Below are positions 1 to 64,000 of a DNA stretch of 64,000 nt, in pieces. This DNA is from Paramarasmius palmivorus (Eukaryota > Basidiomycota > Agaricomycetes > Agaricales > Marasmiaceae): NCBI GenBank assembly GCA_037176845.1, contig JAYKXP010000034.1, forward strand, positions 248,001 to 312,000, in the 5' to 3' direction. Every line of letters starts with the position of its first letter. Within the stretch, counting starts at the first letter, position 1. Made by a program: the position numbers and the translations under genes. The notes under the pieces were generated by a model. The model searched no databases, was not told the DNA's origin, and saw only the letters and a list, made by a program, of their open reading frames with translations.

Positions 1-476
1 AAAAAAAGCGTTGATGGTCGGTAAGAGTTACGAAGATCGATAGTTATGGACACATACAAAATAGATGGACGGACACGGGTGAGGAGCATATTGGCTGGTA
101 CTTCGAAGAGAACATATGACACCTAGAATGTTCACAGTTCACATTGTCAGTAGCCGGTAACAGATAACTTATGATAGCGACTCACAAAGAAGAGGAGCAA
201 AATGACGGAGTACTGGTTCGATGTCAGTTGCAAGTCTTCCTCCATGCCTCCCACTTTGGCATTAGCGATATTGGCTCGGTCCAGATATGAGAGTGTGTAG
301 AGAACCCAGACAGTAGGGACCTGGGATGTGAGGTCAGTGAAATAGCTGGAAAAACTCCCGAATGTAACACTCACAATCCGTTTGTCAATTTTCCGTACCA
401 ATCTTTTTTCAAGCTCCGTGTCTGGTTCATAAGTGTGAGACGCATCGTCTCGCCATTCCTGAACTTGTTTCGCCAT
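1..476 (-). CDS. MFS permease, anion:cation symporter (Dal5/Tna1-like), N-terminal part
   Basis: This is the start of a major facilitator permease that runs off the left edge. The ATG at 476 opens a short cytosolic N-terminus with the acidic/basic stretch E-K-R-L-V-R-K-I-D that precedes TM1 in this family. Three exons join in frame: 476-375, 320-186 and 122-58, with a further donor at 57. The joined protein reads V-L-Y-x-L-S-Y-L-D-R-A-N-I-A-N-A-K-V-G-G-M, then a second helix with F-F-V-S-Y-V-L-F-E-V-P-A-N. This is the TM1/TM2 signature of fungal allantoate/nicotinate-type permeases. The intron at 374-321 is 54 nt and has no stop, so the unspliced frame stays open across it. The substrate cannot be told from this fragment. 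Confidence 0.85.
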
Positions 477-1310
477 GGCTTGCTTGAATCGAGTCCGAGG
501 AATGAAGAGCAAGTGTGGGGGACACGACGGAAATTCCTTCAAGTACCTCCGCCTTTTGTAGGGTTCCGGTCGTCGGGATTCGCGAATACCGTAATTTTGG
601 CAAGCTGGGGTACTAGCGGGGTAGGTGGAGAAATCCTAAAATGATTCCGGAGAGAAAGGCCCTGTCCCTCTTCGTTCGGAGTCACTCGAAAAAAGTTTGG
701 GTGAGAAATCTTGACAGCTAAGCCCAACCCAGGGCCAACCAGGATATATATCGTTCCGGGCCCGGACAAGCAACACATCGCAAGTTTGTGGGTGTCAAAA
801 TGGGTGATCATGTTCTTGGCTTGTAAAACATGGATGTTCCTGGAGGTCAAATGATGCTTCGACCTGATCGGAATCCTTTGCGGACACAACGCAATATTGC
901 GCGGTGCAGGTTAGTGCAGAATCATGGAGAATGGTCGACTCTCGAGACAGAATCTAGGAAGAAGGAACGGTCATGGTGGTTCGGGACAAGAAGCATCTGC
1001 CAAAGCGTTCGTCATCAAGGCTTTCAGGGTCCCGGCGGCACGCGGTTCTAGCCTCCCAAATTCCCTTTGATTTGCAGTTGTGCTTGGTTCGCAAGCAGTT
1101 GTCATTCTTATGCAACACCGAGAAAGTTCCACTTCCCAGAATTCGGGGGGAGTACCAAGGATCGGACCATGGTTGGTTTATGAAATATATTTCAGCTACG
1201 AGTTTACAGCCTGCAGGTGTCTACCGAAGAGATACAGTGTGCCCGGATCCTTGCTAGTACAAAATGATAAAGAAATAACTTAACGAGTGGAAGTAAAGCC
1301 ATTATGGCCT
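477..1310. other. Intergenic, 5' of the permease and 3' of the P450
   Basis: No convincing gene. Several short open frames lie on both strands but lack splice-consistent extension or a recognisable domain. It must hold the permease promoter and the P450 terminator; I see no strong TATA box. Confidence 0.6.
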
Positions 1311-3198
1311 TTAGAACTTTCTGACTCTCCTCCGGATCTTCATGGTTGCCTTCAGAGGAGGAATGTTGACATCGCCCAGAGGGGTGTTGGGCGGTCTGGT
1401 TTCAATGGGTTGGATCTCGTAGTTCATCACCAAGTGCGCCAAAATCAGTTTGAGTTCGTTGGCGGCGAAGAATCGACCAGGGCTAAAGATCATTGGAGAT
1501 TAACGATGGAGCCGAAATACATCGAGGGTAAACATACCAAGAATGTACACCATGCGAGAAGGCCAGGTACTTCTCACTCGTCGTGATGAAGTCTTCGTTA
1601 ACCTTGGCCGTGCCCTCTTCTTTGGGTCTTGAGAACCGGAATGCGTCGAACTTGTCAGCGGTCTCTCCGTAGTGGTCCGGGTCAAAGTGGATTCCAACTT
1701 GTCCAACACCGATAGTAGCACCCTTGGGGAGCCAAGTCCCGTCTGGCAGAGAGATACCGTTGGATGGTTTGACCCTTCGAGCCAGCCCAGTTCCACCGAT
1801 ACCGGAATATCGTGCACTTTCCCTGAGTGTGCTGTCCATACGGATCAACTCGTGCACTGCTCCTTTGGTCCATTCATTACCGTGCAACTCACAAACGCGG
1901 GTTGCTTCCTCAGTGAGAGCGGCAAGGATGCCGTCGGACGGAGGTGTGCTGATGACATCAAGGATGGCGTTGGATGCAGCAATAGTGGAGGTGGAGATGG
2001 CGGGATAGTTGAGAAGGAGAAGGCGGTAAGCTATGGATTCGGCGGAAGTCTCCGACTCGGTAGTGCGCTTGAAAGATTCCCTGATCAACCAAGTGAGGAG
2101 TTCATTCTGCGAACGAATAAGTAATAGTACAGATAGGATAGAATACGGCGGATACTCACAGGTGGCTCGTAGTCAAAGTTCTTGTCGTTGAGTTTCCTTG
2201 TCATGTCTGCGATACGCTGCTCGACGACGGGAAGGGCGTGCTTCATGAACATTTGAGTGTCCTTACGGTTCCTGTACGTGATCAGACGTGCGAGGTATCT
2301 ACAGAAGACAAGGTTATTCAATACAAAATTCGGAAAAACGGCAATAGGGAAAAACCTACGGCTTCATGAACTTCGGAATCATGTGCAAGAGAGCAGCGCT
2401 AACTTGGATATCCTGAGTCCAGTGGACACAGCTCATCAAATACTCCTGGTTTCTGCCTGTAAGAAAAGTCAGAAGCGTTCTAAAATAGGTTAGAGGGAGA
2501 TCTTGCAAAGGTCTGAGATGAACACCCTGTTCGCGCTCCTGGCTACTAGTTGGATCATCGAGTCCCAAATGCCAACTTCCTTCCATTCTTCAGTGTCGTT
2601 TCCGAAGAGTTCGTCCATCGCGGCGTTGATCTCATCGACAATCTGGTCGTTCAATTGACCAACAGACTTCGCCAAGTCACGTTTGATCATCAAATCCATC
2701 ATGTCATTGTGCTGGATTTCGGGGTGCTGAAGGGTCCATTGGAATTGTTGACTTTCGAAAGTACAGTCCTTGGCGTTGAGAATGTGAGACGGCTGATGAG
2801 CGAGCCAGTTCGTCATAGTGGGAGGGATGATAACTTGAGGTCCTTTGGTCCATGTTGGCACGATGCTGACCAAACCTTTGAGAGAGTACTGTGGACAGTT
2901 ACATGTCAGGGTAAGGTATCATGAGAGCAACAGGACTTACGTCGGTATAAGCTTCCATGTAGAGCTTGGCCGAAACTGTAGCCCCACGGATGTTGGCCCT
3001 GATAGAAGAAAGAATCTCAGAGCGGCGCTTCCCAATAAAGGGTAGGGATGCAGGCAGAAGTGCATGCTCCCTGTGCGCCTTGAGACTTGTGACGGTAAAC
3101 AAAAATAAAGGAACGAGGATGGCCACTCCTAACAAGGAAATGGAAGAGATAATGAGGAGTGACTGTAAAGAAAGTGAAACGGAAGTGAACGCCAGCAT
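1311..3198 (-). CDS. Cytochrome P450 monooxygenase, microsomal fungal type
   Basis: A 538-aa P450 in six exons: 3198-2941, 2888-2507, 2456-2360, 2298-2160, 2106-1538 and 1482-1311. The start at 3198 gives an N-terminal hydrophobic anchor (about residues 5-33) followed by the proline region L-P-A-S-L-P-F-I-G. An E-S-A-R (ExxR) K-helix motif is present, and the heme loop F-S-H-G-V-H-S-C-P-G-R is rebuilt across the last intron with Cys about 482. The overall pattern resembles the ent-kaurene-oxidase-like/CYP512-type fungal P450s, which oxidise terpenoids. That subfamily placement is inference. Intron 2 (2506-2457) uses a GC donor (GCAAG...CAG), and only this splice keeps the frame. A TATA-like box lies about 110 bp upstream. 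The enzyme should be ER-bound and need a P450 reductase. Confidence 0.92.
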
Positions 3199-5474
3199 TT
3201 CCGATAGTTGAATTTTAACAAAAAGAAAGGGGGTTGAGACGAAGTTGAAGTGTAAAATGTGCAAGGCCAGGACCAACCGGGGTGGTTTGCATGAATGCTA
3301 GGCCATGGTTTTTATACCAGGAGAACCCGCGCTCTGGACATCACTGTTTCATGTCGGGAAGGGAATTGCGCCTGAGCTGTTGAGTTGTGCACATCCCAGA
3401 TGCTCCTAAAATTGAGTCGAGACGACCATCAAAGTCGGTAAGCTAAATGTTGTAGGCAGAGCCACGATTGAGGTGGTAACGACTATGCGCTGTTCATTGA
3501 ACACAATCAATTGATTTTTGATGATTACAACATGTTCATCTGCGCAGTTTTGATATATCCTCCAGCATTGTTCATGGAGAAGTCGATCCAACAAGGACCT
3601 AGAATAGAACAAGATGTCAGTCCGATACTATTGGTAATTGGGAAACTGAGAGAGCCGATGAGTCGACGACAGTTTGCGAGAGAGGTCGGATTTCTCACGT
3701 TCCCACGTGACGGTTCGGACAATGAAAATTTTTGCGCTTTAGAATCTGAAGTTCGATTTCATTCTTTTCCTCCATCTCCACCACCAGGCTTTCGGAAAAT
3801 TCAGGTTTCTCCTAGCTGTAAAGACGTTGGACGTGCCGTTTGTCGTATTATTCCGGGCACTAGACCTATTCGTACACTGCCACAAATACCACGCACCCGA
3901 CAAAATCAAGACTTCACTGCAACTCGATAGCAACAGCATGATCGTCGTCTCTGTGTGCTCAGAGAGGTACTGCGGCTCCGATTTCCTGAGCTTTGCGGAT
4001 CCTACTGAAACAGCGGCCAAAACACGAGATTCAGCGAGGGATTGAAGTTGTCTACGGTGAGTTGCTGGCGTCCCGTGGTAGCCATCGTATTGATCAAGAC
4101 TCAACCCTCAAGATTCATCGAGGCCCTAGGAATCGCGACCCTAGCCCTGTAGAATTGCGATGACACCTCAACATGACGGGTCTTTGGCGGGCCTCACCTG
4201 TTCCAGACGGCGCTAGATCACCCCCGAAAGTACATTTCCGTCATAGACTGTGCCTTTTGGTTGTTCTGATACACCTTTTGCAGAAACACGCCGTGGTAGC
4301 AAATCCACAACTCAATTTCTGGCTGACAGGCGATGATGATGGTGGTGATGCTGTATTACAAGACTTATATGCCACTCGGATGCATCCGTGATTAACGTCT
4401 GCAAGATTTTTACCACCTTAATACGTCGTCGGGACATTGATACTTACTGTGCCTGTCGCTATTAAGACCTCACCTGGCATGTATACATGGTGTGTAGGAT
4501 TCTTCCGCTCACACCCTGATGAATTCTTGCCGCCCCAGTCGTACTGCGAAAAGCACTGACGAACGGCCGAGCACATAGCCAAACAGTTGCACCTCTGATC
4601 CCTTCCCGCTCTTTGATTCAGATGTTAACAACCGCTGACTATGATCTCTGGTTACTATAGGAACTTCGGAACCAAGCTTTATCAAGCAAAAACGTGCTCT
4701 TCTGTCCTCTTCGATAGGCCTCTTAAATCCTGGGCGTTACCGACGGCCTGTCAAAGGATTATCGTCGATGACTACGGTGGCGCCTCTAGACGAATCATTT
4801 AAGGGTTAGTCTAGCAGAACTTCCATTGTGACCCTGATTGTCGTTGACATCTACTGTCTAGATTTCTGTCTGTTCATATCAGGTTCCTGTCTCGTCATTC
4901 ACTATTATTGCATACGGCCTGTTTCTGAGGGACCATCAACCGGAACACTCCCTCAACGAGCCGGATGGCCTATTTTTGCACTGCAGTCGTATTTTTCCGC
5001 TATATACTATAGCCCTCACTAGCCCCGAGTCTTCATGGACAATGTTTGATCGTCCTTCTGGCATGCGATGAAGTTCCCACTCCAAGAGCGCATGCGAAGC
5101 TGTGTATGCTTTGCTGGCAATTCCAAGTTGGCGCATACGGTTTTTGCTGGCGCCAGTCCTTTTCATCCTTATGATGATTTCGCTTGTCGCCCCAGTCGTA
5201 GCCACGCAAAGACGAACGGCAAAGCATATAGCCAAACATGTTGCATCTCTGAACCTATTTCTTGACGGATCTTTGCTCCTCGCTGACATTGTCCACAGGC
5301 TTCTACCCGTTCTTAGATTCGACACCAGCCGCTTTGCACGATGGAGCCCTACCCTTCCCTACCCTTCACCGGCGCAGCTAGGCTTTGAACGATTGTCTTC
5401 AAAACTCTGCCGCAGTAAGTGGTTTGAGTCTAACCCGTTCCCATGATGGTAGCTTAACCTTGTAAACCTCCGTA
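3199..5474. other. Gene-poor stretch with a diverged direct repeat
   Basis: No gene I can defend. A minus frame at about 4100-3739 and a plus frame at 5102-5446 are open but have no supporting features. About 70 bp near 4533-4602 recur, diverged, at 5188-5257 (shared cores CGCCCCAGTCGTA, ACGAACGGC and ATAGCCAAACA). This suggests an old repeat. Confidence 0.45.
3309..3316 (-). promoter_or_regulatory. TATA-like box of the P450
   Basis: On the minus strand this reads GTATAAAAA, about 110 bp upstream of the P450 ATG at 3198. Confidence 0.5.
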
Positions 5475-5562
5475 GCATTAATGGGGTAGTGGTAACCTGG
5501 GTCGTTGCCACGAGTTTACTTCGTAAGCTCGACCCGCCGGGGGTTCGATTCCCTCTTAATGC
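5475..5562 (+). tRNA. tRNA-Gly(GCC) with an 18-nt intron
   Basis: The acceptor stem GCATTAA pairs with TTAATGC. The D-loop is GGGTAGTGGTAA, the T arm is GGGGG-TTCGATT-CCCTC, and the anticodon stem GGTCG pairs with CGACC. The loop reads TTGCCA, giving anticodon GCC, with an intron of about 18 nt after position 37. A pol III terminator run of T lies at 5566-5571. The isotype rests on the 5-bp anticodon stem; shifting the stem by one pair would change the anticodon, so it is less certain than the tRNA call itself. Confidence 0.85.
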
Positions 5563-5781
5563 AAGCTTTTTTATATCCACTTTGTGCTTGGTACCCTGTC
5601 AGGAAAAGACAACGATTGAGGGCATCAATGGCTCTAAAAAGGTTACTTTCATGTTGGGTATAGTCCTATGTAACAGAATGAATGCCTATGATATGTATAA
5701 GAGAATGAATAAATCATGCACGAGTGCCCCTTCCACCAAGTCGTAATTGCACCTCTGACGCCGCCTTCCCAATGAAGACCA

Positions 5782-7481
5782 CTAGTTCTCCGACATCTTG
5801 AGCACACCCCATACCACAAGTGCACACAGTCCGAGCACCAATGCGATAACACCTCCCACGAACATGAAGATATCCCAGGGTACACTGTCGCCGCCAGTCG
5901 CCTGTTTGATAGCTTGATCTGCTTGGGGGCCCTGTCCATATTTCTCTTTAATTTGCTCAATTCGTCTCCGCCTGACGAGCTCTTGATCAATCCTTTGGCC
6001 AATCTCCATGACCTTGGTACGAGGATCCTCAGGGTTAAAGGTCGCTCCACCACCAGTAGTTTGGGGAAGTTGAACAAAGGACGGGTAGTGGTGCTCGCAC
6101 CATTGTTCAACCTGTGGATAGTACGTGTGAGAACCTAGTGTGACGTGCGTGGACATAGGCTCACCTTGCCACAAGCAACAGATATCCGTATGAAGTTGGG
6201 ATCAGCTGGGCTGGACTGCGAGTGGATTTTTCGGCAGTATGTTCTGAATATTTCCGCGACGTCTCGAGGATTTGTAGACTTCATGATAAGCTATGACAGT
6301 GGTTGGCATCAAAAGTGAAGGTGAGCAGAGAAAAAACGCTCACCGAAGCTGCCTCTGCCTTCCGGATCTTGATATTTCGCTGGAACATGGCGGGGTTCAT
6401 GAAGCACAGCTCTAGTGTCGCGATAGCCATCGTCGCCGGAATGGCACAGAAGGTGAAAACGCTTTGGTTCTTCAGCAGTCTGAGGTAGTCCAGCGAATCC
6501 GTCAAATGGCTCATAGCATTCAGCACCATTTCGCTCTGTACCCATTGCGCCTTCTCCTGGTTCTCTGGGCGATACATCTCGTCCATTTCCTTAAACCCAT
6601 ATTTACCCCAAATCTCCCGAGGCCAGAAGAACCGGCGCTGCTCGACATCTTCCCGGTAGTCACGGATAATGTTGGTCTTTTGAAGGAGGAGACCCATAGA
6701 GTTGGAAAGCTCTAGCTGACCAGCGAGCCATTCGACTTCCTTTTTCGAGGCAGAGAAAAGACCTGAGAGACCTTCACCGACAAGGCCTGCAACATAATGA
6801 CAGTAAAGGTCGTAGTCTGCTACTTTCTCAAGATAGATGGCTGATGTCGTAGCGGCTTTGTGAGCATAGTCAGCCATTCCCCGTGCCATTTTTTCGGTAA
6901 TGTCAAGGATCACTTTGCGGTATCTGTCCGAAGGTGAGGGTCGTAATAGACAACAGGAGATTATAGAATCGCACTCTTCAGGTAGTAGGTTGAGTTCTGT
7001 GATAACCTTGTCATATTCCACCAATAGCTGTCGGTCTTTTTCGTCGGGACCGCACTCCGTGAACGTCCATCCCGGCTTCACGGTCAATTCATGGAACGAG
7101 CGTAAAATAGGTTGCTTCTTCTCGTCAGATATCGTCATGTCGTCTTCTATGGTATCCAGTCCCCGAAGAACGAGATAGAACAGGCATATCTCCATACAAA
7201 ATCCCGTCAATTTTTTACCCCACAATTTTTTTGAAGGGACCTAAACTCACCGTTCTAGCCAAATCACCATCCAGCTCCTTGATGACCGCACTGAAACTTC
7301 TGCTCGTCATGTCCAGAAAGTCCCAACATCTCCTCATTGTCGCCCTGTCCCACCCTGAGGTTTCATGCTCTTGCGTGGCTGTAATATCCCGTTTTTGTTC
7401 GTGGTAAAGCCAGTATTGAAGAAGGGTACGAAACTCCACCGGATGAGTGAGTAAAAGTGTTATCCAGGCCACAGCACCCAT
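5782..7481 (-). CDS. ERG9: Squalene synthase (farnesyl-diphosphate farnesyltransferase)
   Basis: This enzyme condenses two farnesyl diphosphates to presqualene diphosphate and reduces that to squalene with NADPH, the first committed step to ergosterol and triterpenoids. Four exons (7481-7251, 7189-6344, 6290-6165, 6111-5782) give 510 aa, the normal fungal size. Visible marks are the first Asp-rich motif D-T-I-E-D-D (about 89-94), the second D-Y-R-E-D (about 254-258), the helix segment K-T-N-I-I-R-D, and a C-terminal membrane anchor (about 484-505) that tethers the catalytic domain to the ER. All junctions are GT-AG and in frame. The last exon alone looks like a small orphan membrane protein but splices cleanly after V-A-C-G-K. 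It shares its strand with the P450 upstream and formate dehydrogenase downstream. Confidence 0.96.
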
Positions 7482-7963
7482 TTTTTTGACGTTTGTCGTA
7501 GATGGAGATGGGGGTCAAGAGACAGGTCCACAAATTCGAGTGGGGCAAAGTATCGGACCAAAGTCGTACGATGACCAAATTCGGAACGCGACTGCGTACT
7601 TCGCGCTTACTCCCGCCTTTCCTTTTTAGGATCTAGTTTAGCCGACAGGCTTGGTGAAGTATACCTTAGAAAAACCACAGCTGAACCGTCCTAATTTTGC
7701 ACCACAAAGCACCGACAGAATTTCAGGAACTGTGGAAGACAACGTTTCTGGCAGGATCCATCAGCCAACAGTTGTGCAACAGCGATGCGAACAACGAAGC
7801 CGCACTAGGCTAGATATGTAAGTGACTTGTGCCTTAATCGTGCTGAGGGTGATTACAGTCAGATTGTGGAAGCTGGAAGAGTTCGTTTACAGTGTAAAAT
7901 ACTATCATTATTTGCTGAAATTTCTAGGTTACATTAAACTATTTCTTGAATAGAACCCAATTC
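7482..7963. other. Intergenic: squalene synthase promoter / formate dehydrogenase 3' flank
   Basis: No gene seen. It lies between two minus-strand genes, so it carries the squalene synthase promoter. I see no clear TATA box or sterol-regulatory element. Confidence 0.6.
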
Positions 7964-9537
7964 TCATCGTTGACCGTATGCATTGGTCTCGTACTTGCCT
8001 GCTCGCCAATCTTCGTCAGATACATCTCGTCGTTTTGCCAGTCTAATCACTCACCAACTCCAACAATAACGTTCTGTGACTCTTGTGGTTTACCATCGAG
8101 ATAGTTCTCTAAGATAGTCCTGGTGCCAGCCGCATATCGAGCTTGCGCGTCAAGGGTGGTACCCGAATAGTGAGGGACCATCCCATTACCGCCGCCGAGG
8201 GGGTTTTTCATGGTACGCCAAACGTGGTCCTTGGGTGCTGGTTGGACATTCCAAACGTCACCTTTTGAAACATGGTGAGAAAAAAGATGATATAGTTGGA
8301 GAAGGTAGACTGCTCACCAGCGTAGCCCGAAATCTGACCGCTTGCGAGAGCACGGGCAATAGCATCTTTATCGCAGATAGCACCACGAGCAGTGTTGACA
8401 ATCCATGCACCAGGCTTGAACTTCGATAGCAGCTGGTCGTTAATCAACCCCTTGGTACCTTCGTGTAAGGGTGCATTCACGGTAACAACATCACATTGAG
8501 AAACGAAGTCCTGGGTAGCTAGTTAGTGAGTACCAAAACGCGAAGACTCGCTTGAGCGACGTACCTCGAGATTCTCGACCCGGCGCGCATTCAGCTCCTT
8601 CTCGGTGTTGGCAGGCAAAGCGGTATAGTCATAGTAAAGATGTTCTTTAGTGTTGAATGGCACCAATCGCTCGAGGATACGACGACCGATTCTCCCGGCT
8701 CCGATAGTACCAACGACTTTTCCTTCCAAATCGTATGCCTGGCGAGCGATATCGGATACTTGCCATTCACCACGTTGGATCATCTGAATACAGTCATGGT
8801 AAGTACAATGAGGCAAATTCTGAAGGATCTCCTCACCTCATGAGCAGGAACGAAGTTACGGACTAGCAGCAACATGCTCATAACAGCATGTTCTGCGACT
8901 GAGGTGACATTGGAACCGGAGACTTCGAGTACTTGGATGTTGTGGTCCACGGCAGCATCCAGATCAATATGGTCGGATCCAACACCGGCGGTAATGCATA
9001 TCTTGAGGTTTTTGGCCTACAGGGCATGAGGTGTAAGGGTGGAGATATGTTTCAAGCAAAGTTGAATACGCACCTTTTGGATCATCTCTCGGGTGAGGTA
9101 GCCGGGATGGAAAGGCGTCGTAATCAAAACTTCAGCCTGATAGTTACGTACATGAGTATTCAGATCTCTGTAAGTCATTGTATTGGCGACATACATCTTC
9201 GATATGTTTGGCGAAATCACTGTCAGGGCCCTCTTTGCTACTGGATACCTATCGAGGAAGGTTGAGACAAACAGAAGGGAGCGCGATTAAAGCAAGCATA
9301 CTAAGCGAGGCTAGCATTAGCGATGTGTACGAGTAAACACAGATCTAAGCGCGTACCGATGAATTCGTGACCCCGAGCTTTCAACCACTCCGACAAACCA
9401 AGCTGTGAACGTTGGGAATGAGTGAGATTTCTTGGAGCAGAAACGCTGCGACATACCTTATTTTCAACAGTCCCCAACAAGCGTGGCTCTTGTTGAGCTG
9501 CTTTGAAGCCGTTGTAGAGGATAGCAAGGACCTTCAT
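7964..9537 (-). CDS. NAD+-dependent formate dehydrogenase
   Basis: Oxidises formate to CO2 with NAD+, detoxifying formate from methoxyl/oxalate breakdown. It belongs to the D-2-hydroxyacid dehydrogenase family. Seen in order: N-terminal [37 protein letters not shown]; the Rossmann motif [19 protein letters not shown] with the catalytic Arg; V-P-H-Y-S-G with the catalytic His; and a C-terminus ending A-Y-G-Q-R. At least six short introns are present. The N-terminus starts directly on the catalytic fold, so the protein is probably cytosolic. One junction is odd: exon 2 (9402-9357, phase 1) and the acceptor before 9248 (phase 0) do not match, so canonical splicing gives a stop. Either a donor at 9330 is used or one base is wrong or inserted. 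Confidence 0.93.
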
Positions 9538-10911
9538 GACAGTCTAGATCTAGTTCGAAAGGCTGATGTTGAGAGTTGAAGAGAATTTGAACGGGTTACA
9601 AGAGTTGTGTGATGTCGAGAGCCATCCTCCTTGAACCTTTTATACTGAAGATTGTAATCTGCCCAACCGTTCTTGCCCGTAGTCCATAGATGTACTGACA
9701 ACCAAAATAGAAAGCGACGTTTTTCCTCGGTTATTCTTGGACTTGGCGAAATTCATCTGCATGGTAGATTCCGGTACTGTCCATGCTTCGACGTCGGCGC
9801 AAATTTGGCCCTTTCGGAATGACTCGGGCAGTACAGAAGATCGAGCGGTGGTGAGCGGAGATTAGAGTTGAAGATAGTCCGGAAAGGTTTCAACCTGTTC
9901 CAACAAGTTGAAGCATGTTCTAAGAACATGTCATGTTTTCCGGGCTATACCGGGTATTAGCACGAGAGGAGTGATGCCTAATAAACCAGGATGACGAAGT
10001 GGTGGTGGTGATAGTCAGAAAATTGGCACTGGCGCCTGTGGTCCGTGGAAGCCTGGAAAGGCACTATGTACCACGTGACGAATATCCCTCTTGCTCTCAT
10101 ACTTTCACGGCCAAAGTCCCTACTTTCTTGCTGGCTTTCTGCCCCACAAGAATAAGGATCCTGAAAGATACACGCTTGCGAATAGTCGTTGACAGGTGAG
10201 TGATACTGTTAGCCTGTTACGTCTTACAAGACTGAACACTAGCTATTTCATTCAAGTTGCCGAACGGCGAAACTCCCTGTGCCCTCATGGCGACGATCTC
10301 ACGAAGCTATATTTAATCAGCGCCATATAACCTTGCCCTGTCCGTACACAATCACCTATGAACCTTTCTACTCTCAACACACCAGTTCGTCCGCTGGTTA
10401 TTCCTGGGTTATTCCTTTCACAGCTGTTTAGCTTGTTCTTGAATCTTGCCCTTAGGCGGTCTAGGCGAATAATTTCAACGTGAAACAGCGCTCTGTGAGC
10501 TCGACCCTGGAATGCCGACGGACCTTTGATGTGAGCTCGGTATTCTAGCGCCCAGTGCGCTTGTGGTTGTCAGGTTGATAATCGTCTCATGGAGGGCCAA
10601 AATAAAGACCAGGATCAATTCAAGGCCGTTTTTGAGCGCAGCGTCTTCTCGTTTTCTGAAAACGTCGCTGTGAGTTTCGCTTCTCTGGGTTAGAAGGCCA
10701 GTCAGTAGGATGGGAAGCTAACATGTTGGGATTTGCAGTAACCACGGGCAACTCTGTCAAAAATGTTCATCATTCGAACCCTGGATATGGAGGCTGTGGC
10801 TTCAGTGATGGCGAATAGTCGATTCTATGGCATTACCCTAGCACCAGTTGATCTTCACCCACTCCCTGCCTCCTCGTTCACTGCTGGCTACCATCTCCCA
10901 CTGCCTATCAA
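9538..10911. other. Intergenic between divergent genes
   Basis: Holds the formate dehydrogenase promoter and the promoter of the plus-strand membrane glycoprotein. No coding frame here is convincing. Confidence 0.55.
9638..9645 (-). promoter_or_regulatory. TATA-like box of formate dehydrogenase
   Basis: The minus strand reads GTATAAAA about 100 bp upstream of the ATG at 9537. Confidence 0.5.
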
Positions 10912-12362
10912 ATGCTTCTTCAGTCGGAGCTCGACTACCCTCGCAGGGTAATGATTGATGACACGGACTCTCGGATACGCTATGAAGGAGGATCATGGAC
11001 ACTCGACACTGGAAGTTTCGCGCACCGAGGGGTGTACGGTCCGCCTTTCAATCAAACCATGCACGGGACCAATCAGTCTGGGTCGAGTTTTAGCTTCACG
11101 TTTGAAGGTGCGTCGTCTAGAACTTCACAATTCGCGTATGTCACTGAAAGCTTGACATCTAGGAGAATTCGTTCAAGTGAGAGGAGCGAAAGATACGCGC
11201 AAAATAGCACCTGAGAACAGAAACAACAATTTTGCCCTTCCTGACTGGAGCTGTAAAGTGGATGGTCGCTTCATCGATGCCTTTTACTACTACAACACAA
11301 CCGACGATACCACAAACGACGTCCTTTGCGAACAGGGCAACCTCACGGGGATTGCCCACACACTCACCCTTGTCGTAAACATCACCGATCCCACGACCCA
11401 GATGTTCTGGTTTGATAGCATCGAGTATACCCCAGTTTCGGATGCCGATCTGGCCAACGAGGTCATGAGAATCGATGCTACTGATCCCAGCGTCAAGTAT
11501 CACAATGATTCTGGTGATTGGATAGTAGGAGACAACGGGTCTTTCATCTACACTGAGACGCAAGGTGCTAGCCTATCCTTCGAATTCAATGGTGTGTCAA
11601 TTACCCTCAGTCGCGTCTGCTGCAAATCTGATCATGGTACTACTGCCAGGAACGGATGTCTCCTTGTATACTTTCATCGAAGGCACCGACGAACACTGGC
11701 GAGCCACGACCGCGAGCTATACAATTGACAATAACTCGTCCTCTACCGACTTTCACATCTCTGGTAGCCGGCCAGGTCCAGATGGTGTCAGCAACACAGA
11801 TTACTTCAACGAACTACTCTTCACTACACCTAGCCTATCACCTGGATCACATACTATGAACCTACAACTCACCGGCCAGCAGAATGAAGAAGATCCGACA
11901 CAAGGCCTAACCATCGACTACTTCTTCGTCACCATCAGTGATGACAGTGCTCAGTTGAATGTGTCATCGCCCGACGGTCATAATCCAACAAACTCAGGTT
12001 CTCGTCATACCCCGGTTGGAGCTATCGTCGGGGGCGTTATTGGAGGACTCATCGGGCTCGGCCTTCTCGGGCTAGGAGCCTTCTTCTTTATGAAGTGGCG
12101 GAGAAAACGAAAAGCTGGCACCTGGAAATACAGTGAAATCATACCGTTCGACACAGAGCCGAGCACGCCATATTCCCCGTCCCGGTTCTCGATAGATTCA
12201 AAACGCTCAAGGTTGACGGCGACGTCTGGATCAGCAGCGCCGGAAAGTCCTGGAGATGGAGAACCCCCAGTTATCGAAAGGCACCATGAAGACAGCGGAG
12301 TCCGCTACACGCAGCCCGCGTCTAGGGTGGTCGACATACCCCCAAATTATACAGAGGCATAA
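10912..12362 (+). CDS. Single-pass membrane glycoprotein with two beta-sandwich-like ectodomain repeats
   Basis: A 445-aa protein in three exons (10912-11107, 11163-11591, 11650-12362). Two ectodomain units each begin with a D-x-T-D/D-A-T-D-P-S-x-(R/K)-Y motif and contain W plus G-x-S-x-S-F-x-F-x-G. This arrangement is common in basidiomycete orphan surface proteins and reminiscent of galactose-binding-like folds. A Ser/Thr/Gly linker leads to one membrane helix (V-G-A-I-V-G-G-V-I-G-G-L-I-G-L), then a basic stop-transfer K-W-R-R-K-R-K and a cytosolic Ser/Pro tail ending near a P-P-N-Y (PPxY) site. Such sites can recruit WW-domain ubiquitin ligases. There is no clear signal peptide at the ATG used; either topology is type III or a short upstream exon is missing. 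Function unknown. Confidence 0.8.
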
Positions 12363-12685
12363 TGGACATTGCATTGGTGTAGATATTCCGGACATTCTTC
12401 ACCCTGGTTGAGGACATTGTATATTACCTGACGTCCCTTGCATCCCCTAGACCCATACATACCCTGCACTGTACGATTAGTCTACACTTCTTTATCGAGT
12501 TCATATTCAATGGTTTTCGATCCTGGTTGGTGATGAATGAGCTAAAAGTCATGAGAAGCAACGAGTATACTTGTAGGAAAACACGTTTCTAGCAGAGATA
12601 CATAGGCATGTCCCTATAAAAACTATAAGTTAAGGATCCAAAGAACCAATCCCACGACTCCAGTTTTTTGTAGCGCCACAATATT
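12363..12685. other. Convergent intergenic, no gene seen
   Basis: 3' flanks of the membrane glycoprotein (+) and hydrophobin 1 (-). Nothing else is recognisable. Confidence 0.6.
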
Positions 12686-13124
12686 TTAGGTTTCGATGTC
12701 GATTGGAACACATCCTACGGAAACAAGACCACCTGGAAAGAGGTATATGCATACTCGACAACTAGGAGCAGAAGAAACAAAATGAAGGCTTACCGAAGTC
12801 GTTACTCTCGCAACAGAGAGGCTCGGCGAAACTGTAGGATGTCCATGAGCCTGAGGTTATTGAAATCAAGAAGCAAAACAGCAACACATACCAAGCTGTA
12901 CTCTCAGCACCAATGGCGCTGATTGGGCTACAGGTGATACCGACGAGAACGTCGAGGCTCTCGACCACAATGCCTAGCTCGTAGAGGAGACGAGAAGCGT
13001 TTGGTTCGCCAGCTGTCTCGGAAGCGCCACAGCACTGAACGGGTCCAGTGGTGCACTGGCTAGTGGGAATTTGGGCTGCTGCAGCCGTGAAGAGAGTGAA
13101 GAAAACGAGGGTTTTGAATTGCAT
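12686..13124 (-). CDS. Class I hydrophobin 1
   Basis: A 105-aa secreted amphipathic protein that self-assembles on hyphal or fruit-body surfaces. Three exons: 13124-12892, 12831-12794 and 12732-12686. A signal peptide of about 17 aa ends A-A-A-A-Q. All eight hydrophobin cysteines are present in order: C...CC (Q-C-C), C (G-I-T-C), C (formed across intron 1), CC (L-C-C-E), C (V-G-C-V-P-I). The last exon gives the typical ending G-G-L-V-S-V-G-C-V-P-I. Both introns must be removed to complete the cysteine pattern. It has the same exon plan (38-nt and 47-nt exons) as hydrophobin 2 downstream in the window, so the two are tandem paralogs. Confidence 0.95.
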
Positions 13125-14312
13125 GTTTGAGAGAGCAAGAGAGTTGAGCAGGTATTAGGCTTGAACGAGTTGTTCGAGTGAAGATTGAGGATAATTCGTC
13201 CGCCATTTTATATCTTTCGAGGCTACCCATTTCCTACTCTGCAAGACGAAATCGGTAATGTATTGAAGCCTGAGCACCGTGGCCTAGTGAGAAAGAGTTC
13301 AGAGGTGTTATTGGTCGACGGTACTAACCTGAGTTCGTAGAACCACCTCTGCGTCAAGGATTGATGAAAACTCGTCGACTGAGAAGGGAAAAATACCGCT
13401 CTGTGATGGGCTTCGTCATGCTTGGCCTTTAGAAGTGATTGACGTCTTGCAGTATTCTGACACCCGGGAGTAAGCCTACCAAGCTCGAGGACGAGGACTC
13501 TATGAGCAGCGCGCGCCAGCACCTGCATGAGTCCTCGCAATATTTCACTCTTGAGAGGTGACAATTAAAGTGACAGACATGAGGCGTCGCGCTTGTCCTG
13601 AGAAATGGAACAGTCCAATTTTCGGGTCCGACACAGAGGAATGTCCGATGCGATCATGATACTCTTCTTCTCGGCGAGTCTGGAATTCCTTATTTTCAGT
13701 CGAAAGAAAATTTTTTATTCTTCGACTTACCACGGCGCGGCTTCTCTGCTTCCTTTACTTCCCGACTTCTTCTACTCAGTCCATAACCTCATGCTACCGC
13801 CTTCTTTTGCCTATGTCAAATTTATCGGAATTTATCGTGTTGTGTTTGTATTTCTGATTTTAGACTAACTTGAAGATAGTCAGCCCAGCGGTCTGGTAAA
13901 GAATCCCAACTTACAGGATCAGAGTCGGGACAATGGAATTTTGAGAACATTGATTTCGCCAACGCGTAAAAACTCGGGCTTCTTCAACTTGTCCTTGGCA
14001 CGTAGACGAGGAGAGACCAGAAAATGTTCAAGAATCGACTCAATGCCCACGCGCCTTTCTTGGAGAGTTGCATGGGAGGAATCAGCAATGTGAGTAGCAG
14101 CCCAACATTCAGGATGGGGAAGACAATGCTTAGTTAAGACGCTTCGACGAGTGGCGTCCAAGGCTTGTAGAGACGGAATCACCGAATGGCTTCTAACTCC
14201 GACTCTGAGAATATCATCAACCATAACGATAAATTGCACCCAGAAACTGTACATTCATACAATTCAAAACCAAAGATCCAAAAACCGTATGCGGCCTTTC
14301 CCACATAGCACC
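13125..14312. other. Spacer between tandem hydrophobins
   Basis: The first part is hydrophobin 1 promoter. Part of it (near 13308-13360: ACCTGAG, CACCTCTGCGTCAA) is related to the region upstream of hydrophobin 2 (near 14970-15035), so the duplicated unit included upstream DNA. A 112-codon minus frame (14254-13919) has protein-like composition, but I found no splice or family support for it. Confidence 0.5.
13206..13213 (-). promoter_or_regulatory. TATA box of hydrophobin 1
   Basis: The minus strand reads ATATAAAA about 85 bp upstream of the ATG at 13124. The 5' flank is related to that of hydrophobin 2 (shared TTAGGCTTGAAC and TTGTTCGAGTGA). Confidence 0.6.
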
Positions 14313-14763
14313 TTACAGGTTGAGGTCGACCGGGACACATCCAACCGCAATAAGGCCGTCTAGGGAGAACGATAGTCAGTTCAGGTTCCCAAACTTGAAG
14401 ATGACCACAAAATGTCGACGCCTGCTTACTGAAGTTGTTATTCTCGCAGCACAAGGGCTCGGCATTGCTACAAAATATCCATTAGCCTTCTGAGATAGAT
14501 GTAATAACGAATGCTAATGCCCACCAAGACGTTCCGCCGGTGCCAATGACATTGATTGGGCTACAGGTGATGCCGACGAGAACGTTCAAGTCTTGAACCA
14601 CGACGCCCAAGGGCCCGAGAATGGTGGATACAGGTGGTTCGCTAGCCAATTGGGATGAGTTGCAGCACTGAAGATGCCCGGGGTTGCACTGGCTAGCAGG
14701 GATTTTGGTAGTGGCGGCCGCAAGGGTGGCAAGAGAAGCAACAGTGAGGAGCTTGTACTGCAT
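14313..14763 (-). CDS. Class I hydrophobin 2
   Basis: A 107-aa paralog of hydrophobin 1. Exons 14763-14525, 14467-14430 and 14359-14313; the second and third have exactly the same lengths (38 and 47 nt) as in hydrophobin 1. Signal peptide ([12 protein letters not shown]...). Eight cysteines: S-Q-C, Q-C-C, I-T-C, a Cys formed across intron 1, L-C-C-E, V-G-C-V-P-V. It ends V-D-L-N-L. It should be secreted and form rodlet films. The spacer, promoter and gene together look like an old tandem duplication of about 1.6 kb, with enough divergence for the two copies to have different expression or surface roles. Confidence 0.95.
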
Positions 14764-15123
14764 GTTTGAGAGAGGCTTTAGGCTTGAACTAGCTTGTTCG
14801 AGTGAGGTTTCGAGAGAACCAGGAGCCCTTTTATACGTTCTATTCAGTACCTGTGTGCCTCGACAATGAATGATAATGACGCACCTTGAGAACGATGGTA
14901 ACAGCTTGCAAGAACGTTGCAGTAAGACCTGAAGACAAGTTTGGCATAAAGTCAGTCGCCGACGACGTGCTATTGGTGGACCATACTAACCTGAGTGCAT
15001 CTGCTGTTTAATGGAGAGCGCCACCTGCGTCAAATACACGGAATAATGCCAAGTTACAAGGCACGAATGCGCTCAGTTGACGGGTGTGGACAGGTAGGGA
15101 ATTCAGAAATGACATTGATATCT
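14764..15123. other. Hydrophobin 2 upstream region
   Basis: Promoter of hydrophobin 2. Contains the block near 14970-15035 that is related to the hydrophobin 1 upstream region. No gene. Confidence 0.6.
14829..14836 (-). promoter_or_regulatory. TATA box of hydrophobin 2
   Basis: The minus strand reads GTATAAAA about 65 bp upstream of the ATG at 14763. Confidence 0.6.
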
Positions 15124-15440
15124 TTAACCCTGGCGCTTAGTAGTCACAATCAGAACGGTCGCAGTGAACACCGGCGTTTGTGAGAATGAGATGGTGCCCC
15201 TGGCTTCAACAACAGGAACAGTATGACGCATGAACCGGTACAAAGGCATTGGAATCGAGAGTTCTAGACCAAGCGTATAACGGACTGACGACAGCGAGTT
15301 AAGCGCTATTTCTGTCCATATTGAAACGTTAGACATAATGCCCTCGCAGAAAGAGGACCTAACTCACCATAATCGTCAACTTCACGCTTCTCCTTATCCT
15401 CGTTACACCACCCTTCAATTCCACTTTCCACGGTATTCAT
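15124..15440 (-). CDS. Small hypothetical protein, two exons
   Basis: I do not recognise this. The ATG at 15440 opens a 24-codon acidic first exon (M-N-T-V-E-S-G-I-E-G-W...V-D-D-Y) that ends at a good GTGAGT donor. An acceptor ...GGACAG restores phase into a second exon. That exon reads I-A-L-N-S-L-S-S-V-R-Y...P-V-V-E-A-R-G and a hydrophobic end (T-A-T-V-L-I-V-T-T). Total 87 aa. Composition and splice quality look genic, but there is no domain. A further basic/hydrophobic open frame lies just upstream (15772-15560, minus), so this could be the 3' part of a longer gene. Confidence 0.4.
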
Positions 15441-16029
15441 CTTGAGAGGCGGTACGAAACAAGTCAGCTAGTTGCAACAAGGTGGATTGTTGTGCCCTGC
15501 AGTCAAACTTCAAAAACAGTGGTGAGCCCAGTCGTCTAGATCTACATAGGAGTGAATTTCTAACCCATGTAAGCTAGATAGCCGCGTTTCCTCCATGTTT
15601 TCCTTTGTTTCAGAAGCAAAACTGCGAGGACAGGACGTATCCAGGGCCGTGTTACGAACCATCGTCGCAGATTGAGCAGGGCGACGGGTATGAGGTCGAG
15701 ACCATGGTGGTAGAAGGAGAGTTTTGCAATTGCAGATGACCAAGCAAATCGATGCTCTGTCCTCTTCCTCATCTTGGCATCCGCGTCTAGTTGTCGACAT
15801 CCAGTGCTGCTATACTGCTACTTAGACGGAAAGTTCCCATGCATCCGATGCATAATACACCACTTCAAACTCGGATGCGCTTGCAAGACAATTTCTGTCG
15901 TCGGAATACTCATGGCTGTTTCAACTCCCTCATACGCGTTTGAACATTTCTGGAATTCGCCGACACACATATAAATCCTAGGGACCTCCCAGAAACTATA
16001 CACCAAAACCCTTTATCTGCCCCGAAAAC
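15441..16029. other. Uncertain intergenic
   Basis: A 70-codon minus frame (15772-15560), rich in Leu/Arg/Trp, may be an extra exon of the neighbouring small gene. I could not join it in phase. The right end is the promoter of the secreted protein at 16030. Confidence 0.4.
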
Positions 16030-16593
16030 ATGAAATACACCAGCGTTTTCACAGTTCTTATTATCGCCGCTTCTGCCTTCGCCCAACGAGCAGTCATTGG
16101 CGAACCCAAACCATGGGACACGGTTCGAGTTGGGAAGAGCTTCAAAGCTCGAATGGACACCCCAGTATGTATTCCCCATCTCATCACAATCTCCTAGTCA
16201 CTCAACAGTTCTCAATACAGGATTCCGACCCAAACAAAGTCGAACATGTCCATCTTACTGTTAGCATCAAACCATGCGAGTACCTCGAAGGCGCTGGAGA
16301 CAAGTGTTTCACCAGTGACGGCTATGGCACGATTCTCTATGACGGCAAATACAAGCCTACCTACAACTCGAAGAAACCAGAACTCCCTCCACATGATACG
16401 TTAACTGTCAAGATCCCAGATGACTTTCCGTTGGGCAATGCGTTGATTGAGTCCTGGCATGAAGCTATTGTCGGGGTGAGTCTTTCCAATTCTCCGCGAA
16501 GAGGATGTTGTTCAAAGGCAATTACAGGGTGATCGTGATCATCCATATTACGATTCTGACAGCGTCGAGGTGGTTGTCGTTGATAGGAAGTGA
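16030..16593 (+). CDS. Small secreted protein
   Basis: A 151-aa protein in three exons (16030-16164, 16221-16475, 16528-16593), all GT-AG and in frame. An 18-residue signal peptide ends at A-F-A-Q. The mature part starts R-A-V-I-G-E-P-K-P-W-D and has only two cysteines (K-P-C-E and D-K-C-F). It also has a V-E-H-V-H-L-T-V-S-I beta-strand-like run, Tyr/Gly-rich turns and an Asp-rich C-terminus ending V-V-V-V-D-R-K. It looks like a compact secreted beta-rich domain of about 130 aa. Size and secretion fit an effector-like or wall protein, but I recognise no family and assign no function. Confidence 0.75.
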
Positions 16594-16869
16594 TTGGGTG
16601 TTTCTATTTGCAGGTTGTCCTTTTGGTAACACATGTACTTGCTAATCTAATCAATGCTGATTTGTTGTTAAAACGTCTTCGAGGAGCTCTAGCACCTCAA
16701 CCGAATCTATATGAGATGTTGATACCAGCAAAATAAGTCGTCTGATACGAATAATCGAAATAAAGTCCCCTTTGGCAGAAATGTACATCTCGTTCAAAAT
16801 TATCGCCCTAACAGTAAACCGTATCTAGCACTTCCCTCCACATGGTGTATGACAATGAAGGATTTTGAA

Positions 16870-17692
16870 CTAATAGGTGGTGAAGCTAGTACCGTTACCA
16901 CCGACGCTAGTTGGCAAAGCCGAGACCGAGCCGTTGCTGGAGAATACGACGGTTCCACTTCCCGTAGGAACAACAGTGAAGCTAGTCATGTACGAAGTAA
17001 CCAACGAAGTCCCATTGCTACTGACGCTGCTCGTGACTGTTCCATCTGTTCCATTACCAGGAGACACGGTGGTAGGAATGGCCGCAAAAGTAGAGCAAAT
17101 GACAGTGCCGTTGCTTCCACCAACAAAAGTGGTAGTCGGGATGGCAGTTTCATTGCTGGAGACGATAGAAGTAGGCCAAGCGCCGGTACCGTTGATGGCG
17201 ACAGTGGAGGTAAACACGGTTACGTTGCTGGTAGGAATGGCAGGGTAGCTCACGCATTCGGTGAAGGTACCATTGCCACCGCCTATGACAGTGGTTGTGC
17301 CATTCACAGTAGGAATACTGGTGGGCCAGGTGCCGTTGCTGGCGATGGAAGTGATGGTCGGGAAAACGGTGCCGTTTCCTGGAACAGCAGTGAGGGTCGG
17401 ATATGCAGCAGTGAACGAAGTACTGTTGCCACCAATGACAGTGACACTGGGAACGGCAGTTCCGCTGCCGGAGGGATGGAAGTAGGCAAGGTGCCGTTGA
17501 TGATACCGCTCACGGTCCCAGTGGGGAGAACGACGGAGGTGATATTGTTCCTGGCAGCAAGCTCGGGAGCTGGGCTCTATAAATTCGGTCAGTAAGTGTA
17601 GACTCTCGTCGTGAATGTGGACTACTCACAGCCGCCACACTGGATACGACCACAAACAGGAGAGCTTTGAAGACTGGACGCAAAAAGACCAT
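16870..17692 (-). pseudogene. Asn/Thr/Ser-rich repetitive secreted glycoprotein, apparent frameshift
   Basis: Exon 1 (17692-17630) encodes a signal peptide (V-F-L-R-P-V-F-K-A-L-L-F-V-V-V-S-S-V-A-A). A 53-nt intron follows, then a long exon of imperfect repeats rich in N-G-T, T-S-I/P-T and V-x-G-G-N-G-T. There are about fifteen N-glycosylation sequons and very few cysteines. The repeat frame is continuous from about 17465 to 16870. The first 35 codons of exon 2 (S-P-A-P-E-L-A-A-R-N-N-I-T) are in a different frame, and no GT-AG intron reconciles them. A single-base difference near 17464-17480 would explain it. It may therefore be a recent pseudogene, a sequencing error, or an unrecognised splice. 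A role as a heavily glycosylated wall or surface protein is inference. Confidence 0.6.
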
Positions 17693-18499
17693 CTCGGGCT
17701 GGTAAAACGCGGAACAAAAGCGAGATATTCTGGCCTAGCCACTGCTTGAAAGCATTCTTATATCAAGCGCCATCCCAGCCCAGGTGTTGACGGTGTTTAG
17801 GCGAACCAAGCCCTTCGTGCGACTGCCCTGTGTGTCGATTTCATTTTCCTCCTCGAAACGACGGCAACAATAGTTGGTGATGGCCGATTAGAAAGTCCAG
17901 CATCGATTCCGCAGCACTGTAGGCGTATCTCGGCGCACGAGTGTCCCATCAATTCGGTCCTTGACGAAATCTTCACAGCTTTCGAGTTGTTGACGCGCCA
18001 TACGAACGCCGTTTCCGCAGCGCACCTAGATAAACATGCGTGCTCTTGGGCTAGCTACAGGCACGCCACACGATGCGCAGTCGATTTTCTGGTGATGATC
18101 GACCGTATAACGAGAGCTTGGGACTCGTTCAGTCAAATTCCACACAAAAATTGGCTGAACGATAGTGCGATTTTGAGTTCGGTCCAACCTCGCGGACCCT
18201 TTCCTCGAACGTATGCGTGAGTCGCCTCAGGGCGGCGAGAACCATGGTTGCATCTGTCTAATTCGGTACGGACCAAAAGTGCTACCATGCACTATCAACC
18301 TGGGTTGGGGGCCTCTACTTCCGCCAATGCTTCCTGTCCTCTTAACAAGCCCTGGAGCTTCCGGAGTTTTTTGCCCAAATGCCCCGTAAGTTTGGGGTTT
18401 GGGTTATCCTTCACACCCGTGCAACCAGTCTCCGGCCCCATTTTCGCATCTTTGCTGCAAAACGTCCCAAACTGAGCACCCTGGAAATGAAGGGGCCTC
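17693..18499. other. Intergenic, no gene seen
   Basis: Between the glycoprotein promoter and the F-box gene 3' end. Short open frames only. Confidence 0.55.
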
Positions 18500-19952
18500 T
18501 TATCGCTTCCCTACACAAAATAGTCGCCTGAGCCCAGTAACTGGAATTTATGGGGTGACATACCTAGAAGCGTCCTCCGACACACTGGTAGTCTGATTTT
18601 CATCAGAAGCTGGAGCTACGATTGACAATAGCTGATAGTTGACACCGACTTCTAGGATACCTTTTTCATCGCATCGGCGGAGACGAGTCCTGAGCCTTTC
18701 GATCGCCTCCTTGGCTCTTCTTCCCGGCTCTGACGTCTCACTTGGCCTCCTATAGTCCCCGTCCACGCAATCCGTCTCCGAATAGCAACACACAAAGCCC
18801 TTGCATGTTACTTCCTTCAAGCATGAGAAGAAGGGGTGCTGTACCAGGAGTTCGTCAACGGCATTCCAATTCATCTCATGTTCCAGGATGTATGGGAGAT
18901 CCAGAAACTCCAATCGGCGCGCACTAGAATTTGCCGTCTGTGCGACGCGTTGTAGAATCGGAAGGAGATATTCCGTGGGGAAATGGCTGACGTTGCTGTC
19001 CGTGAACCGAAATGCTACGCGGAGCGTTCGTAGGTTCGTGTTCTTTGAGATGTCCAGAGATCTGAGTAGAAAATGACCTAGAGGAATGTCAACTCATAGG
19101 CTGGCGTTCACGAGAGGATATCATACCTTGGAGCGCCATCTGAGTCAGCGTCCGCCGGAGCACTTTGACTTCGAAATCCAGTTCCTCCAGATTGTCTCCT
19201 GCTTCTTCTATGATTCGCTGTAGCGAAAGGGCTTCTGGATCGCTTGGAATGTATGATGGGCGTATTCGCAAGGCTTTCAGAGCATTGAAATGGACGAGAG
19301 GTTCGTAAATATGGGGGAAAGCTCCCCATGGGTGAGACCGTAGCGTCATATCCGTGACTTGGTCCATACTGACCTGCAACTGAGGTGCAAGTGTGGTGTT
19401 TGGATGACTGTGGTAGCATTCGGCCAACTCTAGCGAGTTCAAGAATGGAAACGACCTGAGAACAGCTGCGTATGTAGCTGGTGACTGGAAGGAGAACCTC
19501 ACGATCTCCAGCCGCGATATCGAGTTTCCAAACTCTTTCAAAATGGCATCCGTTGTTCCACGAGGGGCCCTCTCCCACGGAAAACCATTACCCTCCAACC
19601 TTAGGGTGTGTATCGAAGCTCCAAACATCTTCGCGAACCGTTCTGAAGGCCAGCCACTGTGCATAGCGTGCACGGTGAGAAAAGCGACCTCTCGGACGTT
19701 TGCGTTCGTAAGTGTCTCCAGTTCATTTTCGCAAAGGTGCAACAGCTTATCGAGGTGATGCCAGTGTCGGATTTCGAGTCGTCTGAAGCCATAGTTGCGT
19801 GTAATGGGAACCCAACCTCGACAGACAAGCGAGCACTTTCGCGTGTCGGAAGGATTGGGGACGTGGTCGAAGATAGCAGATAAGAGTTCGATAGGAAGGT
19901 GTGGGTAGTTGTTGAACATGGCTGGGGTTAATCTTTGATGAATGGTTCTCAT
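18500..19952 (-). CDS. F-box protein A
   Basis: The N-terminal F-box (L-P-I-E-L-L-S-A-I-F-D-H-V...S-L-V-C-R-G-W-V-P) would dock on Skp1 in an SCF ubiquitin ligase. It is followed by about 380 aa of degenerate leucine-rich sequence (R-L-E-I-V-R-F-S-F, L-N-S-L-E-L-A-E-C, L-K-A-L-R-I-R-P), likely the substrate-binding part. Exon 1 is 19952-19127 and exon 2 is 19077-18564; they join in phase as L-Q-G-H-F-L-L. A donor after S-E-D-A-S-R (18563) corresponds exactly to the last intron of F-box protein B at 51493. The final exon is uncertain (stop near 18500, or retained frame to 18548). The ATG may be the one at 19952 or the later M-F-N-N. Paralog of F-box B. Confidence 0.85.
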
Positions 19953-22418
19953 ATGTAGTCCATGAAATGATGGTTATCAACACGCTCTAAGCTTGACAAT
20001 CTTCCTGAGGCAGTGGTCACTAAGCTGTGCTCCCCAAAAAAAGTGCACCCAAAACTCACCGTAATAGCCTGTCAATCCCAAACGTCATGGCTTCTCGCCC
20101 CGGGGCCGGAACGGTAGCTGTAGTGGTTGCTCAAGTCCAAAATGGTTGTTCAACCCTGCTCCCGAGATGCTGTCGACGACTGCTGTTCGTCCTGTGAAAG
20201 TCCGCGTAACCAATTCTCAAATCATTGGGAATGCATCTCGAGATACCCCGAGCGCCCGCAGTCCAACGCAAATTCTTCGAAAAAGGATGACTGGGAAACG
20301 ATAAGGAGAGTTTGAGGAGAGTTTGAGGAGAACGGCATGCCAGTGATGGTTGACGTTGAGGCCGCCGCCGCGGCCATCCACATTTCTGCTCGCGACCACC
20401 ATGACCACGTTTCAAGCTTTCAAGACTACATACACGACCATTATCCATCAATGTCCGACTTCAAACGAAGCACGTATTCAGGGTATGTCGGCTTTCTTAA
20501 GGTTCGTTATAGCTTGACAATGGATGCAATTATCAGGCCTATTCTCGGATCGGAGTTACCAAGAATATTTCGGTGCGATCATGTTAAATGAATGAAAACA
20601 GCATTTTTGATGAATGGTAGTCGATCAAGATCATTCTAGCCTCCCATCTTTGGGAAGAGAGCTGTCTATTTTGCAAGTTATCCACTGAAGGAGTATCTTG
20701 AGTTTGGTACCCAAACGCACACGGTCCTTGAAACCATCCGTGAACAGTCGCAAGAAAAGTTTTCCTGCACGTTATCACTTAGGACTACAACGTAGGCTTT
20801 TGAAGCCCAGTTTGCCCTGGGTTATCACAGGCCTCGAAAATGAACACCTACGCATCTCTTCGGGAACTGCGGCGCTCACGATTGAACGCTAGTATGCAAC
20901 CACCTCTGCGCACTGTTTGGACCTTCGTTAGTCTGCAATAATAGTATTGGCACCTCGCCATAGCAAGGCGCTTCGTGGGTGCAAATCACGCATAAACGTC
21001 TTACCTTGCACAACGGTTGTCCTTCCTGCGATGGGATGCAGGATATTCTTTTCGAGCACAATACTCGACTTGAGTAGTCTCTGCATCCAACTGGTGAGTC
21101 TACAGTTTGAACTTTGAAGTCCTGCAACTTCGATAGAAAGAGGCTTGATTTCGATGATGGGCTAGATGCAGTCAAGATGCAGTACATTTTCGCTGAGGAT
21201 CCAGTCTCGGGCCTCTATACAAAAGTGCCAGAACTTTATGAGCGCGAAGAGCTCTCCTCCGCGTGGTGTGTTTCTTTTGTTTCTTTTTTTTTCAGCAAAT
21301 CTCCTGGCGATGTCTCGTTTCCTTGCCACCTGCACGTGATTACGGACCGAGTCCCAACTATGTTGGCCTAAGTCCGCTACCGGATGGAAGGAAGTGCAAA
21401 CGCACCTTTTTACACCTACCCTATACGTTCCAAGAGAAAATAAATTAATCAGAGAAATATGGGGCATCGCTCCAGACACGGTATTGAAGTTCCACAAGAA
21501 CTGAATAAGTATATTGTGCTACGACCCTAATAGAAGCTATAGGTTACTGAGATCGCTATGGAGGTGTATGGAAGATCCCCTCCGTTGGCGTCGCTGATGA
21601 ATATACTCCTCTATCTGGTACCTCACCGGCGGGCATGACTGCTGCCAGAGAAGCTCGACAACATCCTTGTCCTCGACGCAGAAGGGATTATCAGGTTTCT
21701 ATCATAAAAAGCGCTTCTTCAAACAAAGAACACCATTTCAGTGAGTATTCATTCTGTCAGTGGTGATGCCTCTGAGCATACTTGATGCTGATCGTCCTAT
21801 TGGAGGCTTCCCATGACGCCAATGAGCAGCAAAAATCACAGCCATAGTGGATTTATGTATTGCCGTAGTCCCTGAAAACAATTGGAATACACACATAGAC
21901 CGGTCATTCATCTTCCGGTGTGATAGAGGTCCCCGACATTAACGCTTGAATGTTCTCTATCACCTCCTCTATGGCTCTACATAGAAATTCCATAGACCCT
22001 ATAGTAGACCGAGGAGCCAGATCCGAACGCCACCATCAATCTGGTCTGATTCGTTAGCATTGATCATCAGCCAGAGAAGTTGGTGAGGTATGCTCTAGTA
22101 TCAACGACTTTGTAGATTGAACAGGATAGAAGGAGGTGCATGGCATTCAAGCAGCTATAGTCGCAATCGGAGAGCACATCTGAGAATGCAGATTCTAATT
22201 GGGGTGTCTGCGTACACAAGAAAGCTAGTCAAAGGATAATTCATGACGAGTAATAGTAGTTATAAGTGTGACGTGAAAGACTGGAGACGTAATGATGAGT
22301 GGAGAAGAGAATCTAACAACCGGCGATAATCAAGTTCCAGTACATCCATCAAACATCCATCGAGATCAAACGTCGGCATCTTGAGGAACGTAGTCAGTAG
22401 CAGTCCGCAGCGCGATTC
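19953..22418. other. Gene-poor stretch
   Basis: F-box A promoter at the left. Many short open frames and no recognisable domain or splice chain. It lies at the edge of the family cluster and may hold decayed sequence. Confidence 0.45.
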
Positions 22419-23108
22419 TCAAGAAATAAAAGACGAACGGCGTGTTATTGGCGCGGGCAAGCCAGCAGACGCTGGGTTGGAGAAGCCAACTAATCCATGA
22501 ATACGCCTGTGGAATTCCATACGGCAACGCAGTTGCTTGTCTGATTCGATGTTGAACTACAGAAAGGATCAGAACCAAGATTTGACACATTTCTTTCCGA
22601 TGCTGACCTGGAGCTCCCTCTCAAGAACATCTGCCTCCTGGTACCAGGCAACGAACTCCGGGACTAGCTTCAAATGCAAACCAATGTATGTCTTCCACAA
22701 AGGCGACAACTCAGCATCCATACTGAGGCTCATGCTTCGGATTTGAGAGGCTTTGAAGTTCAGGCTGACATGTTGAAAGGCATCGGCGAACATAGTCTTC
22801 GAATCCAAAGGGCATACGTACCACATCCACCTGTGAGTAATATCCTCTAGAGCGGAGCCATGAAGCACCGCTGTCCGCAGCGCGTCATGGTAGATACCGC
22901 CTAGACGAGCCTCCTTTGCGTTAAGTTCTGACGATGATACGCATGGGAAACGAGAGCGGAGGCAAGGCCAAGCAACGACGGTAGCGATGGAGGTGATGCA
23001 TACGAGAAGACCGACGACAAGATAGCCCTTGGACTCGCAAGCACAAGAAGCACTGTCAACAAGTTGACTAGCACTTTCTTGTACTGGACCTTTGGGAAGG
23101 TTGAACAT
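22419..23108 (-). CDS. RYPC-motif membrane protein family, member 1
   Basis: First of twelve paralogs of a family I do not recognise. 190 aa in three exons: 23108-22831, 22764-22608 and 22556-22419. The start at 23108 is the second Met of the open frame and leaves a TATA-like CTTTTAAAGG at 23141-23150 upstream. N-terminal Ser/Cys-rich stretch, one membrane helix (about 29-47), then R-S-R-F-P-C (Cys56), E-L-N-A-K-E and L-H-G-S-A-L-E-D-I-T. Exon 2 (157 nt, phase 2 to 0) encodes A-S-Q-I-R-S...L-W-K-T-Y-I-G-L-H-L-K-L-V-P-E-F-V-A-W-Y then E-A-D-V-L-E-R. The tail is basic. It is the most isolated member, about 10 kb from the next. The short lumenal N-terminus and Arg-rich segment after the helix suggest N-out/C-in topology. 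No function assigned. Confidence 0.75.
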
Positions 23109-26100
23109 TTCTCGAGACAAACACAAATGTGTGAGGCAAGCCTTTTAAAGGCCCAAGGCGCTAGTTTTTTGAGGGATTGGCGTTCAAAAAAGACGAGCAC
23201 CTAGAGTCGCTGTTAAGGAACGCTGATCCGCATGCAAAATGATCTTCGGTATACTCCGAAGTCTCTGGTGGTAGAGCATACGATTACTTGACCTAGACAG
23301 AAAGCGCAAACCTCATAGGTCCACGTATCCGGGCGTCCATCCGGTGGCAGCTATAGCTTTCAAAAACGTCTTCATTTGTAGGGTTCCACCGATGTCATAA
23401 GAGGTCATGACCAGGGCGCAAGCCGTTCAAATAAATTAGCGAAATACTGGGTTGTGTCGAGTATTTAGAATCATACCTCAATTAGCGACCATCGCAATAA
23501 GCGCCCTGAACACATACCTAGACATGCGATGACCCTTGGGCGTCATAAAAGTTTGACAGAGATATTGAACGCGACGAAGACTATTTTCATTGATAGATCC
23601 CATGAATGCTCAGAACCTCTTTGTGAACCCGATCGTGGCGCATACCTCAAAAAGCGTGCCATAATCGTAGGACAAGGTGAGACACCGCCCATGTCGCCCG
23701 CAGCTCGGTCCCATGTGGTAGCTAACGCCGTGTAGGCGCTGAAATCCACGACAGTCATCCGGTGAAAATCGTGTTCGTTGGAAGCTCCACCTTTGGCGAT
23801 CAGCCATTGAACAACAGCAGTGCTTAGGTTCACCTACTTGTAAAAACCAATTGATAGTATAGTTTATCGCGTGGGCCCTTCGGCGGAGATACCAGTGCAT
23901 TGTATATGGAACACCGCGCGAAGTTCCCATGTTGCCCAGAACCACCGAAACATTCCACGTCCTTCGTAGATATGATGGTGTTCTGAATCTCAACCTTGAT
24001 GGTCGTCAGCAATTAGGCTGAGCCCGTGGGGTGCGGAAAGCGCTGAAACATGCGGTGACATTAGAATTCGAAGGCTTGACAAACAACATGGAGGGTATGA
24101 TACAGATGTGGCTGGTGCCTTCTAAACATATCGATCTGCGGGAAACGTGGAAGTATAAGCATGTTAGATACTCAGTATAGGCTGTATATGAAGACACGCA
24201 CACGACTACGACCACGACAAGGGCAGAGCACCGATAAGCTATTCTGACGCATTAGTAGCAAGCTAACTTCGATTCACATCTAGAAGGTCTACCTTTCGCC
24301 TCATGTTGATGTCGAGACACCCGAATATTCATCTATTTGGAATACCTTTTGGATAAAGTCGACGAATCGGAAGAAGTGGTGCCTGACTAGAGTCAGACCA
24401 ACAATGAAATGGTTAGAGGAACAGTATGGCACACTGGAATGACGCTAAAGGTGTCTAGAGAACTAGATACCTTGATTCAAATATCAGACTTCTGGTAGAT
24501 AGACTGAGGAGGGTTAGTCAACGCACCCAGGTGATTTTCATCACATCTCCCCGCAAGACTTTCCCCATTCAACTATTCGTCAGATACAAGAGCGTTGAGC
24601 GAATGGGTTCAACACCAGACATCGTAGTCGACGTTAGACCATCGCTTAAGGATCGGATGGTTTGCGGAATCTTTCGGCACGTCGCGTGACTGTGACACAG
24701 CCACAGTATCAAGGCTTATGAAGGGTGGCGTGGGGTGGCGGGAATCGGGTCATGTCTTGGCCCACTATGCAGAAGATTCGCCATTTCCCTCAAAAGATGA
24801 TATTATGCGCATGTATAATACTCACATATACGCCGAAGTAAGTGACACAGTAGATGCGTGGGAATTCAGCAACTCAGCGAGGATGAGATCTATCGTGTAG
24901 GTCGAATTTGAACGAACTGACCCTTCAGGGTGGGTTCCCAATGGGTTCCGATATGACAGGTATGGGAGGAATCTTAATATTTCTCATACATATCTTTCTC
25001 GACGTAATTCGAATAGACTAAGTCGTACAATGCGCTAGTCGCTTACTCCAAATTGAGAACTTTCACCTAGTGCCTTCCTACACGAGCTGTAGAAATTAAT
25101 TTTGACAGTCTCCGAGGAGGTAAGTTCAGACATTGGAGGTTGTGGCCTGTAGACACAGGTAGACACCTTGCATTGATGCGCCCTGATGCGCCAAGTAGCA
25201 CAGCCCATCTTGCCGCCGGGTCGCTAAGCGCGTGGTTACATCTCATCCATCCTTCCAAATATGGCAGGTGCTAGGAGAAGTTTTGATCTTGCTTCTTCGC
25301 CGGTGAATGCATATAGATACGGTCAATAAATCGAAGAAACAAAGGCCGAACGAGCGGAATTCATTATATCTTACCCAACGCCACCTCTTGTGCCCAAACC
25401 ACAGCATCAATCCTTCCGTAATAGTATTACAATAATGATAACGTCGAGCACAGAACCAGAGCGCAAGAATGGCAACCGGCTGATAATCAAGTCGACTGCG
25501 AATTATTTGAAGTGTCAGTAGGATTGAAATCTTCAGATAGAGGTGTATGAGCATCACTGCACTGCATCACACTGCGGCTCGCTAGTAGGAATAGTTACAC
25601 GTACCATTTGGTAGGTCACAAATTTTGGAGTAAGCTTTTGGATTCTCCGCTACCCCTCCGGGTCGCTAGTGAGCCATGTCGTGGTCCGGCTCCAAACAGT
25701 GATTGCATTATCTGACAGGGGCGCGGGATTGGGCAACGGAGATACGCATCCGTCCGCCACTTGAGGTTAAGATGGCGAAGGATATCCCGGAAACACGAGA
25801 GGTAACCACTTATAACAGCTCTTATTTTTACAGAAGCAGGAAGCTATCAACATTCGAGTCAGTAAACCTAACGCACAGCTCGTACTCTTCCTCAAAGCTG
25901 TTGGCTTTTGGGATCACTCGCCGCTTCCAAGGAGGATGCCGGATGTAATACTGATAATTGCAAAATCATAAAGGATTACCGTTAATGTGAGTGCGAAGAC
26001 GGTAGACTCGAATTATATTCACGTTGAGTCCTAGTTGCTCCTCGTAAATGCAGCAAGTCAATATCGGCGTAATTACAAAGACCTCGTTGGGATCATGTCC

Positions 26101-27916
26101 ATGATTGACCTCAGTACGTCTCCGCTGAAAGCTATACTAGTACAAATGAATTCCATCGAGCTTCTCCCGCAGGCCGCGTTAAGAGGAAATCCCAACAGCA
26201 TGTTGTGGCGTTGTGACACATAGCTGTATGTCTTCAGAAGCTTCCCGTCGTCTTCGGCCTTGTCGTAGCTGTTACGCTGCGCAGAAGATGAAGAAAGCGG
26301 TGATATCCACGTCCCAGATGGAGGTGATCGTTCCAATGCGGTACATAAGCTCGCGAAACATACAGCACGAGCTCGGGCGCTTGAATCCTAGTCCGTGCGA
26401 ATACTAGTGCCTTTCACGAAGAGCTATGGAATGACGATGTTGTGCAATGTTCTAGTACATACCATGAGGATAAAGCTACCGATAGAAGTCCTGGTCTTGG
26501 GTCACACCATTCGAGTCCGTCGCAAAGCTTAAAGTACTTCATTCGCATCTAGATGGCTTCTGTAGGATCCGAGTCGTTAATGCATCCGTGATCGCTGACA
26601 ATTCCCCAAATGTGCAGCAGAAGAGCAGTGGAATTGACTCTCGCGGACGAGGTCGTCTGTTCTTCGATATATATGAGGATGGACGCTACAGAACGTGTCT
26701 ATCAAACCATCCTGTGAAGAGGCAGTACTCCGAATAGTTGTACAGCAGGAGATCCCATCAAACAAGAATTGAATGCAGTACAGGACCTGATTGACATAAA
26801 CACGTTCCAAGATCTGTCTTCCTTTGAATAAAAGCTTGGAGTTCAGCCCAGAGCGCTCACCTGTTTCCGTGGTCACTTGCGAAGATTCAACCGCTTGTAA
26901 AATCTTAGCAAAATTACACCCGCCAACGATAGCAATGTCGTGCCTAGTAACTCGGATGAAGGAATGATTATTCGGATCTTCCCAAATAGAGGGCAGTACA
27001 GTCGTCCTCCTAGCGTCCTTGAGAAACCCAGCTTTGGGCTTTTAAACTCCTAGGCTCCAAGTATTTTTTAGTTGCCAGCGCATGATTGCGACCGAGTTCT
27101 CACCTCGATTCCGAAAGAAACATGTACTGTACACTAGCGTATGACATAGCGTCATAGGATCAATTCATATCATGCCACTTGTCCAGGTTATAAAGAATTA
27201 GGGTTGTTGGGACATGTCGGAGCAGAAAAAGGGTTCGTTGCTAGGCGCTGAAGACCGGAGTATATATAGGAGCCAGAAGGTGGCCGGAATTTGAGGTTGA
27301 GGGTGGTGCAAAGTACCTCGACGAGTCCGAATTGACACTATTGAAGAAAAGAGCTGCCAGCACAGAAGGATTGGCGAAAATGTGGAGCGGGACTAGGCAC
27401 CGGAGATAACATACCCATCAATATTGTTTTCTGACGCGTCGGCAGAAATGAGCGCGGCGTGTCAGGAACAGGAACTAAAGTGCCCAAGCTTGTAGAGTCT
27501 ACTGAGCTGAAATGAGCCACAGAGTACTGTATCGCTTGAGCTTCCAGGCGTCTAGGCGTACAGTAGCAGATGAAAGTAAAAGGGAAACCAGGAAAAAAAA
27601 GATCCAGAGCCGGAAGGATAGGACTTAAGGCGGTTGTCTGCTGACAAAGCCATGATCAGGGCCGGAATCTAGATTTCCCTCCGTGCGTTCCTATTCGACC
27701 GGTCCCTCGCAATTCCCTCATTGAGGGTGCTTCCTCTTCTTTCTCGTTGGCAGAGTCTATCTTTGCTTTTTCCCATTCCATTCTTTTAACTTGGCCTCTC
27801 GTTTCCTCACGGTCTTTACTCTTTCGACGAGTCTCCCATCAGCTCCTAGAGCTCTACGCTATACGGAACGATAAATATATACTCCCCACCGAGAATAAGA
27901 AGAGGAAGATATCAAG
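23109..27916. other. 4.8-kb gene-poor region
   Basis: No gene I can support. Minus frames at 23993-23543, 25557-25243 and 26876-26577 are open for 90-130 codons but give no domain and no consistent splice chain. Some stretches resemble disrupted exons. AT-rich parts and absence of genes suggest decayed repeats. Confidence 0.4.
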
Positions 27917-29379
27917 ATGTTCACACCGCCATCATCACCTTTTCCGCCACCAGGAGAGAAGGAGAGAGATCCCATGGACGAGGCAGGAGCAGCGCTGTTG
28001 TTCAAAGAACAATGCGGGGTCGAGGAAGAGCAGGCGGAGTTGGCACTAGAAGCAGTAGTGAAGAGGAAGCGGCGGATAGGGACCTTACGAACCCTTAGCG
28101 CGGTTTTTATTCCTCTCATTCTCATATTCGTCACTGCATCAACCGGGTGGATAACACACCCAGCAGCATTCGACGTTTTCTTGCCCCAACACCCTCAAAA
28201 CAGCACCTTTTTGGAGCTCCACGAACCTCACACGGATTCCGACTTTTACCTACTACATAGACGGGCAAACGATGGCTCTAGCTCTGGGTCGTCTTCGTCA
28301 TCGTCGTCACCGACGTCGACATTACCTGCAACGGCTCAGCCCATACCGACGGTGCCCTCGTCAACTTCGCCACCGACGTTACCTACCCCGTTCCCTCAAC
28401 CATGGGACTCTGACATTGGGACTAACTTTACCACCCAAGGTTGTTACGACTTTATGTCTAACATGACCACCACGCCGGCATTCCGGACTTGTAGAAGTTT
28501 TGGGGGCTTGGTCGGTTTAGGTGGAACATCATTCCAGAAGGTATGTTTTTACCCCGAGGAATGGTCTTTACCATGCATTGATTGACACCGAATGTTTTCA
28601 GGCACTCTCGTCTCTGGACTCACTCAATACCATCATTTGGGGTACATGCAACACCAGCACTTCAGAAGACGATTGTATCAACAACATGGGTTGGTTTGCC
28701 AACAACATCAACGCTGAAGGCGCTTGTGCGCAGGAGCTGCGAGATGGGAACATCAACGTCAAATTGATGCAGATTGGTGAGTATTCGAGCTTACTCGGAA
28801 GACTTTCCATTGCTGATGTCTTCATAGTGCTGCAATCATACCCATTGACGCGCAACTTGGGGTGTATGATTGATCCTACGACCAACACCTACTGTTACCT
28901 CAACGCGGTTAGAAACTCAAATCCTAGTGATCTGTACGCTTATCAAGTGATCTTTGGTGCGTTTCTCCTTTGGTTGGCAATGACCATCGCTCGGGTTGGT
29001 ACTGATGGCTTCTCTCCCTGTTTAGGCACCAAATTCCCAACCAACTCGCAAGCGACATGTTCTGGATGCTCACGTCAAGTACTCGGTGCATTAGCTGGTG
29101 CGATACAGAATGGTGCTGGGCCTGGTAAAGGTGCGTCGCTCATACTTGCCTGTCTTCCACGCAGCACGTTCTAACTTTCGATGCACAGCTCTCCTCGGCT
29201 CCGAATCCCTCACGACTCTTTCTGCTGCATATCCTTCAGCGGCAAACTCTGCCTTGAACACATGTGGGAAAGGCTTTGCTCAGGTTGTCGGGTCGAATTC
29301 AAGCGTGAAGCTAAGGGTTGGAAGTATCGGCTGGTTATGGACATTGACGCTTTTCGCGCTGGCTTGGGTATCATTATGA
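27917..29379 (+). CDS. Membrane-anchored Cys-rich protein (DUF7729-like)
   Basis: A 407-aa protein in five exons (27917-28540, 28602-28776, 28828-28956, 29026-29130, 29189-29379), all in phase. A cytosolic acidic N-terminus leads to a helix at about 58-76 (T-L-S-A-V-F-I-P-L-I-L-I-F-V), then a Ser/Thr/Pro-rich stalk. The conserved ectodomain follows: Q-G-C-Y-D-F-M-S-N-M-T-T-T-P-A-F-R-T-C, I-I-W-G-T-C-N, L-G-C-M-I-D-P-T-T-N-T-Y-C-Y and A-T-C-S-G-C. It ends in a hydrophobic segment that could be a GPI signal or second helix. The Cys pattern matches what I know as DUF7729, widespread in fungi and of unknown function. Three introns have phase 1 and all have short GT(G/A) donors. Confidence 0.85.
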
Positions 29380-29625
29380 CACCCGAGTCCATTTTCATCA
29401 TAAAACTTTGGGTTCTGGAGTGGATTTTTGGTTTGAATTTTCGTGTACACCTTACCTTATCCCCTCGTTCGTTTGCGTTGCATCATGCTTCACCGTCACG
29501 AACTTTTGCGTTTAGATATTTATAGCTTGCTTTTCTTTCTTGAGTACGTTAAATACAACGTTGTACACGCCATATACAGTTGATCCGTCGCGGTGAAGAC
29601 ACAGAAGTCCGGGGATCCAAAAAAT

Positions 29626-29707
29626 GCATTAAGAGGGAATCGAACCCCCGGCGGGTCGAGCTTAAGCTCAATGGCAACGACCCAGGTTACCACTACCCCA
29701 TTAATGC
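29626..29707 (-). tRNA. tRNA-Gly(GCC) with a 12-nt intron
   Basis: Identical to the tRNA at 5475 in acceptor, D, anticodon and T arms, but on the other strand and with a shorter, different intron (TTGAGCTTAAGC). On the minus strand it ends in a T6 pol III terminator. The flanks are unrelated to those of the other copy, so it is a dispersed tRNA gene copy rather than a local duplication. Confidence 0.85.
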
Positions 29708-30593
29708 TGTTGGTTTACAAGGTTGGAACCAACCTAGAGCACGGTCTCAGATCCTTTTGAACACCGACCACCATCGGCTCCCTTTCTAAAATCCATTCTC
29801 AATTTTAACCAGCGGTCTCTATTCCTTCAACTTCTCCAATTATTCTCGACCCTCGGATGACGCCTCGCTACTAGTCTGCGATCTTCCCGCCATGTTCCAA
29901 TGCAGCTCAGACACCCAACCAAAGGACCTAAGTATGTGTGTATGAATGATGTGGACGCAGCTTCTTGGTGGATCTGTACGTCGCCGTTTTTGCCATTTGG
30001 TTCATTATTCATACCACGGCTAACTACTCTTTGTTAACGCAAGAAAGGAGTTCCTTCACTGGTACAGGGTGCATCTACCGAGATTCTATGCACTGTCGCG
30101 ATGATAACACCTCGAAAAGTACGGCCTCACTGCCTGGTAGGCTTCTAATCGCTCGTGCAAGATTTCATACACTCGCTAATGTGCCCCCTAGGTTTTCGAC
30201 AGTGCACTACCGTTAACAACATTCTCGACATTCTTTCATTCTCCTGGCATGATTCCGAGATCAACACCAAGCACCGTGAAAGACTGTATCAAAGGGACCT
30301 GGCTGGATGTGTTAGCATCAGAGTGCGTCCCTATTCTCTTTTTCGTGTGTTTTGTAACTGATATGTCATTTACGCAGAGCCTTGCCCCTTATCGTTCCAT
30401 TACGACGATGCTGAAGGTTTCAAGATTCTACCTACACAGGACTACCGAACCTACGAAGCAATAGCACCAAAATTCGCCTTCACCTCTAGTCAAGGCACTC
30501 TAGAAGCTGGCTAGAGGGTTCATCAACTGCGCAGCAAGCTATCGACCTATGATGATTGTGCTACCAAGAGGGGACGACATTCTTTGCCATCGC
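29708..30593. other. No gene seen
   Basis: Short plus frames near 30155-30464 have intron-like ends, but I could not assemble a protein. It leads directly into the duplicated relic block. Confidence 0.45.
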
Positions 30594-31260
30594 CTCACCA
30601 CGCTGCCAGTGACGACGATCCAGCGACACGCATTCCTTGATTGCTTGGAGACCAATAGATGCCGCCACCATGGAAGAACTCTGACTTGTATCCAGAGTCT
30701 TTGGTTCCCGAGATCATCGCTGACACAGGCAAGCCGAACGTCTTTAAGCTTTTAGCGAGCTTTTAGTACTTCATTGCCCACCTCCGAGCTCGATCCATTA
30801 TCGACAACGTCCATTGCAGATTTATAGCCAATTTACAGGCTCATCACTATTCTTCATAATCACGGCAAGTAAAGCAGAGTGTGCGCCGTTTGAAGGTGTC
30901 TGTGAACAGTGCCCCTTTTCGTCTCCTTCCTCCTTCAAGCTTCAAGTCCTTCTCTGATTTCTACCTTTGGAGACCATTGCCAGCTCTTCGGGATGCCTAG
31001 GTTTTGGTTCTGCATGGGGCACACGATGATTGTGATACATGAAGCATACGTTCACTGTAAGTTCACATTTTGGTCTCGAGGAACTATGTGTGTGCTGAAA
31101 ATCTCTCAGTTGCATAACTCCTAGCTTCGCGGGGAAGACCATTACGGGCTCCCAGCTTGAAGTGTTCTTGCTTACCGTGAATATTCTGTGGAGTATGGGG
31201 CCCTATCAGGTTCTTAGCCGGCGAACTTCACCTTCAAGTTATCACAGCACCAATTCCCTC
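30594..31260 (+). repeat. Direct repeat copy 1 (about 0.67 kb)
   Basis: Matches 31391-32019 at high identity over most of its length, with several small indels. The best-conserved part is 30905-31250. It contains the relic at 30612. Confidence 0.85.
30612..30780 (+). pseudogene. Relic of the RYPC-motif family (exon 2)
   Basis: Read in plus orientation it matches the family second exon with frameshifts: a W-K-N-S-D segment, L-V-P-E-I-I-A, then (W)-H-R-Q-A-E-R-L after restoring one base. No intact exon 1 is found upstream. Its sequence parallels the relic at 31408, so both arose by duplication of an already broken copy. Confidence 0.6.
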
Positions 31261-31390
31261 GAATTCCACCCCTCGGCTCTTCAAGCTTCAAGCTTCAGTC
31301 TCGATTTCTTGTCGTTGAACATCCTCGAGACTCCGTGACAAGCAAGGTATCTGCGCGGGACGCGCGCTTTCGAGTTTAGAATCTCGGTCG

Positions 31391-32019
31391 TCTTCACCAC
31401 GCTAACGACGACCCAGCGATACGCATACCTTGACAGCTTGGACCAAGCCTCGACATGGATGCCAACATCATGGAAGAACTCTGACTTTCATTCAGAGTCG
31501 TTGGTTCCCGAGATCGTCGCTGGCACAGGCAAGCCGAATGTCTTCAGCGAGTTTCGTTGCCCACCTCCTAACTTGATCCATTATCGACGACGTCCGATAC
31601 AGATTCATAGTCAATCTACAGGCTTGTCTCCATTCTTCAGAATCACAGAAAATAAAGGGAAGGCATCCGTAAACAGTGTCCCTTTTCGTCTCCTTCCTCC
31701 TTCAAGCTTCGAGTCCTTCTCTGATTTCTGCCTTTGGAGACCATTGCCAGCTCTTTGGGATGCCTAGGTTTTAGTTCTGCATGGGGCACACGATGATTGT
31801 GATACATGAAGCATACGTTCACTGTAAGTTCACATTTTGGTCTCGAGGAACTGTGCTGAAAATCTCTCAGTTGCATAATTCCTAGCTTCGCGGAGAAGAC
31901 CATTACGGGCTCCCGGCTTGAAGTGTTCTTGCTTACCGTGAATATTCTGTGGAGCATGGGGCCCTATCAGGTTCTTAGCCGGTGAACTTCCCCTTCAAGT
32001 CATCACAGCACCAATTCCG
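31391..32019 (+). repeat. Direct repeat copy 2 (about 0.63 kb)
   Basis: Second copy of the block at 30594-31260, with a period of about 0.8 kb. Shared landmarks include GGTTCCCGAGATC, TTCAGGGATTCTT-free flanks around CTCCTTCCTCCTTCAAGCTT, and GCATGGGGCACACGATGATT. Between the copies lie about 130 bp of unrelated sequence. Confidence 0.85.
31408..31630 (+). pseudogene. Relic of the RYPC-motif family (exons 2-3)
   Basis: Degenerate exon 2: A-I-R-I, L-D-M-D-A, S-W-K-N-S-D-F-H-S-E, S-L-V-P-E-I-V-A, and after a one-base slip H-R-Q-A-E. It is followed at about 31596 by a match to the family third exon (compare ATTCATAGTCAA with member 3). Stops and frameshifts rule out a functional gene. Closest to members 2 and 3. 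Confidence 0.6.
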
Positions 32020-32470
32020 TCGTTACTTTTTTTCGAGCTTGCACCGTCCAAAATGTTCTCAATCATATCCGAATCTTATCAATGTCATTTGCTACCTGAG
32101 TGAGGCAAGCCTACATTAGCCTACACTCCGTGCTATACCCGCAACTTGAATGGGTAATCGTGATGCAATCCGTCTCGTGGTTCCTGACAGTGACCACGGC
32201 GCCGATGTCATTACATCCGCCTCCGCCTCACGCAGCTTTTCCACGCGACGGTGCTAGTTCAAGAGCTCGGACTCAAATCTCGAGATACCGTCGGTACGCA
32301 AACGGCTCGGACGGGTCAAACGGCTCGGATGACTTGGACGACTCGTACTCCTGGATAACGGGACACCCTCCTCGGTACGCCAACTTGTTTTTCTCAAGCA
32401 TCAAAGCTGACCGATCCGGACGACAGGTCGCTGCAAAATACATTTGTCTTTTAAGTGATACAGAGCTATG
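32020..32470. other. No gene seen
   Basis: Contains a short imperfect repeat of GGCTCGGA/CGGACGG units near 32300-32345. The 125-codon open frame here has low-complexity composition and no support. Confidence 0.45.
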
Positions 32471-33032
32471 TAGATAGATGAGCGCGGCAGGCAGACCTAT
32501 TCTGAATTAATTTCGGGAAGCATCCAAACATCAAGCGCGGTCGGAGTTCGCAAAGGATTGAGTTTTCCGGTAGAAGCTTGGAAGTTGGATGCTTCCCGCA
32601 AGTTTCTCAGAATTGCCATTCGGCGGCGGGGACGGTTCGGTGTGAGGCATGCTTCTGATCCGAAATTCGAAGGTACGGGGAATGTTAATATCTCCATATA
32701 TTTTCATCTCCGAAGGCAGGCGGAGACGTCAAGCTTTCAAGCTACACTTTGAGATCTTCGGGATGACCTTGTTGTGTGGGGAAAATTTTCACCATATACG
32801 TGCGAGATCAAGCTCAAGCCTTAATATTTATTTTCAAGTTGCAAACATACGCAAAATGTGCTACTAGTACCAGAATGAGTCTCCGAGATGAAAATATATG
32901 GAGACATTGACATCAGTTTTCGCCGTCGCTGTACCTTCGAATTTCGGCAGAGAAGCATGCCTCACATCAAACTACCAAGTCCCGCCGCCGGATGAATTGG
33001 TTTCGGGAAACTTGCACGGCTCATCTATCTAT
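32471..33032. mobile_element. Foldback / MITE-like inverted-repeat element
   Basis: Terminal TAGATAGATGAGC (32471-32483) is inverted at 33020-33032. Large imperfect arms follow: about 32597-32715 against 32880-33014. They share TGAGGCATGCTTCT, CGAAATTCGAAGGTAC and TCTCCATATATTTTCATCTC in opposite orientation. A smaller nested inverted repeat joins 32500-32537 with 32575-32612. No transposase frame. It ends about 90 bp before the ATG of family member 2, so it may shape that promoter. Confidence 0.65.
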
Positions 33033-33041
33033 CTATCTATC
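33022..33041. repeat. (ATCT)n microsatellite
   Basis: About five ATCT units. It partly overlaps the right end of the foldback element. Confidence 0.8.
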
Positions 33042-33120
33042 CATCCGCAAGCCGCTCAGTTTACTTAAAGACAGATGTATCTTTCAGCTTCCTCATCCCT
33101 AGCTCAGCCCATCTATTTAC

Positions 33121-33840
33121 ATGTCTACCCACTCTCAGGATCTCACCAGAGACGATGCCAGCAGCTACTCCACCTATACAGTTGCCTTGATCGTGATGTC
33201 TGCCTTCGCTAGTGCATCCTGGCCCTACATTCGCTATCGCTATCCTTGCATCACCATCTCGGGGCTCAATGCAAAGGAAGAATCTTTCGATGTTACGTGG
33301 AGTAGGGCCCTTGCGAAGGAATGCCCTATTGCTTATACACTCGAGAGTAGACGAGCCAAGTGCGTGCATGAATTTCACCTTCGCGATCCAATCTCCGACG
33401 CTGATGCACCCACACGATAGCGTGAAGGCCGAAGCTTCTCTAATCCGTGTCAAAGGCCTCAACATGGATGAGTCGCCGTCATTGTCGAAAATCTATCTTG
33501 GCTTTTATCCATCACTGGTCTCGGAGATCGTCGCTTGGTATAAAGAAGCCGACGCGCTTGAACGAGAGTTGCTGGTAACGTCATCACTGCTGATCATACA
33601 TACCCAATTCATTGACATGTCATATTTCTACTTAGCTCGACATTGAGGCTCATATTCAAGGTCAGCTCCAGGCAGGTGCTGTGAACCTCACGCAAAGCTT
33701 ATCATCCTTTTCTTCATTCATCGCCCTGCCTCCACCGGCACAAACTGCGTCTCATGTAAATACCCATCACCACAACCAAGGTTTGCCATTCCTTTCTTCA
33801 TTCAAAGATAGTTTATTGATTTGTCGTAACAGGTTTCTAA
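33121..33840 (+). CDS. RYPC-motif membrane protein family, member 2
   Basis: 181 aa in four exons: 33121-33359, 33421-33574, 33636-33780 and 33833-33840. One membrane helix (about 18-36), R-Y-R-Y-P-C (Cys43), I-S-G-L-N-A-K-E. Exon 2 (154 nt) encodes A-E-A-S-L-I-R...L-N-M-D-E...Y-L-G-F-Y-P-S-L-V-S-E-I-V-A-W-Y and E-A-D-A-L-E-R-E-L-L. The third exon is Ser/Pro/His-rich and ends H-H-H-N-Q. The last exon is only 8 nt (Q-G-F-stop), the same as in member 3. If the last intron is not removed, the frame stays open to 34295, adding a long hydrophobic tail. The splice conserved with member 3 argues against that reading. Confidence 0.75.
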
Positions 33841-35917
33841 TCGTGCCCTTGCCATACTCATTCCTATTCCTCCAAGCTATGTCCACCATCCAAGTCGCCC
33901 GTTCCCATCCATACCCACTTGATATGCCCATACTGTTGACTACTAGTGTTAGCCATCTCACTACCATTTCTTCTTTTTTACCGCGACATGTCAAGATGTT
34001 GCTCGAAGTACACGCTCCTTGTTATTCCCGTTTTTTTGCTCCATATTCGTTACCTGGGTTGTTTTTTGTTGTAGAAGTGTTATCCTACGTACTATTGTGG
34101 ATGTCTGTAAATCAAATACCAAATATAACGATTCATCATGCCTGGCGCTACGCAGCCGACGCGGTTTCACAGCTTTCCCTCGACCTTCCACCTTGTTGTT
34201 CAGCGCTTCTCGCCCAAAGTTTTCTACTCGCATTCACTCGAGCTCGTCGACTTATCCTGGACATCACCGCGCCATCGTTCAACCTTTCCGGGTGATACAA
34301 GGTTCAAATCTGGTTCGTTGGCGTACGAAAAAGTTTTCCCGTTCTCATGACATGCTATAGCCTATGGTGCGTCTCACTGCTTCTTTTCCCCCCGTATCTT
34401 GATACTCATTCATATGCAGGCGAAGATTCTATGCTCCGAAGACAACACCTATCTCTCGCTACGACTCTGGCAACTCTGAAAACAGGCTGCCGAAGTTTTT
34501 TTAACCCTCAACCCTGCCCTCATCATCTCGAACTGGAAGCCACGCCCTTTCGAACCCTCAGACCTCTACCCTAGTTACCAACCAACGCAAATCGGCCTAT
34601 CATTGAGTCAGATAGTCTGATTCTGGGAGCTGGGGTATGTTCATTCGTCTCAACTCGTTATGTACTACCGCTCTGACTGGCCTCGTGCCCTAGCTCGTGG
34701 AATCGGCCTTAAGCCTGATGCTGGCGACGCAGGATAGGATCAACGAGCATGGCTGGGTGCGTGTATCGATCTCTGTTACCTTTACATCTAGCTGACAGTC
34801 GCTGCTTTTTACCATTACCCTTACAGACAGAGTCTCACGAACCTCGAAGGACATCCCACACATTTCCTTTTCCCCCAATTCTCGAAGTCTCCGTCATGGC
34901 TTTTTTGGCCATATCGACACTTTCACGTTTCTTTGCTGTCGGTTTCGCTGTACCTCATCATCAAACAGAAGTTATCAATGAATTCAAGGATCAAGATTCG
35001 CCGATACGTTGATGAAAAGTCGGAGTTTTGCATGGCGCGTTCACCTTAAGTACGTACATTTTCCTTTTTTCCTCCCGGGAATCGTGTTGCTGACATCCAG
35101 ACAACAGAACTGTCGACTATGCACGAGGAGACCCAGATGTCATTCATTTTGAAGATCTCGGCTCGTCTCTGGATCTACCGCGGCTCAGCATTCAAGCTTC
35201 AAGGTTGTAGAGTAAAATGTCAAAAGCAAAAGCATAAAGCGCTTCCGAGATCTTCAGGGCGTTCTGGTATGATTCCTCGTCTCTTGTCACTACCAATGCT
35301 CATGGATACGCAGTCAACTTCGCTCGCCCGGCTTGAGATGCTCTACGCTTACTGTGTATACTCTACGAGGGCTCAAACGAGGCTCACGAACAGTCCGAAG
35401 ACGTCTGAGAAACGACGAATACATACTCTCTGAAATCAACGGAACCCCTCAGTACCTGGACCTTCAACGTTTCAACTCTTGAATCGTTCGAGCTGGCTTT
35501 GCAGAAGATTGTGTTCCTTCGGTTCGTGTATATACCTACTGTGCAGCTCCTGCACATCGCCAAGTGTCGTTCCTAATAGGTATCCTAGATTACATTGTCG
35601 CAACTATCCCGCGTCAGGTCATCTATTGTATACTCTCCTTGCATTATAACGAGGACCGCTCTCTTCAAGTCACACTACTCGGGCCATTCCCTGCCCTCAG
35701 CGCTACCTACTGAGTTCGAGTGTGAAGCAAGGCGCGAAAAAACTCCAAACGTCTGGATATTGGTATCGTGGTGATGATTGTGCTACCTGATTACAGCTTC
35801 ACTGTGAGTTCTTGTTTCGTTATAGTCCGATCCATACTTAATCATTTCTGTGCCCAGTCCCGCGAAACCACAATCGTCGAACGGGCTTTGTCTTTGTAGG
35901 ATGCCGTCATCTCCAAC
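33841..35917. other. Decayed region sharing a block with 47.7-48.3 kb
   Basis: No intact gene. Frames such as ...T-L-N-P-A-L-I-I-S-N-W-K-P-R-P-F-E-P-S-D near 34500 and T-V-D-Y-A-R-G-D-P-D-V-I-H-F-E-D-L near 35110 look like former coding sequence broken by stops. The block 34660-35060 is related to 47690-48010 (shared TCTGACTGGCCTCGT-like and CTGACAGTCGCTGCTTTTTA). Confidence 0.45.
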
Positions 35918-36882
35918 ACTACGATCCTCTTTTTTTTTTTTTTTTTTTTTTTAGTTTCCTCGTTTATTCTCCGTCACGCCGTAGGCGTATGTTAGAGGTA
36001 TAATACATCTGATATCCTACTTGTTGTGTCTAAGGGTGTCTATAGTCTCCGAGCTATCCTTTGTGACCAGTGGCCCGCGATACGGGGCGCTGATGCGGGT
36101 GTATTCCGCCATTAAGTATCAATGTAAGCTAGTTGGATAGATAATTAGTGGGTCTGTTGAGTATGTACTTATTATATGATTTCCAATTGTCCTTGGCTGT
36201 TCCTGCGGATACGCTTTCTCGGGGGCTCTGGTTCGGGTACTTCTGGGATTCTCGGAAATGTGGTGCTAAGGCGTTTGGTTGCGCGGATGTAGGCCATGAG
36301 AGCCTCGAGGTTTTTTCGCGTGGTCAGGAGCTTCGACAGGGAGGAGGCGGCACTACCTATGTCCTGTCTGAGTGTTCTTCGATGTCGTGCGTATGTTGGA
36401 CAGAACATGAGGTAATGCTGGACCGTTTCCTGATGGTAACCGCATGTTGGGCATGCCGGGCTATTTGCCTTGTGCATTCGATGGAGGTGGTGATTAAGTG
36501 GTATGTGACCCGACCGCAGCTGCACTAGCAGGCTGACGATGGGCTTGGGAAGTCCGCAGATGAGTTTTCGGAAGTTGGAAGGCGTCGTAGCGTGTTCAAC
36601 GTGTCTGATTGTTCTCCGGTAATATTTGGACTCTCGCCATTCTTTCTCCATTGCTTGGTCGGCTTGTGCTCGCCACGTCTTCCGAATTGATGTCTTGTTG
36701 TGTGGTAGATTTCGCGTTAGGATTTGTGGTATGCCGTCGCCCTCGATGTGACTGTTCTCGTGCGTTGCCGCCTTCGCTTCTTCGTCAGCTCGCTCATTTC
36801 CTACGCAGCCTACATGTCCCGGAATCCATCGTACCCTCACCCGCAGCCCCCGGTGCTTGTCTCGCGCCCGACTACGATCCTC
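35918..36882 (-). mobile_element. 5'-truncated LINE (non-LTR retrotransposon) with target-site duplication
   Basis: Minus-strand insertion. A 23-nt T run on the plus strand (35930-35952) is its poly(A) tail, followed by a 3' UTR and an open frame. The 12-bp sequence ACTACGATCCTC flanks it on both sides (35918-35929 and 36871-36882), a clean target-site duplication. Only the distal end of ORF2 remains, so the copy is 5'-truncated at about 36870, as is usual for target-primed reverse transcription. Confidence 0.93.
36172..36870 (-). pseudogene. LINE ORF2 C-terminal fragment (RNase H end and zinc knuckle)
   Basis: The frame opens at the truncation point and runs to a stop at 36172. It has the C-terminal RNase H motif V-R-W-I-P-G-H-V-G-C-V-G-N-E-R-A-D-E-E-A, then about 100 aa of helical sequence. 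A Cys/His segment follows (C-P-T-C-G-Y...Q-E-T-V-Q-H-Y-L-M-F-C-P-T-Y), typical of fungal and arthropod LINE ORF2 ends. The reverse transcriptase and endonuclease are missing, so it is inert. The frame is intact, so insertion is probably recent. Confidence 0.9.
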
Positions 36883-39776
36883 AGTTAGGCTCCTCTGTTC
36901 CCTTCACGGACCATCATGGATGTAGCTAAGACCAAGCGTCGTATCAGCCAGAGACAGGAGAAAGGAGCGGTGAATTTGAAGGATTGGTAGATGCTTGGGA
37001 CGCATCTTCGGAGGAGCACTCCGGTCATGACGGAAGTAACGTTGAATTTTGGGCACGAGGATGTTGTGATGCGCAGATTCGCTGGCCTCTGACATGATCA
37101 ATATTAGGAACAATGTCAAAAGACGACGTAGAGATAGCTCAAGATGAAATCAACGTCGTTCCGGTGGCTTGGGAAGGGAATCGTTGTAGGTCGAATGAGG
37201 ACCACCTCAAATCCAACGAGGGTAACCTGACTCGTAGTCAATTCAATGTTGACAGTGGCGAAAAAACGATCCTTGCCAGTGAGCGATACTGCGACAAATA
37301 GGTGTGTGGCAGCGCTTGAGCGCGTGGTCATCGCGGCATAAAGCTGTCACATAAATCATGCTCGATTCTAGACAAGAATGCTGCGCACGCATAAACGCAG
37401 GGTACAGAAGTTCATTGAACGGGGTTATGCCAGAGCGGTGCATGCGGTTCATTCGTACTGTCCGAAGCAAGTCCTTTTGCAGGAGAGCGGGAAGCAAAGA
37501 TGTTGAAGGTAGTATGACTGGGATAATTGGCAAGACTCCGTTACTTGTACATTGGTCGGGAGTGATAAAATATATTCCAACCTAGAAATCCAACCCTGCA
37601 ATTGCGATTCGCATCTGAAGCATTCGCCGGGGTTGATTATGCCCCCTTCACGGATACGAATACGAATAAAGGCTGGTCAGGTCTAGCTGGCTATGATTTC
37701 TCAAGTGTGAGAATAACGACACTGACATATGTAGAGGCAGAGGCATACATTTTATAGTGACCACATCGTGCAGAATATGACAGAAGGCGACGCCAAGTCG
37801 AGAGGTCAAATAGCTGTTCGACGAGCTGTATCGATATATCATAAAACACAGAAGGCCGTTTCTGATGGAAACATTAATTATGTCAATGACCAGTGCATCC
37901 GCAGCGAAAGAAGTCGTAATGAGCGCCCATCTACGATGAATTAGCTCACTGGCGCAGGAATATCAATCCACCGAACTGTGAAGGAGGAGGAACACATAGC
38001 AACACATTTGTTCGGCATCCAAAGCAAAGCTACGCTCCCTCGACGATAAATCGATCAAACACAAAATCAAAGCGTAGATCAAGCGAAGTACTCCGGGGTC
38101 GTACATTCAATGGTGTACTACAATCCATCCATCCTGACCAGTGCAGGTCCGAAAAAAAGTAACGAAAAGAACCAAAGAGAAGAATGCTAACGCAGGTCTC
38201 GCAAGATATATACAGCTTGTGGAACAGCTCTTTGATGAGGTTGATCTGTGTCGGTGTTTATGAGCATTGATAGCGACAAAGGAGAAAGAACCATACCGGA
38301 GATCGCGGAAGCATACGTTTTCGCAGGCTTCCCCTCGAACCTAGGGCTAGATCCTTAAAATGAACGTCATCTTGGCACTCGCACACATATAGCGTAGTCG
38401 AGGATGGGTTTCATGATCTGTTGTCCGAATGTTATAGTGATACGGTTCCCTAGAATAAGAGGAACATGTGCGTGCCTGGATAAAAAAACCGTCTGTCTCC
38501 AGTTCCGGTCAATACTTGACGTTTGGATCTCTATCAGTAACTTCTTCTGCTCGACGAAGAGGTGCGACGGAACATGATGCAGAGAGACGTGAAGATGTTG
38601 GTATAGCCAGAAACAGTCGTGACAGAGAGCTCGAAGGCATCGAGAGCGCTTGAAAAAGAATAGTCGTTTTGACGTCTTCGTGTGGTTGGCGTCACTGCTT
38701 TCTGTGAAGGGAATGGTAAAGACTAGAGACTATCAGGCCGTGTGTGGAAATGAACAGAGATAGGTGCACGTACCTAATCATGTCTTGGGCCTCTCGTCTA
38801 CCTCATCCTTAACGCTTGCGCCGAAGCCTTTTCCAAGCGGTACGCGACCATTTCCGGGGGTACATTATGAGATCAGTCGAACGAAGATACCCCACTAGGA
38901 TTATGGGTGCGTGTTCTGATGACAAATTTGTATCCAAAAATCGAGGGCTCGAGAGAATGGGGACCAGCGCTGAGGCTTTGTAGCACTGGTGGTATCCAGG
39001 ATTCATGCTGCTGTTCTATCAAGGTCTTTAAGAGTCACCGATGTCTGCCTCCAGGTGTCGTTCGATCTGGCGCAGACTGGTCACGATGGGTGTATCTTGT
39101 TTGCGGACCACAGGATCTTCGCGAACCTGCATATCGATAAGTATCGGTGTACGAAGAAAAAAGTGCAGTGAAACGCACCTTGAGCCGTATCATCCACCTT
39201 GTGCCCTTTCGTATCGTCGTCTCAACAGAAATTGGGTTGAATTGACACCTGGTGCTGCGTAAGAGAGAATGTCGACAACGGGAGTTTCATCGGCGCCGAC
39301 AGTCGGTGAGCTCAAGAGGGCATGAGGTGCAATATATAGCGAACCTGAGACGAAAGCATTGAACGTCGTGCATTTGATGTTGAACGTTGCAGCCGAGCAA
39401 CATGGTGGTTGAAGGAAAAGATGCGCAACGGCCCCGGGCATGAAGAATTATTACATTTATCTAGCACACACAGATACTAGTACAACATGCTACATATTCT
39501 CGTAAGTAGTTTACTATAACACATATCCAGAAAACACTTTGCAAATGGGAAAACGACGAAAAAAGGCTAAGGAACGTGTAGAACGCGAAAACTAAGCAAG
39601 ATAAGAAAACACATCGACAACAATTCGACAAGTCACGATAGGAAAATGACAAGTAGGAAGCGTAGATGTAATACATACAACGGATTCAGTTGTACCTACA
39701 GTTGGGCGATATCGAGAAGCGGGGAAGTGTGATGATGATGGGTGGTTTCGAGGATTAGTGAGAGCTGAGAGCTCGA
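36883..39776. other. Gene-poor stretch
   Basis: No gene supported. Short minus-strand frames near 39441-39000 have possible GT-AG junctions (an acceptor ATATGCAG near 39132 followed by V-R-E-D-P-V-V-R-K-Q) but no family match. Otherwise nothing seen. Confidence 0.4.
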
Positions 39777-40501
39777 TTACAAGCCTATGGGCAACTTGTC
39801 AGTGGACCGTCTTTCCTGGGACAATAAATGACAAACCTTGGTTATGATGACGAGTATGAACATGAGATGGGGGGTATGTAGGTGGCGGAGGGGTGATAGA
39901 TGACAATGATGAGCTTTGCGCCGAGTTCCAAGGATTGGATTGGAGCTGACCTTGACTATGAAGTTCAATCTTGATCTAGAAACTTGTCAGTGAAATACAG
40001 AACGAAGAGTAATGATGATAACGTACTTGCAATTCTCGCTCGAGGGCATCAGCCTGCTTGTACCAAGCGACGATTTCGGGCACTAACGACGGATGTAAAC
40101 CAAGGTAAATCCTCCATAGCGACGGCGCGTCATCCATGTTGAGGGCTTTGATGCGGATCTCAGATGCCTCGGTCTTTAGGCTGTCGAGATAGGCGTATCA
40201 GCAAGGGAATCAACACAAGATCAAGGAATACGCGCTCTGTTCGTCTCTGTGTCATTGTCGCTAGAATGGATCCATTGAGGCAACCTTCAACGCTGGCATT
40301 GCTCCAGACCTCGTCGAGAGACTTTTCCTTTGCGGTGAGCTCAAGGATGGTCACGCAAGGGTAGCGTGAGCGAAGGTATGGCCAGGATGCACCAACGAGG
40401 GCGGACATAACAGTTAGGGCAACCACGTAGGTAGAGTAGCTGCCAGCATCGGGGTCATTGTTGGTGGTGAGTTGAGGAATCTGAAAGGAAGCAGGGGCCA
40501 T
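39777..40501 (-). CDS. RYPC-motif membrane protein family, member 3
   Basis: 188 aa, four exons: 40501-40236, 40180-40027, 39975-39837 and 39784-39777. The start at 40501 is chosen over 40543 because a TATA box (40547-40556) ends only 4 bp before the upstream ATG. One helix (about 24-41), R-S-R-Y-P-C (Cys49), E-L-T-A-K-E, M-T-Q-R-R-T. Exon 2: T-E-A-S-E-I-R...Y-L-G-L-H-P-S-L-V-P-E-I-V-A-W-Y, A-D-A-L-E-R-E-L-Q. The last exon is 8 nt, as in member 2. Intron 1 either uses a GC donor at the conserved phase-2 site or a shifted GT donor (40231) with a later acceptor. Nearest relative of member 2, in inverse orientation. Confidence 0.75.
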
Positions 40502-40546
40502 GAATCCGAAAGGTGTTTGTGGAATAGAGAGGAAAGGGGACATACG

Positions 40547-40556
40547 TTTTTATAGT
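40547..40556 (-). promoter_or_regulatory. TATA box of family member 3
   Basis: The minus strand reads ACTATAAAAA, about 46 bp upstream of the ATG at 40501. It decides the start codon. Confidence 0.6.
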
Positions 40557-40704
40557 ATCTAGTCGGTGAGGATACGCAACGGAGTTGTAGCTACATACAA
40601 CTAGCTCAAGTCATTTGATAATGTGTTACCTCGACCTGCAGGAGCGTGTGAAAGTTGTAGAAGCAAGAAGGAATTGGGTAGCAAGGTTGCATTATCAGAC
40701 TTAA

Positions 40705-40842
40705 GAGAAAACAGGTAGAGATCAGACGAAGGGTACATCATGAAATGACAGTGGGAAAGAATTACTTCCTAGAGAGAAAACAGGTAGAGATCAGACAAAG
40801 GGTACATCATGAAATGACAGTGGGAAAGAATTACTTCCTAGA
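40705..40842. repeat. 69-bp tandem duplication
   Basis: Units 40705-40773 and 40774-40842 differ at one base (GACGAA against GACAAA). Very recent duplication in the member 3/4 intergenic region. Confidence 0.95.
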
Positions 40843-41700
40843 GTTGGTCGATAGTAGTAAAAATGCAAATCCGTGACATAAGAGGTCGCCCTCGCTGATA
40901 GAGTGACTGTTACTTCCCGATTTGGTAGTCACAGTCACGCGTTACATACCTAAAAAGGAAGATGTTTCACTTTTCTGAGGTCGGTCAAGGTCAAACCTCA
41001 CCCCAGCCACTAGTGGTTTACACCCTAGTTACCTATGGGTATTAGCTTTCCTTTCATCGTGTTTTCGATCCAAAAGACTGACCTGTGCTATTGCAGAAAA
41101 AAAAGTTTTATTTTTGCCTGTTTACACTAAACCCGCTGATGTCGAATAGTTGCAGCCTACCTTGGTACGTGTTTCGCCTCTTCCAAGATTCAGTGAACTG
41201 GTATTCGTCCGTCGGTGAGCTCATTGTAGATGGGCGCTCATTATGACTTCTTTCGTTCCTTCCCGCTGCGGGTGTGTGCCGTTCATTGACACGGAAGATG
41301 TTTCCATCAGAACGGTCTTCTGGATAACGATATTGCTGTTGTCGACTTCGTGTCATTCTTCAACTTCATACTATTGCGTCCCCCGTCGTATCCTGTACCA
41401 TGTGTTCATTGTGATAGATAGATAGATTACCCTCTCATTTTGGAACAACAGGAATACATGCCTCCGCATGTCAGTGTCATGATCTTCACATTTGAGAAAT
41501 CGTGGTCAGCTGAAACTGACCAGCCTCTATTTCGATGGTAATGTAAGTAACGCTTATAAGTATATTCGTTTTCGTGAATGGGGCACAGAGGGTGTTCCCA
41601 TATTACTGTAACCTTAGTGAGCGCTTCAAAGTTTTCGGAAATTGCAGGTCAGTGATATATTTCGTCACTCCCGACCGTTTTACAAATAATGTGCCAGTGT

Positions 41701-41872
41701 GATGACTATTTCCAAATGCGACAAAGCGACGCACTCCGGATGCACGATTTAATTTCCTGACGAACCATCTCGTAGATTTTAGTTAGGATGATGACTATTT
41801 CCAAATGCGACAAAGCGATGCACCCTGCCAGTGGATGCACCATTTCATTTCCTGACGAACCCTCTCCTAGAT
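41701..41872. repeat. Imperfect direct repeat upstream of member 4
   Basis: GATGACTATTTCCAAATGCG followed by about 60 similar bp occurs at about 41701 and again at about 41788. The second copy continues into the sequence shared with the inverted repeat upstream of member 7. Confidence 0.85.
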
Positions 41873-41940
41873 TTCTGCCGTTGGTTAAAAGAGGTCTAGC
41901 AAAAGGTACTGTTAGATCAAAGTCCCCCCCCCCCTCTGTA

Positions 41941-42698
41941 ATGGCCACCAACACTGGACCAGACGCAGCTCTCCAGCTTTCTAGCAGCACCCCCGATACC
42001 AGCAGCTACTTGACCTATTTCACTTTGGCTCCTGACATTGCCGGTGTCATATGGCGATACATCCGGTTTCAGTACCCCTGCATTACCATCTCAGAGCTGG
42101 AGACAAAAGAAAGATCTGTCGATGCTGTCTGGGAGAACGTCCTCAAATATTATCTGGGGTCATCCGGCACGTATGAGGACATGGCGCAGAGGCGAAGCGA
42201 GTTCGTGCACCTGAAGTTCCTGATTTTCTTTGAGCGCTAAGCTAATCCAATCGTAGCCTAAAAATGAATGGGTCAGAAATTCGGACTCGCAGTTTGGAGA
42301 TGGCGTCATCAGCCTGGAGTGTCTGTGTTGGTTTCCATCCTGCGATCATCTCTGACATTGTTGCGTGGCACAGAGAGGCAGATCAATTTGAACGAGAGCT
42401 ATTGGTGCGTCAGCTGAACAGTAATCAGAAATCAATACAAAATAATGATAATATTGCCAGTTGATCACAGAAGCCGGGGTTCGAGAGCGGCTCAGAGGGC
42501 AACAGAAGAGGGATGCTGCTAGCAGCTCCAACAGTCAACAGGACATGGCGCAGTCTGTTTCTCTGCCTCCGCCTGCTCTTACGCGCCAGAATCGTCGATA
42601 TACTGAAGGTTTGTGGCATTCAGATTACTACTCACAGGCGTCTTGTTGACTGTTGCGCCAATTCAGGATCTTTGTCTCCACATGTTCTGCCTTTGTAA
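41941..42698 (+). CDS. RYPC-motif membrane protein family, member 4
   Basis: 195 aa, four exons: 41941-42200, 42257-42404, 42461-42608 and 42667-42698. Ser/Thr-rich N-terminus, one helix (about 24-39), R-F-Q-Y-P-C (Cys47), I-S-E-L-E-T-K-E, D-M-A-Q-R-R-S. Exon 2 (148 nt): N-G-S-E-I-R...S-A-W...V-G-F-H-P-A-I-I-S-D-I-V-A-W-H then E-A-D-Q-F-E-R-E-L-L. Exon 3 is Gln/Arg-rich and exon 4 ends G-S-L-S-P-H-V-L-P-L. The final 32-nt exon is supported because its peptide is conserved in member 7 while the intron between them is not. It is the duplicate of member 7, about 7.6 kb away in the same orientation. Confidence 0.8.
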
Positions 42699-45021
42699 AG
42701 TCTTCTTCCGAGTCGACACAGCTATCACCCTCCTTATTGCTACTCGTGCATGCTTTCCCGTTTTCAAGCTGTAGTCTGGTCCTTTGATATTGTGTAAGAC
42801 TATATATATAACGCATATCTCATATCTTTTATCTGGATGAAGTTGCTTACGAGCGATATCAAAAGTTCGAAGTCACGAACCCCGCAAATCAATCGAAAGA
42901 AGCAGGATCATCCCATTGTCAACGCACCTGCTATATCCGGACCGATCGGAAGTAGTGAGCTGCCGGCGGCAACGAATATGATTACACTCCCCTGATGGCT
43001 GTGCTGCTTGGCACGCTTGAAAATGAACCACCATGGCCTCCTGCCTCTGCTCAGCTGTGCTCGTACTCTTCCTCTCTCTGGACCGTTTTGGAATCATTTT
43101 GATGCTTTTTTAAAAACTTCGAGCTTAATCTGTTTGAAGAACCGTCCGGCTCTTTCTGTGGGCGACACAGCAGAATGAGGTCCTTGGTTTCAATGCCAGG
43201 CATTCTTGTAGCACTGGCAAGAGGTTCATCCTGTCAATATGCCCTGCCGCAGTACAAGCATTTCGACTAGGTCACAGTTGGAGAACCCACCCCTTTTCGA
43301 CTGTTGTTAAAGGTTTGCATCGTTGGGTATGTGTACTTGTCATCGTCACCTCACTTGACATTCGCCCTCACTGAAAATCCAGACTATGCTCTGAATATTG
43401 ACAACTACTTGCAAAGCTTTCACGTCTCATGGTTGCCTTTTTTCTGTTTCAAGTGGTTTCAGCCTTTCTCGGACATGCCGTCGCCGTACCACCGATTCGT
43501 CCCCCCAAAAATTGTTGATGCAGTATATGGATGAGAGTCAGCCGTTCAGATTGTGTTGGCACGTAGCCATGTGTGTTTACTTTCATCTTCAGGACTATAT
43601 GGCTGATATTGCGTAAAGCAGAACATGAACACGATCCGGAACCTCAGGCCTCATGGGTGGAATCCGAATAAGTACAAGAGCTGTCAGTGGCAGCAAGACA
43701 CGGTCGATTCTGGAGATTCACCACAGGAGCTTTTCTTGTCGCTACTCTACCTTCGATACTCCCATGACGTAGAACCAAGAGCCAAAAGCTAGGCTTTGAC
43801 ACGCTTCCGAGATCATTCTTACCCACCGGTACGCTTCTTTCTCGCCTGTCGTTTAACAATGGTCATAGCTTACTCACATGTACCTTCCAGAACCCCATCT
43901 TTGGCGAGACGCTGGGGAGCCCTACGTTAATATCTATCGCTCTTGATCTGTTCTACTCTTGTGGCTCTACACTTGTCGTCATAGAACGTGGGCAATCTAT
44001 ACAGTTCGCAATCATGCGTCGCCCCGCATTAATCTCAATCAGCCGATTACTTAGGTCTATAGTCCGCATTGCAACCGCAATGGGTGAAATAGCCTTTCGC
44101 GTGCTGTTCCCGATGGCCTAGTGTATCACACCCTTCACGGCAACTTTGCGCCCGCGTCTTTCGCTACCTACGTTATCATCGTGGTTCCCTGCGGCCATTA
44201 GCCTTTGGGCTATTGTACCCAAATGTCTACCTTCACTAGAAGGTTACTAATCAGATAACCGTACGTCATCTTACTTTCTTTCACTCTTCTCTCTAGCTGA
44301 ACAGTCCATCCAACTAGAAGCTGCGGTCAAACATCAAGACGCATTTCAAAGCAGGTATCGTTGTCAATCGCCCTACCTTCCTACTTGTGACATCCGTATC
44401 GTGATACGCTACCGTCCCATCTAAGCCATTGTAAACAGCCATGGCGGTGTTAACAGAACAACGACGCGGGGACGTTGTCATCAAGACTTCGACATGGTTG
44501 GGGTTTATGCTGTCCAGTGAGTGTGAACATCCGCAAAAGGGCAAAGGGAGCCATCTTACAGCTCTATTTCTAGTGCTGTTCTTGCGTGCCCGAAATGAAT
44601 TCGCTATTAGTCTGCTGACAGAGACCAATTCCCATACCCCAGACCTCACTATCCTCATTATGCTTCACATACTGTTCCACCCACTACTTTGTCCATTTCT
44701 GTTCAGTTTCTAAACTACGCCTCTCATTCTGCTCATGAAGCCGTCTCGTAGAAATCAGGTTATGGAAGTTGCGGCCTGCCTGGGAATCCAGAAACCCCCC
44801 AAATCAGGGTGCTTCCGTGACTTTGACAGAGAACTCTGCGTGGGTGTTCGCATCTTTTTACTTTCCTTTACTTGAACTTATTTTATTTATTCTAATTTCC
44901 ATTTTATTTAACTTTCTTTTTCTATATGCTGTCGATTAAATGTAGGGTATTAAAAGGGATTTATCCCCCATTTTTCTTCCCCCATCTCTGACCAGCTTTC
45001 ACTGGTATTCTTCAGCTTGCG
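42699..45021. other. Gene-poor stretch
   Basis: The 3' part of the segmental duplication (to about 43020), then no supportable gene. A plus frame at 43304-43534 and a minus frame at 44658-44314 have no splice or family support. Promoter of member 5 at the right; the 44880-44950 stretch is very T/A-rich. Confidence 0.45.
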
Positions 45022-45723
45022 ATGGCCAGCGAATCCACTTCCTGCCTCTCAACGGCTATCTCCGAAACCTTCGACCACAAGTCTATAACCATTCTGGTAT
45101 TTCTCACCCTCGTTCTTCTTGGACTCATCTCCCGCTACCTTCTCCTGCGTTTTCCTTGCTTTACCCTCGCCAGTCTTAACGGTGCAGAGACACACCTCGA
45201 AGAGGTTTTTGATGACGCCGTTAAGAACGACTCGCTTTATGGCGCCGATCTAGAGAATTTTACCCTGTCAAAACTCAGGTAAGTCAGCCAGTCTTATCAG
45301 ATGGAGCCAGACTTCAAACTCACCATACAAATTCAGGCTTAAGAAAAGAGCATCCGAGTTGCGCTCTCGAGGACTTCAGATCCGTCACCGATTTTGGAAT
45401 ATCAATCTGGGACTTCATCTGGAGTTAGTCCTGGATATCGTTGAGTGGTACGCCGAGGTAGAGGTCCTGCAAAGAGATATCCAGGTACTTACCTTTAAAC
45501 CTTTCGTGTGGCGGACTGTTCACTGACGTCCAACCTCCAATAGGCCCTCGTCGAGCATGATAACCAGCATCGATGCGATGCCGAGCTCCACAGGCGGGAG
45601 AACACAGCTTCTCGAACGCCACCTTCAGCCACGACGATCGCGACTCCTGGCGCCTCGCCGCCGTTGGCTACGTCCGCCATTTTACGTACCCAGAGTATGT
45701 CGTGTCTATGCCGTTCGACTTGA
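45022..45723 (+). CDS. RYPC-motif membrane protein family, member 5
   Basis: 194 aa in three exons (45022-45278, 45337-45484, 45544-45723). One strongly hydrophobic helix (about 21-37: S-I-T-I-L-V-F-L-T-L-V-L-L-G-L-I), then L-L-R-F-P-C (Cys46), L-A-S-L-N-G-A-E, L-E-E-V-F-D-D-A and L-Y-G-A-D-L-E-N-F. Exon 2 (148 nt, phase 2 to 0): K-R-A-S-E-L-R...F-W-N-I-N-L-G-L-H-L-E-L-V-L-D-I-V-E-W-Y, L-Q-R-D-I-Q. The third exon starts A-L-V-E-H-D-N-Q-H-R and becomes Pro/Ser/Thr-rich. A diverged member without a close duplicate in the window. The last exon could splice again near 45711. Confidence 0.72.
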
Positions 45724-46394
45724 AGTGTTACTGAGCTTTGTATCCTTCGTAGCTCGGCATCGATTTCGACGACCGGGTGCTTTGATATCCACGTCGTTCA
45801 TGGTAGAAGGTTGAGCTTTGTGGGACCCTTTCAATCCATGTATTGTTACGCGAACTTGATTCCGATTCTTCTTCATGCTTTCTTGCTTTGCGCAATGCCT
45901 TCTATTGTTCCCGACCGTTGATATCCTGTAAACATATGAATCGGTCAATTGATACTCTTAACAGGCTACGATATATTGGTGACGGACCAATCTTGGGAAT
46001 CATATATCATATCCGCGGAAAAGGTTGAATGAGAAAGGGAACGAGCATGTTCGTTCTTGACCACATTCCTTGGCCATTAAAGCTACTCTGCGTCTTCATA
46101 ACACCCTCGATTCATCTGATACATTGTGGAAAATGTGTGGTGCGTACGCCTGCAACCGGGAGATATAAATCGATGAGATTGGAATGAAATCAAAGCTGGT
46201 ACAGGTATGTTACAACCATTGACGGTACAACACGAAAGCAAAACAGTTCCATAGATAGCGAAAACGACGTGAAAGTAGCCGGACAGAGAAAGCATTGTCC
46301 AGGAGAATGTTGGATAGGATCGAGGAACGGGGACAGCGTGATGAAGGAACTGATAATCAGACCAACGAAGCGAGTGCATCTGTGATATCTGTTT
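45724..46394. other. Convergent intergenic between members 5 and 6
   Basis: Tail-to-tail pair. The minus open frame running through 46567-46190 is read-through of the member 6 last exon in another frame. No gene. Confidence 0.55.
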
Positions 46395-47093
46395 TCATGC
46401 ATTAGAGGAGGCATCCGAACGGTGATAGGTGGACACACCTTGCGAGACATCATCATGACTAGTCGCGGACTGGGAATGATCATTCGCGTTCGTAGTGGTG
46501 GTATCCGTTGTCGACGTGTTTCCAAGCTGTCCAGCGTTGCGTTGAGCCCGCATTCTAACGCTAACATTAGCCTATAGGTTGTACGTTTAGTGAGTAAGCT
46601 GGTCAGTCAATAAGTGTGAATATACCTGGATATCCCGCCGAAGCTTCTCCGCATCATTATACCAGCCGACGATGTCCCTCACTAGCTCGACTTCGATCCC
46701 GAGGCATGTCTTCAAGAGGATGGAGAAAGGAAGAGCGCTGATTTCCAGCGCTCTTATGTCCAAGCTAACGCGGCTCACATCAGCACCAGAGGAAGGGGAA
46801 AAAAAGATCTGAGCCGCTCACCCAAGCTTTTTGAACTCGATTTCCTCCTGCTCCTGTTCATCGAGATAGCCATTCTGTATCGAAGCTCTGATGGAGTTTC
46901 CCAATGCCTCCTTGACGTCTTGTAGCTCAGAGAGGCTAATGCATGGGTAGCGAAGTCGAAGGTAGCGGTAAAGAGCGAAGGCCAGGGCAATCCCCAAAGC
47001 GATGACGATATAGCCGGCGTGGCCCGGTATTACGGTGATGACCGACGCCGGGAAGCCAGGGGTTTGCTCTGGTTGGGTGTAGGAAGAGTACAT
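46395..47093 (-). CDS. RYPC-motif membrane protein family, member 6
   Basis: 195 aa in three exons: 47093-46822, 46764-46626 and 46571-46395. The start at 47093 gives M-Y-S-S-Y-T, like members 9-11; an upstream in-frame Met at 47144 would add 17 aa. One helix (about 28-42: Y-I-V-I-A-L-G-I-A-L-A-F-A-L-Y), L-R-L-R-Y-P-C (Cys51), L-S-E-L-Q-D-V-K-E. Exon 2 is the shortest of the family (139 nt): D-I-R-A-L-E-I...C-L-G-I-E-V-E-L-V-R-D-I-V-G-W-Y, A-E-K-L-R-R-D-I-Q. Tail Thr/Asn/Ser/Asp-rich and hydrophilic. TATA-like elements lie at 47158-47178. Confidence 0.72.
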
Positions 47094-47689
47094 AGGAAAC
47101 CTCAACGACGATGTAGGCGAAGGAGTTTGGATAAAAGATTGCAATGAATGGGGGCATCCTTATACCATCCTTATAAGTTATAACAGAATGTCGATAGAAA
47201 AGTACTCGCTCATGTCCGCCAAGACCCCGGGGCCGTAAGTATAGGATTGTGCGACCTCTGAAACACTCCGAATTCCGAGGAACCCGATCATCATCATCCC
47301 GCGCTCAACACGATTCAACCCCTTCGTGGGATCAGACACAAGTTTTATATTGTGGAAGAGAAGACCATTCGAAAGGACCTGTTTATGGCTCTGTGGTCGA
47401 TTATACGGCCCTATGATACGTTTGCTGCTTTTTTTCTTGTTTGATGCTTATCGATATGAAGGTTCACCAAAATCCTATGGTCTGTAGGCGAGATCTGTTG
47501 CTCGAAAGCAGGCATTGGTGATTCTAAAAAGCCTTGAAGAGCGGCAAGCCCTGGCTACAACAAACGCTCAATATCAATGCTCGACGTCGCTCAACTCCAG
47601 CTCCCATTCATGGCATTCAATACCTCACAACAAGACGCATTCGTCTCATGTCAAGTCTGAGGCACTGTTTTAGGGCTGAGGTACCTTCA

Positions 47690-48010
47690 CACTATCTACC
47701 GTTCCGACTGGCCTCGTATCATAGCACAAAACCGGCTTCGACGTGGGGGGATAAACGAGAGGCTAAGACGTGATTGGGTACGTGCACCTGCCTATGTTAC
47801 TGCTACATACGCCTGACAGTCGCTGCTTTTTACCATACCCTTCACAGACGGTCAAAGCAATTACCGGAAGCATCCACACACCCTTTTTCATGCGCTCTCG
47901 ATGCCCTCGAATTTCGCCACGGCTTTTCCTGGCTATACCCACATTCCGCGTTTCCCTACTGCAGGTTCTCCTCGTCGAACCGAAGTCACCAATGGGCGTC
48001 ATGCGTCAAG
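47690..48010 (+). repeat. Dispersed block related to 34660-35060
   Basis: Shares CCGACTGGCCTCGT, then G-A-T-T-G-G plus a GT donor, then CTGACAGTCGCTGCTTTTTA with an acceptor-like CCCTTCACAG. It looks like two copies of one former intron-containing gene, both disrupted. Confidence 0.6.
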
Positions 48011-49384
48011 CTTTCAAAACTTCAGAATCAACCAACCCAGGCACGCACGTGTCCTTCCTTCTTGGGACATCGCCGGCATTCAGGCAACAGAACATGAAAC
48101 GAAGCCTCGAGAATTTGGCGCCAAGATATTGTTCATTCTGTCAGCTGAGACCTCTTCACCTAGCGCTCGACGTTCAAGCTTCGAAAGCAAGGGTATGATG
48201 TAATTCCGAGATGTCTGGTACGATGTGGACTCGTATCATTCTCATCTCAAAAGGGCTCTTCCGACCATAACCTGTATCCTGCAAGGTATGTGTGGATAGT
48301 TTCCTCGTAGCTATCAAGACATTGATTTGTTACCATATCTCGGATGGATAAGGCAGCTTATTGCGCGATGTTCTTCATCGCTCTCTTCCTTTTGGTGAAC
48401 CACGACGTGGAATTTTGCGCATTATCTACGCTTTGATCGCGTGTTCGAACGATTTACCGTCCAGGAAACGCAGCTCCGCCCTGGATGCTGGACAATTGCA
48501 ACCTACCCGGTATGTTGCCGGTGTGCGTGTGTCTATCTATTACTAACCTCCGCCAGTGCATTCATTGTAGATAGGCGCTCAGTGTACTTTCGAAGTTTCT
48601 TCCCGCTGCGGACGGCACCGTCATTGACATGGTGGATTCGGATCCTATGACCTCTGACGTTGACCAAACGTTGACACACGCTGTCGTAGCCAGGCGCCGA
48701 TGTTGTCGATGTTTTGCCCTAAATCAGAAACGGTCTTCTGGATCATGATATCGATACAGCCTCCCCAACAGCTGTTGACCTCCAAATTCCATCATACTCG
48801 TTGATTCCGTTGTTGGCTTGCATCATGTGCTCACTATGTAAATCTATCTGTTTGTATCTAAGCCATGATCTCCACACCTGAGAAACAGTCAAACCCGGGG
48901 TTTACAGGGTTCACAAAAACCAGGGACGTTGGAAGTCAATCCACCATCCCAATGCAGTACGCCCATGCCAAAAACATCACAAGATGCAAAATGGCGTTCG
49001 CAAGACATTACGGTCAACCAAGAATGACCGCTACGTCACACTAGGTCCTCAATTCTTGCCCAGAGAAAAGAAAGATGAGGACCTGCCGTTGCTTGCCGTG
49101 GCAATGGCGCTCACATCAACGCTCCCGAAGCTGTTTCAAGTCCTCGGATCCATTCAGTACTAGGGCTAAATGACTATGACTAAAGCGGTGCGACATCGGG
49201 GTATTCTTTCCAAGGGGTACTGACTTCGCTATGGTCTGCAAACTCGGAGGTTGCATTGCACCTCGTTTTCGAGAAGGCACACTGGGCGTTCGGATATCAC
49301 CCTTAGTGAGTGCGTCGAATCTTAACCTATTTGCAAATAACGTGCCCGGGCCACTGGCAGTGGCATTCTTTATGCATTCTAGCC

Positions 49385-49496
49385 AGCGGCAGAAATATAG
49401 GAGATGTTGACGACTCTTTCCAAATGGGGATGGTGGATTGACTTCCAACGTCCCCATTTGGAAAGAGTCGTCAACATCTCCTAGATTTCTGCCGCT
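49385..49496. repeat. Near-perfect inverted repeat (46-bp arms, 20-bp spacer)
   Basis: Arm 49385-49430 is the reverse complement of 49451-49496 with one mismatch; the central 31 bp are perfect. The right arm is the part also present upstream of member 4, so the left arm was added by an inverted duplication. It ends 55 bp before the ATG of member 7 and could form a strong hairpin in DNA or in the 5' UTR. Confidence 0.95.
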
Positions 49497-49550
49497 GACT
49501 AAAAGAGGTCCAGCGAAAGGTACTGTTAGATCAAACTCCCTCTTTCTTCA

Positions 49551-50332
49551 ATGGCCGCCAACACTGTACCAGACGCAGCTCTCCAACTTTCCAGCAGCAC
49601 CACACCCGATATCAGCAGCTACTTGACCTATATCATCACCTTGGCTCCTGACATCGCCAGTGTCATATGGCGATACATCCGCTTTCAGTACCCCTGCATT
49701 ACCATTGCAGAGTTGGAAATAAAAGAAGGTTTTGTTGATGCTCTCAGGGATAATGTCCTCAGGAAAGGTTACCTCAGGCCATCCGATGACAACTTCGAGG
49801 ACATGGCGCAAAGGCGAAGCGAGTTCGTGCACTTGAAGTTCCTGATTTTCCTTGGGCACTATGCTAATTCAACCATCGTCATGATAGTCTCAAAATGAAT
49901 GCGTCAGAGATTCGGACTCGGAGTTTGGAGACGGCGTCGTCAGCCTGGAGTTATATTGGTTTCCATCCTGCAATCGTCTCTGACATCGTTGCATGGAACA
50001 GAGAGGCAGATCAATATGAACGAGAGTTATTGGTGCGTTAGCTGAACGTTGATCATACATCAATGGATAATAGTATCTTGCTAGTTAATCACGGAGGCCA
50101 GGGCTCGAGAGCGGCTCAGAAGGCAACAGAACAGGAACCTTGTCACTAGTTTTGACGGTCAACAGACTCGGAACGTGGTACAGACTGTTTCCCCGCCTCC
50201 GCTTGCCCTTACACGCCAGAATCGTCGCTATACTGAAGGTTTGTGGCACCCATGTTAGTCGCTCATAGTAGGCGCCTTGCTAACCGCTGTACCAACCCAG
50301 GCTCTTCGTCTCTGCATTCTCTGCCCTTGTAA
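49551..50332 (+). CDS. RYPC-motif membrane protein family, member 7
   Basis: 200 aa, four exons: 49551-49822, 49888-50032, 50085-50238 and 50301-50332. Nearly the same protein as member 4: one helix (about 26-41), R-F-Q-Y-P-C (Cys49), I-A-E-L-E-I-K-E, and D-M-A-Q-R-R-S at the exon end. Exon 2: N-A-S-E-I-R...S-A-W-S-Y-I-G-F-H-P-A-I-V-S-D-I-V-A-W-N, E-A-D-Q-Y-E-R-E-L-L. The tail ends G-S-S-S-L-H-S-L-P-L. Both copies keep every splice site and the full frame despite indels of whole codons, which suggests both are or were recently under coding constraint. Confidence 0.8.
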
Positions 50333-51492
50333 AGTTGTCTCTCTCGAGTTGACATACGTATCCCTGTTCTGACTGTTAGTCGTGCATGTTTTCCCGCTCT
50401 CAAACTGTAATCTGTTGTTTTGATATCGTTTAAAGACATAAGCCATATGATTCTCTTATTTCCTTGATGTTGTCACTTACAAATACTGGTATAAGCCCAA
50501 GGTTATGTTACCAGTCCTGAGATGATCGTTGTATTGACTAGCTTGCGACTTTCAGAACTGCGTCGGTGGAACGTGTGAGTGGAAAGGGTGCAACGGTACC
50601 ATGCGACCTTCTCAATGACGTTTAAAAACCGAGCATATCAATCAAAAGAAGCAGGAACATCGCCCTGTCAAAGCACTTGCTATATCCGGTCTGATCAGAG
50701 GTAATAAGATGCCGGCGGCGATTGATCGATGGCTGTGTTGCTTGGCACATGCCCTCACATGGGTTGAAAAAAACCCAGGCACAACTGACACAACAGGACA
50801 CAACCTTCCTTTTCACATCTCTCATAAAGCTCATCTCCAGTTTTCCACGAAAAGGCAGTCGTGTCTTCCGAAACCGAACAAATCATCTTTCCTGCGAATT
50901 TTCCTCGACTCTATGGACTTTGAAGCTCAGGTATGACATGGAGCAGGACACGAAGTACGTCCTTTCCCTGGCCCCCTTCAGCCCTTATTCAACCATAATT
51001 TCCACCTCTCAACTATGCGAGGGCGCAAATCAAGTTCATTCCAAGATATGCCAACCCTGTCCTTCCCGCTGCCGCTCGCACGGCCATTCGACGACGGCCC
51101 TTACCCTATAGCATCCCGAACATAGATGAAACGTTTTCAAACGATTTTTTAGACAAAGTCGCATCGCTGCACTACCTCAAAAGCCGAGAAAGGTACGTAG
51201 GTTCGTTTTTGAGGGCAATGCAGCAAGGCTTATTCGTGACCAACATCGACAGTTTACGGAAGGCACGGGTTGTTTGAGGTGAAACGAAAGGCGAAGGGGG
51301 TAAGGTGTGCTGTATAAAGCTTGCTGAGTCTGATATGGAATCCCTCGGAAGGATGGTGAGTCATCTGTTAATGAGTTGCTCTAAGCACTGCTTTCACTGA
51401 TTCGTTTACTGATTACTATCACCCTTTGCTAGGTATAAATCCATCCTATCATATTTGCTACAAACGCGGAACAGCAGTCTTCACCACCCATC
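50333..51492. other. Intergenic, end of segmental duplication and F-box B promoter
   Basis: The duplication ends near 50770. A minus frame (50834-50622) partly matches one downstream of member 4 (43097-42873), but this follows from the duplication. No gene supported. Confidence 0.5.
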
Positions 51493-52953
51493 ATGACCGT
51501 CCCATCAAATCTTCCAACGGACATTTTACTCCTCATCCTCGAGTACTTCTATGACCCAGCGGAGATACGCCGTCTCTCGCTCGTCTGTCGATCGTGGATA
51601 CCTGCTACGCGGTTATGCGGCTTTCGAAGAATACAGACACGGAGTTGGCATCATCTCCTCCAGCTGCTCCTTCTCTGCGACAGCCCAAAGGAAACTCTAT
51701 CGAACGCCCACGTAAAGGAGGTAGCATTCGCACTCTCAGACCTAGGGTATAGCTCTTTCAAGATAGAGAGATTCGTCGAAACGTTTGGACGTTCGATACA
51801 TACGCTCAGGTTAAACGGTGCCGGGATACCATGGGAACAGGTGTCTCGTGACACAGGAGAGGCTATATTAAAAGCATTCGGAGGGCTAGCTACGAGATTG
51901 GAGCTGGTGCAATTCAGCTTTGAAACGAGTGAAGCCTTTGTGCTCCTCCTTCAACATTTCGAGCGTCTCCAGTCGTTACAGCTCGTTGAATGCTGGTATC
52001 GGGAATCACACGGGCCCTCGGCTGGGATCCAGTTTGATATTGGACGTATAACGGATTTGACGCTTGTATCCGACCCGAAAGGACGTCTCAATACCTATGG
52101 ACTGTTCACTAATTGTAACAGTCTGAAGGTACTGCGAATTCGTCCCTCGCGTATCCTGGATCATAGCGCGGAACGTACAGCGATTAAACGGATTTTGGAA
52201 GAGGCGGGGGATAGCCTAGAAGAATTAGATATTGAGGCTAAACTTCCATGCGAGGTGCATCATATCGAGGACGTGTTGGAACGTAAGTAGCCTTTTGATT
52301 TTAGTCCCGAATGGTGTCTAATGTCCTTTTCAGGACACTACCTATTCACATCTTTGAACCTTAAGCGCAATACCAACCTGCGGAAGCTACGTGTAGCCAT
52401 TCGCTTCAGAGATAGCGATTATACCCGCCGCCAGCCTAGAGATTACCTTCTTCCGATCTTGAGACGCCTTGTTGAAGTACCTCGACTGAGTGCTGGTCTT
52501 CGACTCGAGGTGTTGGACCTACCTTTCATCTTCGACCAAGAGATGGAATGGGACGTACTAGATAATCTTCTACAGCATCCTCGCCTTCCATGTCTGAAGG
52601 AAGTCAGATGCCACACCTTTGTATGCTTCTCAGCGAGCGACTGTGCTAATGGAGACTACACAAAGCCCAGCGAAACATCGGATCGCGGAAAGGAGTTGGC
52701 CGAGGGATTGAGGAGGCTCAAATCGCGTCTTCGACGATGCGAGGAGAGGGGTATTCTGGTCGTGGATGTGGACTATGGTCTTCTATCTATTGTGGAACCG
52801 AATGTTGAAAAGGAAGTCCCTGAGGTAGTGGCTATAGAATCTAGGTGCGTAATCATTCAGTGTTTTGGATGCCAACTGATATGGTATTCCAGTGGTCGTG
52901 GTATATTCAGACGGATGAAAAGTGCAATTCTGCGGAGATGGGGTCGAGTGTAG
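51493..52953 (+). CDS. F-box protein B
   Basis: 453 aa in three exons (51493-52282, 52334-52844, 52893-52953), all in phase. F-box at the N-terminus (L-P-T-D-I-L-L-L-I-L-E-Y-F...S-L-V-C-R-S-W-I-P), then a degenerate leucine-rich region (L-E-L-V-Q-F-S-F, L-Q-S-L-Q-L-V-E-C, L-K-V-L-R-I-R-P-S, L-E-V-L-D-L-P-F-I). A Lys/Arg-rich C-terminus ends R-R-W-G-R-V. Clear paralog of F-box A at 18.5-20 kb: same intron positions and phases, plus a shared D-C-x-(N/D)-G-D-Y-x-(K/R)-P-S-E-T-S segment. It would act as substrate receptor in an SCF ubiquitin ligase. It sits between members 7 and 8 of the membrane-protein cluster. Confidence 0.88.
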
Positions 52954-53284
52954 ATTCCACGTTCGACGACCATGGCCGTGCTCATCCGAATCGTTATCTA
53001 TTATTCCGCTCCCTGCTAGCTTTGCACGGATTCGATGACATTTTACTGTAATAATGCCAATGCTCACGCATTCGTGGCCTATGTCCGATTCCTATCTCGG
53101 CAGTTCACATCGAACGAGCTATATAGCAGGGCTAAGCCAGTGGATTGATCTAACGACACCATCGGACAACCAGTCAAGAGCATAGAGGACAAAAGGCTCG
53201 AACAAGTATCTAGACAAGAGTCATTGAGGGTGCTCCCAATGTAGGGGCATTTATCTGTTCATGTTTGAACACCACCATGGAAGC
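52954..53284. other. Convergent intergenic
   Basis: 3' flanks of F-box B and family member 8. No gene seen. Confidence 0.6.
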
Positions 53285-53892
53285 TCACTGCACTGGACGG
53301 TTCCCAATGAGCTCAAGACCGTGCACAGGAGATTCTGTCTCGAGACGGTGCTGTATACCTGCCTCGACGAGAAGCTATTGTACAAATATCAGTGTGCTGA
53401 AAGTACACGACGAAGGAGATACTGACGAGGATATTGCGTTCCAATTCCTCTGCATCCGAGTACCAACTAATGATATCTGGCACTAGAGACGGATGAAAGC
53501 CCAGGTAATTCTTCCAGAACGAACGTGCAAGGAGGTTGTCCAGTCGGATCTGGGATGCTTTCTTCTTAATACTTGAGAAGGATTGGTAAGTTCATTATCC
53601 CAGACTCGGAGTAAAGCCAAACTAACTCGATCCGTCGACGCGTTATATCTTCCAGCTCGCGAGCGAAGCGTAATAAAAGCGCGATGGTCAACATGCCATG
53701 AGCGTCGTCGAGACACCTTTCCTTTTCATTGAGCTCCGTCAATGTCAGGCATGGATAGCGGAGTCGGAAGGATAGCCAAAGGATAGATGTAGTGAGAAAG
53801 GAAACAGCGGCAACGCTGTAGATGATGGTGCTTGTAAGTGGTGAGTCTGTAGTAAGATTTTCAAGGGAGATCTGGGGGGGTCTGATGTACAT
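53285..53892 (-). CDS. RYPC-motif membrane protein family, member 8
   Basis: 166 aa, the shortest member, in three exons: 53892-53627, 53571-53427 and 53374-53285. One helix (about 22-40), F-R-L-R-Y-P-C (Cys48), L-T-E-L-N-E-K-E-R-C-L-D-D-A, and R-E-L-E-D-I-T-R-R-R at the exon end. Exon 2 (145 nt): K-K-K-A-S-Q-I-R...F-W-K-N-Y-L-G-F-H-P-S-L-V-P-D-I-I-S-W-Y, A-E-E-L-E-R-N-I-L. Its sequence is close to the family consensus. Third exon short: L-L-V-E-A-G-I-Q-H-R then a hydrophilic tail. A TATA-like CATATAAAGG (minus strand, 53937-53946) lies about 45 bp upstream. Confidence 0.78.
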
Positions 53893-55069
53893 TGAAGGGG
53901 AATCTGTTCTGCGGAGTATGTAGAATACACCTCCAGCCTTTATATGAAGTCAAATAGGTGTTCTAGCAAAGACAGCGTCATTCCAAAATAGGCGTTCGGA
54001 AAGCCGGGCCTGCACCGATTGAAGTAGCACGCGTCTAAAGTCTCGAAGTCGGAGATTACTATAGCGTATGATGCGACTTCATCTGCGTTGAACAACATTA
54101 TCCGTTATACGTCGGACAACTTTAATTCACGAAGATCACCGGAGCTCGAGCCGCTCAACACTGCTGTGGGCTGTCGACAACCATGATCATCGTGTGGGCC
54201 GCATGGATTGATGATCTATGTAACGACAGGATGACTGGAAGGAAGGCCCGAAGCCGACTCCAACCGGGTCAGATTGGCGGATTATGCATGAGTTAGCTGG
54301 GGGCAATGACTCGGATAACAGACCAAGTTGGTCCAACTGACGTCCCACAGCAAGATACAGTACTTCCAGGGGTCAAGCTTGGGTGAGCCAATGAAAATAT
54401 AGCGTTGACCCTGTACCACCAAAGAGGCTCTTTCTCAATCACATCACATCTCTATTCTTGATTTCAGGCTGTGCCTACTACCTCCCATGGCGTGATTTTG
54501 ACATATCGCGGGAGAATCCTTGATTCGGTACATCGCGCCGACAAACAAGTTACTATGAGGCTGCCATCATTGTTGGCTTTCACACTAAGCAAGAGATATT
54601 AAAGACCTATTTATCAAACCTTTGAATAGAACTGAGCTATGCGCCAAATTGCAAGAAGGATCTCTGCTCGCGAAAAAAAGGACACGCACCGTCACAAAAC
54701 TGCTCATCAATTCAGTTCATTGCACTGCATATCCAGGTTCTGATAGCTTTTAACAAATATGAACTATACTTATTGTGGGGGAAATGCCAGTGAGATGTCT
54801 GCGGGCAACGGACCTGTCCCCGGCAGTGAGCACGTTGCGAACTGAGTACACACCTTATGGACATCGTGTATATATCAATGCATTCAAGAACTGGAATGGT
54901 GCAATACATGATTTATCCAGAGCAGTAATAGGGAAAGTAATGAACAGGAAAGAAAGCATGGTGCGAAAACATCGATAGCAATGATAATGCTGACGTCGTA
55001 TGATGGTGGCTCTAGTAAGATAGGTATTGGGAACAGACAGGCGGATCGGCCGTTCGGTGCTGCGTAGAA
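53893..55069. other. Intergenic, no gene seen
   Basis: Member 8 promoter and member 9 3' flank. Only short unsupported frames between. Confidence 0.5.
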
Positions 55070-55871
55070 TCAAACTTCGAGCGTAGCATTAGTGCTTGGA
55101 TCGGATGCTGGACCGCCTGGTCTGCGGTTTCGGTGCCTCGGTGGCCCTGAAATACTCAGAGGTATCGAGAGACACAAGATGTAGATACACACCTCGGGAC
55201 AGTGCTACTTCAAGTCCAGATAGTGCTGGCCGACCATCGTCGTTTCTACGCGTCGATGTGGATACTGATGCCATGCGCTGACGCCTCTGAAGTTCGGCAA
55301 TATATCGTGATCGTTTATCGTCTTCGATGAGAATCTGAAAGGTTGAAGAAAGGTTGAACATGTTAGCGAGTTGGACGTCCCATGATTTTGACTCTCGCAC
55401 TAATATGCCCCTCTGGAGTTTGTCGGTTTCCTTGTACCAAGTAACAATACTCGGGATTAACTCGACCTTAACGATCAACCATGCCTTCCAGGTTGAAGAT
55501 GGATCATGAAAGCTTTGAGAGCGAATATCCGAGGCCTTCTCATTTAATCTAATCATCGAACAAATATCAGTGCGAGCATAGTAACAAACAAGAGCTACAT
55601 ACTTGAGTTTTTGTAGAATAATATCCTCAAATTCTCTACCGTTTAGACAAGCAATTCGTTTCGCTTCATCGAAGGTGTCGTTCAGCCCCTTCTCGAACTC
55701 ATTCAGGGAATGGATAGTAAGGCAAGGGTAGAGCAAGCGAAGGTAGTGGTAAAGAGCAAAGGTAAGGGTGATCAAAGCGACAATGACGACAACTTTCCGG
55801 TCAGGTACTTCCGCGGCGGCGAGCGTCTCGGAGATTGCCGCGAGACCAACTGTTGTGCGTTTGGTGTACAT
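55070..55871 (-). CDS. RYPC-motif membrane protein family, member 9
   Basis: 211 aa in four exons: 55871-55603, 55548-55401, 55334-55193 and 55146-55070. Introns 1 and 2 (54 and 66 nt) happen to be open, so the unspliced frame reads through them; paralogs show where they are. The M-Y-T-K-R-T start matches members 10 and 11. One helix (about 27-41: K-V-V-V-I-V-A-L-I-T-L-T-F-A-L), L-R-L-L-Y-P-C (Cys50), I-H-S-L-N-E-F-E. Exon 2 (148 nt): K-A-S-D-I-R-S-Q-S-F...W-K-A-W-L-I-V-K-V-E-L-I-P-S-I-V-T-W-Y, T-D-K-L-Q-R-G-I-L. Exon 3: I-E-D-D-K-R-S-R-Y-I-A-E-L-Q-R-R-Q-R-M-A-S. Exon 4: G-P-P-R-H-R-N-R-R-P-G. Confidence 0.8.
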
Positions 55872-57028
55872 CCGTGAGGCTGAACTGTTGGAAGCAACTG
55901 CAAAGGCATTAATGAGATGAATCCCAAACAATCTTTGAGAGAAGTAGTTTTTCACCAACTTTCTGAAAATGGATGTCGACCTCTCTACTAGTGCCTTTTG
56001 CCCCGCGACGACGTTTAGAAGAGGAACAGCTACAGAGAAAGAGGTGTATACGCACTTTTATACATGTCTTGGACAGCATTAGACAGTGTAGGTATGGCAA
56101 CCTAGGAGCCTACTAAGGCGCCGGGAGGAGCCACGAAGCGACTGTGGCTGCAGCTGCTTTCGATATCGAAGCTACCAGTGGCAAACGCAGAAAACCTAAA
56201 ATCGGCCAGTGTCATGGATACCGGTTCAAATGCGAGGTCATGGGAACCACAGGCACCAGTAAATTTGGCCACAAGCTACAGCTATGACTATCTGTGGCGC
56301 TCAAATCTCAGTATAGTCATCCGAGGCTGAACAGGATTCGGTGGCTACAAGAGCAAGCCTAACTACTTTTGTGACGAAGTTTTCCAAAGTCCACGGATGA
56401 CGCGTCTCGTTGACTGTCCTCCGCTCCGAAATCCATTCAGTCATAATGAACAATCATATCACTGTCCCACAATCGCCTCCATTTCTCCCACTCCCCGTTC
56501 CCCGTGCTAAGTAATGAATCATGGCTCAACGAATAATCTGCAACCAAGACATGTGGATTTTCGCAGTTCAACGGTGAACCGGTTGATACTCACCGGCAAA
56601 TCCACGAAAGATTCATGGTTCGATAAGCATGTACCGCTCCGGCAAACCGAGCGTATACTCCGCAATCGTGCTCACAAAGCTGCCGTCAATCAGGATCGCT
56701 CAGCGGTGACAAGGTCCCTGTCGTGAACACTGGGATCGACGAAGGCTCCTTGCATTCACGAGAACCGTGACAATGGCGAGGCCAAATCAAATTGCAGAGT
56801 ACACAGAACCATTCACGGCCATGGAGAGGAGCAGATTAATAGCAGATATGATTGAAAAGTACAGGTGGGAGACGTAACGGGAGAGCATTTCGATAGCATG
56901 CTGATAGCAATAAAAGCGACGATGTTAGCGGGGAGGTTGGTGAAGGATGGACATCAGGAAGGTAGAGGCAATGAAGGCTTAAGCACTGTCCGCTGAACGA
57001 CTATCCATCATCATTTCGAGCACAGATA
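55872..57028. other. Member 9 promoter and a relic-bearing repeat
   Basis: A TATA-like box lies at 56056-56063, about 185 bp from the ATG of member 9. From about 56513 to 56960 it matches 59020-59430 (see the relic entries). No intact gene. Confidence 0.55.
56513..56960 (-). pseudogene. Decayed family-like relic, copy A
   Basis: Shares about 400 bp with 59020-59430. On the minus strand it reads N-I-V-A-F-I-A-I-S-M-L, then after a slip S-R-Y-V...L-Y-F-S-I-I-S-A-I, ending V-Y-S-A-I-stop. A helix followed by Arg-Tyr and a Tyr-rich segment recalls exon 1 of members 9-11, but the P-C and the rest are lost. It sits downstream of member 10, as copy B does downstream of member 11. Confidence 0.45.
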
Positions 57029-57831
57029 TCAACTTTCAGCGGTAGTGCCAGGACTTGGAAGTGCATCGGGCATTGAAACACCTGGTCTACGGTTTCGGTG
57101 TCTCGGAGGTCCTGCAGCACTGCGCTCAGAAAAGTAGAGAAGAACAAAGTCCAGCTACACACCTCGCAGTACCACTTCGTGACGAGACGATGTTGCCGGC
57201 TGACTGTCGTCGTTATTACGCGTTATTGTAGACCTTGCTGTCATGCGTAGGCGCCTTTGAAGCTCAGCGATATATCGTGACCTTTTATTGTCTTCAATGA
57301 TAATCTGGCGGTTTGAAAATGTCGATGAGCAACAGAATGAAGCGGAAGCTCTGATAACGCACCAATATATCCCTCCGGAGTCTGTCGGCATCTCTATACC
57401 AAGCAACAATGCTGGGAATCAGCTCGACTTTGATCATGAGCCAAGCTTTCCAAGTCGAGGAAGGGTCTTGAAGACTTTGAGCACGGATGTCTGAGGCACT
57501 GTCGTTCAGTCTGCGATGTAAACATCAGTTCTGATAGGGCCTCAAATGAAATTACTGCGCACCGAAGCTTTGACTGGGTGATGTCTTCTAACTCGTTTCC
57601 GTGCAAACCAGTATCCCCTCTGGCCTCAGTGTAGGTATCTTCCAAAGATTTTTCGGTGCCATCGAGTGCAGAGATAGTGAGGCAGGGGTAGAGCAACCGA
57701 AGGTAGTAGTAAAGGGCAAAGGCAAGGGCAATGATGACGAGTCGGAGTACGTATCTGCGGTCAGGTGCCTGAGCAGCCGTCTCGGAGATTGCCGTACCAA
57801 CCACCTGGCTTGGTTTGAGCGTGGTGTACAT
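57029..57831 (-). CDS. RYPC-motif membrane protein family, member 10
   Basis: 213 aa in four exons: 57831-57563, 57510-57363, 57304-57163 and 57111-57029. Exons 1-3 have exactly the same lengths (269, 148, 142 nt) as in member 9. One helix (about 28-43), L-R-L-L-Y-P-C (Cys50), I-S-A-L-D-G-T-E-K-S-L-E-D, G-N-E-L-E-D-I-T. Exon 2: S-A-S-D-I-R-A-Q-S-L-Q-D-P-S-S-T-W-K-A-W, V-E-L-I-P-S-I-V-A-W-Y, A-D-R-L-R-R-D-I-L. Exon 3: I-E-D-N-K-R-S-R-Y-I-A-E-L-Q-R-R. Tail G-P-P-R-H-R-N-R-R-P-G. An open frame continues upstream of the ATG, but a TATA-like element at 57915-57924 supports this start. Confidence 0.82.
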
Positions 57832-59493
57832 CAGCGAGCTTGATAACACAAAAAAAGGAAGAAAGAGGAAGGGAGAAAGTGTGTGTGTGTGGCTAAACCA
57901 ACACAGAATGCGTGGATTATATACACTGTTCAGCGTGTATGGTGATGTTTTTTCTTTTTTGACATATAGGGAAATACTGAGGGTTTCCTTTTTTGAGCCT
58001 AGTTGCATCGCGGAATATGGGCAACAGCCAATTCGCAGTAACTGACGCCCATTTCCACTTTTATCCAGGTCCTTTAGCACGCCGAGCAAATCTACTACAC
58101 TGAAAGGCTGTGTTTGACCCAGACATAAACATTTCCAAAGAAGGCAAAAAGTGGAGCTGAGCATCAAGACGACAGTTCGAGGATATTCGATGTAAAATTC
58201 CCGGCATTCCCGGCTAGAAAACACTGTTGGTAAGTAAATTTAAGGAACTTTGAAAATGGTATGCTGATAGCACCACGAGTGAGAACATTCAACAGTAGCA
58301 TGCATCCACGAGCCTGTCTTTTGGCCGATGACGAGCACGGGAAGTAATAAGTTCGTGAATAGAGTTCCGAGTCTTGCCGGGTATCAAACTTCTGCTGTCT
58401 CCCCCGGTGTGTTAAATGTTTCCAACGTCTAAATTTTTGATCGGTTTTCGGCACTTCCTGAGTACAGAAACCCGAAATCGACCTGTTCTCGTTCTGATAG
58501 GATACAACCAGTTGATTTATGTCCATTGTCAGTCGAATTTATTTAACAACAGATAGTCACCTATATGTAATACCTGCAAGAATTAGAATACTTGCTATAC
58601 ATCCCTTCCTCACATGTACCGGCCTCCGAAGGATTCGGCAACAACCTCAATCTGCAAAGACTGCCAAAGCAATCTCTGAGCTGTTAAAGTTGTTCATCGA
58701 GGATGCTACGCACGCCCGGCGACTGCAACTGTTGTAGACATATTTAACAGATCGCGTAAGTACCACGAAACGGAACAGAACGACAAATGACTTGTCCAGA
58801 GCAACAAGCGTCGAGACCGAACATCCGAGTCAGAGGTCTTTTTCGTTCAATCTCATCATCGGCTTGGGCGCAGACGTACCAAAAGGAAAAGCTACACACC
58901 CGATTTTGAATAATAGATTTGAGACCTCAGGCCTCAGGCTTTCCTTGCAAACGAGTGTTCCGCTTTGCCTCATCATAGGAGCCATCATTCGGGGAATGAG
59001 TTGCCCAGGTATCGAGTAATCCGTAGCCAAGACATGTGGATTTTCACAGTTCAGCAAGGATGAAAGGGTGGCACTCGACGGTAAATCCACGATAGATTCA
59101 TGGCTCGATATGCAAGTACCACTCCTGCAAAACCGAAGGTGTACTTTGGACAGTCGTCCATAACCGTACGCCCGAAGTTGTCGTTAATCAGGATTGCTCA
59201 GCGTGTCACGAACACTGAACTCGACAAAGGCTCCGCGGATTCACAAGAGCGACGAGACCGAATCAGATTGCAGAGTACACAGATCTATTGAGGGCAATCG
59301 ACAGTAGCAGATTGGATGAGAAGTACAGGGTAGAGGACGTAGCGAGAGAGTACAGCATTGCGACAGCGATAAAAGCGATGACGTTAACGAGTAGTTTGGT
59401 GAGGAAGGGATTGGGAAGGGATTGGGAAGGGAGAAACGACTGAGACGCGATGAACGTCCGCCGAACGGCCATCCATTGTTTGAAGCACGGATA
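57832..59493. other. Member 10 promoter and relic region
   Basis: Upstream of member 10 lies a T/A-rich promoter with a (GT)n-like run (57880-57892). The right half carries the family relic at 58790-59430. No intact gene. Confidence 0.55.
58790..59430 (-). pseudogene. Decayed paralog of members 9-11 (relic copy B)
   Basis: In minus-strand order: a helix-like segment (V-N-V-I-A-F-I-A-V-A-M-L-Y) near 59400; about 250 bp of unrelated sequence; then Y-D-E-A-K-R-N-T-R-L-Q-G-K, matching the D-E-A-K-R-I-A-C-L-N-G-R region of member 9; an intron-like gap; and L-N-E-K-D-L-stop with CGGATGTTCGGTCT, matching L-N-E-K-A-S-D-I-R. Stops and frame changes show it is dead. Gene order implies a former tandem copy between members 10 and 11. 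Confidence 0.6.
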
Positions 59494-60300
59494 TCAACCT
59501 TCGGTGGTAGTACTAGGACTTGGAAGTGCGTCGGACACCGAAACATCTGGTCGGCGGGTTCGGTGTCTCGGAGGTCCTGCAGCACTGGGTTCAGAGAAGC
59601 AGAATAGAATGATGTCGAGCTACACACCTCGCGGGGCCACTGCTTCGTGACCAGACGATGTCACAGGCTGAACATCGTCGTTAGTACGCGTTGTTGTAGA
59701 CCTTGATGCCATGCGTTGACGCCTTTGAAGCTCAGCGATGTATCCTGATCTTTTATTGTTTTCGATGATGATCTGGCAATATAAAGGCATCGGTGAGGAA
59801 CAGAATGACCGAAGAGCTCTGATAACGCACCAATATATCCCTACGAAGTCTGTCGGCATCTTCGTACCAAGCAACGATGCTGGGAATCAGCTCAACTTTG
59901 ATGATGAGCCAAGCTTTCCAAGTCGAGGAAGGATCTTGAAGACTTTGAGCACGGATCTCTGAGGCACTGTCGTTCGATCTGCGATATAAACATTAGCGCT
60001 AATAGGACCGAAAATAAAAGCAAGTATTGCGCACCGAAGCTTTGACTGGGTGGTATTTTCTAGTTCGTCTCCTTGCAAACAAGCACTCCTTCTGGCTTCA
60101 GTGTAGGCATCTTCCAAAGATTTTTCGGTGTTGTCGAGCGCGGAGATGGTGAGGCAGGGATAGAGCAAGCGAAGGTAGTGGTAAAGAGCAAAGAGAAGGA
60201 CGACCGAGGCGATGACGACGACCACTTTCCAGTCAGGTGCTTCTGTCACCGTCTCGGAGATTGCCGCAACGTTTGGCACGGCTTTTATGCTGCTGTACAT
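59494..60300 (-). CDS. RYPC-motif membrane protein family, member 11
   Basis: 213 aa in four exons: 60300-60035, 59978-59831, 59772-59628 and 59576-59494. Closest to member 10: second and last exons have identical lengths (148 and 83 nt). One helix (about 25-40: K-V-V-V-V-I-A-S-V-V-L-L-F-A-L-Y), L-R-L-L-Y-P-C (Cys49), I-S-A-L-D-N-T-E-K-S-L-E-D. Exon 2: S-A-S-E-I-R-A-Q-S-L-Q-D-P-S-S-T-W-K-A-W, L-I-P-S-I-V-A-W-Y, A-D-R-L-R-R-D-I-L. Exon 3: I-E-N-N-K-R-S-G-Y-I-A-E-L-Q-R-R-Q-R-M-A-S. Tail G-P-P-R-H-R-T-R-R-P-D. Members 9, 10 and 11 form a tandem subcluster on one strand. Confidence 0.82.
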
Positions 60301-61179
60301 CGGAGGGAATGCAAAAGCTAGGGCTAAAGGAAATGGTTGGCTAATGCACGTCGGGATATTATCGAACAAGAAAACGAAAGACGCATTCTTATACACTTGT
60401 CCAGTTGTGTTCAAGTTGGACCCAATGACTTGGACTCCAGAAATTTGATAGCACTGAACGTGGAATACGGGTCTTCTTGATCTTCTTCTTGATGTGTTCC
60501 ATAATAAGTATATTCTCCTATCTATCTATCTAGTATCTATCTATCACATACTTATTACGGTAAGTTTTCCTGGATATCGTAACTTACAGTATTTACCCCC
60601 CTTCTATCCCCCTTTGGAAAAGCCCCTCAGCTCTTGACTGTCTCTCGAGTCTTTTCCAAAAGCTCGGCGTCTCTATAAATCGCAGCTAGCCGTCAACGCG
60701 TCAACTGTGATACTATTCGAGGCCACGCAAATTCACGGTCGCTCTGGGTAAGCAGTCCCAGAGGTGCTTAAATAAGCGCTAGAGCCTGGTTTCCAGTCCC
60801 TAGATCGGACCAACATATTCCTCGGTTACTGGTTGAGAACGTTGAGATCCCACTACACACAGCCTGAAGGGTTGGCGTAAGCGACCACGGATGGCAATAC
60901 CACCGCCCCTCCAAAAAAAAACATATTCCTCGGTACCTCCCTCATTACATAGTCTCCCCTCCCCTCCCTCATTGAACTCGAAAAACGTCGCAACTCGACA
61001 GCTTTCCTTTTGGCTTACTTGGAAGCTGGGGATCACTGGACCTTTTGACATGATGACACATGTGCATGAGGCACTGTCAATTGAGTTTTACAGCAACCCT
61101 AGTTTGGCCTAAGTAATTTGGTAACTCGGACCTCTTTGAGCGTCGACTTTTTCCCCTTTTCTCTCCACAACATCCTCTC
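60301..61179. other. Divergent promoter region of members 11 and 12
   Basis: TATA-like TATAAGAA (minus) at 60386-60395 for member 11. A T/C-rich tract lies before the ATG of member 12. ACATATTCCTCGGT occurs twice (60811 and 60920). No gene. Confidence 0.55.
60518..60545. repeat. (CTAT)n microsatellite
   Basis: Imperfect CTAT repeats interrupted by TAGTAT. Same motif as at 33022 (and, reversed, 41413), all near family members. Confidence 0.8.
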
Positions 61180-61960
61180 ATGTTCGCCTCAAACACCAGT
61201 CAAACACTGTGGTCTGCTGCTGAAGGCTCCATCTTCCAGACTACAAATTACACGTTCTATGGTCTCTGCGCTCTCATCATTCTCACCGTACCCGCTGCCT
61301 TTTGGTCTTATCTGCGATCCCAATATCCATGTCTCACTCTCGCGGAACTGAACAAAAAAGAGAATCATCTTGACGACGTCTTCAACCGTGCACCCAAAGT
61401 CATCATCCGCCCATATGGAATTCAACTCGAAAACAAGAAATTGGAATTGATCGAGTACGTGTAGTGTTTTTGATTCCTTGCTGATAGTTACTGATTAACC
61501 GATATACGTGCAGGTTGAAACTCTGGGCTTCTCAAATCCGCACGAAGGGACTGCAGCTGGAAGCTACATCTCTGGTGATATGGAAAGCGTGCTTTGGCGT
61601 CCACCCAAAGCTGATATTCGATATCATCTCCTGGTACCACGATTCCGAGGCATTAGAGAGAGATATTCTCGTGCGTATTCCTCTGAATCACTTTGACCGT
61701 CCTATCTCATGCTCTCTATATGACAGTCTATCACTGAATCCATCACACGGTACTGTTACGAGTATGAAGCCGAAGTGAAAAACATCGTTGATTCTAAGGA
61801 GTCAATGATGGGCGGTCCGCCTTTTCGTGGTCGCTCTGCCTCTGGTTATGGTGTTTGCGACACACCCGGTACGTCTACCTTCGTTGCAAACGTTGGTCGA
61901 GGCGCTCGAGTGGCAGCTCGTCACCGTGACAGAAGGCCTTCTCCGACAGGATCTGTCTAG
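61180..61960 (+). CDS. RYPC-motif membrane protein family, member 12
   Basis: 221 aa in three exons (61180-61454, 61514-61670, 61727-61960). One helix (about 26-42: Y-G-L-C-A-L-I-I-L-T-V-P-A-A-F-W), L-R-S-Q-Y-P-C (Cys51), L-A-E-L-N-K-K-E-N-H-L-D-D-V-F. Exon 2 is 157 nt, as in member 1: L-W-A-S-Q-I-R-T...I-W-K-A-C-F-G-V-H-P-K-L-I-F-D-I-I-S-W-Y, E-A-L-E-R-D-I-L. Third exon S-I-T-E-S-I-T-R-Y-C-Y-E-Y-E, then a Gly/Ser/Arg-rich tail. A GTACGTC donor near 61869 may mark one more intron, which would change the last 30 residues. Last member before the siderophore transporter gene. Confidence 0.75.
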
Positions 61961-62417
61961 TAAGATCAAGGCCATATTTTCTCTGACCTTCCTGGTCGGT
62001 TGTCACTTTTTGTTTTCCTTTTCTGCTTTTCTTGCTTTCCACATCGACACTTCGATACCCCTGATACAATCACTTATTCGTATCCTTATCGCAATCATCT
62101 GTATAACGCACGCATCGTCACTTTGCTTTCTGTAGACCCATATCGCACCTTGTACTTACATCGGCAACACTTCGTATCATTCACAACATTGTATATCCAG
62201 CACGCATTGCATATCTAGCACGCATTGCATATCTTCATCCGCATAGTATTTACTCACGCATTGTACAATTTACGTTCACAACCTTCAACCCGTGTTCAAA
62301 AGTAATCTTTTGAATTAAGAGAAAAGCTGCCCATCTTTTAACAGTCGAGTATTTTAATCGTCATCGTATGAAACAACCAACCAACCATATCCACCACCGT
62401 TCATAAGCCCAACATGC
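61961..62417. other. Convergent intergenic
   Basis: Short tandem repeat of CATTGTATATC/CAGCACGCATTGCATATCT near 62190-62235. No gene. Confidence 0.6.
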
Positions 62418-64000
62418 TCAGACCTTAACATTGTCACCTGCCTGCTTATCATCAGCCACAGAGGGTTCAGAAGGACCGGTAGGAACAGTCCCAGCAAGCC
62501 CTGCATCATCCACCGCATTCTGCGTATCACCAAGATGCCAATCTGGCATCAAAAGCGACAACAACAACGGAACGACGGCGACGGCGGTAGCAGTGATAAC
62601 CATTGTACGCATGACGTCGCTATAAGCTGTAAAGAAGCCGCGGGTTAGTTTGGAATATAGTGTGTAGAGAAGCTAGGGATGACCCTTACCATTTCCGATA
62701 CCAATCCTCGTCTCGGATCCTTCGGGGTACATATCCCGAATAAAAGCGATATTAGCGTAAATGGAAGCTTGCTCTGTCGCGTTGACGTTGGGGAGGTACT
62801 CTGCGAGTTTTGAAGGCATTTGGTTTGTCCAGATTGCGCCAGCTGAGAGAATGCTGATGTTAGCATCGCAATCTCGACTGAAAAGACGAAATAGACATAC
62901 AAATCGCGTTCCCGACGGCACCTCCAACTTCGGTTATGAGGAGCACCACGGCGGTGACTGTCGCAACGTCAATGTGGGGTACGCTAGCTTGAGCACCGAC
63001 TTGGGATGTTATTGCAGCAAAGCCACCTCCGAGACCTTGTAGGATTTGGGTCCATACGACCTCTGCGTCGGATCCTTGGGCACCACGAGAGTGAATCATG
63101 ATTCCGCAGCCACTAGAGATCATGATGAGTTCGCGAGATGGAATCTAAAAGGAAGGAAGCGCACAGCAGACGGATAGCGAGGCCGACAACGAGACACCAC
63201 TAGTGGAAGAAGGTGAGCGATACGCCCTAGGCACGGAGATTGACATACTTTGTAGCTATGTGTGAAACGCAGGATTACACCACCCAGTATACCGAAGATG
63301 GTGAGAGCGACTGATTGTGTAGAAGTGAAGTACGTAGCATTGGTTACCGACCTGGACGAGTATTCTTGTTAGTGACATCGAGAGTAAGCAAGCTCAAGTG
63401 CATACCAAGGCTTCACCACAAGCACAAAGGAGTACAGGTAGGTGAAAGTCAAGTAGAACGACACCTATAGACTAATGAGCGGAAAAGACTGGATATGGTA
63501 CAAGGGACCTACAAAGTCAAAGAACCCGATTGCAGACGCGATTACCACACTTCTATTCCTGATGAACCGAAGCGGAATCACGGGGAACTTGGCATACTTG
63601 AATTCCCATAGGCAAACGAACGGAATCAGGACAAATCCAACAACAATCATGGCGATCATGGAGGCTACAAAAGGGATACAATGAGTAAAAGGAAAGGATA
63701 TCGGGATTGGTGGACGTACGGTTGTTCCATCCGTTTGAAGCACTCCTCGCCAATGTCATGGGGAGCAAGATGAGTGCGACAGAGGCCCCAATGAGCATCA
63801 GTCCAAATACGTCCATCTTCTCCACGATGTCCCAGGCACGGTAGGAGATTGGAGCATTGTTTTCAACCTTGGGAACCAAACCCAGCTTCTTTGCTTTCCG
63901 CTCCGCCCACAACAAGGTGATGATCAGTGGAGACAATGATGCGGGTATCAAGATCGCAAACATGCCGTCTATATTAAGACTCTTAGCAACGCTTCTGGAA
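62418..64000 (-). CDS. Siderophore-iron transporter type MFS protein, C-terminal part
   Basis: Runs off the right edge; the stop is at 62418. At least eight short introns separate exons that encode membrane helices. Recognisable parts in order: L-S-P-L-I-I-T-L-L-W-A-E-R-K-A-K-K; W-D-I-V-E-K-M-D-V-F-G-L-M-L-I-G-A-S; W-E-F-K-Y-A-K-F-P-V-I-P-L-R-F-I-R-N-R-S-V; V-T-N-A-T-Y-F-T-S-T-Q-S-V; and Q-I-L-Q-G-L-G-G-G-F-A-A-I-T-S-Q-V-G-A-Q-A-S-V-P-H-I-D-V-A. This last motif, with I-P-L-R-F-x-(R/K)-x-R-S, is typical of the 14-TM Sit/Arn siderophore transporters. The tail is Asp/Pro-rich and cytosolic. Which siderophore it carries cannot be told. Confidence 0.88.

What the first reader, a model, noticed from the sequence alone, without database searches (positions are those of the whole stretch)
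22419..61960. Clustered expansion of an unrecognised one-helix membrane protein family (12 members plus relics)
Twelve genes in about 40 kb encode 166-221 aa proteins with the same plan: short N-terminus, one membrane helix, an invariant Y/F-P-C within three residues of Arg just after the helix (Cys43-56), an L-N-x-K-E-like patch, then I-R...W...G-x-H-P-x-L-V-x-D-I-V-A-W-Y-x-E-A-D-x-L-E-R, and a fast-changing tail. I know no named family with this signature. Members occur on both strands, alone and in tandem, with dead copies between them. This is the behaviour of a birth-and-death cluster, as seen for allorecognition or host/competitor-interaction genes. That role is inference only.
Basis: partly seen in the sequence, partly recalled or inferred. 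Interest (0 to 1): 0.88.

Follow-up and report, generated by a model that had tools for sequence, protein, structure and literature searches.

The report
Orphan mushroom membrane-protein family, twice clustered
A plant-associated mushroom carries dozens of copies of a small, unnamed membrane protein in two tight gene clusters; the copies look like real genes kept under selection, they are wrongly labelled as a ribosomal protein in public records, and what they do is still unknown.

Summary
Twelve genes lie at the stated coordinates; each has one membrane helix, an invariant [YF]-P-C, a W-bearing block in exon 2 and introns of 51-66 nt at the same two places. The genome is Paramarasmius palmivorus (Marasmiaceae). 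A second cluster of about 22 loci lies on another contig, with a collinear second haplotype for 12 of them, and a few copies lie elsewhere. No Pfam model or PDB sequence matches; the only relative found outside the species is in Moniliophthora roreri. Public records name the proteins '40S ribosomal protein S6', which no profile supports. Coding constraint is clear: dN/dS is 0.21-0.31 after the membrane helix and 0.88-1.15 in the N-terminal tip, so the tip, not the tail, is the least constrained part. Two predictions agree on a membrane helix followed by a three-helix bundle, with no specific fold match. Charge bias puts the bundle and the invariant cysteine in the cytosol, pointing to S-acylation rather than a disulphide. 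'Dead copies' in the window come to two weak fragments; clearer relics lie in the second cluster. Allorecognition is neither shown nor excluded.

The parts
22419..23108 (-). g1, 193 aa; exons 23108-22822, 22764-22608, 22556-22419
   Evidence: spliced model; P0005 in the public database is this gene with intron 1 kept and another 3' end
30662..30774 (+). weak relic fragment of an exon 2
   Evidence: nhmmer E 0.0019; 30655-30744 is 88% identical to 31455-31544
31461..31551 (+). relic fragment of an exon 2 with a broken frame
   Evidence: nhmmer E 3.8e-7; blastn to g3 E 7e-5
33121..33840 (+). g2, 181 aa; exons 33121-33359, 33421-33574, 33636-33780, 33833-33840 (last exon tentative)
39777..40501 (-). 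g3, 188 aa; exons 40501-40236, 40180-40027, 39975-39837, 39784-39777 (last exon tentative); intron 1 has a GC donor
41941..42649 (+). g4, 198 aa; exons 41941-42200, 42257-42404, 42461-42649
45022..45814 (+). g5, 205 aa; exons 45022-45278, 45337-45484, 45544-45694, 45753-45814
46395..47093 (-). g6, 195 aa; exons 47093-46822, 46764-46626, 46571-46395
49551..50258 (+). g7, 196 aa; exons 49551-49822, 49888-50032, 50085-50258
53285..53892 (-). g8, 166 aa; exons 53892-53627, 53571-53427, 53374-53285
55070..55871 (-). g9, 211 aa; exons 55871-55603, 55548-55401, 55334-55193, 55146-55070
   Evidence: P0002 is this gene with intron 2 kept
57029..57831 (-). g10, 213 aa; exons 57831-57563, 57510-57363, 57304-57163, 57111-57029
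59494..60300 (-). g11, 213 aa; exons 60300-60035, 59978-59831, 59772-59628, 59576-59494
   Evidence: identical to public protein P0001
61180..61960 (+). g12, 223 aa (221 with the donor after 61454); exons 61180-61460, 61514-61670, 61727-61960
   Evidence: P0004 in the public database is the 221 aa form

Best explanation
Shown: a family of small proteins in P. palmivorus, with a relative in M. roreri, that grew by tandem duplication and decays by breakage, with a conserved gene plan, one hydrophobic segment near the N-terminus and purifying selection on the part after it. Predicted: N-terminus outside (or in the lumen), one membrane helix, then in the cytosol a juxtamembrane basic-Y-P-C and an antiparallel three-helix bundle whose last helix is long enough to pair with another subunit. 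Inferred mechanism: the protein is a membrane-anchored scaffold. The invariant cysteine, the only one shared by all copies, lies at the cytosolic end of the helix and is S-acylated to fix the helix or sort it to a membrane domain; the bundle binds like bundles (same or sister subfamily) or a shared cytosolic partner; the short outer tip is weakly constrained and so can label or sense differently in each copy. A repertoire of such proteins could mark hyphal membranes or tune contact responses. The last step is a guess.
For: Gene plan recurs in 12 of 12 window genes and in the second cluster. A hydrophobic segment with mean hydropathy of at least 1.3 lies before Y-P-C in 29 of 31 models (g4 and C1_1201 are lower); the 15 residues after it are more positive than the 15 before it in 28 of 31, equal in C1_1189, less in g10 and C1_1203. 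By the positive-inside rule (PMC5525207, start of abstract in the listing) this puts the body in the cytosol. [YF]PC in 31 of 31 models; g10 has no other cysteine. Two predictions from 13-row alignments, P0001 (pLDDT 76, pTM 0.54) and P0004 (72.5, 0.53), give the same order of helices. dN/dS: core 0.31, tail 0.30 and N-terminal tip 1.15 over six allelic pairs; 0.23, 0.21 and 0.88 over five recent paralogue pairs (tip against core, Fisher p 0.056 and 0.002). Precedent for S-acylation of a cysteine at the cytosolic end of an N-terminal helix: DGK-epsilon (PMC10759177, passages).
Against: No expression, localisation or acylation data. Both fold models come from 13 sequences and pTM is about 0.5. 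The tip counts are small (146 and 108 codons); among alleles the tip's high ratio comes from low dS (0.047 against 0.151 in the core), while dN is about the same (0.054 and 0.047); only among paralogues is dN clearly higher (0.218 against 0.120). Topology rests on charge alone, and g10, whose flank charges point the other way, is a clear member. Some models have a second moderately hydrophobic stretch (g6 1.56, g12 1.39, g4 1.31). Oligomerisation was not modelled.
Confidence: 0.4

Rival explanations
1. Self/non-self (allorecognition) or competitor-recognition genes: different strains carry different copies and alleles, and mismatch triggers a response.
For: Two clusters with local duplicates and relics; two haplotypes of the C1 cluster differ by 1.9-26% (median 6.0%, mismatches only) in 13 of 28 one-kb windows, against 1.3% mismatches in 2.5 kb of aligned flank and 0.5% in one other retained haplotig pair; weakly constrained tip.
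Against: Overall purifying selection (pooled allelic dN/dS 0.42), and coding sequence differs less between haplotypes than the rest (2.6% against 4.3%); the other 15 of 28 windows differ by 0-0.2%, perhaps shared assembly; only haplotigs different enough to escape collapse are kept, and four sampled stretches (C1:571 kb, C26, C11 and window 4-10 kb) showed none, so the comparison is biased; STE3 matches lie on C22, C100 and C64 and no HET match lies on C34.
Confidence: 0.15
2. Membrane-targeted cell-death executioners that work like HeLo, MLKL or plant CC domains: an N-terminal membrane helix followed by a helical bundle.
Confidence: 0.07
3. A lineage-specific family with a housekeeping-like or stress role at an internal membrane (for example a trafficking adaptor), amplified by chance in repeat-rich regions, with no recognition role.
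For: Purifying selection on core and tail; R-H-R-x-R-R-P endings that could act as a basic or R-x-R sorting signal (this reading of the motif is recalled); repeats and a retroelement fragment around the copies.
Against: Copy number (about 37 loci) and turnover are unusual for a housekeeping role.
Confidence: 0.3

Closest known systems
Uncharacterised Moniliophthora roreri protein A0A0W0GF98 (P0003)
   Same: 46% identity over 60% of g10, E 1.4e-33; two R-x-x-Y-P-C units in one predicted protein of 282 aa; its second unit falls among the P. palmivorus subfamilies in the tree
   Different: Probably two neighbouring genes fused by annotation (inference); no function known
Proteins named '40S ribosomal protein S6' of Paramarasmius palmivorus (P0001, P0002, P0004-P0013)
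   Same: These are the family itself, from the window's contig (538,214 b), the second cluster's contig (1,363,816 b) and the haplotig (47,377 b)
   Different: No ribosomal S6e profile match: the name is not supported
UstYa (PF11807), fungal one-helix proteins of about 200 aa (description recalled)
   Same: One N-terminal membrane helix, similar size
   Different: No UstYa match in the window or the C1 cluster (36 matches elsewhere); no invariant histidine
HeLo/HELL, MLKL four-helix and plant CC cell-death domains
   Same: Membrane-active helix plus helical bundle
   Different: No profile match; structural similarity within the range of any helical bundle
DGK-epsilon N-terminal helix with palmitoylated cysteine (PMC10759177)
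   Same: Cysteine at the cytosolic end of an N-terminal membrane helix, with a proline nearby
   Different: An enzyme; no homology claimed; analogy only

Membership tests
UstYa (PF11807) | Match to the Pfam profile over its cut-off | tested here: not met
   36 exon matches in the genome, none on C34 and none in C1:1186-1240 kb; no match
UstYa (PF11807) | Conserved histidine-cysteine motifs (recalled) | tested here: not met
   invariant columns are M, P, C, L, W, R; no histidine
Ribosomal protein eS6 | Match to the S6e profile | tested here: not met
   Searches (12 proteins, E up to 1; 5 proteins, two of them the same genes, E up to 0.1): no such match
HeLo/HELL or MLKL-like death domains | Pfam profile match | tested here: not met
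HeLo/HELL or MLKL-like death domains | Shared fold | tested here: inconclusive
   only generic helical-bundle scores
HeLo/HELL or MLKL-like death domains | Membrane permeabilisation and cell death | not testable with these tools
   Needs expression
Fungal allorecognition genes (functional class) | Allelic mismatch causes incompatibility | not testable with these tools
   Needs crosses or confrontations
Fungal allorecognition genes (functional class) | Strong allelic diversity or excess of amino-acid change | tested here: inconclusive
   high divergence in part of one cluster; dN/dS below 1 except in the N-terminal tip; two haplotypes only
Birth-and-death multigene family (pattern) | Tandem duplicates of differing age together with relics | tested here: met
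   Pairs with dS 0.23-0.62 beside pairs beyond saturation; tree with local sister pairs; relics

The most novel reading that the evidence does not exclude
The two clusters form a basidiomycete self/non-self repertoire built on an undescribed protein type: membrane-anchored helical bundles whose A and B subfamilies, often placed tail to tail, pair across the two nuclei of a dikaryon, so that some pairs are compatible and others set off a membrane or death response.
Probability: 0.07. Interest if true: 0.88.

Novelty: new member of a known kind. Interest (0 to 1): 0.5.

Why it matters
A family of about 37 loci in one genome with no domain model and a wrong database label is invisible to annotation; a profile from these models would expose it in other Marasmiaceae, which include cacao and palm pathogens. 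The two-cluster, two-haplotype layout makes it a good test case for how fungi grow and prune membrane-protein repertoires, and gives named candidates to anyone looking for recognition genes in mushrooms.

Tried and rejected

Row choices: the regional dN/dS used 6 of the 12 collinear allelic pairs; 5 are identical in coding sequence and one (C1_1205/C246_7) is degraded and left out. The 5 paralogue pairs are those of the 14 with dS under 0.7. Several B-type models in C1 and C246 read on through intron 3 (C1_1192, C1_1196, C1_1201 and partners); one search repeats with them cut before it, which moved the tail from 0.34 to 0.30 and from 0.22 to 0.21. The tree (30 rows) left out C1_1205, C11_913, C55, the unmodelled loci, all haplotig copies and the first unit of P0003. 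Strand counts of A and B include relics that I assigned by eye.
Full report
What is there. The window is G000:C34:248001-312000, a contig of 538,214 bases. A public protein from a contig of the same length, Paramarasmius palmivorus P0001, is identical to my model g11, so the organism is P. palmivorus, a Marasmiaceae mushroom. M. palmivorus is named among the thread-blight agents of cacao in PMC8581569 (start of abstract in the listing); that it is the same species under an older name is recalled. I re-derived all 12 genes by splice enumeration and hand checks, and added a fourth exon to g5, g9, g10 and g11 after seeing the public models. The coordinates, cysteine positions and size range of the finding are right; 5 genes are on the plus strand, 7 on the minus.

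Gene plan. Exon 1 codes for a short N-terminus, the membrane helix, a basic stretch with [YF]-P-C and a first amphipathic stretch; exon 2 for the A-S-x-I-R ... W-Y ... L-E-R block; exon 3 for the rest, in some copies with a further exon carrying R-H-R-x-R-R-P (4 window genes; found downstream of exon 3 in 6 of 6 modelled B genes of C1). Introns 1 and 2 are 51-66 nt and sit at the same two places in 12 of 12; third introns, where present, are 46-58 nt. One intron (g3, first) is usable only with a GC donor, so g3 is either a GC-AG gene or newly damaged. The conservation is well beyond chance: profiles of exons 1 and 2 built from the window alone find the second cluster with E-values down to 3e-21, for a nominal 2000 sequences.

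The second cluster. Searching the genome with family proteins shows a second cluster at C1:1186-1240 kb: 21 exon-1 loci plus one exon-2-only locus in about 53 kb. Seventeen were modelled, one of them degraded. C11 (911-914 kb) has two copies, one truncated; C55 has one; C81 and C67 have a weak exon-1 match each. That makes about 37 loci, 29 of them with a near-complete model (12 + 16 + 1). Contig C246 (47 kb) carries 12 of the C1 copies in the same order and relative orientation. In C1 two subfamilies are plain: A (short, typically ending E-L-G-R-R-x-M-x-A-T-x-V) and B (R-H-R-x-R-R-P exon). The tree separates A (10 C1 copies + one of C11), B (6), g9-g11, and a group of g1-g4, g7, g8 and g12; g5, g6 and M. 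roreri are loosely placed, so the split into subfamilies may predate the genus, but deep forks are weak. A loci are mostly on the minus strand and B on the plus (12:2 against 2:6, Fisher p 0.008; relics assigned by eye, copies not independent), which gives four tail-to-tail B/A neighbours (1192/1194, 1196/1198, 1203/1205 and 1209/1210 kb).

Selection. Of 14 paralogue pairs tried, 3 are saturated and 11 have dN/dS 0.11-0.42. Of 11 allelic pairs, 5 are identical and 6 have 0.32-0.78. Split by region: core 0.31 (alleles) and 0.23 (paralogues), tail 0.30 and 0.21, membrane helix 0.60 and 0.40, N-terminal tip 1.15 and 0.88 (tip against core: p 0.056 and 0.002). In alleles the tip's ratio is high because dS is low there (0.047 against 0.151) and dN is about equal (0.054 and 0.047); in paralogues dN is higher (0.218 against 0.120). 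So the genes are coding and constrained; the tail has the lowest dN of all parts in these close comparisons, though it aligns poorly between old copies.

Allelic divergence. Of 28 one-kb windows of C1 against C246, 15 differ by 0-0.2% and 13 by 1.9-26% (median 6.0%; the alignment is doubtful around 1191-1193 kb). Coding parts differ less than the rest (2.6% against 4.3%). The adjacent flank has 33 mismatches in 2,478 aligned columns and then stops aligning. One other retained haplotig pair differs by 0.5%. Four sampled stretches and the middle of the window show no haplotig. Assemblers keep haplotigs where haplotypes differ, so this is suggestive of old alleles but biased.

Structure and topology. 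AlphaFold2 with 13 rows for g11 (P0001) and for g12 (P0004, the longest branch of the tree) gives the same order: membrane helix, break at Y-P-C, helix of 17-20 residues, helix of 26-34, short helix, helix of 49, unstructured tail. No solved fold stands out. The flank after the membrane helix is more positive than the flank before it in 28 of 31 models, so the bundle is most likely cytosolic. The invariant cysteine is then at the cytosolic membrane face, where S-acylation is a common fate of a lone conserved cysteine; DGK-epsilon is a worked example (PMC10759177, passages).

Names. All 12 public P. palmivorus members found are called '40S ribosomal protein S6'. No profile supports it, and the label may have hidden the family.

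What it most likely does. I commit to a membrane-anchored, probably S-acylated, helical-bundle scaffold displayed as a repertoire. Coding constraint and a membrane helix are well supported; cytosolic placement is likely; acylation and oligomerisation are inferred; a recognition role is one of several readings. The surroundings (two F-box frames, a DUF7729 gene, a reverse-transcriptase/RNase H fragment below cut-off, a squalene/phytoene synthase, a tRNA) do not point to a pathway.

Verdict. Interest 0.5: not surprising in kind, but a clean, testable orphan family with a misleading database name.

Noticed in passing
P0001, P0002, P0004-P0013: All 12 public P. palmivorus members found are labelled '40S ribosomal protein S6' without any S6e profile match; at least three of the models (P0002, P0005, P0010) keep an intron as coding, by comparison.
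   Followed up: yes
G000:C1:1186000-1240000 (L012-L073): Second, larger cluster with subfamilies A and B mostly on opposite strands, giving four tail-to-tail B/A neighbours.
   Followed up: partly
G000:C1:1229366-1231929 (L022, L069): A B-type gene whose first and second exon lie about 2.2 kb apart, apparently through an insertion in intron 1.
   Followed up: partly
G000:C1:1223083-1223310 (L018): A-type copy without a usable ATG in frame, possibly a young pseudogene.
   Followed up: no
G000:C246 against C1:1185-1212 kb: Haplotypes alternate between near-identical blocks and blocks differing by several percent; beyond C1:1182.8 kb the flanks stop aligning.
   Followed up: partly
window 39777-40501 (g3): First intron is usable only with a GC donor (GCGCGT), otherwise standard.
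   Followed up: no
window 48951-49243: 293 bases 99% identical to C15:106851-107143: a recently moved or copied repeat.
   Followed up: no
window 49377-49504: Inverted repeat, 61-nt arms, 92% complementary, 6-nt gap, just upstream of g7.
   Followed up: no
window 30655-32022: Tandem duplication with spacing of 761-800 bases (88-95% identical pieces), carrying the two relic fragments.
   Followed up: partly
window 40704-40841: Two 69-base tandem units 99% identical, upstream of g3.
   Followed up: no
window 36175-36903 (-): Fragment with weak zf-RVT and RNase H matches, both just below cut-off: perhaps a retroelement remnant.
   Followed up: no
window 27899-28582 (+): Open frame with the start of a DUF7729 domain (E 9.6e-9), seemingly continuing in the next frame.
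   Followed up: no
L076 (G000:C1:1177300-1185301): Three open frames share the string SLVGWD/SLYGWD...TPL next to the second cluster: perhaps another small tandem membrane family.
   Followed up: no
G000, 36 places: UstYa-family exons on 15 contigs, several close together (C5, C11, C103, C205), none in either cluster.
   Followed up: no
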